Shown here one piece after another: positions 1-64,000 of a stretch of DNA of 64,000 bases. Source of the stretch: Chrysemys picta bellii (lineage: Eukaryota > Chordata > Testudines > Emydidae); the NCBI RefSeq assembly GCF_011386835.1, contig NC_088795.1, forward strand, positions 13,683,441-13,747,440, written 5' to 3'. Numbering within the stretch: position 1 is the stretch's first letter; every line of letters begins with the position of its first letter. The notes beneath the pieces are model-generated. The model made no database searches. It worked only from the letters and a program-made list of their open reading frames with translations, and was not told the origin of the DNA. A program made the position numbers and the translations under genes.

Positions 1-59
1 TTGCAATTTCAACATTTTTCCTTTCTTCCTGGAGTTGTACTTAAGCCTTTGGTTACAAT

Positions 60-470
60 ATACATCAAATAAGCACTACACCCATATATTATTAATTTCA
101 GATTCTGTTCATCTTCTAAATTGCTTCTTTGCTGCATTTGCAGCATTTTCTGTGAGAAAGCTGTTTACTTGACACTCGACTTTTTGTTCACGGTTTGTTA
201 TAGCTTTGACGGCTACTTCTTTTAAGTATTCTGCCATATGGTCATTTCAACAACATAGACAGTCCGGTCTTCTGTTGTCACACAGACACTATTACTGGAT
301 TATTATGTGTATTGCGCCACCCATCAAGACTGAGATTAACAAATTTCTGGTCAATGTTTTTTGCACACAGTTCAATTTCCTTCTCTTACATTGCATTCGC
401 CAGTGTCTGCTCTGCCAGGTGGAGTCTAGCATGACCAGAATGATTGAACCATGTCAATGAACAAGACCAA
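60..470 (-). pseudogene. hAT-type transposase remnant
   Basis: The minus strand around 288-337 reads NLSLDGWRNTHNNPV, which matches the SLDGW-N-HN-P pattern I know from hAT-like (DUF659-type) transposases. The frame is broken on both sides by stops and frameshifts: the upstream piece near 390-470 reads HLAEQTLANAM and then stops, and the piece from 60 to 290 continues in shifted frames. No intact ORF or terminal inverted repeats were identified. It is an old, non-functional copy. The family name is recognition only. Confidence 0.5.
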
Positions 471-599
471 AAAAAATTCATAAATGAACTGAGCAATCTT
501 TTCATATATTGAATCTTGCAGGTTCCAATTACGAACTTCTCCATGGTTCTACTAGATGATGAACAAAATCTTTTTTTTTTATACAAGTAATTTACTGTT

Positions 600-1735
600 T
601 GATGTATGTCTAGTTACAGCACTGCTGGTGGTACTAGCAGATGACTCTGAAATTGTAGACGTTACAGATGATGAACGTTCATAACCTGTATATCTAAGCT
701 AGTCCGGGCGACAAAACGGTTTTGAACAAAAAGTCATTCTCACTCCCTGCGTATAACTTAGTGTACTGCTATTAAAACTGAGAGTGTAAATGAAAGATTC
801 TTCCTACTGCAGCTGTTTGTACCACTGTTTAAATTATTTAATTCATTCGAAATCCATTTTTACAGGGAAAATAATTAGTAAATCATAAGGGTTACCTACA
901 TCTATTTAAACCCTTATCTCTTGCCACATACCAAACAGCTTGAAAAAAATTGTTTTAAATGTAAACATTCACAAATGCCTAATCAAACTTTACTTTTAAC
1001 TAAGAAATCTTCACCTAGCATACCAATTATATTTGGACACAAATATTTTGAAAATCATAAGCAATCCACCCAAAACACAATCTATGTTATCATTCACTGG
1101 CATAGTAAGACGTGGTAGGCAGTCCACAACGACGGTGCAAAACTAAGTATATTAACCAGTTGATCTGGGTTGTTCAGTCATGTTCTGAGTCATTGCCTTC
1201 TGAGACACGTGTTTCATTCTGACAGCCAGGCCTTGCATCCCTTTGTTGCACTGTTTACATTTGGCATGTGTTCCTTTTTTACGCAGAGGTACAGGAATTT
1301 ACTGAAAATATTTCCAAATAGGATCTCTTTTTAGGATTTGCAGCCATGACAGTTCTTTCTCCAGTTCCTAGGCGTTGGGGCTAGGGGCTGCACTCTGAAG
1401 AATATTGTCCTTTCTTCCCATAGTGTCCTGCTTTGACACCACTGGTGTGGCTCCTTTTTCTGGTTGCACACTCTGCTCCTTCTCCTTTGTGATATAACTC
1501 CTCAGTCCCATCCCACCCCCAGGAAAACAAAAGAACTAACAGGACAAGGTTTCTGCTCATGTAACTGCATTGCAGTATTTTATTCTTTTCGACACAGAGG
1601 GAAGCAGTTGAGAAATTAATGGATTTCTGTTTGTTTGTATCTGTCTGTGTACACTTGCAAGGAGACAGAAGAAGGCTGTTTACCTGATGTACCCTTGTCA
1701 AGGCTGGATCCCCACTTTGAACTTTAGGGTACAAA
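600..1735. other. intergenic, nothing recognised
   Basis: Mostly AT-rich sequence with only short random ORFs (65-117 codons, no recognisable motif). I see no exon, RNA gene or clear repeat boundary here. Confidence 0.5.
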
Positions 1736-2547
1736 TGTAGGGGCCTGCATGAAAACTTCTAAGCTTAACTACCAGCTTAGCTCTGGTTCCGCTGCCACCA
1801 TTTCCCAATTCTAGATTCCCACCCTGGGAAGCACTGAGAAAAACCTTTCACCAATTCCCTGGTGAATACAGATCCAAACCCCTTAGATCTTAAAACAAGG
1901 AGAAATTAACCATCCCCCCTCCTTCCTCCCACCAACTCCTGGTGAACACAGATCCAATCCCCTTGGATCTAAAACAAGGAGAAATTAACCTTTCCCCCTC
2001 CTTCCCTTCACCAACAATCAGGTTCTAAAAAAGAAGGCTTTTAATTAAAGAAAAAGGTAAAAATCATCTCTGTAAAATCAGTATGGAAATTAACCTTACA
2101 GGGTAATCAAACTTAAAGAGCTCAGAGGACTCCCCTCTAGTCTCAGGTTCAAAGTACAGCAAACAAAGATAAACACTCTAGTAAAAGGTACATTTACAAG
2201 TTGAGAAAAACAAAGGAAAACTAACACGCCTTGCCTGGCTATTTACTTACAAGTTTGAAATAGGAGAGACTTGTTTAGAAAGATGTGGAGAACCTGGATT
2301 GATGTCTGGTCCCTCTCAGTCCCGAGAACGAACACACTCTAAAACAAAGAACACAAACAAAAGCCTTCCCCCCCCAAGATTTGAAAGTATCTTGTCCCCT
2401 TATTGGTCCTTTAGGTCAGATGCCAGCCAGGTTACCTGAGCTTCTTAACCCTTTACAGGGAAAAGGATTTTGGAGTCTCTGGCCAGGAGGGATTTTATAG
2501 TACTGTACACAGGACAGCTATTACCCTTCCCTTTATAGTTATGACAA
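1736..2547 (-). mobile_element. solo LTR of a turtle endogenous retrovirus
   Basis: On the minus strand the element begins TGTCATAACTATAAAGG and ends GGCCCCTACA, so it has TG...CA termini, and it is about 812 bp long. The sequence matches my memory of a common turtle ERV LTR. It contains a tandem duplication of about 80 bp near 1850-2000 (two units with 'acagatccaa' and 'ggagaaattaacc'). No internal retroviral genes flank it, so it is a solo LTR. A target-site duplication was not convincing at these ends (acaaa versus accct), so the exact limits may be off by a few bases. Confidence 0.7.
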
Positions 2548-3138
2548 CCCTGAACTATCCAGAAACCATGGCTGGTTGTTATTGGGCAGATCAGTGTTTC
2601 TCCATGAGCTAGAGAGTAAGTTTCCATGGTGGGTGGAGTCATAAATATTCATAACTGGAGAACTGAGCCAATCAGAGCTTGGGGGCCGGGGAGGGGGGGG
2701 AGAGAAGCTATAAAATAAGAGTAGGAGACAACCCAGGCGGCTCAGTGGATGACCCTGGAGTCGAGGCCAGGTCCCAAAGCCTGTGATGACTTTGCCAGGC
2801 TATTGAACCCAGTAGCCCAGCCCCTGGGTCCCCCACGGGTCAAGCCTTAAATACAGTACATGTCCTATTGTGCCATATTTATAAAGCTTGGCCTTCAAAG
2901 TTAGCTGTTTTCCCCGATTCTTTATACATATAGAAAAGCAGCCTTTAACTCAGAGTTTTTGATAGAGGCTCATGGAGTCGGCATATTTATTTTTTATTTA
3001 AAAGTTTTAAGAGAAGGCCTAAACTTATTACAATAACATATTTTGTATTAAATTCAGATTTCATTTTAAACGGGTTTATTTTTAAATAGAAAAACGAATT
3101 TTAATTTAAATAATAAAATGAATGTTAATTTAGATAAC
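2548..3138. other. intergenic, nothing recognised
   Basis: Short G-run near 2680-2700 and an AT-rich tract from 2990 to 3140. No coding or RNA feature is visible. Confidence 0.5.
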
Positions 3139-3151
3139 AAAATTTGAAAAG

Positions 3152-3404
3152 TTTCAGAGTAGCAGCCGTGTTAGTCTGTATCCGCAAAAAGAAGAACAGG
3201 AGTACTTGTGGCACCTTAGAGACTAACAAATTTATTAGAGCATAAGCTTTCGTGGACTACAGCCCACGAATATATATGTATAATATATATACGAATATAT
3301 ATATATATAATATATATGCATCCGAAGAAGTGGGCTGTAGTCCACGAAAGCTTATGCTCTAATAAATTTGTTAGTCTCTAAGGTGCCACAAGTACTCCTG
3401 TTCT
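3152..3404. mobile_element. fold-back turtle SINE (full forward copy plus inverted truncated copy)
   Basis: A forward SINE runs from the tRNA-like head (tcagagtagcagccgtg, 3153 on) through the body ending near 'ctacagcccac' (3268). An AT-rich spacer of about 50 bp follows, then an inverted copy of the same body from 3317 to 3404 that stops at 'cctgttct'. The whole unit is flanked by one short direct repeat, aaaatttgaaaa, at about 3139-3150 and 3405-3416. The two arms therefore appear to have inserted in a single event rather than as two independent SINEs. Confidence 0.85.
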
Positions 3405-3480
3405 AAAATTTGAAAAAAAATTTATCCACCCTGCTTACATACATTACATATTTCCCCTGTCAAACCCAGCTCTCTGTGTC

Positions 3481-3751
3481 TAAGGTTTGTCTATATAGCA
3501 GAGCATGTTCTCATCTACCTGGGCTAACTTGAAACCAGCTGGGCTGAGTAACAATAGCAGCGACGACTGTGCACCACAGGCTTCAGAGCAGGCTAGGGAG
3601 CCAAGTACCTACCCAGGATCTGTGCCAGGCTCATGCTACCTGCACTGAAGCTGTGCTGTGCTGTTGTCACTGCGTAGTTACCCACCCTACTGGATTCAAG
3701 CTAGCCCAGGTAGGCTAGCCAATGCCCAGTTTTTGCTATATAGACCTACCT
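3481..3751. mobile_element. palindromic MITE
   Basis: The ends are inverted repeats: gtttgtctatatagca near 3485-3500 and tgctatatagacctac near 3734-3749. The interior is non-coding and partly self-complementary (aacttgaaaccagct... versus ...attcaagctagccc). It looks like a non-autonomous DNA transposon. The superfamily cannot be assigned because no clear target duplication was read. Confidence 0.55.
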
Positions 3752-3759
3752 GAAGGTTC

Positions 3760-6615
3760 ACGAGAGTTCTAGTGCCATCTGAGGTGTATTTCTGTTTCTG
3801 CTGAAGATCATACCTTCTTATTTGCACCAATGAGTATGGTGTCTATATATTCACAGCCACAGACGTGTAAAGACCATCAGTTTTACTTCCCCCCATTGGG
3901 GCAGCAAACGTGTAGCTCATAGCTTGGTAAACTAGTTTGTAAAGTGCTTTGAGATCTTTTTATTTACAAAACTGTGTAAACTATACGCTGGTTTTCCATC
4001 AGGAAGCAAAAATGGTATGTCTTCCTTTTTAGATAGCAAGTCAGAAAAAAGACTGTTCCCACTCTTACTGAGGATTAGAATAGTAGGTTTTGTTATTCGT
4101 GGGCTGAAGAATCTGCTTGGACCAGCATGTCAACTAATGTACTGTCATGGTAACTAAATGTATTACTGTCTTATGGAAAGAGAGTGTCTCTTTCAAAAAT
4201 TTGAAGAAATCCCCACACACGCACACATGCCAATAATCCCCTACAAGGCAATAAAATGTAGGTGAACACAATTTGTCACAGAGGTAATGGGTTCGTTGTC
4301 TTTGAAGATGTATAAACTCAAGCGTATATATTTTCATTGGAAATTCACATAACCTCTTTGATAAGAATGAATCACCTTAGGGGAAAATATTTTCCAGTGG
4401 TCTAGCAGTCAGTTGGGTTAATAATTTAAAGTTGCAACTATATAAAATTACATGGTTCAAAACATTTATATAAGTTTTGAATTATATTGTAAAGAAGCAT
4501 TTACTCAAATATGTTTGAAATCTTTTGACCAAAGAGAGAGTACCTCAATTTTATTCATATTTCTATTACATATGAAGTAACGTTTTTCTTAGAATGAGCT
4601 GACGTCTGACAAATGTATTTGCTTTTTATTCTCATTTTGGCAGCTCTACTAGATTGGACTTCAGTGAGTTAAGCAAACAAGACAGATTCAGACTAACACG
4701 GCTGCTACTCTGAAGACAGATTCAGTCAGCCCTACTCACAGTGAGTAATACACTAGTCTTCAAATAGCCCAATTGAAATTAATGGGACTACCCAAGGAGT
4801 GAGTACTACTCACTGTAAGTAAATCTGGTAAAATGTGATGGTAAAGAAATTTCTACAGTGAAACTATATTTTTAGACTACCATAACTGGAGAAAAACTGA
4901 ATGCATAATGGGGGTGTGTGTGTTAAAAGTGCAATAACTGTTATATTGGCCAAATCCTGCCCCAACCTGACTTCATTCGGTTTGCATAAGGTGTAAGTCA
5001 AGCCAGGAGTTGAACCTCATGACAAAGTTTTAGAAGCTGATAGTATTTTTCCTGTGTATGTATATGAAAATATACATTTTTAAAGGCTTTAAATACTAAA
5101 GAAGTTCTTGCTAAACACACATTGTCTAAGGGTTGCTTCTGAGTTTCAGGGCACACCCACAAATAGTTATTTGACATACACTGATGAATTAGCAGAAAAT
5201 TAAAGGTTATGGGCCCATTTCACTGTTGCCCTGCACCTTATATAGTCAGTTATACCAGTACTAAGTGGATATAAAATGCTATCAAATCCTAGGCACATAT
5301 CTAATTTCTGCTGCTCTTGGTAGGTTTCTTGTGTTGGAAAACTTAAAGCTCTTATACTAGTTCCTAGTTGGCAATATCACTAAGTCAGTTTACAGATTGG
5401 CACAATTCATGATGATTGGCAAGCTCTGTTCAGAGGAAGCCAAAGGTTTAATCATGAGGAAGCTCAGATGTGTCTGTCTGCAATACACCTGGAACAAGCT
5501 TGTGTGGATTAGAAGGTCTATTTCATATGCTCCAACGGACTGATCATTAATCACTCATTAAACCCCTTGGAAAGGCTCCCGTTGAGTTCACTGGGAGTTG
5601 GATCAGGCACTGAGTTAAGACCAAAAGAGCCCTTAAGATATAAGAGAAATATGCTTTAGTTCATTGCTATATGTATATTTTAGGTGGAATACTTTTTCCA
5701 TTACTCACAGGTGAAAACCAGTGGACATGGATTTTCAATACTCATGGAGGAAAGGATCCCATGTCTTTACTGTTCACCGCTCATTGTTCCCAGTGCTTTA
5801 CCCTCTTCATCTCAGTAACTATATGATTTATTCTTGTTACTGATTAATAGGATTCTATTCACAGTGGCAGGCCTTAATATCGCCTCTGAAATAAGAGCAT
5901 GAGTAATCTCAAATACGCACATTCAGATTTCAAATCATTCCTCCTTCTCAATTAACCTTTTATTTCCTGAATCCTTAGAACTGGAATTGGTCAAATTATT
6001 TGTTGTGAATAATTTCCATCACAGTTTGGTATTTTTTCTTCAAAAAATGATGAATACAATCATTACTCTAGTACTCTGTAAATGACTCAATATCTTTCTG
6101 CAAACAGCTTATTTGATTGGTTTAATATTGATGATCAAATTTATTTAGGATTTATTCTCATTCTTCATGCAGCTGTTCTGAAAACCAAAGGATTTGTACA
6201 CTGCCTCCTGTCTCCTCTCCTCCTTACTTACCCTCTCCATCTCAGCTCCTAAATGAGTTAACTAGTTAGTCCCATTGACTTCAATGGGACTACTCACGTT
6301 GAAGCATGTACTTAAGTGCTTCGCTGGCTCAGGCTCTTAACTACCAGTATATTGGGAACTACTAAACCTCTATGACATTGCTTACGCTTCTTTCTAACTT
6401 TATTTTCTTTACGCTTTTTGCCAATTCTTGTTCATTTTTTTCCCTTGTATTCGGCATGCATTGTTGCTTCACTCATTGATGTTTGAGACGGTTCTGAATT
6501 ACCCTTGTCTTTAAAAATTTCAATATTTCTTTTCTGTAGTGTGCATGCTTGATTTGTTTGTTTTGGGGGAACATGGAGAGAGTGCTCTCTTTTTAGAAAA
6601 AAATTAAAGAAAAAC
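3760..6615. other. intergenic, one SINE fragment
   Basis: The only recognisable element is a short turtle SINE head fragment in reverse orientation at about 4685-4716 (cagactaacacggctgctac). The rest is AT-rich non-coding sequence with scattered 'aatgggactac' MIR/L2-like scraps near 4780 and 6280. No gene was seen. Confidence 0.5.
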
Positions 6616-6619
6616 AGTT

Positions 6620-6800
6620 GTGAGGAGGAGTACTTGTGGCACCTTAGAGACTAACAAATTTATTAGAGCATAAGCTTTCGTGGACTACAGCCCACTTCCA
6701 CAAAAGCTTATGCTCTAATAAATTTGTTAGTCTCTAAGGTGCCACAAGTACTCCTGTTCTTTTTGCGGATACAGACTAACACGGCTGCTACTCTGAAAGT
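6620..6800. mobile_element. second fold-back turtle SINE
   Basis: A truncated SINE body starting at aggagtacttgtgg (6628) runs to 'ctacagcccac'. It is followed almost directly by an inverted full copy that ends with the tRNA-like head (ctaacacggctgctactctg, to about 6797). The unit is flanked by one direct repeat, gttgtgagga, at about 6618-6628 and 6799-6809. Read on the minus strand, it has the same architecture as the unit at 3152-3404: full copy first, then an inverted copy truncated near the same body position. Confidence 0.85.
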
Positions 6801-6811
6801 TGTGAGGAGGG

Positions 6812-7815
6812 AATCTTTAGAAAGGGGAATACGTATATGTGAAAGCCAGTAGAGTGGAAAAATGCAGAGACATGTGATGAACAGAAGACTAGAGACAGAG
6901 CTCTGTATGAGAAGAGGTTGAAACGACTAGGAATATTTAGAAGGAAGATGAATAAGAGAGGACATGAGTTCTATGTACAAACCAATGAGTAATACGGTGA
7001 AGGTAAATCAGGTGTTCCTATTGACACTTATACTTGCTGAGCATCCACCAGTTCCTAGTTAATTCACTTTGAACTTTGGGAAATCAGCACCATTTGCAAA
7101 ATTGAACCGCTGGTTCCTCAATATGGATTTAGGAGTCTCGGCACCCATTTTTTAAAAACTTGGCAAGTGCACAATATTGGACTACCTATTGAGTACACGC
7201 TGGAGCTAGTGCAGGATGCTGGTGCTTGCTTATGACGTTAAGTTTCACACTCGTACTCTGGGATCAATATTGGTTGCCAGTCAGTGTCCAAGTGAAATTC
7301 AAGGGGTTGGTATGACTTACGTAGCCCCCTTGCCAGTCTAGTCTTTTGATGGTAGCAGCTCCCAGCATCATAAAAGCTGGAACTGAGTTTGCCTGCTTCA
7401 CCTGTGCTTGAAGGGGCACAAATGGCCTGCAGGGGCTGGATGAGGAACCCAAAGGACAAGCTAGGCAACCAACTGTAGGCCCCAGACAACCTGCACGTGG
7501 CTGGGACTGCCCCAAAGTAGGAGCTGAGCCAGAGCAGGGACAGTTGTGCGTGGGAGAGCTAGTTGCAGGGGGTTGAGTTACAGCAGCAGCCCCAGAGTTT
7601 TACCTGCAGCAGTTGGGCAGATGCCATTTTGTTTCTCTCAGCCAGAGGGGCTTGAGACTGACCTGGCATCCCCAGCTCCACAAAGAGACAGAGGCTTAAA
7701 ACTGTGCAGCTCCTGTGAGGACTGACTACCAGCTAGACCTGGTAGGTCTTCAGGAGCCAGAGGACAGCAGAGGTATTGGTTGGATCCTTGTTCATTTGAT
7801 ATCCTTGATTTGCTG
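6812..7815. other. intergenic, nothing recognised
   Basis: Only short overlapping ORFs without motifs, and no clear repeat boundary. Confidence 0.4.
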
Positions 7816-8007
7816 TACACCTCTACCTCGACATAACGCTACCCGATATAACACGAATTCGGATATAAGTGGTAAAGCAGTGCTCTGGGGGGGGCGGGGC
7901 TGCGCACTCTGGCAGATCAAAGCAAGTTCAATATAATGTGGTTTCACCTATAACGCGGTAAGATTTTTTGGCTCCCGAGGGCAGCGTTATATTGAGGTAG
8001 AGGTGTA
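7816..8007. mobile_element. Tc1/mariner-type MITE (TA target site)
   Basis: Terminal inverted repeats are CACCTCTACCTCGACATAAC at the left end and its near complement (gttatattgaggtagaggtg) at the right end, each bordered by TA. The interior is non-coding. The TA duplication and a Tigger-like TIR place it in the Tc1/mariner superfamily. I recognise it as a common turtle MITE. Confidence 0.8.
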
Positions 8008-8785
8008 CGTATAAATTGTATTGTCTTAGAGGCTGTAGGGGTTGCCTGTTACTTTGAGCCCAGCCACCAGGTAGACGCTCCAAGTGCAAAGAACTCAGGG
8101 CCCAGTGGTTCTAAGGTTGGCCACCAAGCCCCTGAGGAGGGATGAATAGCTGGAAGTCTGGGAGATCAGGGGTTTCTCAGGTGGGGGGCTAAATTTAAAT
8201 CTTTAAGGCTGAGATTTTTCAGAAAAGCCTAAAGGAGTTAGGTACCTCATGGTTTTGGGCCTGGTTACCTGAGGAAACTACCTCTCTCCCTGTGCCACCC
8301 TGCCACAGGTGAAATTAGCATGTACTTAAGTCTACCTCTGGAAATTTGAACTGTATTGGGAGCGAGTCTGTAAATATATATTATGGAAGCTTCTGCCACA
8401 GTTCAATAATTAAAATTAAGTTGAGTTTTGCATATAAAGCAGAGACATAACCAGTTTATGTATGGAAATTACAGTGCTTATTCTCTGAATACAGAACAAA
8501 TTTTCTAAGACCTTACAAGCAAATCTGTTAACTAGTTTAGGAGATAAAAAAATATTTTTTATAGTGGGCTCCTTTAAGAAATTTAACACCCTATTTCATA
8601 ACACTACCTTTGTCCCAAACAGAATAACACAGACTCTTCAGATCTCACATATAGTTAAAATTCATTGAAATGTCATATGCTCAAGCCACATTTGAGGAAA
8701 AAATATAGGATTAATGATCACTTTTTGCTGTTTTTCTTCATAATTAAAAGGCTGATAAATTTTGTTCTTCTGCAGAGAATTCCAC

Positions 8786-9345
8786 AAAGAATCACCTTCT
8801 TTCAAAATGGCTGCCCTCTATTGTTCTCAATGGAACAGAAGCAACAAGGTGCCTTCAGGGAAGATGGTGTCCCTCCTTTTTCAAAATGGCCACTACCTTA
8901 TATCGTTCCTAATGGGAACTGTTGTGTTGCATAGCAACTTGAGTTCTTTCATAGGGACCTTCGCCCTAGGTGCTCATGTATCAGAAACCCCTAATGGTCA
9001 TGCTATTTAGCACCTCTCAAAATAACAATACATACAGAAGTCTGCTAGAGAAATCATACAATTATATATAATTATACTGAAATAGAATTGTCAGCCAATC
9101 AGACTGCAGGGCCGTTTGTACACTTATTACCCAAATATATAATCTTTACCCTGTGGTTGAGAAGGGGAATGGGTGTAATTTACATAATGACTTCACAGTT
9201 ATTTCTCAATAACTGCACAGTGTGCAAATTTCTGTACTCTGATTGGCAGAGGGGCATTATTAGCCTGTCAGAGTCCAAGGATATGCATAGTTCTCAGGAA
9301 CTCTGTGTAACTTTCCAGAGAATAAAGAGTCCACCATCACAAGGC
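8786..9345 (+). promoter_or_regulatory. cluster of promoter-like motifs (possible LTR or promoter)
   Basis: Seen directly: three ATGG motifs in YY1-like context (caaaatggctgccctc near 8805, gaagatggtgtccctcc near 8862, caaaatggccactacc near 8883); a perfect palindrome gttgcatagcaac near 8926-8938 resembling an RFX X-box; CCAAT boxes (agccaatcag near 9095, inverted gattgg near 9241); a TATA-like tatataatc near 9137; and AATAAA near 9322. This order suits an old LTR (U3 to polyA) or a genuine promoter. No coding sequence follows that I can recognise. Function is inference. Confidence 0.3.
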
Positions 9346-9686
9346 TAAGACTACCTTAAATTTTTGAGATGGCAGTGTGATGTTTCAATATGCAAAGAAC
9401 AAAACATGTACTTCCAGTTTAAATGGACATATTTAAGAGTAAGGAAAGCACCAGCAAGAATGAACAAAAGTAAGATATCTATGAAAGAACACAACATGTC
9501 TTCTCTGTCACAAGCTACAGCAAATTGGAGAACAAAGTGTCTGCTAATTGCTGAACTCTACAATAGGAGAGTTCTAAGAATGGCCCAACTGCATTGCTAT
9601 GTACAACACAAGCATCCGCATTAAATCTGTCTGGCCGAAAAAATACTGAACAATGTCAATATGTACTATAGAAAACAGACCATCCC

Positions 9687-9901
9687 CTAGGGTGACCAGA
9701 CGTCCCGATATTTAGGCCTTTGTCCCACGTCCTGACCGATGTTTGGTTGGGACGCAATTTGTCCCGATATTTCGCGGTACTCCGTTTTTGTTGGGGATTT
9801 TTTTGCTCCGCTGGTGGCACTCCGCTTTTTTTTCTGCTCCGCCGGCGACCCTCCCCCCCCCATGTGTCCTGATATTTTCTTCCTCTCATCTGGTCACTCT
9901 A
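9687..9901. mobile_element. hAT MITE with 8-bp target duplication
   Basis: The left end TAGGGTGACCAG and right end CTGGTCACTCTA are inverted repeats. The flanking direct repeats CCATCCCC at 9679-9686 and 9902-9909 are exact 8-bp duplications, as expected for hAT elements. The interior is non-coding. The same TIR family is seen at 35646-35771. Confidence 0.85.
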
Positions 9902-10639
9902 CCATCCCCTCACAGCATTGTTTAACATAGGACCACATTGACATTGTTGGAAATAAAACACATTCCAGCATAATACCATTACATCTTTCTGCAGCTAGGA
10001 AATTGTGTCTTTACCTGTCTTTCCTCGATGCTGGTGTCACAGGAGAGTGAATATCTTCAATGTCATTGTTCCACAGTCTCTTAGTATTTTCAGTATGAAG
10101 AGAAAAGAAAGTTGGGAATATGGCAGCAGTGAAAGAAAATTAGAAAAATGCGTATGGGGACAAAAACAGATGAAAACACTAGTAACAATAGGAAAGCAAA
10201 CCCACTTTGGCTACAGCTGACCAGAACCTGAGAGAAAAGACAGTTTATTGGTGCAGTAGGTGAGAGAGACACTAAAGAACCTGAGTTAAATGAAAGTCAC
10301 TATAATGGTGGAACTTTTAAACTGAATTTTTTGAATGCTTTGCAGCTTGATATCTACATTTTCACTTTCCATATTGTGATGGGAGACAAAATTTTCATCC
10401 TAATATGAGCTGACAGAATTGGAACAAACACATGTTGGTCTTATGGAAGTACTCTGGTCACACTTTTACCTGGATTCATTGTTAATTGCTGCGAGATTAG
10501 TTTCATTCAAGAAAACAAAACAGGGGTAACTGGTTTTACAATGTACGACAGTCTGTACAGCGAGCTTCTTGAAATGTCAATGAGGTGCTGTGTTAAATGA
10601 TGCTGTGAGAGGCTGGTCTGTTTTCTACAGTACAGAATT

Positions 10640-10912
10640 GGTTATACAGAGATGCCTGTCTTTGGTCTTACATCCCAGAAGGCTGTAGAAATTGCACTGT
10701 CTATGAAGGTGCTACAAGAGACTTCTGAGAGATAAATGTATCTCCAAAATGTACAAGATGACAGTTGAATCGTCAAGCAAAATGCCTGGTACAAAGGAAT
10801 GCTACCGATGTGGCAAACCAGGCCGTTCGGAAGCAAAGTGCTGTTATAAAGACCAGACGTGCCAGCAACATGGTGAAAAGGGTCCCATTGAATGCACATT
10901 GAATGAAGAATG
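10640..10912 (+). pseudogene. Gypsy-type gag remnant with degenerate zinc knuckle
   Basis: On the plus strand 10797-10853 reads ECYRCGKPGRSEAKCCYKD. This fits a CX2CX4HX4C zinc knuckle, except that the histidine is replaced by Arg (PGR instead of PGH). About 150 bp upstream the strand reads SQKAVEIALSMKVLQETSE in another frame, typical of the capsid-proximal part of Gypsy gag proteins. Stops and frameshifts separate the pieces, and a stop follows at about 10911. It is a dead fragment of an LTR retrotransposon gag. Confidence 0.6.
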
Positions 10913-10979
10913 AAGACTGACTGCAGGAAAGACTGTCTTTTTAAAACTAAACAGAACCAATTGCAATAAGAATGTGACC

Positions 10980-11245
10980 TGGTCTCGACCTAAAGTAAAG
11001 TAAGGTTGACCTAGCTACATCATTCAGGGGGTGTGAAAAATTAGTTAGTTAAGCTGAGCTAAGCCCCATGTAGACATTCTAAGTCTAATTCCATTGACCT
11101 AGGTACTGCCCCTCGAAGGTGTCAATTTACTACAGTGACGGAGGAACCCCTTCTCTCACTGTAGCATGTGTCTATGCTACAGCATTACAGCACCATAGCT
11201 GCATTGCTGCTTCTGTTCTGCTTGTAGTGTTGATATACCCAGGGG
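10980..11245. mobile_element. degraded MITE of the 'gtctacac' type
   Basis: Contains diverged inverted ends (cctggtctcgacctaaagta near the left; tgtagtgttgatatacccag near the right) and internal palindromic pieces such as agacattctaag and gtgtctatgctac. It resembles the better preserved elements at 26.96 and 28.65 kb. Limits are approximate. Confidence 0.4.
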
Positions 11246-11249
11246 GACA

Positions 11250-13500
11250 CAAGAAATGCTGCTTTGCCCCAGTCACATGACATAAATCAGATTTACAAAA
11301 AATGAATGTCCCTGTTAGACGGCAGGAGTTAGTAGCCACTGCTCCATTGGCTACTGGTACAGTGCTGTGGCAAGGGGAAAAAGGGTTGTATTCTCTGCAG
11401 CCGGATCAGAAAGATGTTGCAGTATGATTCCTAAGAGGTGTAAGAGTCCTTAGCTCCCACAGGAGTTTTGGGTGCTCAGTAGCTAGCAAGTTCAGGCTCA
11501 TGAAACAAATAACTTGGAACAAGAAAGGTCTTTGCATCTCCTCTTATGCTGAAGGATTGTGGTCTAAGAATTCCCAAACATAAATGTGAAATATTTGCAG
11601 GTGATGCAAACTGATGAGTATGATACGGCTGAGGATTCATTGCTAGGCATGGGGTGTTAACAGACTTTGATTCCAATTTCCCAGCACAATGGATTTGTGA
11701 TACCTCCCTATATGGGGTGGAAGCAGTCATCCCACATGATACCAACAGGAAAACCATTTGCTTGTGTTTCAAGGGCACTGAGTAAAGCACAAAGCAACCC
11801 AGACAAATGTAAAATGGAAGAGTTGGGAGTGATCTTTACAGTGTGCAAGTTTCATCAGTACCTGTATGGATGAATAGCCTGGGAGAACCATGACTTAATC
11901 AAACTTCCAAATACCAGTGCATAAAGTTAGGCAACTAAATAAGTGGCCTGGGAGCAGCAGGGGTCCAGCACCTCTGATAATCGGACTGCTCCCCAGTTAC
12001 TTAACTACCTAAGTGTATGAACTCAGGTTTAGAAATCTGACCATAACCTCGCTGTGCCTCTGTTAAACCATCTTAGGGTTAAATGTTTGTAATATTGATA
12101 TCCTTGAATGAAAGGCATCCTGGAAATGTAAAGTATTATTCCATAGCAATGAGAAAAGTAACACTGCAATATTAAATCAATTCCACTTTGTTCCTTTCTA
12201 CTCAGAAAATTGCAAGCCTGAGATGGCTCTCACTGTGGTGTAAATTGGCAGTAAATCTACTGAAGTCAATCGCGTCACTGACCTAAAACCAGTGTGAGAT
12301 CAGAGTCTGGCCCCCATCTTGGACAAGCCTTTTAAGTTCTTGTCTTAATTGGGATTTGTGCTTTGTTCCCAGGAGTCCTGCCACCTTTTCCTTTGCTGTT
12401 CTTCTATGCTTCAGCAGGCTGTCTGGATTCTTTAGTTACTGAGGAAATTAGCTGTCTGTTATGGCTTATTGCTTAAATATGTCATCTTCTACAGTGCTAA
12501 TCAACAAAACCTTATTAACTGGGAACACTGATACTGAGTTGAATGAAATTTCTTGGCTAATAAGAAACTGGTCTGCAATACTCCAAAAGGCAGTCCACTT
12601 TCTGCAAATACATCAATGAGTTGATTGGCAGGAATGTTTGCACATATTGGAGGCTATTTGTGGAAAGTGAATTTTGCATTCACAATCGAGAATGTCCACA
12701 CATAATATTTACCTGCCTTCAAGTTTTGTTAACAAACTCAAAACTTAGACCAAACCCATGGAAAGGTTTGCTAAGGTTCATTGATCTTTCAAGAGAAACT
12801 GTGCTAATTATGATTTTTGTATCAAAATAATGGGAAATTCTAGATATTGACAAACTTGGTGATTTTGACTAAGTTCCGGATTTGAGATTTTTGGGTCCAT
12901 TTGAAACAAACTCAGGTGGTGTCAATCCATGTGGACTGAAATTGAAGAAAATATTTACCAGAATGTATGTGAAGCAAACTGCTGCGTTTCATATAGATCC
13001 AGGGGTCCAATCAACCACCTATTGAAATCCAGGGAGATACTCCCCTGAATTGGGTTTTAGATCAGATCCTAAGTCTTATTGTAGTGGGTTGTGTATAGGT
13101 TTGGAAAATTTGATTTTTGTAATGGATTTGGCAGATATCAATGTTTATTTTTAAGCATTTTTTAAGCTTTGTATACCTTTAAATTTTCACAGTTTTGGGA
13201 AATTATGCAGGGGTCAGACAATAACTTAGTAACAATAGATGTTGAGATACAAAAAGTTAAAGGGACTATCCACAGCTTAAGGCTACTGGATGTAAGAGTG
13301 GAAGAATTTGGTTCTCGCTGTCTAACGTGTTATTTAAAGCAAACTAATCATTATACAACTGTTAACTAATAAGCCATCGTACTATCACATACATTGCAGA
13401 CTGCTATATTTGGGTAGTTTTCTATATTTTGGGAGTATATAATAAATCACATATTAATAGATCAATTTGCCTGACACTTCTGGATGCTGCTGAAAGCAAA
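11250..13500. other. intergenic, nothing recognised
   Basis: Short ORFs up to 104 codons show no motif. MIR/L2-like scraps occur near 11930-12060 and 12220-12310. No exon or RNA gene was recognised. Confidence 0.45.
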
Positions 13501-13504
13501 TCCA

Positions 13505-13915
13505 TGTCAGAGAATAACAGAGTTCTCACTCTTTGTTTGGGTACAGCAAATCAGATACTTTATTTTCTTTCTATCAATTGCATAAAGGGAGAGAGCTAAA
13601 CAGGTCTCTAAACAGGTAAACAATTACAGCAAGCATTTATACCTTTTGTTACAGACAATAATGAGCAACAGCTGCATTTTGTTTATACATAGGTCATTCT
13701 GATATCTTGTTTTGCTCACTAATGTAGACTCTTAGTCTACATTCCATATTATCTACACATTATCTACACAAGGTCGCAACAACGTCTCACACAGTTCTTT
13801 CCCACTCTCCTCACACATTCCTCGCTTCTACAAGTCTCGCGTTATTAGGGTTACAGTTAGCCTAACTCTTGCTAATGAACTGTCATGCATTGCATCCCCT
13901 TCCTGTCAGTTCTTT
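13505..13915 (-). mobile_element. probable LTR of an endogenous retrovirus
   Basis: On the minus strand the region reads like an LTR: a TATA-like ggtataaatgc near 13635-13645, a poly(A) signal AATAAA near 13555, and a 3' end reading ctctgaca at about 13506. Its 5' end is less certain (tgacagg near 13900). No internal genes adjoin it. Recognition rests on architecture only. Confidence 0.45.
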
Positions 13916-15940
13916 CTCTGCTTCCACATCTATTAGCCTTTATTGAAATTGGGTCCATTTCCATTTTTAATATCAATCTGAGATGAGCTGCTGTGTTCTA
14001 GTGCCACACAAAGGTTGCAGGATAAAACATCAAGAAAGCAGCTTTTGTCTTGTCCTCTCTATGATATTGTTCCCTGGATAAAGGCAATAGACTATAGAAG
14101 CAGACAGTTGTACACTATACTTGCTTACATACTGTATTGGTATTAACAGTTTTGGTGTTATATATTCCCGCACATTTGTACAATGTGAAATCTGCTTTGA
14201 AATAATTGTTAAAAGAAAAATCAAACATGGGGAATGTGCTTCTAAGCATATTCATCTTGAGCTGCTCACATACAAATGCAAATCTTCTTTACATGCTTAT
14301 GCCCAAGCACTAACAACAGAGCTGCTACCAAAAAATTTGAAGATGTTTTGGGATTGGGAATAAAAATGGAGCTATTTCTTTACATTTTTGGAGATTCCAA
14401 GCCCACAGTAGAAGTAATAGTGATTAGAACCACTAGTCTGCACTGAAAAATCTTCTAAATTGTCCCTGTAGTTCCCAGGACTTACGTGACTTTTTCTAAT
14501 TGTATCGAAAATGGAAGGAGACAGCTGTCTGGTCAATAGAATCTTGCATTCTGTCGCTGAACTGTAAAACATGGGAAGTGTATAATTGGTGCAGACGTCT
14601 AGCACAGTAGTACATAATTGAACTCAGTGGCATAATAACTCTGTGTGAATATGGTATCTGAGCTTGGGCAAAGATCTGCAGGGAAATGCAATCATTTCAT
14701 CTAAAGAGCTTGCTCCCTGAAACCGGTCCAAAACATTTTCTAAGGCATTCCATTTGGGATATATCTTGTGGCTTTTAAAACCAAAAGCGCTTAGGGGCAG
14801 GGAGCCCTGCAGCAGTGACAGCATGGCTATAGGCATTCTGCCTGTGGAGAAATGTGGTAGGTAGAATACCGCTGGGTACCTAGGGGAATACACTGCTTCC
14901 CCCCGAGGAAAAGGTACAATGCATTAGTGCCTGCTATGACAACCCCCCACATGCACACAGTGTTTTCCGTCAGGGATCAGAAGCACCAGGACTCTGGCTG
15001 TTCCCTGTGAGAAGACTGATACAACAGAAATAGTGCTGGTAGGAGCAATGCGACTTTATTTTGTATAGAGATTGTCATACAGATGGCAGCATCCCGGAAG
15101 AGTTACCTTACGGAGCTAAACCCACCAGTGTTCCAGAGTTAAATGAAAATAGTAAGAGGAAGCAACACTACAAGACGGACAAGGGAGAAAAGCTATGAAT
15201 AGGACTGTACTGTGCTTTATGCAGGAGTACTAGGAGGATAGAGAGCACAGGGAAATTCCCATCGCATGAGACACAATGATATTCCCAGCATTCCTTTCCA
15301 TGTAGACTCCTGAGTTTGGGTAGGCAGGTGAGTTTGGGAGCACACTCATTGTCTCACAGGATAAAGTCGCTTTGTTTTGGTTAAGCCAGGCAACCCTCAG
15401 CTTAAGCCTGCAGGCCCTTGATGTGTAGTTGGTTTTTAAATGATGTCCCAAGTACATGTTCCTACCAGAGGATGGTAAAGTATTGGGGTGGAGACAGTCG
15501 GGGTTTTGCACAGCAGATGGGGACTGTTTGTGTAAGAGAAGCCATCTGGAAAGATTCCCATTGACTTGAATGGGCTTTGGATCAGGCCATATGTGCATAT
15601 AGGCCCTTTTCAGTAAGGTACTTATGCACGGGCATAACTTTAAACATGAGTAGTCCCACTGACTTTAAAGGGACTGCTCATGTGACTTAGCATTAAGCAT
15701 GTGCTTAAGTTTCATGCTGAAATAGGGCTATGGCAAATAATTGTTTGAATATCGTAGGAAAAAGAGCCTTAGTTTGTGTGCATTCATTTCTCTCCCAAAA
15801 GAGAATTAACCCATGGCAAAAGTTCAACCCCCTACTTAGAAGCTGGAGAACAATATCTTGAGTTACATAGTATAGTTCATCGTGAAGATAAATGTGGCAG
15901 TGCAAGGCACAGAAGCATTGTAGTTAGTGGACCAGACTGA
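13916..15940. other. intergenic, nothing recognised
   Basis: Several ORFs of 64-122 codons on both strands carry no recognisable domain, splice context or codon bias. MIR/L2-like scraps (cccattgacttgaatggg near 15557; cccactgactttaaaggg near 15655) are present. Confidence 0.45.
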
Positions 15941-15944
15941 GAAT

Positions 15945-16085
15945 GGGGAGCTAGAAACTCCCAAGTTTTAAATCCATCTCTTCCACACCTTGGGAATGCA
16001 CTCTTTGGAAAATCTCTTACCCTCTCCGCCTCACTTTCCTCACCTGTAAAATGGGGATAATGTTCTTTATCTACCTCGCCAGTGT
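15945..16085 (-). repeat. MIR / CORE-SINE fragment
   Basis: The stretch tcctcacctgtaaaatgggg near 16037-16056, preceded by ctcttaccctctccgcctca, is a standard MIR core. It ends just before the protamine-like remnant at 16086 and probably replaced that copy's 5' part. Confidence 0.7.
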
Positions 16086-16400
16086 GAAGGAATTCTCTGC
16101 CTGCCTCCTTGTAAGAGGAATAGGAGAAAGAGACACCCTGGGAGGTAATTTTGATTGTCTCATAGCCAATGTTAGGTCTAGAATCCACCAGTGGTGTGAT
16201 GCAAAGTAGCTGCACCCTACCCCCCCCCCCACATCTGGGCTAAATGGATTTCTTTATAGCAGTGCTAGCAGCTTTGCCCCTTTAGATGTGAGCTAAGTAT
16301 TATTACCACCATTGCTATTTACATAGGCCGTAGAGACCTTAGCAATCACTAGAACTGAGCAAATATTTCATAGTGATTTATTGGAGACTGTTACTGAAAG
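16086..16400 (+). pseudogene. PRM-H: exon-1 end remnant of a protamine-like copy
   Basis: Only the last part of an exon survives. The plus strand reads CKRNRRKRHPG, then a good donor (ctgggag|gtaatt, GT at 16145-16146). It aligns with PRM-F at 31.37-31.40 kb (CRWNRRRHNG followed by gtgatttt). The alignment continues for about 250 bp into non-coding sequence, including aagtattattaccaccattgctattt near 16297 against the same string near 31525. The start codon and leader are missing, and a MIR element abuts the left edge. No exon 2 was found in the following kilobase. It is a remnant with no expected product. The alternative, that it is the first exon of a long-intron gene, is unlikely. Confidence 0.4.
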
Positions 16401-16463
16401 GTGCTGTGATATAAGGCCCTTTTATTATTAAAATTAATTGCATTCTTTATTCATGAAAGTGCA

Positions 16464-16806
16464 TACAGTAGAACCTCAGGGTTACGAACAACAGAATTAC
16501 GAACTGACCAGTCAACCTCACACCTCATTTGGAACTGGAAGTACACCATCAGGCAGCAGCAGAGACCAAGGGAAAAAAAGCAAATATAGTACAGTACGGA
16601 GTTAAACGTAAACTACTTAAAAAAAAAAAAAAAAGGAAAGCAGCATTTTTCTTCTGCATAGTAAAGTTCAAAAGCTGTGTGAAGTCAATGTTCAATTGTA
16701 AACTTTTGAAAGAACCACCATAATGTTTTCTTCAGAGTCACGAACATTTCAGAGTTACGAACAGCCTCCATTCCAGATGAGTTCATAACTCTGAGGTTCT
16801 AGTGTA
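16464..16806. mobile_element. Tigger/mariner-type MITE with TA target site
   Basis: The left end CAGTAGAACCTCAGGGTTAC and right end ataactctgaggttctagtg are inverted repeats bordered by TA. Internal copies of the motif ttacgaac recur. The interior contains an A-run of 15 near 16619-16633 and no coding sequence. Confidence 0.75.
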
Positions 16807-17093
16807 GTTCTTTATGCTTCTTGCTTTCTGTCATTAATTATAGAGCCATTAAAGATATCACGATCTATGAAATCTGAAGGAAAGTGGACTACATCAAAAT
16901 CAGGGATTTCCCGTTTGTAGCAAGAATAATGGCTTTGCATTTTATTCTCAAACTAACTTTAAATTCACCCCAATTAAAACAAAACATCTTACTGCATCAT
17001 TACTGGAAAATCTTAAATAGTTCAAACAACTAGAAAATAATAAAATCTGTAAGAGGTGACACTCCACACCACAGAAGAGATGCGTTCTATGGG

Positions 17094-17099
17094 TTTATT
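17094..17099 (-). promoter_or_regulatory. poly(A) signal of PRM-B
   Basis: AATAAA on the minus strand, about 160 nt after the PRM-B stop codon. Its context gggtttattgacagg (plus strand) matches the signals of PRM-G (agtttattgacagg) and PRM-A (agtttattgaaagg). Confidence 0.75.
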
Positions 17100-17259
17100 G
17101 ACAGGTCTGGCATTCTCCTTTACTAGGAGGGCTCCTGGAACTTGCCAAGTCTTCCATCTGGTTATCTGGTTCTTGGTGTCTTGTGTGATGGAACTGCTTG
17201 TTTTCACAGTGAAGATGGCGATGATGATCAATGGGAATGAGAAAAGGAATTGCAGGAGG

Positions 17260-18614
17260 TTATCTACTTCTTTTCCAGTAGTAGTACGTGGCACAGACAC
17301 GTATGTACCCTGTTAAGAAAATACAAGGAAGAAATGTAACCATTTGTGAATCATTGGTAAATAGTGTGTGGGAAGTTAAAGCACATGGATATCAAACTAT
17401 TCAATCTTCCTTCAGACAGGTAAATCAACCCTCCCAAATCACACATTTGCTGATGGCTTCTTCTGAAATTATTTGATATACCAAAATAATTCATATTAAG
17501 AGGCTAAAAGACAATATTATGGAGGTGCTAGTTTCAACTCTATTGTTAAGGCTGAGTTCTATTTTGCACTTAAAGTAGGGATTCAACATCTCTTTTGCAT
17601 GGAAAAAGTAAATCTCTCAAGTAGTTTGTGTACAATTAATTAAGGTATTTAAAGAAATGTAGCATCTGTGTCTGTCTTAATGGAATAACATATATAGGTC
17701 AAACTTTGCCTATAATCAAAATTCACTGAACTCTTATGCATAGGCTTTATTTGAAGAAATTAGAGTGTAATGAAGCTTACTTATTGGTCCTTCTATTTAA
17801 TTTTCATGATTATAAAATGCCACTGAGAGGCTCAGGTTACTCTTAAGTAGAGCCATTGTGACATCAGAGGTAACTCAATCAATCATCCTTCCTGTACTGC
17901 TAACTTGCCATGAGGAGAAAAATATGGGGGAAGCGGAGCAACAAATATCTCTTTAAAAATCAGTTTAATCTAATCTGGGGTCACAAACTCTAAAATGCCC
18001 TAATCATAATCACATGTTTATTCACAACAGTAATGAGATATAGTCAGTACTGGGCAGATTTAAGGTAGTGTGGAAACTTCTTTTTTGGTGTAAATTTAAC
18101 TCTAAATTTCCTGGGTTTATAAGGCTTGGTTTGGGGATAATTACACTATCTCTCTTTTTTTTTTTTACCCTAAAAACCAATATTTAATGGTGAGAGGAAG
18201 TAAAAGGCCAGAGAGTCAATGGATGGTTCATCAGAACTGAGATTGAAGTCTCCAAAGTGCAGTGGCAATGCCACAGGACGACTTCATATGCAGTGCACCG
18301 AATGGAAACTGTTTCTTTTCATAAAGCTACTTTAGTTCTGTATATTGACGTTCCATATGTTGGGCTTGTTTATATCCAACAAACAATTGCTCCAATGATT
18401 TATAGGAGGGAGAGACCTCTTTTATTTGCAACTCTCGACCGCAATTCCATTTTAACATAGTTTTGTTTGAGAATAGTAATATGGGTTGGCCTTTACCTTT
18501 CTTCTTTCCAAGTGGTTCATTATAGAACTTCCTGTTCTTCCTGTTCCTTCTACTTGGAGGAACTTTCCTCTCTCTTCTGCCGCGAGTGCGGCGCTGTCTT
18601 CTGTATCTTGCCAT
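17260..18614 (-). CDS. PRM-B: protamine-like sperm nuclear basic protein, two exons
   Basis: A predicted spermatid DNA-packaging protein of 55 residues. Exon 1 (18497-18614) begins MARYRRQRRTRGRRERK, the start seen in bird and mammalian protamine 1 (MARYR), and continues with PPSRRNRKNRK. The donor is AAAG|GTAAAGG at 18496. Exon 2 (17260-17309) follows the acceptor ttcttaacag at 17311-17310 and adds Y-I-R-V-C-A-T-Y-Y-Y-W-K-R-S-R before TAA. The intron (1187 bp) is phase 1, as in PRM-A. Arg is 16 of 55 residues and Lys 7, so it is less Arg-rich than PRM-A, and the Tyr/Cys tail is unusual. The promoter, leader and poly(A) signal are recognisable paralogues of other copies. There is no stop or frameshift. 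Expression is unknown. A recently decaying copy with a chance open tail is the main alternative. Confidence 0.75.
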
Positions 18615-18743
18615 CCTCCAGTGAATTTAGTTGTTTAAAGATTGTTTAAAGAAGAAGAGAGAGAGCATTTCTTGGCTGAGCCAAGCCAGCCTGCCTGCTC
18701 TGATGGTACTTTTGAGCTTGTGAAGTGAAGTGAAGCCAGTATG

Positions 18744-18753
18744 TAAATTTAAA
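18744..18753 (-). promoter_or_regulatory. TATA-like box and promoter of PRM-B
   Basis: On the minus strand cagaccctttaaattt lies about 130 bp upstream of the start codon. The same word, cagaccctttaaat, occurs in the PRM-F promoter (31176-31188), and PRM-C has cagtcccttgaaat. A distal string GTCATTTTTCAGCAACAAA (about 18790-18808, minus) is shared with PRM-F at about 31103-31121. Confidence 0.6.
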
Positions 18754-18814
18754 GGGTCTGGTACTATGAACACACAAGAGGTCCCCTTTGTTGCTGAAAA
18801 ATGACCATATATGG

Positions 18815-20589
18815 TAATGAAACTGACATTTTATTAGTATTCCCTAATAACCCTAATTTACTGAATAGTAGGCAAACCCAGATTGGATGTGATCAGCGTT
18901 GCTTTCACCCTTATGCCCTTGTCTCTCTAAACTCCTTTTCTTCTGTAGTTCTGCCTTCTCCTCCTTATCCTCTTGCAGAACCATAATAATAAAAGGAACA
19001 ACCTTCACTAGAAAGCTTTTAAACTGAAGATCCCAGACTGCTGTCACTTCACAACCAATGTGGTGTAGCAACATTTTACAATAGTTGAGGACATGATATG
19101 TGAAATCCCCCATTTGTTCTAGAAAATAATCTAAAATTATGGACATATGGCAAATGACAGAAGATTCTTTATTATCCAAAATAGACATCTAAGGAATTGC
19201 ACAGTATGAAAACCTTAACATGTTGTGTCTTTCTCAAGTGCTCACATATATAATGGATGAAAGTGCTAAGCATTTTACAACGTCAGCCTTATCACAACAC
19301 TTACAGAATTAAGAGAGATCCTGTCCCTGATCCAATTATTCCATCAATGTAATCCAAAATACTTAGATAAGTGCTAAATAAATAAACAATCAAATATGAA
19401 AAATGAAACATCTTAAAAATGTAATGAATCATAGACTTATCTGAGTAGACTTTACACCTGATTGAGCTGAGGAGAGCAGAAGGAAAGGCTAAGCTACCTT
19501 TTCACTTTTCTCCTGATCCTAGGCCAATCAGGGAGCTGTTATGGCCCCTGGCAAAATCGGTATCCCAGGGAACGCTGCAACATCCAAGTATCAGTACTTT
19601 GCCCCATCTCTGCCTCTCACCCCCTCCCTTCACCTGCCCTTCGGACACAGAGCCAGGGGCATGTGACATAAAGCTAGTTATGCCAGCTCGACACCATCTG
19701 AACACTCCTTTCTGCGAGAGAAAATCCTCGGCTGCCTACTCTGAGTCGTTGGAGCCAGGGCCAAGAATCTGGCCTGGCATGTGTTTGTTTTGTTGTACAC
19801 TGTCATCACTGATGTTTGGCTCCCTCTTGCCCTAGGTATCAAGTTCAAAATTCTTGCTGTAGCTTCTGCCCAACCTATATCTCTGACTTTGTCTCTCATC
19901 TCATTCCTCCTGTGTGATCCATGCAGGGTGACCACTGAACATGTGCAGAACAAAATGCAGAAGTGAGGTCTAACAGTTTGCCATGGGCCCCTTGGCCAAA
20001 TTCTGTTACTGCTATTTTTCAAATGTAGTCACTGTTGTTGTTGTTCACTATAGAGCTTATGAGTTGAACCTTCTCTTGAATAAACTAAAGAAATGGAACC
20101 TGTTAAATCTCTCACTATAAGGCATGGTATTCTAACCCCAAATCATTCCTGTTGCTCTTTTGTGAACCCTTTCCAATGTGTGGACATCCATTTGGACATG
20201 TCATTAAATTGGATTTGGCTTTGCCTTTTTGCAACCGGATCATCTGGTAATAATGGGTGATAGGATGCAAGCTTGGGATCAGAATATGTATTCGTGACAT
20301 TGTGTTACTCACAGCACTTTGCTTTGCCACGTCAGGTAATAATTGAATTTCCAAATTAAAAATGTAAAATGTAGGAAGCACTTGAACTATACGTTTTTGA
20401 AAACCTGTGGTAAAGTTGAAGTCTTGATTCCTTGCCCCATCTTGAGATGCTTCTTAAAGTGCGATCTAACCCTTAATCATGTATCTCATGACTGCCACCT
20501 AATAGATTGTCATTCTTATTGACTGTCTGATTAACTAAAATTGTCTTTCCTGTATGTGGTCACTTTAAAATGACATAGGATGATACAAG
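18815..20589. other. intergenic, old CR1-like scraps
   Basis: No gene recognised. Sequence near 20100-20400 (cattcctgttgctcttttgtgaaccctttcc) resembles diverged CR1 3' sequence in reverse orientation. ORFs of 60-114 codons have no motif. Confidence 0.4.
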
Positions 20590-21371
20590 TGTAAGGGGGC
20601 CCCGTACTGAAACTTAGTGGGGGGCTTGGTTGGCCCTCTTCCAATACCAAAAGACAGGGGAAGAGCCGAAGACAAATCACGATCCTGAGACTGACAGTAC
20701 GCAGGGCCAATGGGGAGAGGACAATGCTCTAGGTCAGGCTGATTGACAGGGCAGGTAGGTCACTGAGGGAGTCAGGGCTGAGCTACAGTAGGGAGCTGCG
20801 GGGTCAGAGCCAGGATAGCGGACACCGGCTGTGCCACAAGTAACAGTACAGCCGGGCGCAGTGAATGTTGGGGAGAATGAGGTGAGGACCCTGGGCAGAA
20901 AGGACTCATTGCAGGAAGACATCGCAAGACAAGAGAGCCTGGGAAGCTTTTTTAAAGTCACAGAGACTGCTGTTTGTGGTCTTCCCCGTGCCCAGGGTGG
21001 GAGTTCTTGTTTCCTTCAACCTTTTCCATTTTTTCCTTTATTTTTCTTACAGTCTCTGTTTAATCAATTGTATTTGGTTCGAACTTAACGTAGTGATCAG
21101 GGGGTCAGGGAAGTGGCCGGTGTGCAGAGAGCACCCCGGGGTGGGGACGCCCTAGTCCCTGTCCTAATTGACCACAACGAGACTGGGGGTGAAGTCTCCC
21201 AGGAATCCTGGGCCCAGCCTTGTCAGAGTTACAAGGACTCTGCCACACAGGAGCGTGGAAGAGGAGTCCTTAAGGTGAGGCAGGCATCCAGCTAATGGGA
21301 GTTGGAGCGAGTCCGCTCTTTCACTATCCAATTCCACCGGGGTAGTGCAGAAGCCAGGAAACTTCCCCACA
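20590..21371. mobile_element. probable solo LTR upstream of PRM-C
   Basis: The element starts TGTAAGGGGG and ends CTTCCCCACA, giving TG...CA inverted termini over 782 bp. Its GC-rich sequence matches my recollection of a turtle ERV LTR. No convincing target duplication was read (acaag versus actgt). Its right end lies only about 60 bp upstream of the PRM-C TATA-like box. No internal viral genes are present. Confidence 0.55.
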
Positions 21372-21430
21372 ACTGTGGAATCATTCCACTGCTTACACAA
21401 GCACTGTATGTATTCATAGGTGCCAGTCCC

Positions 21431-21437
21431 TTGAAAT
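21431..21437 (+). promoter_or_regulatory. TATA-like box of PRM-C
   Basis: The plus strand reads gtgccagtcccttgaaatga, aligning with gtgccagaccctttaaatca of PRM-F. The box is TTGAAAT instead of TTTAAAT and lies 123 bp upstream of the PRM-C start. The leader downstream (gcatcaggaaaggcagg) also aligns with ccatcagagcaggcagg of PRM-B. Confidence 0.5.
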
Positions 21438-21559
21438 GAGAACCAGCTGAAATTCACCTCAGAGACTCAGAAATTGCATCAGGAAAGGCAGGTTTGGTCT
21501 GGCTGAACCTAAAACGCATTCTCCTTTGTCTGGAATTTTACCACAACAACTGCCTTGAA

Positions 21560-21673
21560 ATGGTAGGATGCCCCTGTAGGGCTCCTCTTGCCAGTAGGAG
21601 GAAGAGGAGGAGATGGCGGCAGTGTGGGAGAAGAAGGAAGAGACCTAGGTTAGCAAGGAAGAAAAAGAAGTAA
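21560..21673 (+). CDS. PRM-C: cysteine-containing protamine-like ORF, 37 aa
   Basis: The plus-strand ORF starts MVGCPCRAPLASRRKRRRW and ends RPRLARKKKK before TAA. It has 13 Arg, 6 Lys and 3 Cys in 37 residues, so half is basic, which fits a nuclear basic protein. The start is aligned to the PRM-B start codon by the conserved leader (acaacaactgccttgaa against aaacaactaaattcactggagg). The region where PRM-B has its intron donor AAAGGTAAAG here reads AAAGAAGTAAAG, which places a stop (TAA) over the former donor. The product could therefore be made without splicing; an AATAAA follows 127 nt after the stop. A splice at AA|GTAAAG remains possible, but no good exon 2 was found. The reading frame is intact. 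Whether it is expressed is unknown. Confidence 0.6.
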   Translation: MVGCPCRAPLASRRKRRRWRQCGRRRKRPRLARKKKK

Positions 21674-21799
21674 AGAGAATCTGACTGAATGTATTTAATT
21701 TGTTTAATCTAGCTATGGATGTTGGGGGAGAGATGTATTGGATAATTTTGCAGTAAGATCTCACTAAACCCAGCAAATTAGCTTGGCAATTTCTTGGCT

Positions 21800-21805
21800 A
21801 ATAAA
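21800..21805 (+). promoter_or_regulatory. poly(A) signal downstream of PRM-C
   Basis: AATAAA in ggctaataaaatagc, 127 nt after the PRM-C stop. The spacing is similar to that of the other copies (137-180 nt). Confidence 0.45.
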
Positions 21806-22663
21806 ATAGCTTCTATCTAATTTGTTTAATTTCCCACGTGCTCTACTGATTTTAATTAGAATTTTAAACTTTTGAATTGTAAGCAAGTGAACTTCCAAAA
21901 CACTTTTTTACTTATTCATTCTTTCTTCCCTCTGCCTAGCAACCATTGCTCACAGTTGCTCCAGCAAAAACAGATAACCTCCCGTTCTCATGCCTCGGGA
22001 CTTCTGAAAAGTCACTGAATTAACACCATCGAGGCAATGGAGTATCTTTTCAAGATTCGGGAACCCTTCTACCAAAGGAGCAATGGTCAAACCCGTCATT
22101 AAACCTGAAACTGCATTGCTTTTTTCTGACTGGCCTAGTTATTTTCAGCACATTCAGAACCTATTGTTTTAAAAAAGAAGACCAGAATAAATAGGAAAGC
22201 TTAGGATAAGTTTGGGCTAAGGGCAGGTAGCAGCAAGATGACTCACCCGTCCGGCTACCCCGGGTAGCATCACAGTGGACTTGTAGAATCCCATTGTTGT
22301 TTATTGATGGTTTTCCAGCACATTCAGTAGTATCTATTTATTCTCAAGCCAAGTTTTACTAACAATTTTGTAGCTGCACCAATTATGACAAATGCATAAT
22401 CGTATCGTCCTTAGACTAATCTTAACCCTGGAAAACTAGATCATCTTAATAAGGAAACTCAGAGAGAAAGTTTGCAGACAAAAGCAAAAGTCACAGCAAG
22501 AATTGCAGTGAACTGATTTATTGGTCATCAGCTTCTATTGAAGGGAAAGAGCGGTTTCTCTTGAATTTTGACAAGTTGTCCAGGTTTTACATCTGTTTTG
22601 TTCTGTGATGGGGTGGCAACTCATTCATACACTGGAAGAGCGGATGTTACTGACCACGTCAGA

Positions 22664-22997
22664 TCACACTAGTGTAATGGTAATGGGGTCTGCCTGGGAA
22701 GAAAAGTGAGAAAGGGACAAATACAGTCCAACCAGAAGAAACTTGGGCAGAATCCCTGCTCAGGTTCGTTGGGACAAATTGCTCTTGTTCATCACATGAA
22801 ACACACACACCTTTCTCTTCACCCTTTCCCCCCCTGCTAATTTTAAATAACTTCAGACAATAACGTGAAATACCAAAGTAATGAGTATTTACCTTTCTCC
22901 TGAGTCTCCTTCTCATGGGTCTCCTCCTGCAAGGCCTTGCTCTCCTTCCAGACCTCCTTCACCTGCGTGTGCTGAGATAGCATATGTATCTGACCAT
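22664..22997 (-). pseudogene. PRM-D: protamine-like copy with premature stop
   Basis: Minus-strand exon 1 (22893-22997) starts MVRYICYLSTRR, then hits TGA (22959-22961). In the same frame it continues RRSGRRARPCRRRPMRRRLR up to a donor aaag|gtaaat (GT at 22892). The Arg-rich continuation and MxRY start identify it as a protamine copy. An acceptor cttttcttcccag lies at 22694-22695. A short exon 2 would read either ADPITITLV (phase 0) or RPHYHYTSVI (phase 1, the phase of PRM-A and PRM-B). The intron would be 199 bp, close to the 181 bp of PRM-A. A poly(A) signal AATAAA lies at 22517-22522 (minus), and TTTAAA lies near 23088-23093. The single stop could come from CGA to TGA. The possible phase shift points to further decay. 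Confidence 0.6.
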
Positions 22998-24569
22998 TGT
23001 CTCTCTTCCAGTTCTCAGCCTCAAGTAGAGCCTGTTACAGTGGTGATGTTTTACTGCCTGAGCTAGTGAAAATAAGCACAACTGGTCTTTAAATGGAGAG
23101 ATGGACAGGACATACTCCCGAGGATTATCCTCTCTGCTTTGCATCATAATTATGTATTTGAATTAGCTTCTTCCATATATGGAAAGACCATAGCTCGAAA
23201 TTAACCTTAACAATGACCTGAATGAATTAACCTATCCCAGTGTCCTCCCTTTTTAAAAGTGGCCTCTAAAGCTGAGCATCTCAAGGGCACTGATTTTAAT
23301 TGGAAATGGAAGTGCTCTGCAAATCAGGCCGTAAGAGTCTCGACTTGGACACGTCAAAATTGAGGCACCCAAACTTAGCGGCCACTTCTGAACCTTCGCC
23401 TTTGACCATTTTAATTACACAGTAGATCTATAATATGGAACAAGCTCCTCCAATAGCAGAGGCTAAATTGTGGATCCAGCTTTGGGTACGGGTACCTGAG
23501 AAATGGGATATGGACTTATGACCTGAAACCCAGAGGTAATTATTTGTATAATGGTTAGTAAAGATTTTTATCGTCACATGAAGTACAATTACTGTGTTTA
23601 TTACTAATGTATTACTAGAAGTCACTCTGCACTCAACAATTTCAAAAAATATGGGAAGATGTGGACCCTCGTCCCAAGAACTTACAATTAATGAAATCCA
23701 AGTTAGCTGCAGTTGGAACAGTATTTAAATTAGCTTTCAACATGCAATGTCTCTTTCTGGAAACTTGAATTTGGGGTTTTCAGAGGCTCTTTTACACTTC
23801 CTGGCTTTCAGACCAGCCCAGGATCATAAGGGTGTAGGAACAGCCCAGTATATTAGTCAGCTCCTAGCCCTGTAATTCTTCTTCCTTTTTGCGCCAACTC
23901 CCACTGGCAGCCTTGATCTTAAGCATATAATCACCAAGTCAGGGAAACCCTGCCCTGAGTGTGATCAACTTACTTAGGTGCCGGAGATGTTGCAGAACTT
24001 AATTATTCCTATGCATTTTTCTGTATGGCTATAAAGCCAGAAAGGAAATAACTGTAAAGTAGATGAAGGTGGCAAGTAGCCGAGAAACTTCTGGGAAAAC
24101 AGATAGCTGGGGAAGTGAGGAGATGTGTAAGGCCAGGTGATGCGTAGCTGACTTCATTCTGATGTCACAATCTTATTGTATTAGTCTGTCTCCTTTGGCT
24201 TCCCATGCCAATTATTAACCGGAAATTCCTTGCCTTTAAAACAGTTTCCATTTATTAAATTTGTGCCTTCTTCAGGAAGCATCCAGCTGTGAAACAATGG
24301 AGACTTCATTCTGTACATTACTCTTGGGTAGAAGGCTTAATTTTGAAAATGCTTAGATGATTTTATTTAAATCATGGGTCTATTCTGTATTTGCAACTTT
24401 AACAGAACTTATTCAGTGCCTGTAAGTTTTTGCATATAGAAAGTGACCAAGTGATTCATCATAGTTTGTAAGGATCTGATTTTTTTTTTAGCTTTTGAAA
24501 CTTTATTTTGGAAATTCAAAACCGCCTGGGTGTGGGCCAAAAAAATAAGGAAGAGCATCTTCTTTAGTC

Positions 24570-24800
24570 TATGCTGTCATCTTCTCCCTCCTTTCTACCT
24601 TCCTGCAGTACTTATCTCCTGCACTGCTTCCTGCTCCAGCTGCATCTCCAGCTTGGCTTCCAAGTTCTCACCAGTTGGAGCACTGCCACCATTCATCTCT
24701 GGGTAGAGATAGGAAACCTGTCTTTGGTGGGATTTCCTGGGCTTGTGAGATGAAGTAGCAGCTCTGGCATTTATCTAAAAAGACTGATAAGTGTGGCAGG
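24570..24800 (-). pseudogene. PRM-E: decayed protamine-like copy, leader conserved
   Basis: The minus-strand promoter and leader (about 24650-24800) align closely with PRM-A: plus-strand aacctgtctttggtgggattt and gggcttgtgagatgaag correspond to aacctgtctttgctggtatgt and gagcttgtgagctgaac at 33503-33545. The coding region has lost the MARY start. Around 24605-24655 one frame reads WRCSWSRKQCRR and then stops, while the ATG frame gives an acidic MQLEQEAVQE peptide. A donor-like aag|gtagaa is at 24598. No exon 2 with Arg was found in the next 400 bp, and AATAAA occurs at about 24505. It is most likely a pseudogene; only the 5' homology is solid. Confidence 0.5.
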
Positions 24801-26555
24801 CAATGCAATGTCACACACTAGTGATGAGCAGTAATGGGTTTTTAGTGCTGTCCATATGGGATCAAAACCTCTGTCCATATGCCCATCAAATACCACTTTT
24901 AATAGACGTGTACATTGGTTTATTAAGTTTGTGAAGTGCTTTTGGACATAGAGGTCTAAATGGTGCCATAAAATAGCATTGAAATTATTAATGGAACTTG
25001 AAACAATATGATGTAATTGTAAGGCCTCTTTGGGGATTGCAGAGAAAAGAGAATTACCCCACCTTGTAGTTCTCTAAGACTAAATGATCATGCTCCGAGC
25101 TTCTTTCATGTAGTGGAGTCACTTGCATTCCCTCTCTACTTTGGTATCAACCCTGTGTTATCTTTTCCCCTGTGCTCCTACTAATCTTGGGAATGCACTT
25201 TTCTATAGTGGTGCCATGAAGTGGTCCAGCAGAGGGATGAGTGCTATCCACAGAATGTCCAGTGTTACTCCTCGTATCATCTAAATGATCCCATATGTCA
25301 CCCCTCACTGTAGTATGTGAGCATCTGAACTTTCTGAACATGGTCCATGGACAACACCAATTGTCATCTTAAGAAAACAATCTGATTCCAGGCAGAGCCA
25401 AAGATTAAATTTATTGATTGCATCACAATGCGTTGATTTACTGTGACATCATATAATGAATGTTCCATGGATTCTCACAGGAATGGTTTGGGTTGTCCAC
25501 TTCAACGTTTGCTATTGGTAAGTCTCAGAAGGCTGATTTCCCTTCATAGAACTAGCCTCAAAGAAGAGCCCCTTTCATTTTCAGCCCATCCTGAGAACTG
25601 AACCGGAAATTTAGGCTAGGGTGTGTTTAAAAATGCCAAATCCAATGAAACCACAGGGGGGATTTTATGGCAGAACATATTAGAACAGCAGGAGTAATAT
25701 TTCTAACTCTTCTGAAGTGCCCTTGGATTCTTGATGATCAGAAGTGTTCAGGATCTCTGTTCATGTACTACATCACTTATATAAAAGCACTTCGAATATT
25801 GCACATTTTCCCCAAATGCCATACAGGGATAATCGTATGAGCCTTTACTCTGTGTCACCAACACATTTCCTACAGCATATTGTTATTTATTGCTGGTAAA
25901 CAGTCTTCTGCAATAGGAACATAAGTATTGTCATGCCTGATAAGTCGAGTATCCTGTCTTTGGCAGTGGCCATTATCAGATGCTTTAGAGGAAGAGGCAA
26001 GAAATGCTCTAAAATAGGCATTTGATACTTGAAATCAATGGGAGCTTTCCTGTTTTCAGTGGAAGCAGGACCAGGACCTTGTGGTGTGACCTGCCCAATG
26101 TTAAACTTTTTTCCTAGCCTTCCCAGTCACAGGTTAGCTTTTGTCTTGAAGCATGAAGGCTTATATCCTTTCTAATTGTGACAATGTTGGAAATCTTCTT
26201 CATTAACTTCTGAATTCCAGTTTGATTTTATGAACTCTATGCGTGTTTTATGACCATATGGTTGTCTTGTACTGCAATATTGCATCCTACCTCTTGTATG
26301 AAGGAGAAGGGGAACATCATCTGGATGTCTGTCCTGAATGAGTCTGTTTAAGGATCATCAACAATGGAATAGCCTGCCCTAGCAGAACAATGGGGTAACT
26401 GTAACTTAGGCAACCAGTAACCAGTTTTCTCCAGCTTGTTTGCAAGGAGTGGGAGTTGGAGCAGTGGAATTTCCTCAGCCGGACAAGAGAACATACAGAG
26501 GTGTTAGAACTGGGCTTTAAAAACTGAGAGGTTCAGGGGACAACAAAATAGGAGC
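24801..26555. other. intergenic, nothing recognised
   Basis: Non-coding sequence. No protamine-like exon, repeat boundary or RNA gene was recognised. Confidence 0.4.
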
Positions 26556-26639
26556 TTTTGGCAGGAGTGAGAGGAAACTCCATGGTCTGGAAAAGAAACC
26601 TGAGAGGGAGAAGGGTGGTCCAGAAGAGGGGACCTTGGG
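26556..26639 (+). repeat. direct duplicate, copy 1
   Basis: About 85 bp (gagaggaaactccatgg... to ...gaccttgggc) repeated nearly exactly at 27238-27325. The two copies flank an hAT MITE and a second palindromic element. Confidence 0.75.
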
Positions 26640-26647
26640 CGCTGGAA

Positions 26648-26899
26648 CAGGGCTGGCTCCAGGGTTTTGGCCACCCCAAGCAGCCAAAACAAAACAAAAG
26701 AAAACAAAAAACCCGCGATCGCGATCTAAAAGAAGCCGCGATCGCGATCTGCGGCGGCAATTCGGCGGGAGGTCCTTCACTCCCAGGCAGAGTGAGGGAC
26801 CGTCAGCCGAATTGCCGCCGAATACCTGGACCTGCCGCCCCTCTCCGGAGCGGCCGCCCCAAGCACCTGCTTGAGAAGCTGGTACCTGCAGCCGCCCTG
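26648..26899. mobile_element. hAT MITE with 8-bp target duplication CGCTGGAA
   Basis: The left end CAGGGCTGGCTCC and right end GGTACCTGCAGCCGCCCTG are diverged inverted repeats. CGCTGGAA duplicates at 26640-26647 and 26900-26907. The interior holds palindromic cgcgatcgcgatct and a self-complementary cggcaattcggc...gccgaattgccg stem. The long ORFs here (up to 136 codons) are artefacts of this GC-rich palindrome. Same family as 58911-59306. Confidence 0.8.
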
Positions 26900-26959
26900 C
26901 GCTGGAAGTATACTGACCAAACCCCAAGAAATGTTCAAGCCTCGTGAGGAAACTTAGCC

Positions 26960-27237
26960 TTTGTCTACACTTAAAAGTTAGGTCAACATAGCAATGCCAG
27001 TCATGGGTGTGAAAAAACCCACACCTATGCTGACCTAATCCCCAGTGTAGAGGCAGCTATGTTGGCAGAAGAATGCTTCCATTGATGTAGCTAACTTGGT
27101 TCTAGGTGGTGGTGTTCCTACACCAATGGAAAAACCCCTTTTGTTGGTGTAAGTGGCCTCTACACTGCAGCATTATGCTGGCATAGCTGCACCAACATAG
27201 CTATGCTGGTCCGGTCTCCGTAGCATAGAAACGGCCT
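26960..27237. mobile_element. palindromic 'gtctacac' MITE
   Basis: The left part ctttgtctacacttaaaagttaggtcaacatag and the right part caccaacatagctatgctggtcc...catagaaacggcc are inverted-type ends. Several internal inverted copies of ctacac/gtgtag occur. It is non-coding. Limits are approximate. Confidence 0.55.
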
Positions 27238-27325
27238 ATGGCAGGTCTGAGAGGAAACTCCATGGCCTGGGAAAGAAACCTGAGAGGGAGAAGGGCGGTC
27301 CAGAAGAGGGGACCTTGGGCGCATA
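27238..27325 (+). repeat. direct duplicate, copy 2
   Basis: Second copy of the unit at 26556-26639, differing at a few positions (tctgagagg versus agtgagagg; gggcggtcc versus gggtggtcc). Confidence 0.75.
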
Positions 27326-27769
27326 CATCTGTTTTATTTTCCATGGATCTGTATATCTCTTGCACTGTCTAAAAGTAAAGAGTGACCGGTTTAGAGCACC
27401 TTTTGCAAAGTCTGTGTGTTCTTCCTTCAACTATCATGTGTCTCTAGAGCGTTAAACTATAATCCAGAGTACCCATAAGACTGAAGCTCAGGAAGCGTGC
27501 ACTTAAACTACTGGGGAATCTTGGGGGGTTCAGCACTGCTCTTGGGGGGGCTAGTGCAGCTGGACTGCAGGGCCCCACCTCCAAAGAGGGGTGCCAATCT
27601 GAGAGTATTTGTTCAGGCACTGAGCTTAGAGGCCAAAGAAAGACAGTGCCTGGAAACTACCCAGACCAAGAAGAGCTTAGAAATGCATGAATCTAGTGCT
27701 TGGATCTACCCGCCTGGTGAATGTCTGACAAGGGGAGTTTGACCAGGTCTGTGACATCAATCTTTTAGT

Positions 27770-28490
27770 ACAAATGACCAATCCTTTTCTGAATCTTGGT
27801 AAGCTCTTGATGTCAATGATATCTCAGGGCAGAGAGTGCCACAAGCTTATTGTAGGGAGGGAAATTCATATGATAGTTTTAAATTTGCTCCCTTTCACTC
27901 TTATTGAATGTCCTTTTGCTCTTGTGTTATAAGCAGGTAAATGGAAGACCTGATATATTTTCTCAATTCAACCTATTTTTTATATATATTTTATCACATT
28001 CCCTTCTTGTCATTTGATAGCTGCAGACAGTCCCAAATGTTCAGTCTTTCAGAAGTCTCTCCACACACCTATAGTCATTTTCTTCCTGTCTCTGAACGCC
28101 TTCTATTTCTGATCAATCTTTTCTGAGGCATGGTAGGTGACCAGAACTAAACACAGTATTCCAGGTGAGCGAATGCCTTTTACTTAAATAATGACTTTAT
28201 ATGTCCAGCATTTTTTGTCTTTCCCTAGGAAGCCTAACATTTTGTTTACTTTTTTGACTGCAGCTGCATGTTGAGCAGAATTTTTCATTGAACTCATCAA
28301 ATGACACAAAGGTCTTTTTCATGAATTATTGTAGGTCAACCACTTTTCCAGATCATTAATACATATTAAAGAACACCAGCCAAGACACAGAACCTGGTAG
28401 CAGCCCACTGTAAACCTTTCCCCATGACAAAAATTGATGACTTATCCCTAAATTATATTCTGTCTTTCAGCCAGTTTCTGATTCATTGAA
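27770..28490 (-). mobile_element. old CR1/L3-type LINE fragment
   Basis: Diverged LINE-like sequence read on the minus strand; words such as ccagaactaaacacagtattccaggtgag and cattaatacatattaaagaacaccag are typical of reverse-oriented CR1 elements. No intact frame. The assignment is from recognition only. Confidence 0.5.
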
Positions 28491-28499
28491 CCAGGTATA

Positions 28500-29795
28500 A
28501 CATGATGAATCACAGAGAAGGCTGAAGTTTTTAATGCCTTTTTTTAACTTTAGTCTTCACTAAAAAAGTTAATTGTGACCAGATGCTTAACACAATATTC
28601 ACAGCAAGGGAGAAGGCCTGAAGATGGACAGAACAGATTAAAGACTACTTTGGCCATGTCTACATGTACAGCACTGCAGTGGCACGGCTGTACCAATACA
28701 GCTGCACTGCTACAGCATGTCTGGTGAAGACGCTCTGCGCCGATGGGCGAGAGCTCTCCCGTGGGCATAAAAAAAAAAAAGCCTCCTCAAGGGGCAGAAG
28801 CTATGTTGGGGGAGAAGTTCTCCTGCTGACATAGCACTGTGCACACAAGCACTTTTGTTGATGTTAACTTATGTTGCTCAGGGGGATGGAATATTCACAC
28901 CCCCGAGTGACATAAGTTTTGCCAACATAGGCTGTAGTGTAGACATAGCCGTAGATAAGTTAGATGTATTCAAGTCAGCATGGCCTGATGAAATTCACTC
29001 TAGAGTACTTAAGGACCTAGTTGAAGCAATCTCTGAATAATTAGCAATTCTCTTCGAGAACTCCTGTGGGATGGGTGAGATCCCAGAGGCCTGGAGGTAT
29101 TACGTTTGCCCATCTTCAAAAAAGGGAGGGGGAGAGGCTAACTGGTCTGTAATTCCTACTTTGATCCCAGAAAGATACTTAAGCAAATTATTTAACAATT
29201 AATTTGTTCAGACCTGGAGGTTAATACTAATGTAAGTAAAAAACAACCAAGAACAGATTGGTTTGGCATGATTTAATTTCCTTCCTTTGGCCCAGTTGAT
29301 GGGAGAGCAATAGATATGATATCTCTACTTTAGTAAGGCTTTTTTTGATGCGGTCCAACATGGCATTCTGATAAGCAAACTTGGGAAATATGGCTCTAAA
29401 TGAAATTACTGTAAGGTGGGTGCACAACTGGTTGAAAGACCAGCCTAAAGAAGAGAAGGCTGAATGTGTGTGGGGGTCATAACAGTCATTAAATATGTGA
29501 AGGGCTGTTATAAAGAGGGGGGTGATTAATTGTTCATTGTGTCCACTGAAGGTAAGACAAGAAGCAATCAGCTTATCTTGCAGCAAGGGAGATTTGGGTT
29601 AGAATATTAGGAAAAACTTTTTCATTATAAGTATAGTTAAACTACTGGAACAAGTTACTTAAGGAGGTTATGGGAAAGGTTTTAAAGAACAGGTTAGACA
29701 AACACCCTCAGGGATGGTGTAGGTTTACTTGGTCCTGCTTCCATGGTGGTGAAATCCCTTCCAGCCCTGTATGTCTATGATTCTATAATGGTATT
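28500..29795 (+). pseudogene. CR1 LINE reverse transcriptase, broken, with nested MITE
   Basis: The plus strand carries CR1-like peptides: an early piece KAEVFNAFF near 28520, then LDKLDVFKSAWPDEIHSRVL near 28955-29010, then stops and frameshifts. The 3' part (near 29465-29790) has the usual CR1 tail wording (catggtggtgaaatcccttccagccctgtatgtctatgattctata). The reading is interrupted by the element at 28650-28955. It cannot make protein. Confidence 0.75.
28650..28955. mobile_element. MITE inserted into CR1 frame
   Basis: The inverted ends are ggccatgtctacatgtacagc and gctgtagtgtagacatagcc. Removing it joins ...gactactt to agataag..., restoring a CR1-like KDYLDKLD reading, which shows that it inserted into the LINE. 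It contains an A-run of 12 near 28769-28780. No autonomous gene. Confidence 0.7.
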
Positions 29796-29958
29796 TTGCC
29801 TCTCACACCTCATGACCACACTTTTCAGCCTCTGTTCCAACACCAGCTTCATCATTCAGTGTTACAAGTTCAAAGCGTATTTCAAACTACACTATCCGAT
29901 AAGTTTAATATTTACATGACACAATACAATAGATAGTTACAGAGATGATATTTCAAAG

Positions 29959-29964
29959 TTTATT
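29959..29964 (-). promoter_or_regulatory. poly(A) signal of PRM-G
   Basis: AATAAA on the minus strand in the context agtttattgacagg, the same as PRM-B and nearly the same as PRM-A. It lies 179 nt after the PRM-G exon 2 stop. Confidence 0.65.
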
Positions 29965-31181
29965 GACAGGTGCAATTGTTGCAAGCTCTGGGAAACTTGG
30001 AAAAGCCATTATGTTGTGTTTTGTTGGGGGTGGCGGCTGTTTGGTTTCTCACTGGCTGTTCAGTCTTCTTGGAGCAGAAATCATAGGTTTGAATGCTGAC
30101 TACAAATTTAAGACCTTTTGAGAACAGGAAGATATCTGAATTTTAAACTCTTCTCCTCTGAGATCGACCTTTATTATTTATAGATAAAAGAAAAGCATAA
30201 CCCTCTATGAATTTGTGTTAAGGAACTGCAGACTCATCTATTTTGTCCAATTTGTGTTAGAAATAAAATGGATTAGCTAGAAGTCCTATGTGGTTCTATT
30301 TAAGCTCTTATCCCTTACCCATCGTGCCATCTAAGAAACAAATAGAATGTCAAAGAGGGTAGTGACCTTGCAGATCAGTTCACAAAAGGTGTTCGCACTG
30401 GAAGGGTAGTGGGGAAGGAAAGGACAGAGATTGTTGTGGGAGAAGTGATGGTGGTTGAGGCTGGTATCACTGGTCGATCGGAGGGCTTTGGGACTGTGGT
30501 ACTATAAGACAGCCAAGAATAGATAATTAGGGAGGAAGAGCAGAGCTGTGAATGGCCTTGAAGGTAGGGACAAGACGCTTAATTTTTTAGTAGAAAAAAA
30601 ACAGGAGCCAAAAGGAGAGTGTTCTCTATATTTGTCTCTCCATGAGTAAGTAGCGTTAATGGGCTTATTCTGAGCAATTACATTCGTTCCCATTTTAGTT
30701 AAGAAAGGAACTTCCCTGTACATAGTGAGCCTGTCCTCTCTGTGTGCTGCAATGCTTTCCTGCAATAAACCTGTCATAGTTTCAACTGATAAAGTATCGT
30801 TTGATTCCTGTCCTAAACTGTTCAGTGGTGTTGCTGTACAGTTATATACTTCACCCTGCAGTGCGAATGCTCCTTATTGATCGTTATTTGATTAGCTGGC
30901 TGCAACAGAAGAACAAAGCATGGGCAACTGAGACAAGAAAGCAGCATGGAAGAAGGGGAGCAGAAAGGAATGAGAAGCTAAGAGTGAGAGAGGCTCGGAT
31001 TAGGCCCATCCTAGGTGTGGTTGCTACCTAGTCAGTTAGTATACAAAAAAATGTGGGTTATTAGGGATCCCTAATAAAATTTCAGTTTCATAACCACCTA
31101 CAGTCATTTTTCAGCAACAAAAGGGACCCTTGTAACAGCCATTAGGTGTGTACCCTGTATTATATTCCTAGTGCCAGACCC

Positions 31182-31188
31182 TTTAAAT
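31182..31188 (+). promoter_or_regulatory. TATA-like box of PRM-F
   Basis: TTTAAAT within gtgccagaccctttaaatca, 126 bp upstream of the PRM-F ATG. The block from about 31103 to 31255 aligns with the PRM-B promoter and leader, including the distal GTCATTTTTCAGCAACAAA string and accatcagag. Confidence 0.55.
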
Positions 31189-31313
31189 CAAGAGACCATC
31201 TGCAGCACATTTCACAAGTGAAGCAGTACCATCAGAGTAGAAAAGTTGGCTTTAGTTCAGCCATGAGATCATGTCTCCTGTGGATTTTTGAAACAACTGA
31301 AACTCACGGGAAC

Positions 31314-31451
31314 ATGACCAGAGGCACAAGCTGCCACGGCTGTGGAGGCAGACAGAGAACTCATCTTTGTAGATGGAATAGGAGGAGGCACAATGGGGTG
31401 ATTTTGACTGTCTCGTGGTCAACTTTGCATTACACAGTTGGTGGATTCTAG
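31314..31451 (+). pseudogene. PRM-F: protamine-like exon 1 on the plus strand, inside PRM-G
   Basis: The ATG at 31314 begins MTRGTSCHGCGGRQRTHLCR and continues WNRRRHNG. It aligns codon for codon with PRM-B exon 1 (MARYRRQRRT...SRRNRKNRK) through a conserved leader (gaaacaactgaaactcacgggaac). It has four Cys in the first 19 residues, more like mammalian Cys-rich protamines than PRM-A. The frame runs on through VILTVSWSTLHYTVGGF to TAG at 31451. Alternatively a weak donor ggg|gtgatt at 31398 matches the donor position of PRM-H. No Arg-rich exon 2 or nearby AATAAA was found. It is nested, in opposite orientation, in the intron of PRM-G. It may still be translatable, but I treat it as a remnant. 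Confidence 0.45.
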
Positions 31452-31959
31452 ATGTAAAGGGGCCAGACAGGTTTATTCACAGCAGCACTAACACTTATAT
31501 AAGCACTCCCTTATATAAGGGCTAAGTATTACTACCACCATTGCTATTTGCATAGGCTATAGAGGCCTTAGCAATCACTGGAGCTAGGCAAATCATTCCT
31601 GGTGATTAACTGCTGATATTTTGACAGACAGGAATCTATATTACACACCAAAAGAATTAATATTTAATGGGTAAAAAAATACACATGGCTTGATTTTGAG
31701 CTTGCTTCATTTTCAGTGCTTTCAGTGCAGCACTTGCTGTTTCTCCTATTACTTCTGGTAGGAGGAATGCCCTGTCTGTCCCGCCACAACAGCATCTGAA
31801 TCTTGTGGGATTCGTTGTTTCAAGATCCCAGAAGAAGAGAACATTACCTCGCGGCTGATGTATTTTTATCGGGTTCATCCTGATTTGTCTTCTCTGTAAA
31901 TTAAACCGCCCCAAACTTTTCTGAATGAAGAGAGATAAGATTGGGATGAGGCTGTTTAA

Positions 31960-32345
31960 TTAACAGAGAAGACAAATAAGTGAAAGAAAATTATGAATTA
32001 GAAGACAGACTGAGAACTTCTATCTAGTTTTTATCCTAACACAAAGTGAAAGTGACATTCAATGAATTTAAAAGGCAATGTACTTAAAATTCTAAAAAGC
32101 AAATGCTTTACACATACAAGAACATTGGTAAAATTTTCCAAAGCACCCAAATGACTTAGGATCCTACATCCCATTTTCAAATGTGACTTAGGTATTTGGG
32201 AACCTAAGTTTCACTGAAAGAAATGGGACGAAGGAGCCAAAGGGTCAGATTTTTAGAGGGATTTAGGTGCCTAAAGGTATGCTAAAGTCAAGTCACTTTT
32301 AAAATGGGAACTTCCTAACACTTAGGTGCACTTGAAAATTTTACC
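31960..32345. other. intergenic, nothing recognised
   Basis: AT-rich sequence with MIR/L2-like scraps (tcccattttcaaatgtgacttagg near 32170). No gene. Confidence 0.4.
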
Positions 32346-32349
32346 CCCC

Positions 32350-32830
32350 ATCTTTTCCAACCCTCCCCCCACCCAATTTTGTTTCTAGTCATTATTCACA
32401 CAGGTCTCTGTACCTGCCTTCTGTTCCTAGTTCATAATTGTTGAGATAGGTTGACTATAGCTGAACGCAGTATTTCAGGAGAGGGCATTTCATTGATTTA
32501 CAAAGGCATTATGTTTTCCAGCTCATCCGTTAGCCTCCTTAAAAATTTTTGCTACTTGTGAACACTGCAGCACATGCCACTGGAGCTCTTCAGTCTCCTC
32601 CATTCTTGACTAACCCCAAAAAGTGTTATCTGCAAATTTTCCCACTCTTCTCTCATCTTTTCCAGATCAACATATTAAACACTATTCCTGCCATGATGAA
32701 AATTAGCCATTAATTCCTAGTTTGAGTTTTTCGTCTCTTAGCCCATGTCTTCATCAATGAAAGTAGGCCTTTTCCCCCATGACTATTCCCTTTGACCCCT
32801 GTATTTCAAAACCTGTCCCTAAAACAATGA
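32350..32830 (-). mobile_element. old CR1-like LINE fragment
   Basis: Reverse-oriented CR1-like wording (gttatctgcaaattttcccac...ccagatcaacatattaaacac). No intact frame. It lies just downstream of the PRM-A poly(A) site. Confidence 0.45.
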
Positions 32831-32868
32831 TCCAATAACTGGATAACACAGAAATGAAGTTTCACAAG

Positions 32869-32874
32869 TTTATT
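32869..32874 (-). promoter_or_regulatory. poly(A) signal of PRM-A
   Basis: AATAAA on the minus strand (context ttcaataaacttgtg), 171 nt after the PRM-A stop codon. Confidence 0.8.
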
Positions 32875-33045
32875 GAAAGGTGGCAGGCTGTAGCAGGCTG
32901 CTTGCATCTTGGGAGGTCATTGCTAGGGTTTTGATGGAAGGATTTTTTTTATTTTTTTTATGCCATTTTGATGAGCAGAAGTTGAAGACAATGGTTGATG
33001 ACTTTCAAATTTATGAGTACAGGAGAACAGGCAGTCATCTGGAGT

Positions 33046-33436
33046 TTAATAGCTCATCCTCCTCCTTCTCCTTCTCCTCCTCCCTCTCCTGCTGCTCCTC
33101 CTACTGCTTCTCCTCCTCGATCGAGCTCTGCGACCTAGAGATAAGTATAACTGGCTGTTACTTCCTGTGTCCAGTTCTTGTTAAAGAGATGCAATATCAT
33201 TTTTTTTCTGATTTGTCTTAGAAATAAATTATATATTACAATAATGTCGTGAATTTATGAATATATAAATGAAATATATTTATACAGGAGACATTTTTAT
33301 TATTAACGCCTTTACCTCTCCTCCTTCTACCATATCTCTTCCTTCTACTCCTTCTATATCCCCCTCCACGACCTCCCCTGGGTCGCCTCCAACGACAATT
33401 CCTGCTTTTGCTCCTGCTGCGTTTGTATCTTGCCAT
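33046..33436 (-). CDS. PRM-A: protamine 1-like gene, two exons, 69 aa
   Basis: A sperm nuclear basic protein that would replace histones and condense DNA in late spermatids. Exon 1 (33316-33436) starts MARYKRSRSKSRNCRWRRPR, then a Gly/Arg stretch GGRGGGYRR and RKRYGRRRR. The donor is AGAG|GTAAAGG at 33315. Exon 2 (33046-33134) follows ttatctctag and encodes RRARSRRRSSRRSSRRG, then eight Arg and MSY before TAA. The intron is 181 bp, phase 1 (G|GT). Arg is 36 of 69 residues, with one Cys (position 14). The Ser-Arg pairs in the N-terminus and centre are typical phosphorylation sites in this family. The MARYxRSRxxSR start and Tyr end recall bird protamine (galline). The start ATG is the only one fitting the family. 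A TATA-like tctttattt lies about 125 bp upstream and AATAAA 171 nt downstream. No damage was seen. Confidence 0.9.
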
Positions 33437-33560
33437 TGCTTGTTACGGTTTTGGCTTGCAAGCTCTTGGCGGCTGGAGCAGCACCTCTGATTTGCGGCAA
33501 CCAACCTGTCTTTGCTGGTATGTTTCTGAGCTTGTGAGCTGAACTGACAGCACTGGCTGC

Positions 33561-33568
33561 AAATAAAG
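33561..33568 (-). promoter_or_regulatory. TATA-like box of PRM-A
   Basis: On the minus strand cctctttatttgcagccag lies about 125 bp upstream of the PRM-A ATG, at the position of TTTAAA in PRM-B and PRM-F. A half CRE-like atgtcacacatag lies just upstream. The leader aligns with PRM-E. Confidence 0.5.
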
Positions 33569-33619
33569 AGGCTGCTATGTGTGACATAGGATAGCATCAT
33601 GTGTTCACCTGTGATGAGG

Positions 33620-34339
33620 TACAGTGGGGTTTGCCTTATATGGCTATTAATTTTACTGTATGTCACAATGTCTATAAAAGGTAAAAACTAAAGGCTTTGA
33701 TAACTATGCCAAGTGAAATGATGACAGGATGTTAGCACAGAAGTTTTATAGTTTTGAACCAGGGTGTTAAGTTTCTAAATGTGTATATAAGAAGTATATG
33801 TTTTGTACAGCACAATGGGGCCCTCACATTTGGTTGGGGTTTCTGGGTGCTGCTGAAATACGCATAAAAATAGATCAGTGTGGGATTCAGGTCAAATAAA
33901 CTATATTGGGGATTTGCTTATCTTCTAAAAATGTGTGGAGGGAATAGAAGATGATATGCAAGAATGCCTTCCTTTTTTTTTTTTTTTTACCTTATACACA
34001 GGCTGTTTTGAGTTTCACAACATACTCCAAGACCAAATAAATTGTTACAAACTATGCTGAATATTTTGTTCATTTTTATATAGTCCTCTTCTGTGTACCA
34101 CAGCTAACAGTAAGGGAAGGAAATGCTGGCTGAGCCCAGATATGTTCTGCCTTACCAGACAACCTGCCCAGATTGGGGGCAGACAGATTCGGAGGCATTT
34201 AACATTCTAAGCAGTGCTCTTCTGTTCTTCTGCTTGTTTGTTCCTATGGCAAAAATTCTAACATTCATGCATGAGTTTGGAAAGCACTTTGTGCTGTGTA
34301 CATTAAGAGCAAAGTATTAGATGATTGTAATTTATTTGT
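33620..34339. other. intergenic upstream of PRM-A
   Basis: No gene. A string gtacagcacaatggggccctc near 33806 is part of a widespread reptile interspersed repeat, and a T-run of 18 sits near 33973-33990. Confidence 0.45.
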
Positions 34340-34344
34340 CAGGC

Positions 34345-34960
34345 TGTGATGGGGTGTCTACCCCACACAGGACAGGAAGGGGTTAAGGTGGCCAGGTAGG
34401 CCTATTAACTCCACAGCCTGCACCTGGAGGAAGCAGGGCTTAAGTGCAAGCAGGCTCAGCTGGGAATGAAGAGGCAGGGCCTATAAACCCAGACAGCTGG
34501 CAACCATCCTGAAGTAGCAGTCACTCCCTGGGAAGGGGCGTGGGTTTAGAGCTGGTACTCTGGGGGCAGAAGAGTAGGGAGTAGTGAGGGCTGGGAGAGT
34601 AAAGCCCAGAACTGCTGGTTTGAGGGTCTGTGGACTGGAACCTGGAGTAGAGGGCAGGCCTGGGTTCCCCTACCTGCTGTTGAAGGAGGGGCACCTGTGG
34701 CAGTCAATGGGAAGACTGCCCAGGACTGCTGACAGAAAGACTTTGATATACCCTGGAAGTGGGGAACACTGAGTGACCTGTCTCGAGGGCTGAGTCATGA
34801 AAAGGGCGCTGCGGTTCCTGGAGTCAGAGGTGCTGTAGATCAGAAAGAGCAATGGAGTGTCAGCATGCAACTGTGGGAAGGGCCGTTGACCTGATGAGTT
34901 AATCTCGAGAGTGGCCAGGAGAAGGTGCCAGACCAGTGGTGAGTAGAGCACTCCATCACA
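34345..34960 (+). mobile_element. solo LTR with 5-bp target duplication CAGGC
   Basis: Starts TGTGATGGGGTGTC and ends GCACTCCATCACA, 616 bp, with inverted TGTGATGG/CCATCACA ends. Exact direct repeats CAGGC lie at 34340-34344 and 34961-34965. A TATA-like gcctataaaccc is near 34470. There are no internal genes. It lies about 0.7 kb upstream of the PRM-A promoter. Confidence 0.85.
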
Positions 34961-34965
34961 CAGGC

Positions 34966-35637
34966 CTATATACACAGATTAGCTTAATGCAGGTCTTATT
35001 TCAGTGTGTGTGCACTGTTTTGTTACCTTGCGCTTCATCATTCAGGGCAAAATATTTATTCTGAAAAATGAAGATGGGCAGTAGCAATGAAGGCGCCTTG
35101 TGCAAATAAAATTATGACAAGACTGATTGTGATGTCATAGGCAGGTTTAACCAGTAATCCTCCGGTGACTGAAGCATTACACCAGTTTTGTCTACTGTTA
35201 TAAAACTATTGTGAGATCATGATCAGGCTCCATGTAGTCCCTAGGAAAGAGGTGGTATTTTCCAGAGACTATAGCAGGAAATGGGGGGGCAATAGCAAGA
35301 GTTATTCTTCGTATTGTGAATTAACAAACTTCTTTCTGTCCAAGAGATGAGCTGTGACTCAGCGCAATTTGGGATCCTTCATGGTAGCTAAAAGCAGAGA
35401 CTTTGAGCATGACAACTCCAATGTAAAATAATAAGGACCTTTAGTTTTGGCCTTGCAAATAGTGCGAAATACAGAGTGAACTTACGGCTTTTGATTGTGT
35501 TTCAAGGAAGTTTATTTTCAGGACTAAATTAGTAAAGCTAAACAAGTCTTAGCAAATCTAGAAGGAGTGTAGTTTAGTGTCATTTATACCACCTTCCATT
35601 ACCACCTCCTCAACATGGATAATACACTATCATGGTC
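34966..35637. other. intergenic, nothing recognised
   Basis: No coding or repeat feature recognised. A minus-strand AATAAA occurs near 35515 without an associated ORF that I can support. Confidence 0.4.
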
Positions 35638-35645
35638 CCCTCTAA

Positions 35646-35771
35646 CCAGGTGATCAGATGTCCTGATTTTATAGGGACAGTCCTGATATTTGGGGCTTTT
35701 TTTATATATAGTCTCCAATTATCACCCACCCCCCTCTCCCGATCTTTCACACTTGCTATCTGGTCACCCTA
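35646..35771. mobile_element. short hAT MITE with 8-bp duplication CCCTCTAA
   Basis: The left end CCAGGTGATCAGATG and right end CTGGTCACCCTA are inverted repeats. CCCTCTAA occurs at 35638-35645 and 35772-35779. Same TIR family as 9687-9901. Interior: gacagtcctgatatttgggg, non-coding. Confidence 0.85.
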
Positions 35772-36041
35772 CCCTCTAATCTCCTTTAGATTTACTTAAA
35801 CACTTCTAGACTTTGACTCATATATGCTTATCAATGTATATCTTAGAGTCCCTCTCACATGTCAACCCTGAATTTCACTCTGTGAGTGATATGAAGCTTA
35901 AGGGAGTGTAAACTGGTGTAAACTCACGCACTGAGGCGCCAGATGAGAGGAGTATATAAAAAAGAAAGTAACAGGAGAATGTGTAAGCTACAGTAGACCA
36001 CCCTTTAAGAACTGCTCTCAGGAAGCTGTTTCTAGTGTACT

Positions 36042-36236
36042 TTATTGAACCTGTAGACTTTTATAAAGAGTACTGTAGACCTCATTTTTATGACAGTAAA
36101 TGGTGGTTTTTCTGTATATTATCTGGTCTATGCAGAGAACTCTTGTAACACCACCTTCTAATGGCAACTTGGGCATCGTGTCAGTGCATTTCTTCATGGC
36201 ACGTTTCCAAAGCAGGTCCATTCCTGGCAGAGCCAC
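36042..36236 (-). CDS. unrecognised 64-codon ORF ending on a poly(A) signal
   Basis: I do not recognise this ORF. On the minus strand it starts MALPGMDLLWKRAMKKC and ends YKSLQVQ. Its TAA stop lies inside AATAAA (ttcaataaagtac). A splice-acceptor-like string, gtggctctgccag, overlaps its start, so it might be a terminal exon. There is no homology to the protamine copies and no clear domain. A chance ORF is more likely. Confidence 0.15.
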   Translation of the reverse strand: MALPGMDLLWKRAMKKCTDTMPKLPLEGGVTRVLCIDQIIYRKTTIYCHKNEVYSTLYKSLQVQ

Positions 36237-36239
36237 TAG

Positions 36240-37620
36240 TCTACATTAACCAGAGAAGCAAAAAGAGGGCCCATTCTCTCACCAGTAACTCCCTTTGAAC
36301 TCGATATATGATCCTCATTTTGCTCCACCTCCTGGCCTTGAGAGAGATTCGGTGGGATTACCAGTATCCAGGGAAGAATGAGGCCCAAGATATTGGAATC
36401 ACAACCTCAGCACTTCAAGGGTCCCCTTATTTCAAATTCAAACAAGCCAGCTAATGTTACACTAGTGTGTAACTTTGTGTCTCCCTATAAATGTTTCGGG
36501 CTGCAACAGAAGGGAGAGCATTGAACAGACTTAGAGAGGAGGTGTCCGAAAAAGTTGCTGTTCTTGTTATGCATAGTTACAAATGTTGTTCAAGGCCTTT
36601 TGAAATCCATTTAAATTAAGACCTTTAACTTTATATTAGTCTTAGCAATTGCATTGCATGTTGATTATAGTCTTCTTTTTAATCATGCTCTAGCTTTGGA
36701 AATATCAAAAATCAGTGCAAATTAGTTTTAAAATAAAAAGTGATTATGGTTCTCATGCTGCATATTTTTCCAGCCCAATATCCCTAGCACTGGCTGTCTT
36801 ACAAACTCCTGAGTCGCTAATAGAAATGTTGACAGATTTCTAATTACAGTATGGCCATCAGGCACTCTTAAAATACCATTATTAATAGATGTGTGATTCA
36901 GCACCTATTTGGACATTTAAGAGAGAACAAATCTGTTTACTCCTTCTACCCTTCAGCGTAGTCACCAGCATTAGATGTATCCTGTTGCTTCGAAACATGC
37001 TTCTGAAAGCTGAAATTATTGGAAACACTGGCTTCCACCTATTTTACAGCCTTTCAGCAAAGACAATGGACAAACTTGGACTAAATGTGTAGGGGGTGAG
37101 GAAAATAATTATGGGCCATCTTTAGCCCCACTTAGTTTTAAAAAAAAATGAGAACCTTATCAGCACAGAGTCCAGTTAAATGATTCTTCATTGCTTATTT
37201 CCAAAAGAACAAAAGCCACCAAGAGCCTGTAAGGAGAGGCAAAAAGCGAGCAGTGCGCTGGAAATGTTTGCTTTTCTCTTTCAGTTTCATGTAGAAGAAA
37301 CTTCAGTTTTCTCTTGTTGGAAAACCCCAATAGGCTTTCAGCAAGTTGTCACAAGGCAGAGCTCAAGGAACATGATTGGGTGGTTGGAAGGGCCATGCCA
37401 CCACCATGCTACTAGCAGGAGTTATAAAGAGGAAACCTCGTGGATGACATATCAGCAAGGATAACAATTTCATATCATGCCACGGATAACAGTTAGCAAA
37501 TAGCAGCTACCCTGAGCCGTGTAGAGATTGCCAAACCTGCTGAGACAACTTAATGGATTTTGTCGACTGTATGAACAAAGGTGTGGGGGGCAGGAGGAGA
37601 GGAGTAGGGGAGGGACAGAC
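36240..37620. other. intergenic, nothing recognised
   Basis: ORFs of 67-94 codons carry no motif. No repeat boundary could be fixed. Confidence 0.4.
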
Positions 37621-37625
37621 TAGAT

Positions 37626-38205
37626 CGGGGTGGGCAAACTGCAGGCTGCATCCGGCCCTTCAGACGTTTTAATCCGGCCCTCAAGCTCCAGCCAGGGAGT
37701 GGAATCAGGGGCTTGTCCCGCTCTGTGCATGCCGTGGCTCCTGGAAGCAGCAGCTCCTATGTGCAGAGGCAGCCAAGGGGCTCCGCACGCAACCCCCCCC
37801 CCACCCCAAGTGCCACCCCCGTGGCTCCTGTTGGCCAGGAACCATGGCCAATGGGAGCTGCGGGGCAGCGCCTGCGGATGGGGCAGGGCACTGAGCCGCC
37901 TAGCCATGCCTCCACGTAGGAGCTGAAGGGGGGAGATGCTGCTGCTTCTGGGAGTTCTTTGAGGTAAGCACCACCCGGAGCCTGCACCCCTGACCCCCTT
38001 CTGCACCCCAACCTCCTGCCCCAGCCCTGATCCCTCTCCTGCCCTCGGTCCCAGCTCGGAGCACCCTCCTGCACCTCCAACCCCTCATCCCCAGCCCCAT
38101 CCCAGAGCCCTCACACACAGCCCCGCACCCCAACCCCCAATTTTGTGAGCATTCATGGCCTGCCATACAATTTCCATACCCAGATGTGGCCCTTGGGCCA
38201 AAAAG
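37626..38205. mobile_element. hAT/Charlie-like non-autonomous element
   Basis: Begins ggggtgggcaaactgcaggctg and ends near cagatgtggcccttgggccaaaaagt, the pattern of a common amniote hAT element with the words 'catccggccc' and 'ggccctcaa'. The right terminus is followed by a fresh caggggtgggcaaacc (38208-38224) in direct orientation, so the true right end is replaced or a second copy begins there. The long ORFs here (up to 164 codons) are Pro/Gly-rich artefacts. Confidence 0.65.
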
Positions 38206-38229
38206 TCCAGGGGTGGGCAAACCAGATCC

Positions 38230-41200
38230 TAGACTTGGATGGGAACAGTGAAAATGACCAGGGACGGGGGAGAGTAGCAATGGAGACCGAATACAACATG
38301 GGACTGACTGGTTGGGAGGAAGAGAAGTGAGAAGACAAAAAAAGTGGCTACGTTTGGATGAGCATGCCAACATTCTGGGGCTTATGCCAACCAAACGTTT
38401 TCACTCAGGAGAGAGAACAATACAAAAAAATACATGCCCACAATGTACGGGGGGGGGGAAATCATTTAAAGCATGGCTGGACCAGCCTAAATCTGAGCTA
38501 ATGTCATGAGGGAAGCAGCAAATATCTTTGAGAACAGGACAGGATGGGGAAACAATTCAAAGCAGCTAGAGACAATTGCAATGAAAAAAGAAATAGGACC
38601 ATGGTATTAAAATGCAATTTTGAATGGTGGAAGTGAGACTGTAAATGGTTCTGCTTGTGTAAGATGAGCTATCGGTTTTGAGAAGCTCTCAGCAGCCAGA
38701 GAAATTATTTGTATTATGGATATCATTTTAATATCTTTGGAGTAACTGCATGCAGCAGTGATTTTAAAAAAACCTAAACCAAATGTACATTTAAATTTCT
38801 CATTGGATTGTCATTGCAGGAGGACATTTTTATTATATCATTTCCCTTGATAGCATCCTGGGAAAGAGAGGACAAAAGATTATTTAATTCAGTCGCTTCT
38901 ACCAGAGGACATCAAGCAATAGGCCACATTCAGAGTTAGTTTAGTTGGGAAGGAGCAGGTGTGGGAGGAGACAAGGTGTTATGGCAGGATATGGTGATAT
39001 TGATGATGCTGAAGGGTAAAATGTACCTGTGTAGGATTCAGAGATAAATAAGAAGGGGAAAGGGGTATAAAGTCTAGGAGGATGGTACAGCTGGGCTCTG
39101 GCTTAAGCAAAGAGGACATAGTAGCAGTGGGACAGAGATACAGCAATTCTGTGCTGTCCAAGTTGTATTTAATGGCTGATGTAAAATAAAGCTTCCTCGG
39201 GCTCAAATAATTGAAGGAGAGATCACCCCCAGGCAATCATCCATGTTCCATATGAGCTAGACTGTACCATGATCTAATGCAGCCACCCAGGAGAGTAGAG
39301 AGAGGAGTAACCCCCACCTATCCCCTACATGACTGTGTTGGACTTGCCTGGATCAGGGCTTCGGTTATGGATGGGAGAGCAGGGTTTGCACGAGCAACAA
39401 TCTCCCACTGAGCAAGCAAACAGATGGCTAGATGTGAGGGAAAAGTATGTATAGATTATAAGGCCAGAAGGACCATTGTCCAGCCAGAGAATTTCCCTGA
39501 GTTAATTCCTGTTTGAACTGCAGCATATCTTTTAGAAAAAAGATCATATCTTGGAGAAAAACATCCCATCTTGAGCCCGCTTGAGATGGACGATTGTGGG
39601 GGATCAGCATTTAGGTTTTGAGAACCCTAAGTTGTCAGTCTGGGAACTCATGGTTGTGTTTTCCTTCCTTTCTAGCTTACTTAGCATTGCATCAACCTTT
39701 CATTTCATATTCCTCCAATGTCTCCTGGGGCCTCTCACCAAAATCCCCTTGCCCAGCCAGTCCCAGACCAACACCAACACCACCACTGAGGTTCTCCCCC
39801 TCCCCCCAAGCCAGAGGGAGGCCTTTGATAATGAACTTTTCCATTAGAGTTGGTCAAAAAACATAAGAATTTTGAGCAAAAAAATTCTCATCTACTTGGT
39901 TTTTTAAGCAGCTACAGATCTGTAGAGCTAGACTCAATTTCTCAAATGCTTCTTGACAATTTTGAAAAGCATTAAAATAAACGGGAGTGGGGAGTGAGAA
40001 GGGTGTTGGCATATGCCTAACCTTTGAGCTAAAGTGTGAAGGGTTTATGTCCCCCCACCCCACCCCCCCAACTAGCTCTACATATAGTGTATTGAGTTGT
40101 GGCTCTGTTTTACAGCTCTTGTGTGTTAAGGTTCTGTATTCTAAGACACAAAGTAGTATTACGTTGCAACCTTCCAGCAAGAGTATTTTGTTTTTATCTA
40201 ACTTCTCTGTGTATGGTGTGAATATAATACTAACTCAATTGGATCACCTTTGCTTCAGAACTGATTTGCACATCCCTCCAGCAGTAAATTCGTCAATATG
40301 TAACCCACTATGAAGTTCAAGTTATTCTTTGTAATAGTTCTAATTTAAAGATAATACATGGCTTTCTCCAGCTGCCTACTACATTCTGTTAGTTTTGTTT
40401 AGCTGAATTTAATAATTCATTATACCATAAAAACTGTTGCTAGTATTTTCAATTAATCTAAGGGAGTTAGGAATCCAATTTCCACTGAATTTCAATAGAA
40501 TTTAGGCATCCAATTCCCTTCAAGTTCCTTTGACTCTCCCTATAATAACTAATAAGCTTTCCTTACTTTTTATAGGAACTACATACAAAATAATCTTGGG
40601 GCACTAAACAGGCATAGACTAAGACACAACCTTACCCAAAAGAGTTTAGAACTAGATATTTGAAAGTACTCTGATCCCACACTTGGGTCTAAATTTTCAA
40701 AGTAGTCCATTCTCATTTAGGCCTAAAATTACAAATGTTTATTAATAAAATGTGATTATTACATGTCAGGCAGATTAATACCTTTAAATCTGAGCTCTGC
40801 ATTTTATAAAGACAGGCAAATTACAGAGTATTGAAAGCCAAGCAACAAAACTAAGCTAGAAAATAAGACAAATCAGGAAAGGTTGCAGTGAAAATCACAT
40901 ATTAAAAATCCTATAATTTTGAAAAATAAGAACCAGATTGCAATACCTTTACTTATTTTCAATGGAAACTTACTTCTCAAGCAGTTCTGTTGACTTCATT
41001 GGAACTTTTCATGTTGTAAGGTACTATTCATATAAATAAGTATGTCACAGGCTAGCCCTGTCCAAGTTATTCTTATTAATCAAAGAAGAGAGAATAAGAT
41101 TGAGCTGCAAGAGGGGAAAGATTGGTTTAAAAATTAGGAAACTACCACCACACAAAATAAAACCCTTATGTTTTTACACAGAATATCTGCTGCCACAATT

Positions 41201-42075
41201 AAATGAGACCATAGACCAGCAATATTTTTAGGCATTGTCATTTGTGTAAAACCACACCAGGCACCTATTTCCACCTAATATGAGAATGTCATCGGATCCT
41301 GGTAATCTCTAACACTTCATTGTATACTGTAGATTTTATTTAGAGCCAACTGAAGGGCTTTATATTTTATTCCAATTGTTTTCCTGTAGGCAAAGGAAAT
41401 CATACAATGATTTCATACCTTCTCCACCTCCCTGCAGAGTGTGTGTGTGTGAGAGAGAGAGAATAGAGTTGCTGAAAGGGGAAATTGTATATCCGAAAAG
41501 AATAAACATGAAAATATTTAATACCACTTTGGAGAAATCTTTTGAGTCAAATGTGCTCAGTACACATAGGAAATAAGGAGAATGTGTACAATAGGCTTAC
41601 AGTCTCATTAATTAGAATATACCAAAACAATGAGAATAATCCTAAAAGAGATACAAAATGGATTAAGCTAACTGGATTCCTGATCCATCAAAATCTTGCC
41701 TCCTTGACCTAATGTACCCTATTCCCCAACTATATCTCCCTTGCTAGCCCTCTAGCCCAAATACATATCTGCTACCTGAACCCCACACCCTTCCTTCTTT
41801 AGTTCACAGCAGGTTGAATAATCTCAATCTGTGGCATAGTGAGTGTTCTCCAGGGTTCTAGATGAAATGAAAGTGCCACACACTCATCCATCTGACTCTC
41901 TCGCACATTCACTCCTGCCCCACCAACTCCACATTCACCCTGTGCCCTGGAATGTCATCATCTTCTCCTCAGGACAGGAGGGGTGGCCAGTGGGAAAACA
42001 TTCTTTCCTTCACAGAACAGGGCAGGGGACAACAAAGGGATTGCTAACCTCCTCACATGCTGGTTTTCATATTCA
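38230..42075. other. intergenic, few repeats
   Basis: A short diverged CR1-like 3' end in reverse orientation is at about 39452-39500 (tagattataaggccagaaggaccatt). A short (gt)n/(ga)n run is at 41438-41462. No gene was recognised among ORFs of 60-108 codons. Confidence 0.4.
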
Positions 42076-42079
42076 CTTA

Positions 42080-42400
42080 TAGTTTTTAAGGCCAGAATGA
42101 ACCATTAGGTCATCTAGTCTGACCTCCTGTCTAACACAGGCCACTGCATTTCACCAGGTTCCCCTTTTATCAAGCCCAATCACTTGTGTTTGACTAATCC
42201 ATATCTCCCAGAAAGGCAGGCAGGCTTTTTCAGAAGACAGCAAGGAATTGAGAATTCACCCACTTCCCTTGGTGGATTGTTCCAATGGTGAATCACCATT
42301 GTTAAAAACGCATGCCTTGTTTCTAATTTGAATTTGTCTGGCTTTAATTTCTAGCCATTAATTTTTTGTTATGCCTATTTTCCCAGTTCTAGCTGTAACA
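42080..42400 (-). mobile_element. CR1-type LINE 3' fragment
   Basis: Reverse-oriented CR1 tail: tttttaaggccagaatgaaccattaggtcatctagtctgacctcctg, followed by text typical of the 3' region (gtggattgttccaatggtg). No coding frame remains. Confidence 0.75.
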
Positions 42401-42409
42401 TTGCAAGTA

Positions 42410-42600
42410 ATAATAATACCCACCTTTTGTATAGCACTTTACCGCCATAGATCACAAAGGAAAGTCAGTATCCTTATCCCCATTTTATAGATGGGGAAGC
42501 AGATCTGAGGCACGGGGAAATGAAGTGACTTGCCCAAGGTCACCAGCAGGCCAGCGGCAGAGCCAGCAGTAAAACTGAGCTTTCCTGTGTGTCAGGCCAT
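42410..42600 (-). repeat. MIR / CORE-SINE
   Basis: Contains ccccattttatagatgggga, ctgaggcacggggaaatgaag and acttgcccaaggtcac, the classic MIR core words. Confidence 0.8.
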
Positions 42601-42609
42601 GAATATCTA

Positions 42610-44305
42610 ACTCTCCATCTTAGCGTTTTACATTGCTGTCCATCACCATAGTATCTGAGTGCTTCCCAAATAAAATGGATAGCAAAGGTGAAATCTCTAG
42701 TGCTATTTATGAAATCTCTGCTCTTTTTGGGGTAAAAGCTCTACTTGGGGTGGGGTATTTTTTGTTAGTTAGATTTGGGGGTGGTAAGTAAAAGGTGGGT
42801 AGGGGGCATCCATATACTCAACCAATTTCTAATAGTGAATAATGCTCACAATGTATCTCATTCAAAACTGGCTAGGAAAAGCTAATGGAGCAGATGATGA
42901 TGTTTTCTACAATAGATGTAGGGCCAGATCCCGCAGCAGATGCAAGATTGAGACATTTTTATCATTAAGATTTTACAGCATGGCACCAGAGAGAGGATCC
43001 TGCATAATACTCGAGAATTGAAAAATCCAACATAGGGAAACAACCATGAAATGGTGTTCCCTGGGTATGCTTGGGGAGTGACAGGGCAAAGGGCCTGGTT
43101 TAACAAGGCCAGGAAAATGGCCAGATATGAGGGCCTAGTGTACTGCATTTCACTTCCAGCCATATTTAAGGTTAAAAATGAAGGCCCATTCCCCAGTTTT
43201 GCCATGGCAACAGAAGCTGAGAAATGTACGGAGTCTTTCTGAGGGAGCTTCGCTGTACTATCTCAAGGTTGGCACCCTCTCTATTGTGGAGATTGATCTT
43301 TTCATTTAACCTTTAGAGGCATTGACTAGTCCTTACATGCCCTTCCATCCTCATTGATGTCCATATTCAAGATAGCAAAGTTCCGTCTTACTTGTCTAGA
43401 TTGTTGGAAACAATTTCTGAGGTTGTCTTTTTTTCTTTAAAACCCCTTCCTCCTACACTGATCATGTAAAATGCATGTGGGCGCAGGAAATGCATGTGGA
43501 AACAGCAGAGGTGTGATTACTATCCAGATCTACAATGATACTTATGTCCCCATCTGCTAGGAGCGACTATGAAGGTGCAACATTTACTGTGGGGGTTTTT
43601 TGTTTGTTTTTAACTATTTTTACCAACAAGTTAATAGGTTTTACAAAAGCCATTATTTGTTTTTTTTACCACTTTTTCACCCGAATTTTAGACCACTCAA
43701 GTACATGAAAACACAGATTACATTAAGAAAATCCAATACATTACATTAGGGAGATGAGTTATGTTGATAATAAATTTAAGTGTAAATGCAAGGTTGTCAG
43801 AGTAATCCAAGATACACAAGTGCATGAGTGTTTGTATTGTTCATGAAATAAACTACTGCATGAAGCTGCTTTTACTTTCAGTAGTCTTTCTTTTCTCTTG
43901 TTGCTTTTTGCCTGTCTTCCCATATTTACCCAGAAAACTATAAAGTTAATTTTTTTGCCCTGATTTTTTTTTCACCCATCTTTAAAAAATTTTTTGCAAT
44001 AAATGCTGATTAATCCCTGGAAAACTTTAAACAAAATAAAAGCTTAAAAATAAGGATTTAGATAATTTCATACTTCCCTCTGATTGCATCTTATGAAAGT
44101 GAGCACCTGTATAGAAATGATGTAGACAACCTATGCTGGTTCACGCAGCATGCTTTTGCTTAGAACAAACTACTACGTGAGACATGAGCTGGGAACTGCA
44201 TCTCTCCACACCACGACTTCTCAAGTCCTTCTTTCTCAGTGAATGCCCCAATCTGGACCTGTATAAATCACCTCCCCACCCTGTGGAATTCTTTATTTCC
44301 TTCCC
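42610..44305. other. intergenic, nothing recognised
   Basis: AT-rich in the second half. No gene or clear repeat boundary was seen. Confidence 0.4.
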
Positions 44306-44309
44306 CTAT

Positions 44310-44415
44310 CTCTCATAGAATATCAGGGTTGGAAGGGACCTCAGGAGGTCATCTAGTCCAACCTCCTGCTCAAAGCAGGACCAATCCCCAACTAAATCAT
44401 CCAAGCCAGGGCTTT
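44310..44415 (-). mobile_element. CR1 LINE 3' end
   Basis: tcatagaatatcagggttggaagggacctcaggaggtcatctagtccaacc is the standard reverse-oriented CR1 3' end. Heavily 5' truncated. Confidence 0.85.
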
Positions 44416-44419
44416 GTCA

Positions 44420-45530
44420 AGACTGACAAAGCCTGTCAAGCTCCTCCCCCTTTAATTTTTTTTTATTTATTACTATATGGCAGCCTCACCTCTTGACTTT
44501 TTTCCCCTTCCTCTTCACATAGAGTCCAAATTTGGGATGTGGTTGTTGGTTGATAATTATTCCAGTTACTTGTATTGTGGTTTTACTCTGACTGAGGAGA
44601 ACGATGAGATAACCACAGTCTTACTACATGTTAACATCGGTTGTAGGATGGTTCCTTCCCCTTCTGTCTGCTCGGATGTGTGGATAATTAGAGGGGTGCC
44701 AATCTTTGTTATGTATATAAGGTGCAACACCTCACCAAATAGGGTATTCCTGTTAAAGTGAAATAATATATGTATTATCTGTTTTTGAATTTGTTGGATA
44801 TGATGTTTATGTTAACGAGCACCTAAATAGATTATATTGGATGTGGGCACTAGGGGAAACTGGGGGGGGGGAGAGAGGAGGCTTTCTTTCTTCCTCCGGT
44901 GACTCCTCCTGGTAGGGTACAATAGTGTAAACCAAGAATTTCAGCTGTATTTGATGTATATTGGTTATAATTTGGGCTTCACGTTTGTCACAGTGGTAAA
45001 AATGTCAGATACCATGACTTTTCTGGCTTTCTGCCTGACTTTTCAAATTTGAGTGAAGGAGTACTGACCACACGCAGCAGCACTTCCCCCTGGCACCACT
45101 ACCCTAGTTCCATCCCCGTGAGGTGGGGAGACCCAGGAGGGAGGGATGGACAAGCAAGCCCGCTCCACACTCAGCCTGCAGCTGTGCCTCTTGTCACTCA
45201 GGGCTGGGCCCAGCTCCCTGCTATGATCATTGCAACCTGATGCAGGGGGTCATAGTGCTGTTCCGGTTTGGCCCAAGTGCCCCTCTGTCATGTGTAGATC
45301 AATCTCTGATAATTTTCATATGACTTTACATTGTGCCTCTTCATATAACCTTGTGGTGGGTCTACCCACGTGTTTTCATGGGACTTTGTATCAAAGCCTC
45401 ATTTAGAAACTTTGCATTGCCCTTGGTATAATATTATAGCCCCTAAGGATAGAATAAGATAGAAGAAAAATTTCTTTTTGCTAGCAGTAGAACAAGAGCT
45501 CTCCCCCTCCCCCACTCTTAATCAATTGCC
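44420..45530. other. intergenic, nothing recognised
   Basis: No coding feature supported. A G-run occurs near 44863. Confidence 0.4.
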
Positions 45531-45531
45531 C

Positions 45532-46112
45532 TGTTGAATGAATGAGGTGTGGATGAGCAAGGCATAGAAGGCATACCTCCAGACAGCCTCAACTGTTGGA
45601 GAGGGGCTGGGAGCCAGACCCAAGGACAATAAAACGTGTCAAGTGGGCTCATTAAAGACAAGCAGACATACCGAGGGCCGAGGGGGTTAGAAGCAAGCAC
45701 CTTCTTTTGGAAACACCCTCTTTACAGCATTGGGACAACACTCAAAAGAAAGCAGCACAAAGGACAAAGTTTAAATCTGGTATAGATTTGCATAAGAGGA
45801 AAGCTGCTATAAAAGTGAGGCGTCTTGCAGAGGACGCCGGGTCTCGTCTTGTCAACATGGGAGCATCGATCCGGATCGGCAGAAGCCCGGCTCCACCCCC
45901 TCCCCCATCTAACTCACCTGGCCAGTGAAGTTAAGGGGAGCAACTAATTGGTAACAACAAGACGGAGTGTGTTTTTGTGTGTGTGTGTGAGTGTAAGTGT
46001 AATATATTATATGCATATAATACAGTGTTAATGAATACATGTATTACTAATAAATGTGGCGTTCTGCCTTATTCCCCCTGAAAAGATCCTGTGCAGTACT
46101 TTAAGTACAACA
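45532..46112 (+). mobile_element. solo LTR of an endogenous retrovirus
   Basis: Termini TGTTGAATGA and AAGTACAACA give TG...CA ends over 581 bp. A TATA-like gctataaaagtgagg lies near 45806 and a poly(A) signal AATAAA near 46051. A tgtg/gtgtgag run is near 45971. The gggagcatcgatccggatcg segment matches my recollection of a turtle ERV LTR. No exact target duplication was read. Confidence 0.6.
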
Positions 46113-46114
46113 CA

Positions 46115-47445
46115 TGACCCATGACTTTACACACCATTTCCCCCATAACTCATGATTTTACTAAATTTACCATGACTGCTCCATGATTTTTGATTGAGGA
46201 AGGGGGAAAAAAGTTGTAACAAATCTGCAGTCCTAGTTATCCCTGAAACCACCTTGTGATTAATTGGGTGTGGGATGGTTATAGACCCATAGCTTTTTGA
46301 GGTGTATATTATAGGTGACTCCCTCTTTGGGAAGGGCTTACGTGTTAGGTTGTGGGGTGTGTTGGGATTGCCCCCTCTGGGTATTGTCCTCTTTGTGTAA
46401 AGGACTTTTTTTTTTATTGCCCCTTTCGATAAGGGATTTTTCCAATTAGTGTTTTTTTTTCTTTTCTTGTTGTTTATTACCATTTGTAGTTTTCTTCTCC
46501 CTTCCCTCCCCCTCGCCCCCCCACTATCCTATATCTTTATAAACCTCCATGGGCAGTGTGGGTGTGTGATCTGACTCATCAGTGCAATTATCTAATTATG
46601 GATTTGATGGTTCATTCAAATGGGATCTTACATGGGTCGGATGCTTTATGGCACTTCAGGAATTCATGTCCCAACACAACCATTTGTGACATGCTCTGTT
46701 TTTATGTACTGGTAGTAATGAGTGAGTTTATTAACAGTGTCATGGACTATCAAGGCCTTAAGTTACCCAATCAAAAGGAAATATTATGAATCTTTTTTTT
46801 TTTAAACTGAAAGCCGATGTAGTATTTTTTGCAGGACACTCATTTCATTCCCCACCCCCATTCTTCATATTCCAGAGTTGAGTATTTTTAGAATCCAATA
46901 ATTTAACTCTGTTATCAATAACACTATCAATATAATGACCTCAGATTGGGTACCCATTTCTTTTCAGCTTGCCTCACATGGAGGTGACAACCTGTAAACA
47001 ATGGAATCTAAACCCTTTGCTGTTAAATAAGAATTTTCAGAGGTATATTATAAAGGAAATTTCTTTTATGGCATAAACAATATACCTGAAACCTCTCCTG
47101 CTACTCTCTGAGGTGCATGAAGGCATACGTAAGTGGTAGTATAACATTTGCCTCTAATTAAAAAAAAAAAAAAAGTGAGTCAAGCTTGTGTGACCAAGCT
47201 GATGAACACTGAATATGCAGAATCCCCATCCCCAGAAAAATTGCAGAAGCTAATTATCCTGCACTGTGAGGCTAATAAGCTTAGCTCAGCCCAGGTTGAT
47301 TTGCACTATTCAGGTTGAAACAATAATTTGGGGGAGTTGGGAGATAATGTGAGTAAACTGTTAGCTTACCACTTAAAAATGAGAGCACAAACCTGCAAAA
47401 TAAGTACAATTCAAGATGGTCAGGGCCCCCGATCACATCCCAAAA
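46115..47445. other. intergenic, nothing recognised
   Basis: T-rich and A-rich simple tracts (near 46408, 46791 and 47160). No gene. Confidence 0.4.
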
Positions 47446-47449
47446 GGCA

Positions 47450-49150
47450 ATAATGATCAGTAATCTCAAGTTCTATGAGGCTGTATACCAGGATGAATCA
47501 ACCTCCAGTCAACAAGATATAGATGGGTTCCGAAATAAATTAAAATTGTCTTCAATTTCAGTAGACCAGCAGTGCTGGCTGGGCTCCCCTGTTCAGCTAG
47601 ATGAAATACAAAATGCTTTAAAAGATATGAAGACTGGAAAAGCACCAGGAATGGTTGGGCTACTGCTAGCATTTTATCAACAGTTTCAGGAAAGTGACCC
47701 CTAAATTCCTTATAGTAGTATATACAACTGCCTACAGTGAAAGACCCTTACCTTAGTCCACGAGAGAGGCTCTCAGATCTAGTATGCTCAAACCATGGAA
47801 AGAGTCCCAACAATGCAATAATCAGACTAATTTTGATGAACGTCAATATAAAAATCCTATCAAAGGAGTTGGCTACCACACTAAACAAAAGAGGGTGAAT
47901 GCTGTCAGCTATTATCAGGTGGGATTCATAAAGAAAAATCAAGGCACTGATACAAGCTTACTGATAGATTTAATGGCTTTTAATCAATATTCAAATAACT
48001 CATTGGCAGGGGCATCTTTAGATGCTAAGAAAGCACTTGACAAGATTGGCTGGCAGTACCTGTTTGGAGTTCTAGGAAGATTGGGCTTCGGTAAGAGTTT
48101 CCTCTCCTGGATTCACTTGCTTCACAATGATCCCCAATCATGTAGACTCACAAACAGGCTAGTCTTTCAGGTGAACAGAGGAACAAGATAGGGTGGTCCT
48201 CTTTCACCGCTATTGTTTAACATTGCCCTTGAAATGTTGGCAACACAAATTAAAGGTTGTGTTAAAATATAAGGTATAAAAACAGGAACACATGAGACTA
48301 AAATATTACTTTACATTGACCATACAAATAAAAGTATATCAGACCCACAAACATCTAGCCCTAATATATTGAACACGGTAGGTACTTTTGGTAAATACTC
48401 AAGCTCTAAATCTGAGACAATGGAAGTCTCCCAAGGAGTGTGAGAGATCGGTTTGGTCAATAGCCCTTTTCAGTGGCAACAGACTAGTTTGAAAGATTTG
48501 GGTATTCAATCGCAGAAGAAAATTAACTAAATTGTTAGAACTAATCTTAACCATTTAATTAGAAAGTCTCTAATGACTTAAACAGATGGCAGACCTTACC
48601 TCTCTCCTTATGGGGGAAGATTAACGCTATTACAATGAACGTCACCCAGACTACTTTTTAAACTGAGTGTATTACCAACTTGTGTATACACTTTTTTTTA
48701 AAACTAATAATTATTCTAATATGCTTAAAACTTTTCTTTGGGGAGTAGAAAAGCCAGAATTTCATTTGAGCTGTTATAGCTATTGTGAAATCAAATTATC
48801 CAATATTAAGTTTTCACCTCTTAGCTATCGTAGGAATGGCCATTTGATGGTTTAAATCATTATCTCAAGGGCCCTCACATGGCAGTGGGTAGACGAGAAA
48901 CTGATAACTTCCCTGGCTTTGCAGGGAGTTTTGAATTCAGATTACTATCATTTTCCTAAGGAATGTTCACCAGAGTTAGTGGCAGCCCAAAAAGCAGGAC
49001 ACTTTGTTTCACTAAATCTAAGACACATCCCCTTCTGCATATGGAATCTTCAGTTTAGGGAAACGCCAATATCTGTGTTGCTCAACATGCCATACTGTGG
49101 AAAGACTGGATTACTAGGATGTATTAACCCTAACAATCCTAGTAGAAAAT
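47450..49150 (+). pseudogene. L1-like LINE reverse transcriptase, heavily broken
   Basis: Plus-strand pieces read like an L1/Tx1-type ORF2: VQLDEIQNALKDMKTGKAPG near 47600-47660; SLDAKKALDKIGWQYLFGVL near 48015-48075; LSWIHLLHNDPQS and VNRGTR near 48100-48190; and GPLSPLLFNIALEMLATQIK near 48195-48260. The YxDD region is not readable and stops are frequent. 5' truncated and non-functional. Confidence 0.75.
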
Positions 49151-49159
49151 GATGTTTAT

Positions 49160-49745
49160 GATTAAAATTATGCCTTTTGTGACACTGGAGGAGGAGTACA
49201 GTTTAAAATAGACTTGGCAAGTCGGCCAATAGACAGGTCAAATCATATTTGACTAGTCAGTTAACCCTCTACTTGACCATGGTCAAATATTCCAGCAAGA
49301 TTGTCTTGACTCAGCCTACCTCTTTGATTGCCCCATTGTGCCATCTGTTAGCAAGCCTACTTAAATGTCTTGATAACTCACTTTACTACATGATGATGCC
49401 ACCTGTTGCGGGTAGGGGGGAAGGTGAACTAACCAAAACTTGAGCATCTTGATTGGCTTGAGCCTTTTAGAACAAACATTGTATGTAAGTATCTCTTCAT
49501 TTGTACACCAGGCCATCAATGTACATGGCAGTTTTTACAAAGCACATTAAACAAGTTAAAACACATGGTCCCTGCCTGAAGAGCTTGCAGTCTAAACTGA
49601 CTATGCCACTGTGATGGCTTTCAGGGTGTCCAGGACTGAGTTACCTTGTTAGCTCCTCCCCCGTCTCCAGCAAGATCAAGATGTGCTGGTGCTTAACTGG
49701 GTGCCAGCTCCCTGACATCACCAGCCTGTCGGCCATCCAAGAACT
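49160..49745. other. intergenic with an interspersed repeat scrap
   Basis: Near 49525-49600 the string cacatggtccctgcctgaagagcttgcagtctaaac belongs to a common reptile interspersed repeat (also at 59440-59560 in reverse). Nothing else recognised. Confidence 0.45.
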
Positions 49746-49749
49746 CTCC

Positions 49750-50235
49750 TCTGGGCAATGATAGAGGTCTATAAAATCATGAGTGGTATAGAGAAAGTAA
49801 ATAAGGAAGTGTTATTTACTCCTTCTCATAACACAAGAAGAAGGGGCCACCAAATGAAATTAATAGGTAGCAGGTTTAAACCTAACACAAGAAAGTGTTG
49901 GGGTTTTTTTTTTTTCATGCAACACACTGTCAACCTCTGGAACTCCTTGCCAGAGGGTGTTGTGAAGGCCAGTACTATAACAGGGTTCAAAAGGGAGCTA
50001 GATAGGTCCATCAATGGCTATCTTCCATGAATCTATTAGCCAGGATGGGCAGGAAAAGTGTCCCTAGCCTCTGCTTACCAGAAGCTGGGATTGGGTGACA
50101 GGGCATGGATCACTTGATGATAACCTGTCTGTTCATTCCCTTTGGGGCACCTGCCATTGGCCACTGACAGAGGACAGGATACTGGGCTTGATGGACATTT
50201 GGTCTTACCCAGTATGGCCGTTCTTATGTTAATGC
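49750..50235 (+). mobile_element. CR1 LINE 3' portion
   Basis: Reads MIEVYKIMSGIEKVNKEVLF, then FKPNTRKCWG and later NLWNSLPEGVVKAS, typical of the C-terminal region of CR1 ORF2 and its 3' UTR. The non-coding tail reads gatggacatttggtcttacccagtatgg. 5' truncated; a T-run of 14 disrupts the frame near 49901-49914. Confidence 0.8.
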
Positions 50236-50239
50236 CAGC

Positions 50240-51690
50240 CCTTACTTTGCCTTGCTGGTTAACAATAATGCACTGCAGCCCACGAGCCCTACACTGACAG
50301 GAATACCATATATGCTGTCGCCAAAGGGAATAGTACACACACCAGCTTCAGTTATTCAATTCAGGATCAGCTCCTTGTACAATACCAGAGTGCTAAGGTA
50401 TGTTTATAGTGAAAAACAATTACGTTTATTATCGGAGATTTAAGAGTGTGGTAAAAAATAATGGATACAGAAGGGTTATATATGGAACACAATCAATAAA
50501 CATTTTCTAGAGACTAAATTCAACTTAGGCTAACCTCGTGTCTAAAGCAGTCGTCTTCAGCATTTTCAACCAAGGATGGTTGAGATCTTTTCTATGATTG
50601 TAAGTGCTCTGTTTACTTCTTTGGTGCAGGATAACAGGATGTATTTTTGCCTTTCCCTTGTATTCCCCAAAGTTCACTGTCTGCCCCCAGACACAGGATA
50701 ATCCCATGTGGTTGAGTCTCTGGTGTCTTGTCTCCCTGCTGACTTCCCATCCTCCTGTAGATTTTGTATGTAAATAGGCTTCTGTAATGTAAGGGAGGAA
50801 GGTTCAGTCATTGAAGCTGCTTCCCAAACAAACAGAGAAAAGATGAGCAGCCATTAATCTGCTTGAAGAGTTGGCATGCTGCCTACCCTGCATAAGTGCA
50901 TTTCAAATTACTTTTCTTTTATGGTTAGTAAATGTGTTTTTATTTCTTTTATAACTGTTCAGTTCTGAAAAATATTCACATTTAAATGCTAGCTTAACGT
51001 TGCTAGAAAGGTAATTATTCGTTCATGTTTTAGAACTTTATTTCATTGTTTCATATTTTTCTGAGTTAAAATAACTCTGACTTGTGTTAGTAATTAGACA
51101 TAAGTATCTAAGGCTAAGCCCACTGGAGACCAGCAAATCTTACTTTTTGTTGTTGTACTAATAACTTAGTGCTTTAAATTATTTGACCATTTTTGGTGGT
51201 GTTTAACCAATATTTGTCTGGCTAATTGACCAATTATTTTTGAACCAGCCCAACAAGAGAGTTTTAATATATACAACTTAAACACGCTATTACAAATCCA
51301 GCGCTACTGCTGCTTCAAAACCCCCTGAGCACTTTTTTGTCAAAACCCTGCCTAGCCTCTCAAATTTATTAGCAATGTTATATGAAGTTAAACAAAACTG
51401 CATATTAAGCTTTTAAGAACCTGAGGATGTGAAGAATTAGCCATTAATATAGCTCCCAAACACTGGAACTTAGAATTACCCAGTAGAAGATGTACTTCTC
51501 TTGATTTGTACCTCTGATTAATTCCACAGAAAATTATCTGGAATATATACTGGACCCCATATACATTATTTAAATCTGAAGATAGCATTTGCAATAAATG
51601 GTGGTTGTGTTAGGAAATGGGTGACAATTTGGTTCATATGGTCTGGAGTTGCCACAAAAGGTCAAAAGTAAAATTAACTTTTTTTTTTCT
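50240..51690. other. intergenic, nothing recognised
   Basis: No coding, RNA or well-bounded repeat feature was seen. Confidence 0.4.
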
Positions 51691-51714
51691 GTCCTCTGAC
51701 GTGCTTAATGGAGA

Positions 51715-52125
51715 CCATGCAATTCAGGGGTTAGTAGACAGGGACAGGCAGAAGGGGGGGTTGGATGGGCCAGAGGTTCGGGGGGGGGGGGCCTGTCAGG
51801 GGGCAGGGGTGTGGAGAGGGGGTGGGGCAGTCAGGGGACAAGTAGGGGGTGGGGTCCTGGGGAGCAGTTAGGTTGGGGGGTCTCAGGAGGGGGCAGTCAG
51901 GGACAAGGAGAAGGGAGGCTTAGATAAGGGGTGGGATCCCAGGGAGCAGTTAGGGGCAGGAGTCCCCGAGGGGGCAATTGGGGGACAAGGAGCAGGGGGG
52001 TTGGATGGGTTGGGGGTTCTATGAGGGGAAGTCAGGGGGCAGGAAGTGGGAGGGAGTGGATAAGGGGTGGGGCTACCCTCTTCCCCCATATAGTGTCCTA
52101 TTTTTTTCAACATTCAGATATGGTA
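51715..52125. repeat. G-rich minisatellite within a MITE
   Basis: About four diverged tandem units of roughly 80-90 bp built from ggggcagtcagggacaagga, ggggtcctggggagcagtta and similar words. The block ends at catatagtgtcctattttttt...gatatggtaaccctatc, which resembles the end of the 'gtgaccagatgtcc' MITE family. The G-runs could form quadruplexes. Confidence 0.6.
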
Positions 52126-52127
52126 AC

Positions 52128-52570
52128 CCTATCTTCCCTAAGTGTAGCACCTTACATTTGTCTTTGCTGAATTTCATTTTGTTGTCGATAGTCCAGTTCT
52201 GATTTTTTTTTATCAAGATCCCTCTGAATTTTAGCGCTATCCTCCAAAGTGTTGGCAACTTTCTCCTCCCATTCCTCCCTTCCCCCGCCCCAGCTTTATG
52301 TAATCTGCAAATTTGATGGGTAAGCTCTCTATTCCTACATTCAGGTCATTAATAAGATATTAAACAACACCAGACCCAGAACAGATCCCTTCTGGAACCC
52401 CACTTGAGACCTCCTTCCAATCTGACATCATTCCATTGATAGTTTTTTTTGTTTGTTTGTTTGTTTGTGGTTTAACCAATTATGTATCCACTTAATGGTA
52501 GTTCCATCAAGCCCACATTTCTCCATCTTACTTATCAGAATGTCATTTTCTGTCATTCATTAACTTTTAC
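52128..52570 (-). mobile_element. CR1 LINE reverse transcriptase fragment
   Basis: The minus strand near 52130-52190 reads IDNKMKFSKDKCKVLHLG, a well-known CR1 RT motif; the preceding residues are in shifted frames. Upstream on the minus strand, 52380-52420 corresponds to GVPQGSVLGP-like sequence but is broken. No intact protein. Confidence 0.75.
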
Positions 52571-52574
52571 CCAA

Positions 52575-53330
52575 AAAATAAAATACAATTTATTCTCTGT
52601 GTGATAACTTCTGCTGTAGTTTGGTTTTTATTAATTTAAAATTATAAAACATTTAAAAATTAAATTACTATTATGATAAATATTCAATCAAGCACTACTT
52701 TTTAATGCAACTAATATGTAATTTGATATATTTGCATGAATCTATGATAACTTTTGCTATGAATGTACCTAGTGTTAGTCAATCAGTTTGGAGCAGCTTT
52801 AAAGCATAGAGAGACAATGGACTCTACAGAATCTATTAGTCTTTATGGTTTGGTTTGTCAGCCTGGGGCAGTACTGTTTCCCCAAATGTATAACACTGCT
52901 CTACAGCCAAAATGCTTCTGAAATAAATGTAGTCAAACGTTACTAATTCTGGGTCACTGAGAACGAAAATGATGCTTAAAATTGTTGATTGGCTCTAGTT
53001 TTCAAGATATGCTATTGGGTCAGTATATACAACCCTTGACTTGGGAATGGCGGAGGATAAGTGAGTTATAAAGGGAAGGGGTCTCAATTTAAACCAGAAA
53101 TGACTAAAATACATCTTTGACTGGATCTATGAATAAATCTATGACTGGGTTTGGACAGTACTTGCTTTTGAGACAAAACAATGAATGATGCAACCTGAAA
53201 CTGGTATTGCATCATACATGATATGAATTGCATCGTGTTGTTCCTAGAAGTCATGGATGATGCAATCATAACGAAGTTTACATCACTCTGCTGAACAAAT
53301 TGCCCTATATCAGCTCTAGAAATCATAGTG
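52575..53330. other. intergenic, nothing recognised
   Basis: A (tttg)n run at about 52447-52468 lies just before. Otherwise AT-rich, no gene. Confidence 0.4.
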
Positions 53331-53714
53331 TCGTGCTCTCTTATTTGTCAGTGTTGGATTTTTGCAAAGGGACACATTTCTGTTTAGCCAAAGTGAACAG
53401 AGATGCCTCGTACTTGTGTGAACAGTGCAGATAACTTCTATGTTTGTGGTGAAGTGACTTTTGCATCACAAAAGCGCAGTATAACCACTATGGTTAAGAA
53501 AGCCTATCACCTTTATTTTGGCTGCAAAATTGGAGATCAGGACAAGAGGTGGGCCCCACACATATGCTGCAACACTTGTGCAACAAATCTTCGCCAGTGG
53601 TTGAACAGGAAAAGGAAATCTATGCCTTTTGCAGTTCCAATGATTTGGAGAGAGCCAACAGATCATACCAGCAATTGTTACTTCTGCATGGTGCCTCCAG
53701 TTGGGAAAGGTGTG

Positions 53715-54275
53715 TGTAGTGGGACGGCTGCCCCACTCCCTGAGATTATGGGCTGCGGCAGGCCAGGGGGCCTGGGAGCCAATCAGGGCCCAGGTTGGAA
53801 ACAGCCAATCAGGGCCAGGCTCAGCCCTATAAAAGGCTGCTCAGGGAGAGAGAGCAGTCATTCTGTCCCAGGCCTTCGAGAGGGGCAGGTCTATCTCCAA
53901 ACGGGGAGACTAGCACCGCGGACAGCGCAGTACTGGCCAGGCTCAGGGAGCAGAGGGGAGTTCTAGCCTGAGGCCTGCCAGGCTGCAGGCCCTGAGTGGA
54001 AGGGCCTAGCGGGTGCAAGGGGCCGTAGGGGAAGCGGCCCAGGGAAGCGGACAGATGAGGGGAGAGAAGGAGGACAGCGAAGCTGCTGCCAGAGGGTCCC
54101 TGGGTCGGGACCCAGAGTAGAGGGTGGGCCTGGGTCCCCCCCCACCCCCCATGCAGTACAACCAGCCATTGGCCATAGGGAGCGGCTATTACAGACCACG
54201 CCAGATCCCTGACAGGAGGGATTAGACTTTGGGGTGTGCGGTTGACCACGGTGGCTGGAACATAGACTGCCGATT

Positions 54276-54326
<51 letters not shown>

Positions 54327-54539
54327 CGGAAGGAGGTGTGGAAGGACTGAGGGGCACTGCCGGAGGGCAGTGGTCCTGAAGAGGACGCCGCGAGTTGGTG
54401 AGCGACGAGGGCTCAGACACGCCAACCGAGGGCGAGACGAGGACGGGACACCACCAGGAGGGGGCGCTCCACTGGACTGAGCTAATTCCCAGAACAACCA
54501 GTAGGAGGCTCCGCGGTGGTGAGTCCCAACCCCGTTACA
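53715..54539 (+). mobile_element. solo LTR with 5-bp target duplication GTGTG
   Basis: Starts TGTAGTGGGACGG and ends CCCCGTTACA, 825 bp. GTGTG is duplicated at 53710-53714 and 54540-54544. A TATA box ctataaaaggc lies near 53827. A (CA)n run of about 24 units fills 54277-54324. Excising it with one duplicate leaves GKG-V-SKKKK in frame across the site, so the insertion postdates the host element. No internal genes. Confidence 0.85.
54277..54324 (+). repeat. (CA)n microsatellite
   Basis: Uninterrupted ca dinucleotides, about 24 units, inside the solo LTR. The Cys/Val or Thr/His runs in ORFs here are artefacts. Confidence 0.95.
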
Positions 54540-55959
54540 GTGTGTCAAAGAAGAAAAAGTGGACTGTGCATTATCCAAACATTCCATCAGCTATACGCCC
54601 AGTACCCCACGGAGAAGGACTGCCGGTTCCTGATGCACCAGAATCATTCTCACTTGAGTCAGACGAGGAAGAAGAAGAGGATGAAACTTCTGGTCCTGAA
54701 CCATCAATGTCACAGGACCCACATTTTCTCCCATCCTCCTCTGAACCACACCTCATAACACAAGGTGAACTGAATGACCTTGTCAGGGATTTGGAACTAC
54801 CGAAGAGTAAGGCAGAGCTGTTGGGCTCCAGACTACAGCAGTGGAATCTCCTGGCAGGTGATGTTAGGGTTTCCATGTTCCGTGACCGTCAAAAGGATCT
54901 TGTCCCATTCTTCTCCATGGAAGGTGATCTTGTAGCCTGCAACAACATCAATGGTGTGATGGCAGCCCTCAACATCGTTCACAATCCAGATGAGTGGAGA
55001 CTGTTCATTGATTCATCAAAGACTAATCTTAACGCTGTTTTACTGCATAATGGCAATATTTTGCCATCAATTCCAGTTGGTCATGCAGTCCATAGGAAGG
55101 AAACCTATGACAACATGAAACAACTTTTGAGGTGCATAAACTATGACCAACATCAGTGGCAGCTTTGTGGCGATTTGAAGGTTGTTGCTCTCTTGCTTGG
55201 TCTGCAGACTGGATACACAAAGTACTGCTGTTTTCTCTGCGAATGGGATAGTCGTGCAAGAGATTCCCACTACATCAAGAAAGATTGGCCACTCCGACAG
55301 CATCCACCACTTGTTGAATCAAGGAAGATATTGTTACTACCCTTACACATCAAGCTGGGTCTGATGAAGAACTTTGTCAAGGCCATTGACAAAACACAAA
55401 CAGCTTTCAAGTACCTCCGTGGAAAATTTCCAAGGTTAAGTGAAGCTAAGATAAAGGAAGGTGTCTTTGTTGGTCCTCAGATTCGTGAACTTCTTTGAGA
55501 TGATGCATTTGACCATGCACTGCGTGGCAAGGAAAAGACGATGGCATGGAAAGCCTTCCAGTTAGTGGCAATACATTTTCTCGGAAACAACAAGGCAGAC
55601 AACTACAGGTTGTTGGTGGAAAACCTCCTCAAGGCATACAAAAGCCTTGGTTGCAACATGTCACTAAAGATACATTTTTTGCACTCTCATCTAGATTTTT
55701 TTTCCACCAAACTGCAGAGCAGTGAGCTACGAGCACGGCAAGCGATTTCACCAGGACATTGCAACAATGGAGAAAAGCTGTCAGGGCAAATGGAGCCCAT
55801 CAATGCTTGCAGACTACTGCTGGACAGTGACAAGAGATGCTCCATTTAATGAATACAAGAGACAAGCCAAGAAGTGCCGAGTAGACACTGAATAGGACTA
55901 AACTATGTACATAATAGTTTTTTGCCTTTTGTTTCATAATAAATTTTATTTATATAACC

Positions 55960-57530
55960 TTTCTGCTGATTTTTAAAATGTTACATAAACAGGGTAGGTG
56001 AAATATTATCATGTAAAGCAACCATAAACACATGAAAAGACCTAGGTTTACAATTTATGATTAAAACTCTACTATCTATACAATATACATAGACATAAAA
56101 TGTAAAGACTTAAATATCTTAGAAACAATAGCCAATCAGTTGTTTTAATTGTCATATTTGAAATCAGCACATCAAAATACATAATAAATAGCACATTTTA
56201 TCTCCGAAGCAGACAACTTCTCAAATTGTAGACCAGTGTAATTGATCACTGGCTTTTATAGATCAGTTTGGATCACAGATTTTTAGCAGTTGTCCACCTG
56301 ATTTCTGGATTCCAGTTATAGAGCTGGGGTAATAAATTATAGTCACAAACTTATCAGACATTTCTTCTCTTTTTCTGTTTGAATTGCCCACAAATAGTTT
56401 AAGATTTTTCTTGAATTTACTTGTTCAGATTTATACGCCGAATACTCCTTGGCATATTGACCTCAAAATTTGGGCCACCAGTTGGCTTTGATTGGACACG
56501 TAGGTCACATGAAATAGTTTTTATTTCCCCAGATTTCAAATGTGACTACTTATTTTTAAATTCACTTTGCACGAATATTCTTAATATTCACTTCAGATTC
56601 ACTGTTTCATCAATATTCCTGCTAGTGAACTTGTTAGCTAATATTTGCAGAAAGCAAACACGCACATTGTGCAAACAGTCAAGGTGAATTTGATTTTTGG
56701 AAGAAGGGAATAGTGAGGTATTTGACTAGCTCTAATACTTTATCTTCTTGCAACACCCCCACAAAACCGAGAGAACAACCTGGATCTACAGGGTAACCTA
56801 GCTCTGGGCTTCAAATCTTATCAGCTTCCCCCAGCTTGATGTTTAATGTTTGAACTATATGCCCAGCCTCTTCCTCACCGTTCCCCTTTCCCTTGCATTT
56901 AACTGACTGTGGGTGGTGGGTGGAGCCCCCCTTTTGGGGAGGCTAGCTGCCGGCTCTGCCCCTCCCCCGCAGCTGCAGCAACAAGCCGCCCCAGCCCAGA
57001 GGAGACCCAAGCATGCCCCCCTTCTGCCAGGGGAGTCCCTGGCTGGCCAAAGCCCCGAGGACCCCTCCTCCCCCCCACACACACCCCTGCTTGGAGGAGC
57101 CCTGAGCCCCCTTACTCACATGCTCGCTCGCTCTCTCTCTTTCCCTCCCCCCCCCCCGCAGAGGAGCCTTGGGCCAGCTGCTCCTCCCCTCCCCAGACCC
57201 CAAGCTTCCCAGGAAAAGACACAGTATGACAATGTCTCTTCCCGAAGAACCTGAGCTTTTGATATGCCCTATGCAGGTTCCAGGGCGGCTGAGGAGGCAG
57301 TATGTCTTACTCACCTTCCTGGGTTCATGACTAATCTCTCTGGAGTCCAGGGAGATTACTGATTAACCCAAGAAGCTGAATATCACAGACCACCTCTTCA
57401 GATGCTCCGGAACCTGCATGGGGCATAATAAAGCAAAAACTTCCTCCCACCAAACCTGACATCTGAGGGCAGCAGCAAGCGCCAGGGGAGGCAGAGCCTC
57501 CCATGGCCTGTTATACCCACCCCATGTCTT
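55960..57530. other. intergenic; GC-rich patch near 56.9-57.2 kb
   Basis: AT-rich to 56.7 kb, then a CpG-poor, C-rich patch (56.9-57.2 kb) with Pro-rich artefact ORFs up to 123 codons. A minus-strand reading of the GC patch shows no motif. No gene is supported. Confidence 0.4.
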
Positions 57531-57532
57531 TG

Positions 57533-57835
57533 GCTAGGTCTACACTACGGGGGGGGGTTCGACCTAAGATACGCAACTTCAGCTACACTACAAATAGTGT
57601 AGCTGAAGTTATGTATTTTGGGTCAACTTACCTGGCTGTGAGGCTGGCAGCGAGTTGACCACTGCCGCTCCCCCGTCGACTCCGCTTCCGCCTCTCGCTG
57701 CGGTGGAGTTCTGGAGTCGACAGCAGAGTGATCGGGGATCGATTTTTATCGCGTCTACACTAGATGCGATAAATCGATCCCCGATAGATCGATCACTACC
57801 CGCCGATCCGGTGGGTAGTGAAGACGTGCCCTTAG
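57533..57835. mobile_element. palindromic MITE ('gtctacactac' type)
   Basis: The left end aggtctacactacggg and right end (gggtagtgaagacgtgcc) are diverged inverted repeats. Internally, gatcggggatcgatttttatcgcgtctacactag pairs with gatgcgataaatcgatccccgatagatcgatc. This element is well known to me from turtle genomes. It is non-coding. Confidence 0.75.
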
Positions 57836-57839
57836 ACTA

Positions 57840-58905
57840 TAAATTGCACTTTAGGAGGAACCCAGCCCCTACCTTTCACTTTTTAAGTTAAAACTCTATG
57901 GGAACATGTTAACAGGCTAGAATTCAGCATGGTGTCTCCCTTGTATATAGCCTCAAATGAACTTTAAAAGACTCTCTTGGAGATATAGTCTCTATTTACT
58001 CACCTGTCTTTCACTGCAACAATCAGTTACAAGCAAGGTGAAACTGATTAGACAATGTCCCTATCCTTCATTTGTTGTTACACTAGTTCAGTTGTTTATG
58101 GTCAATCTGCTTCCTTTTTTTTTTTTTCCCTCCCTCCCTCCCTCCTCTAATTCAGCCATCTCTTCCTTGTTTGCTTTGCTTTTTTGGTTTTTTGTGACCT
58201 TGACTCCCGCTTTTCTTTGTCTCCTTTCCCCTCCATTTTCTGCTGTAACAACTGTTTGTGATAAGTATGACCAGACACCATGGTTGAATACTTCTTTAAT
58301 TCCTTAATGACTCAGAGCTATGCTTGCTTTTACCACTAATTCAACAACAAATTAAAACACACACAAGGGACAGCAAGGCCAGTTCATTATCTCAACTACT
58401 ACTACCACCCACCTTCAGGGGGATTTTGTCGCCTCACTTTGTGATATCTGTTTTTAAGTGTAGTGTTTTTAACCTGTAGAAGACACACAGCCTTTGCACC
58501 ATAGTAGGGGCTTCCTGACTGAGACAAATATTGATTCTTCCCAGTGGTGGTTACATGCTAGCAGGCAGTGCATGCCTTTCAGTAGCTACCACCAGACTGC
58601 CAACCCAAACCAGCAATAGCAGTGGCATAGCAACTGTGGTACTTTCCCTTTCTGAGCTACGTAGCTTGTCTTCCCAGTAAAATACATCCGCTGGATCACC
58701 TGATTGTAAAGCACCTCAAGTACAACCTGTTCCTCTAAGGATTTGGGCTTTAATTCAGGAAAGCACGTGTTTAATTATGTGCATCAGCCCTATAGACTTT
58801 TAATGGAACTTACAGTAGGTGCTTAAATGCTTTCCTGAACAGGAACTTGTTCCTAAATCAGGGCCTGGGTCTTGATTCTGCACCACTGAAGTCAATGGAA
58901 ACAGG
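57840..58905. other. intergenic, nothing recognised
   Basis: T-rich and ccctcc tracts near 58115-58145. No gene. Confidence 0.4.
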
Positions 58906-58910
58906 AGTTG

Positions 58911-59306
58911 CAGGGCCGGCTCTGGCTTTCTGGCTGCCCCAAGCAAAAAAAAAAAAAAAAAAAAAAATCCCAGCGTCCAGAACAGCAAAGCATATTAATA
59001 TATGGGGGGGAAAGAGAAGGGGGGCAGCCAGGGCTTCAGCAGGGCACTGCCACACGGCCCCTCCTGCCATGCCCCCTGCCGGGAGGGTTCCGGTCGGCTG
59101 GGAGGGAAGGACACAGGCTGCCCTGCCAGGTTTGCTGCAGGGCGCTCCCGTCCTCCACGCCACTGCCCCCTACAGGGCGGCTGGAGCGGAACAACAACAA
59201 CAACAAAAAAGCAGCCGTGCCGCCCTAGGATTGGGCAGAATGCCACCTCCTACAAGCTGCCGCCCCAAGCATCAGCTTGCTCGGCTGGTGCCTGGAGCCG
59301 GCCCCG
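58911..59306. mobile_element. hAT MITE with 8-bp duplication AGGAGTTG
   Basis: Starts CAGGGCCGGCTCTGG and ends CTGGAGCCGGCCCCG, inverted repeats. AGGAGTTG is duplicated at 58903-58910 and 59307-59314. It contains an A-run of 23 near 58946 and an (aac)n run near 59191. ORFs of 100-164 codons lying here are artefacts. Same family as 26648-26899. Confidence 0.85.
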
Positions 59307-59439
59307 AGGAGTTGGCCTCTAGAGAGGTGTTAGGTGCCTGAATCAAACCCCCTTTCTATGGCCGTACAGTTCTGTGGAGCCCTGCATATTTTACACAGGG
59401 TACTAGGGCCTGCTGCAGCCAGGAGTTATCTCTGAGAGC

Positions 59440-59560
59440 ACAGCTTGTAAGCTCTGCAAGGCAGGGACTGTCTTGTTTTGTACAGTACCTACAACCATGG
59501 GCCCTGTCCCTGACTGGACCCTCAACTCACTCTGCAATAAAAATAATAAATGTCTCTGGT
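59440..59560 (-). repeat. widespread reptile interspersed repeat
   Basis: cttgtaagctctgcaaggcagggactgtcttgttttgtacagtacct...tgcaataaaaataataaatg is a common amniote repeat unit in reverse orientation. The family name is uncertain (CORE-SINE or LINE tail). Confidence 0.55.
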
Positions 59561-59564
59561 TTAT

Positions 59565-61675
59565 CTGCATTGCCAAGGAACCAGAATGGGTGTGGAGCTG
59601 CTTGGCCCTGGCTTCCTGGGGATCTGCCAAGTTTATGAGCATGCCCCGTGGTTCTGATCATGGTGGGACAAGCCCCACCTCTCGAGGGGTCTGTGTGGGA
59701 GAGCACAAGGGGAAACCTCTTTGAGGGGAGTGTAGTGGAGATCTCCGCTACTTGACCACTGCTGCAGATTTTCATACATGAGACTGAAACTCTGTGCAGC
59801 ATCTTGTGTCTTATTTTTTTTCTAAGTTATGAGAAATACAACTAGAAGGGAACTATAAATCTGCCTAAGCTGCTCCTGCCACATTCTGTATGTAATTCAG
59901 TGCCCCGGGACGTCTCATGCTTCAATATCCTTTTTCATTTGTACTCCCTAAGGAAAGACCTCAAATTAAAAATTCTGACTTTAAGCTGAAAGCACAGTAA
60001 AAGTATCAATGTCCTTAATTCCCTTATTAAAAGACACTAAAGTTAATAAACTACACAAAGATATAACTTTGCAGATTGTAAAAATGTGATAGCATTATGG
60101 TAGCCAGAGACTGCATTACTTAATATGCACAGCATAGCATTTTTCTAAAATATTATTCACATTATATGGCAGTTCCAATAAGAATACCTCTTTCTACTGC
60201 CTCATGAGTGCCATCTCACAGATCCAACCATCCAAAGTTTGACCTTGGAAATCATATTTTGGGGGGTTGCTGCAATTAAAGGTGTTTAAAAATGTCTCCT
60301 TAGCCTAGAGAGTTGTCCTCAGATTGTAAGACGCTGAGCACCCTCAACTCCCATGGACTTCCTGGTATGATCTGTCCCTTTGTGCTTACACAGATGAGCA
60401 TAGAAGTAAGTAACAGACTTGTACCATCAGTCATAGCATTGTGTATGGGGAAGTTTATTGTGCTACTCAGAAGAGAGAAACTAGTTTCTGGGGAATAATT
60501 CCTGGGGAATCCAAGATTGCAACAGAAAAGGAGAGCATGGGATTTTTTTTATTTTTAATAAAAGAAGGATCAGAAGAGATCTAGGCTACAGGATACGGCA
60601 TGAGTTAAGACACACAGAAAAGGGTTATCGTAGGCTAATGGGAAAGCTTTTGTAAAATACTTCATAAAAATGGAAGAAAGACATTGCTGGATTTTGGTTG
60701 ACTCCTCACTCAGAAACTGCTAGAAGTTGATTGCAAGGGATATGGTGGAAACATACAATCCCTGCTCCAGGAGAAAACCCCCAAGAGCTGGGTTAATATG
60801 CTGTTGCAGAAAAATTCCTTCCCTACAGCATGGGGTTGGCAACACTGAAACAGAATTTTCTAAACTAAGTTGTTACCCTGAAATTGTAGCTGCTAAAATC
60901 CTTCAACTTCAGAGCCAAATAGACCCCCATTGGATACAGGGTGGAAAACCTGGCTTTAGTAAAGTTCTTTTTAGAAGCAGGTTGGTACAGGGAACATTTC
61001 ACAGTGAATGGAATAGAAAGAACAAGCAAGGATATTTTTTTTAATAGCCGACAGCATCTGTTTCCATTGCTTAAATCTGCTAAATATTATGTTCACAGCT
61101 TGATCCTTGGCTTCCTCTCATATCCTATGAGGGATTTCACAGAGATGTCCATCTCAAGAGCCCAGAGATAAGGCACAAATGATTCATATAACAATCAGTG
61201 CACTCACGGCCCAAAGAGCACTTACAGCTCATGAAAAGAATGGTCAAGTTAATTTATTCCATCACTCTCTCCTCCACTTCAGTGACTTATGGATGTGATT
61301 TTTCTCCTCCCCCCCCCCCCCCGCCGCCTTCTGCTTAAGAAGCTTATCTAACCATGTAAACTCTGACTACGATTATATTAAAAAAATAGTAGTCTCCTTA
61401 TTTTAAAAATGTATTTTTTTTCCATGAGAGTAGTTCCTCTCAGCAATCTCAGATCTGGGCAATGCTACAGCAATAATTACCTTAAAAGCAGACTGAATTC
61501 ACAGGGGAAATATCTGGGCTTACAGATACAATTGGGGAAGGGGGGGGGCATTACAGCTCCTCAGCACAAACACAGGAAAATCAATTGTGCCTTCCAATTG
61601 CTTCACAGAATACTATTCTGTTGGCTTTCATAGCATCCTGAGCCGTGCTGGAGGGCATTCTGTGGAGGTTCATAA
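59565..61675. other. intergenic, nothing recognised
   Basis: ORFs of 60-105 codons show no motif. Poly-C run near 61309-61322. Confidence 0.4.
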
Positions 61676-61679
61676 TTAG

Positions 61680-62000
61680 GGAGACCAGATGTCCTATTTT
61701 TAAAGGGACAGTCCCCTATTTAAGCCCTCCTGCAGGTGTCCCAAATTTTTCTTAAAAACGGGCAAATTGTCCCATATTTTCTGTCTCCCCCCGCCCCCCT
61801 CCATCAGTATGCCAGGTACTGCTGCTGGCCGGATTCCTGCTCGCCAGCCGCCCACCCGCCAGCAGTGAGTGGGGTGGGGGTGCAGTGACTGACGATGGGG
61901 GTGCCAGGCTGTGGTGGGGCTGCAGCGCACGGGGCCGGCCATTTCCCCCTGCTGGTCTGTCAGCGCAGCCCCTGCTGCATGTTGGCTCTTGGCCAGCAGG
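61680..62000. mobile_element. MITE of the 'gaccagatgtcc' family, GC-rich interior
   Basis: Starts gggagaccagatgtcctatttttaaagggacagtcccctattta, the same end type as 35646-35771. The right end is not clear; a similar taccagatgtcccatattcagc occurs near 62971. GC-rich non-coding sequence follows. Confidence 0.5.
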
Positions 62001-62815
62001 GCCCCACCCCAGCTCCCTTTTCTTGCCAGCACTGGCTGCACGATCTGAGCTGTGGTGACTGGTGAGTGTGGGCAGGCACCAGGTGGCAACCAGTTATCTG
62101 TTGCCTCTGCTGCCCACCCATCATCCCTTTACATGCTCCCCCTCTTGCTGTCCTCTCCCTGCTTTGCCCCTTTACCACCACCCCCAACCCCACTGCTCCT
62201 CCATATCACCGCATCCCTCTCCCAGTGCTGTGCGGAGAACCAGCCCCTGGTCGGAGCGCTCAGCTCACCAACAGCCTGGCTCCTTCCTTCCTTCCTTCCC
62301 CCACTGCCTCTGGCTGGGCCGGTGCCCGGGAAAAGCCCAAGACCCGCCAGCCTGGGGTGCTGGCCAGGAGGAGCCAAGCCCTGCATGTGCCAAAGCCCTG
62401 CACAGCACTGGCACGGGGAAGCCTCTCCGCCCCTCAACTAAGCTCTGGAGTGGTGGGGGGGGGAGCGATTTCCAGCCTGTTCCTGCCCCAAACCTGCTCC
62501 ACAGCACCCTCTTCACCAGCCCCACCCTGGGTCCTGCCACATTCTGTGTGAACCCTGACAGAAATCTGGGGGGGGCATGTGACCCTATATGCCCCCACCC
62601 ACATGTTGCCTCAGGAAGACGTGGCCCCAGGTACCAGGAGAGGCGGGTCCGTTCCAGGGGCCCAGCCAGGCATGGAGGGCAGAGAACACCAGGCAGGGAG
62701 GGTCGGGGGTCAGTCAGTGACACGCCCTCTGTGAGAGAAGTGTATGGGAGTGTGTGTGTGTGTGTGACCATGACATCTCCCTGTGGGGGAGAGGGGTGTC
62801 ACCCCTCCTTGTGAA
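62000..62815. other. GC/C-rich repeat-like region with artefact ORFs
   Basis: The longest ORF (250 codons, plus strand, 62062-62814) is Pro/Ser/Cys/His-rich without domain or bias and overlaps similarly long ORFs in three other frames, as expected of C-rich DNA. A (tg)n run is near 62748-62765. I do not call a gene. Confidence 0.5.
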
Positions 62816-62819
62816 CCCT

Positions 62820-64000
62820 AAAGCCTTAAAGATAAGAAGGTAAATAAAAAGAATCCAACCATGCAGTATTTCTTCTTAACAGGGGCTCAGTCAACTTGAT
62901 GTTAATTTGAATGTTTGTACTGCATAGTTCTGACTGATTGCCGTTGAACTCACTTGAATATGAGTAATTTTACCAGATGTCCCATATTCAGCATAGGGAA
63001 ATATGGTCCCCCTATTCATAATGCCAGTCAAGAATTGACTTCTGATTGTAACAGATGAGAAGTGCCGGTTAATGAGTGGAGCTGGCCGGCGCCTGAGGAA
63101 GTCGAACAGAAGCATGATAGATGGCCGATATTAGGGAAGATTACATTAGCTAGCCATTTCCCCTTGGGAAAGTTACCCAACTAAATTTCACATCTGACCG
63201 AGATGAGCTAATACAATTTTCTGCTGACATGAGTAACCCAGTCTCGTGGCATGAGAAAGGGAAATGTATGAGACAAGTGTAACCGATGTGAGATCTTGGA
63301 AGCATGGAAACTTCACAAGGCTATTAACTGGGATGTGCCAGATGCTGTGGGCCAAGGGATTATTCACAAATTTGTGAAGTATCAGAGGGGTAGCCGTGTT
63401 TGTCTGGATCTGTAAAAAGATCTGTTTAAAAAAAAATTGTGTATCTATCAATGTCATATGTATCTTGGTGAGCTAGCGACTGTATTCTAGCTCCATGAGG
63501 AAGGGTTACCAAACTTCTTCCCAGGACTAAAATCAGTGGTGGGTGATTACTGCAAATCCCAGGACGGGTAAATGACTCTGAAAAAGTACCATGCCCTGGA
63601 AAGAATTGGTTCAGACCAAGTGCAAGAGGCCCAGGAGACAAAAGGGCTTTTGGTATAAAGGGTCAGTGTGAACTGACTTTGAGTCCATCTTTTGGATCCA
63701 AGAACTGACATGAAACTCTGAGGGCAGAACCCTGCTGGAGGGTTTGGAAGGACTGAAATCTGCCACGGTCTCCATGTGGGAGATGGGTGACAGCTGGTAA
63801 GCTTAGCATGCATGTGGACCATTGTCTTTGTAATGCTTTTGTCCTAAAATGCTGTGAAACCTGGCTGGTCACTAGTAACTCTGTCATTCACCCTTGAGAA
63901 AGAGCCAACTGCATGTGATGGACTAAGGTCAGACCTGCTGGCATAGTCACAGTGAATTGCAGGGGGACTTCAAGCCTCAGCCCCTGGCCCATAGAGGGAT
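62820..64000. other. intergenic, one SINE head fragment
   Basis: The fragment tatcagaggggtagccgtgtttgtctggatctgtaaaaag at about 63378-63418 is the head of the turtle SINE. Nothing else recognised. Confidence 0.5.

Follow-up and report, generated by a model that had tools for sequence, protein, structure and literature searches.

The window, a stretch of 64,000 nucleotides on contig C5 of the Chrysemys picta bellii genome, probably represents a protamine locus shaped by birth and death, containing duplicated and decayed copies together with two full two-exon frames, PRM-A and PRM-B, the first of which is likely a working gene. Units A, B, C, F, H, and X lie on the minus strand and units D, E, and G on the plus strand, bearing out the initial annotation, which had placed protamine-like genes and pseudogenes on either strand. 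That annotation counted at least eight related units. Of the nine now listed, A, B, E, F, G, and X are well supported, their homology reaching beyond the Arg-rich stretches, while the support is moderate for H and weak for C and D. The letters C to H and X have been assigned afresh and may differ from the earlier lettering beyond PRM-A, PRM-B, and the unit at 21560; unit X is perhaps one of the eight listed earlier.

PRM-A and an intronless array on the same contig

PRM-A joins 33436-33316 to 33134-33046 (minus strand) into a frame of 69 amino acids, 36 of them Arg (52%), with a single Cys. Its promoter and 5' leader (33437..33690) match the leaders of six copies of an intronless array described below, and the scanned upstream region displays neither a good TATA box nor a good CRE. 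Exon 1 (33316..33436; MARYKRSRSKSRNC...RRRR, phase 1) is an open frame running into a GTAAAG donor, followed by a 181-nt phase-1 intron (33135..33315; GTAAAG...CTCTAG), and by exon 2 (33046..33134; ...RRRRRRRRMSY, stop), the tail of which matches the array tail RRRRRRRRRMSF. The 3'UTR (32844..33045), with AATAAA at 32874-32869, gives a BLAST match with the array copies.

The array, at C5:24.31-24.34 Mb and 10.6 Mb from the window, comprises at least six copies, all intronless. A DNA search of the turtle's own genome with PRM-A returned 13 places. Seven of them are protamine units, namely PRM-A itself and the six places in the array (72-74%, E 2e-27 to 2e-36); the remaining six are matches of 40-51 bases at one end of the query. 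The leader, exon 1, exon 2, and 3'UTR of PRM-A are all matched by array copies, the leader and exon 1 at 69-72% identity over about 370-400 columns (BLAST), and the intron is absent there. Array frames run MARYRRSRSRSRSRRRRRRRGGRGG...RRRRRRRRRMSF or ...RRSS, with five of six open throughout and the sixth (L007) stopping at codon 19. Their proteins start MARYRRSRSRSRS or MARYRRNRSRSRS and share with PRM-A, which starts MARYKRSRSKSR, a MARY start with RS repeats. Against copy L002 (60 amino acids, 38 Arg), the BLAST pieces end at 33314, at the donor, and resume at 33117, close to where the exons are predicted to end. In a modest test of the splice, eight to nine of the 12 bases after the junction match the array in the spliced join, compared with five to six in the unspliced sequence.

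The array probably arose by intron loss. Processed retrocopies were considered and rejected, given that in F, B, E, and the six array copies homology extends far past the TATA region on its upstream side; such a reading is also opposed by G, in which homology extends ~20 bases upstream of the TATA region, and by X, which retains part of the intron.

As judged from codon comparisons, the spliced PRM-A frame is under purifying selection relative to the array. Against L002, dN is 0.165 and dS 1.045 (dN/dS about 0.16), with a pN/pS of 0.26 (bootstrap 0.15-0.44) that none of 1000 stop-free neutral simulations equaled or undercut, and across all five open array copies dN is 0.17-0.25 and dS 1.0-1.2 (Biopython NG86). 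The open frame by itself is weak evidence, because a simulation introducing 23 random changes into an array copy retained an open frame and PRM-A's share of Arg and Lys in 11% of runs, a figure that fell to 0.4% when 46 changes were made. This survival rate, the damage seen in the majority of units, the poor TATA region of PRM-A, and a pN about equal to pS in PRM-B would all suit a window cluster that is entirely a graveyard, with the array doing the work and PRM-A and PRM-B being relics not yet broken. We regard this as unlikely: with a dS above 1 between PRM-A and the array, and pN/pS reaching 0.5 or more in 0.6% of 2000 bootstraps, it is hard to square with the observed dN/dS, because a long-unconstrained line would hardly give such values. 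PRM-A is likely a working protamine gene, predicted to serve in sperm DNA packing. Its product would be made in spermatids, displace histones, and condense sperm DNA via its Arg clusters, with the array supplying the bulk protamine and PRM-A a variant.

PRM-B, its relative on C11, and two subfamilies

PRM-B joins 18614-18497 to 17309-17260 on the minus strand, giving 55 amino acids. Its promoter and leader (18615..18870), which include a TTTAAA box, match unit E (65% over 354 columns, E 1.4e-31) and a gene on C11. Exon 1 (18497..18614; MARYRRQRRTRGRR...LGKKK, phase 1) is an open frame with a GTAAAG donor, the 1187-nt intron is again phase 1 (17310..18496; GTAAAG...TTAACAG), and exon 2 (17260..17309; GYIRVCATYYYWKRSR, stop) is homologous to its C11 counterpart, scoring 38 where the best of 5000 single-base shuffles reached 25. 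The 3'UTR (17094..17259; AATAAA at 17099-17094) resembles that of array copy L003 (z 8.0, 0/300 shuffles as high). The C11 gene itself (MARCPGQHRRRPRRRRRSIRRRRRSRGRCSCRNPPMKRRRGYVRVMTTYYYRR) is intact; its phase-1 intron measures 285 nt, its exon 2 is Tyr-rich and homologous to that of PRM-B, and it carries a perfect CRE (TGACGTCA) 153 bases before its ATG, the sole perfect one in the 13 upstream regions scanned. A phase-1 intron with a GTAAA donor is thus common to A, B, and the C11 gene.

The coding parts of PRM-B and the C11 gene are 59% identical, and over 52 codons the comparison displays no purifying selection (pN 0.42, pS 0.38). PRM-B is therefore a doubtful gene, and we infer that it is either drifting or fast-changing. 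Its start keeps MARY but not the RS repeats, and with 16 Arg, 7 Lys, 6 Tyr, and 2 acidic residues among 55 it falls short of the half-Arg content of protamines. The lower Arg content, the additional Lys, and the Tyr-rich tail, together with the retention of GY[IV]RV..TYYY in both PRM-B (GYIRVCATYYYWKRSR) and the C11 gene (GYVRVMTTYYYRR), could mean that B-type genes encode a separate small basic sperm protein, transition protein–like, rather than protamines. We consider this rather doubtful, since the C11 gene encodes a strongly Arg-rich protein with the MAR start of protamines, and the promoters of the two types are related.

Profile searches covered 264 kb (154 kb around the window and 110 kb around the array). 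A leader model built from A and six array copies, in which B formed no row, matched F most strongly (E 9.6e-29), followed by B (1.4e-5) and G (1.1e-3). A 3'UTR model of A and five array copies, the sixth row being empty, found X at E 1.3e-8, G at 0.0078, and B at 0.075. A model of B and E recovered G (E 1.5e-11), three of the array copies (2e-7 to 3e-6), and A (2e-4), with F reaching no better than 0.3. Together with the shuffle tests, these searches confirm that the alignable promoter and leader noted earlier in several units are real, as is a shared 3'UTR.

The units fall into an A-type subfamily (A, F, and X in the window and the array) and a B-type subfamily (B, E, and G in the window and the C11 gene), the latter probably including H. 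The subfamilies are linked by related promoters, leaders, and 3'UTRs and differ in their tails, which accounts for the divergent tails that the initial annotation had correctly pointed out. Leader trees separate A-type from B-type with support of 99/98 and 100/99, with G flagged by the program as a long branch and F placed differently in the two trees.

Decayed copies in the window

We infer the remaining units, G, E, F, X, H, C, and D, to be relics. The promoter and leader of PRM-G (plus strand; 21405..21559) match those of B (z 16.6, 0/300 shuffles), and in an alignment its start falls within three columns of the PRM-B start. The three intact frames originally proposed are reduced to the full two-exon frames of A and B, complete with splice sites: the 37-codon frame of PRM-G (21560..21673) ends in a TAA lying within GTAAAG at 21670, the donor hexamer of A and B. 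The phase-1 intron proposed for all three likewise holds for A and B, but the PRM-G splice would at present be phase 2. Its apparent exon 2 and 3' end (21940..22119; ATTAAA at 22098) match the B 3' end (z 9.1, 0/300) and share AGATAACCTCC with the B stop region; the acceptor was picked by eye, and exon 2 is shifted in frame relative to exon 1. By eye, ATGGTAGGATGC of PRM-G also resembles ATGGCAAGATAC.

Two relics are A-type, both on the minus strand. Unit F (24502..24864) has kept its leader and lost its start codon through deletion of the start region, and its 3' part still matches A (z 6.6, 0/300 shuffles). Unit X (29941..30267) is a 3' relic consisting of part of the intron, a broken exon 2 (GRSQRRRV, stop), and the 3'UTR; over 124 columns, which also include the start of exon 2, the PRM-A intron aligns with it at 64.5% identity (E 2e-5). 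Unit E (31043..31386, plus strand) is B-type, with promoter, leader, and ATG kept, and displays no recognizable 3' end in the shuffle-tested 3' comparison. Unit H (31685..31785, minus strand) is probably a relic of a B-type exon 1 that has lost its start codon; it is 69% identical to B exon 1 (E 2.4e-8 without the low-complexity filter) and gives z 4.4 against E (1/300 shuffles as high).

Unit C (22893..22997, minus strand) is recognized by its frame and donor: it starts with MVRY, has a TGA in frame at codon 13, and ends in AGGAGAAAG/GTAAAT, resembling AGAAGAAAG/GTAAAG of B. Its leader match is weak (z 3.5 and 2/300 shuffles against E; 15/300 against B). Unit D (16106..16378, plus strand) consists of pieces akin to unit E and its 3' flank, in which 16106-16169 matches E at E 8e-5, an inverted piece (16207-16172) at 5e-4, and 16279-16378 is 82% identical to 31508-31607; shuffle tests found no match to a leader or 3'UTR. 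None of the three profile models picked up C, D, or H at E up to 10 across the 264 kb.

Arg-rich purine repeats could in principle be read as genes by chance. The coding parts are AGG/AGA repeats, weak BLAST matches between such parts mean little (as for C, H, and D), and stop-free 24-codon frames with at least nine Arg occur off the units in four of the 10 bins listed for the 154-kb region; in the 110-kb region, they occur in six of 18 bins outside the array and in three on the array's other strand. Six units (A, B, E, F, G, and X) nevertheless cannot be put down to chance, their homology sitting in leaders, intron, or 3'UTRs; D, and in part C and H, may reflect it. As an account of the locus, chance has a negligible probability.

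Relation to known protamines

Taking P-type protamines as proteins of about 50-70 amino acids with half or more Arg in clusters, PRM-A and L002 fit this description and PRM-B does not; selection on the frame was likewise found for PRM-A against the array and not for PRM-B against C11. A Pfam scan of eight predicted or partial proteins returned no family at E up to 10, a search of a protein collection returned no relatives, and the protamine model PF00260 found nothing on C5, its sole match in the genome lying on C16 at 20.2 bits, below the 21-bit cut-off. This failure may stem from a model that is presumably mostly mammalian in make-up, or from HMMER composition filters. The label "protamine" accordingly rests on composition, start motif, and selection, and not on PF00260.

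Mammalian PRM1 is a short two-exon gene encoding a MARY or MAR start, N-terminal SR repeats, and Arg clusters. PRM-A resembles it in all these features, including the single intron, but differs in having one Cys, no Pfam match, and another chromosomal neighborhood. The clustering of short two-exon Arg-rich genes and the MVRY start of unit C, which we take to recall PRM2, might suggest that the window belongs to a mammalian-type PRM1-PRM2-PRM3-TNP2 cluster in its ancestral position beside SOCS1/RMI2, the parallel drawn in the initial annotation. Position argues against it: RMI2 lies at C10:65.44 Mb, whereas the window is part of C5; neither PRM-A nor PRM-B, used as query, gave a match on C10; and in 40 kb flanking RMI2 on one side no match to the leader or 3'UTR surpassed E 0.09. 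MVRY, moreover, is little different from MARY, and unit C is broken. We consider membership in such a cluster, in that position, highly improbable.

The bird protamine, galline, is intronless and multi-copy. The C5:24.3 Mb array is likewise intronless, Arg-rich, and multi-copy, with the start MARYRRSRSRSRS; window genes A and B differ in having an intron. The intron is probably ancestral, and the array lineage would have lost it while keeping its upstream promoter. Tentatively, the window could be the surviving intron-bearing locus of ancestral type, holding ancient A and B subfamilies, with the array derived through precise loss of the intron in an A-type gene and the B-type, with its Tyr-rich exon 2, representing a second sperm basic protein with a role like that of PRM2 or TNP2. 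If true, the intronless protamine genes of bird type would trace back to genes with an intron, of the kind found in mammals. The rapid evolution of protamine genes makes it difficult to follow their history across mammals, birds, and reptiles with protein sequences alone. A single genome that combines intron-bearing genes, relics, an intronless array, and shared promoters and 3'UTRs offers landmarks at the DNA level (intron, leader, 3'UTR) for testing a one-gene origin of bird and mammal protamines and for dating the intron loss. Tiny two-exon protamine genes can also be recovered through leader and 3'UTR homology where the Pfam model is silent. Reptile protamines were reportedly treated by Hunt et al. 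in 1996 (J Biol Chem 271:23547).

Alligator protamines are cited in PMC12216123 for their sequence microheterogeneity, which fits a multi-copy family.

Gene models of PRM-A and PRM-B

The window spans C5:13683441-13747440 in a genome of 2.37 Gb. Two of the units in the window, PRM-A and PRM-B, have full two-exon reading frames, both on the minus strand and both split by a phase 1 intron. PRM-A is formed from exon 1 (33436-33316), an intron of 181 nt (GTAAAG...CTCTAG), and exon 2 (33134-33046), giving a predicted product of MARYKRSRSKSRNCRWRRPRGGRGGGYRRSRRKRYGRRRRGRRARSRRRSSRRSSRRGRRRRRRRRMSY, with an AATAAA at 32874 on the same strand. In PRM-B, an intron of 1187 nt (GTAAAG...TTAACAG) separates exon 1 (18614-18497) from exon 2 (17309-17260); the predicted product is MARYRRQRRTRGRRERKVPPSRRNRKNRKFYNEPLGKKKGYIRVCATYYYWKRSR, and an AATAAA lies at 17099, also on the minus strand.

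The initial annotation had counted three intact frames and had assigned phase 1 introns to PRM-A, PRM-B, and a further unit, PRM-G, which holds for PRM-A and PRM-B but not for G. The 37-codon frame of G ends in a TAA that is itself part of the donor GTAAAG, and splicing there to an apparent exon 2 at 21940, an acceptor picked by eye, gives phase 2 and a non-basic tail. The phase 1 frame of this apparent exon 2 stops at AGATAACCTCC, like PRM-B. Because of the stop inside the donor and the phase 2 splice into a non-basic tail, G is likely a relic rather than an intact gene.

Intronless array and C11 gene

As a genome-wide query, PRM-A matched 13 places, of which seven are protamine units: PRM-A itself and an array of six units (L002-L007) on the same contig (C5:24,313,160-24,338,965, plus strand), 72-74% identical to PRM-A. 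The other six matches cover 40-51 bases at one end of the query, five of them off C5 and one elsewhere on it. The intron is absent in all six array units: BLAST pieces between L002 and PRM-A break at 33314 and resume at 33117, near the predicted exon ends at 33316 and 33134, and just past the join 8-9 of 12 bases match the array when PRM-A is spliced versus 5-6 of 12 unspliced, a modest difference. The frames of L002-L006 are open throughout (58-61 aa), and L007 has a stop at codon 19. The tail RRRRRRRRRMSF of L002, L004, and L005 mirrors the PRM-A tail RRRRRRRRMSY.

Three promoter-only pieces also stand out clearly in a profile search of the array region (near 24,321,459, 24,329,130, and 24,334,862); another, near 24,317,103, is weak (E 0.021). 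The array 3′UTR (GAACAATGCCACCTGCCAATAAACTTTGAAA in L007) may resemble the 3′-end element of mammalian PRM1; a search for part of that mammalian 3′ end gave nothing relevant. Right at the end of the array are DNA-transposon-like frames, in which DNA-binding and DDE-type portions can be made out by eye (stretch L014, C5:24340302-24340892, plus strand, and 24343066-24344193, minus strand). Such a transposon could have helped the array to spread or move.

Searching the genome with the leader and exon 1 of PRM-B returned three places: PRM-B, unit E (E 1.4e-31 against PRM-B by BLAST), and C11:4,348,935-4,349,049 on another contig. At this last locus, exon 1 (C11:4348781-4348901) and exon 2 (C11:4348455-4348495), on the minus strand, flank a phase 1 intron of 285 nt (GTAAAC...GACAG), and the gene reads MARCPGQHRRRPRRRRRSIRRRRRSRGRCSCRNPPMKRRRGYVRVMTTYYYRR. 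Its exon 2 aligns to that of PRM-B with a score of 38, the best of 5000 single-base shuffles reaching 25. Searched alone, the 3.1-kb locus matches the two leader models described below (E 5e-23 and 3e-12) and the 3′UTR model (E 0.02); neither AATAAA nor ATTAAA was found within 400 bases past the stop. As predicted from its sequence, this protamine-like gene is a second intact B-type gene.

Leader trees part A-type units (PRM-A, F, and the array) from B-type units (G, PRM-B, and E), with support of 99/98 over 14 rows and, in a second tree of 12 rows with the C11 gene added, 100/99 with C11 on the B side. The tree program flags G as a long branch, and the position of F is unstable, grouping with the array in one leader tree and with PRM-A in the other.

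CRE and TATA elements are marks of spermatid genes. Among 13 upstream regions scanned, the sole perfect CRE lies 153 bases before the ATG of the C11 gene; a TTTAAA box is present in PRM-B, which lacks a good CRE, and PRM-A lacks both a good CRE and a good TATA box. Pfam returned no matches for eight predicted proteins, PDB none with PRM-A as query, and Rfam none over the window at gathering scores. Against a protein collection, PRM-B gave no candidate and an array protamine gave 1778, none of them at E up to 0.001.

Duplication, decay, and selection

Of the eight or more protamine-like units first proposed on both strands of 16-34 kb, homology upholds PRM-A, PRM-B, E, F, G, and X, and is weaker or lacking for H, C, and D. 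Over 264 kb around the window and the array, an A-type leader model (PRM-A plus six array copies) matched F (E 9.6e-29), PRM-B (1.4e-5), and G (1.1e-3), and a 3′UTR model (PRM-A plus five array copies, the sixth row being empty) matched X (1.3e-8), G (0.0078), and PRM-B (0.075). A leader model of PRM-B and E matched G (1.5e-11), three array copies (2e-7 to 3e-6), PRM-A (2e-4), and F at E 0.3 only. Tested against 300 dinucleotide shuffles, pairwise scores gave z values of 33.6 for F versus the array, 16.6 (5′) and 9.1 (3′) for G versus PRM-B, 12.8 for X versus PRM-A, and 8.0 for the 3′ end of PRM-B versus the array; H reached 4.4 (1 of 300 shuffles as high) and C 3.5 (2 of 300). In this test D had no match and E no 3′ match.

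The start codon is lost in F and in H, and unit C has a TGA at codon 13. A reading of F and X as parts of a single gene was rejected, since on the minus strand the 5′ piece follows the 3′ piece, and C was rejected as PRM2, MVRY alone being too little. Downstream of units E and D is a 100-base pair, 82% identical (31508-31607 and 16279-16378), either part of a duplicated unit or else a dispersed repeat.

A retrocopy origin of the window units was rejected, since the promoter homology of F, PRM-B, E, and the array extends well past the start region and X, in addition to a broken exon 2, retains part of the intron. These features argue for DNA-level duplication as the source of the window units and the array. 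Because PRM-A, PRM-B, X, and the C11 gene carry the intron, it was most likely lost in the array, an order that follows parsimony within one genome.

In a protein-guided codon alignment of spliced PRM-A and L002 (60 codons), dN is 0.165 and dS 1.045, with a pN/pS of 0.26 (bootstrap 0.15-0.44), a value as low as this occurring in 0 of 1000 neutral simulations kept stop-free. A second NG86 implementation gave dN of 0.17-0.25 and dS of 1.0-1.2 for PRM-A against the five open array copies, L007 being excluded for its stop. In plain simulation the frame stayed open and just as basic in 11% of runs when 23 changes (half of the 46 observed) were made, and in 0.4% when all 46 were. Given that 11%, the evidence for selection on PRM-A is the synonymous excess and not the open frame. 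PRM-B and the C11 gene differ by pN 0.42 and pS 0.38 over 52 codons, which shows no purifying selection, so that PRM-B is either drifting or else fast-changing.

Proposed role and genomic neighborhood

By analogy with the family, these genes would be transcribed after meiosis and then translated in elongating spermatids, where their products would displace histones and condense DNA through Arg clusters, the order described for protamines in PMC8812575. The same source reports more variation in protamine exons than in the intron. Reptile protamines are the subject of Hunt et al. 1996, cited with a remark in PMC12216123, and through that work the proteins encoded here may already be known at the protein level. 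Among the open-access titles and abstract openings listed, none described a protamine gene locus from a turtle.

In mammals, RMI2 adjoins the protamine cluster. The SOCS1/RMI2 synteny check suggested initially was run for RMI2, which lies at C10:65.44 Mb and not on C5 with the window; a mammalian-type cluster position was therefore rejected. The 40 kb on one side of RMI2 held no leader or 3′UTR match better than E 0.09. Beside RMI2 is a gene-like open frame of 170 codons, rich in Asn, Ser, and Thr (L035, C10:65465256 leftwards, minus strand). A further RMI2 copy at C2:15165904-15166266 (L030) is unbroken apart from a single internal stop and resembles a processed pseudogene.

A codon-usage scan for neighboring genes over the 264 kb gave 304 segments, the best 70 of which, judged by eye, were mostly GC-rich or transposon sequence. 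Among the longest frames and these best 70 of 304 segments, no neighbor useful for synteny was found in the 50 kb to the left of the window or the 40 kb to its right. A 170-codon stop-free segment (L017:8194-8703, minus strand), some 1.3-1.8 kb outside the left end of the window, may be part of RCE1 (CAAX protease 2) and would then probably be a processed copy. Within the window, a direct repeat of 84 bases, 94% identical (26559-26642 and 27239-27322), flanks about 600 bases; either a local duplication or an insertion whose flanks were duplicated may account for it. Mobile-element frames, reverse-transcriptase-like and transposase-like by eye, occur in the window's right half at 47357-48191 and 53397-55849.
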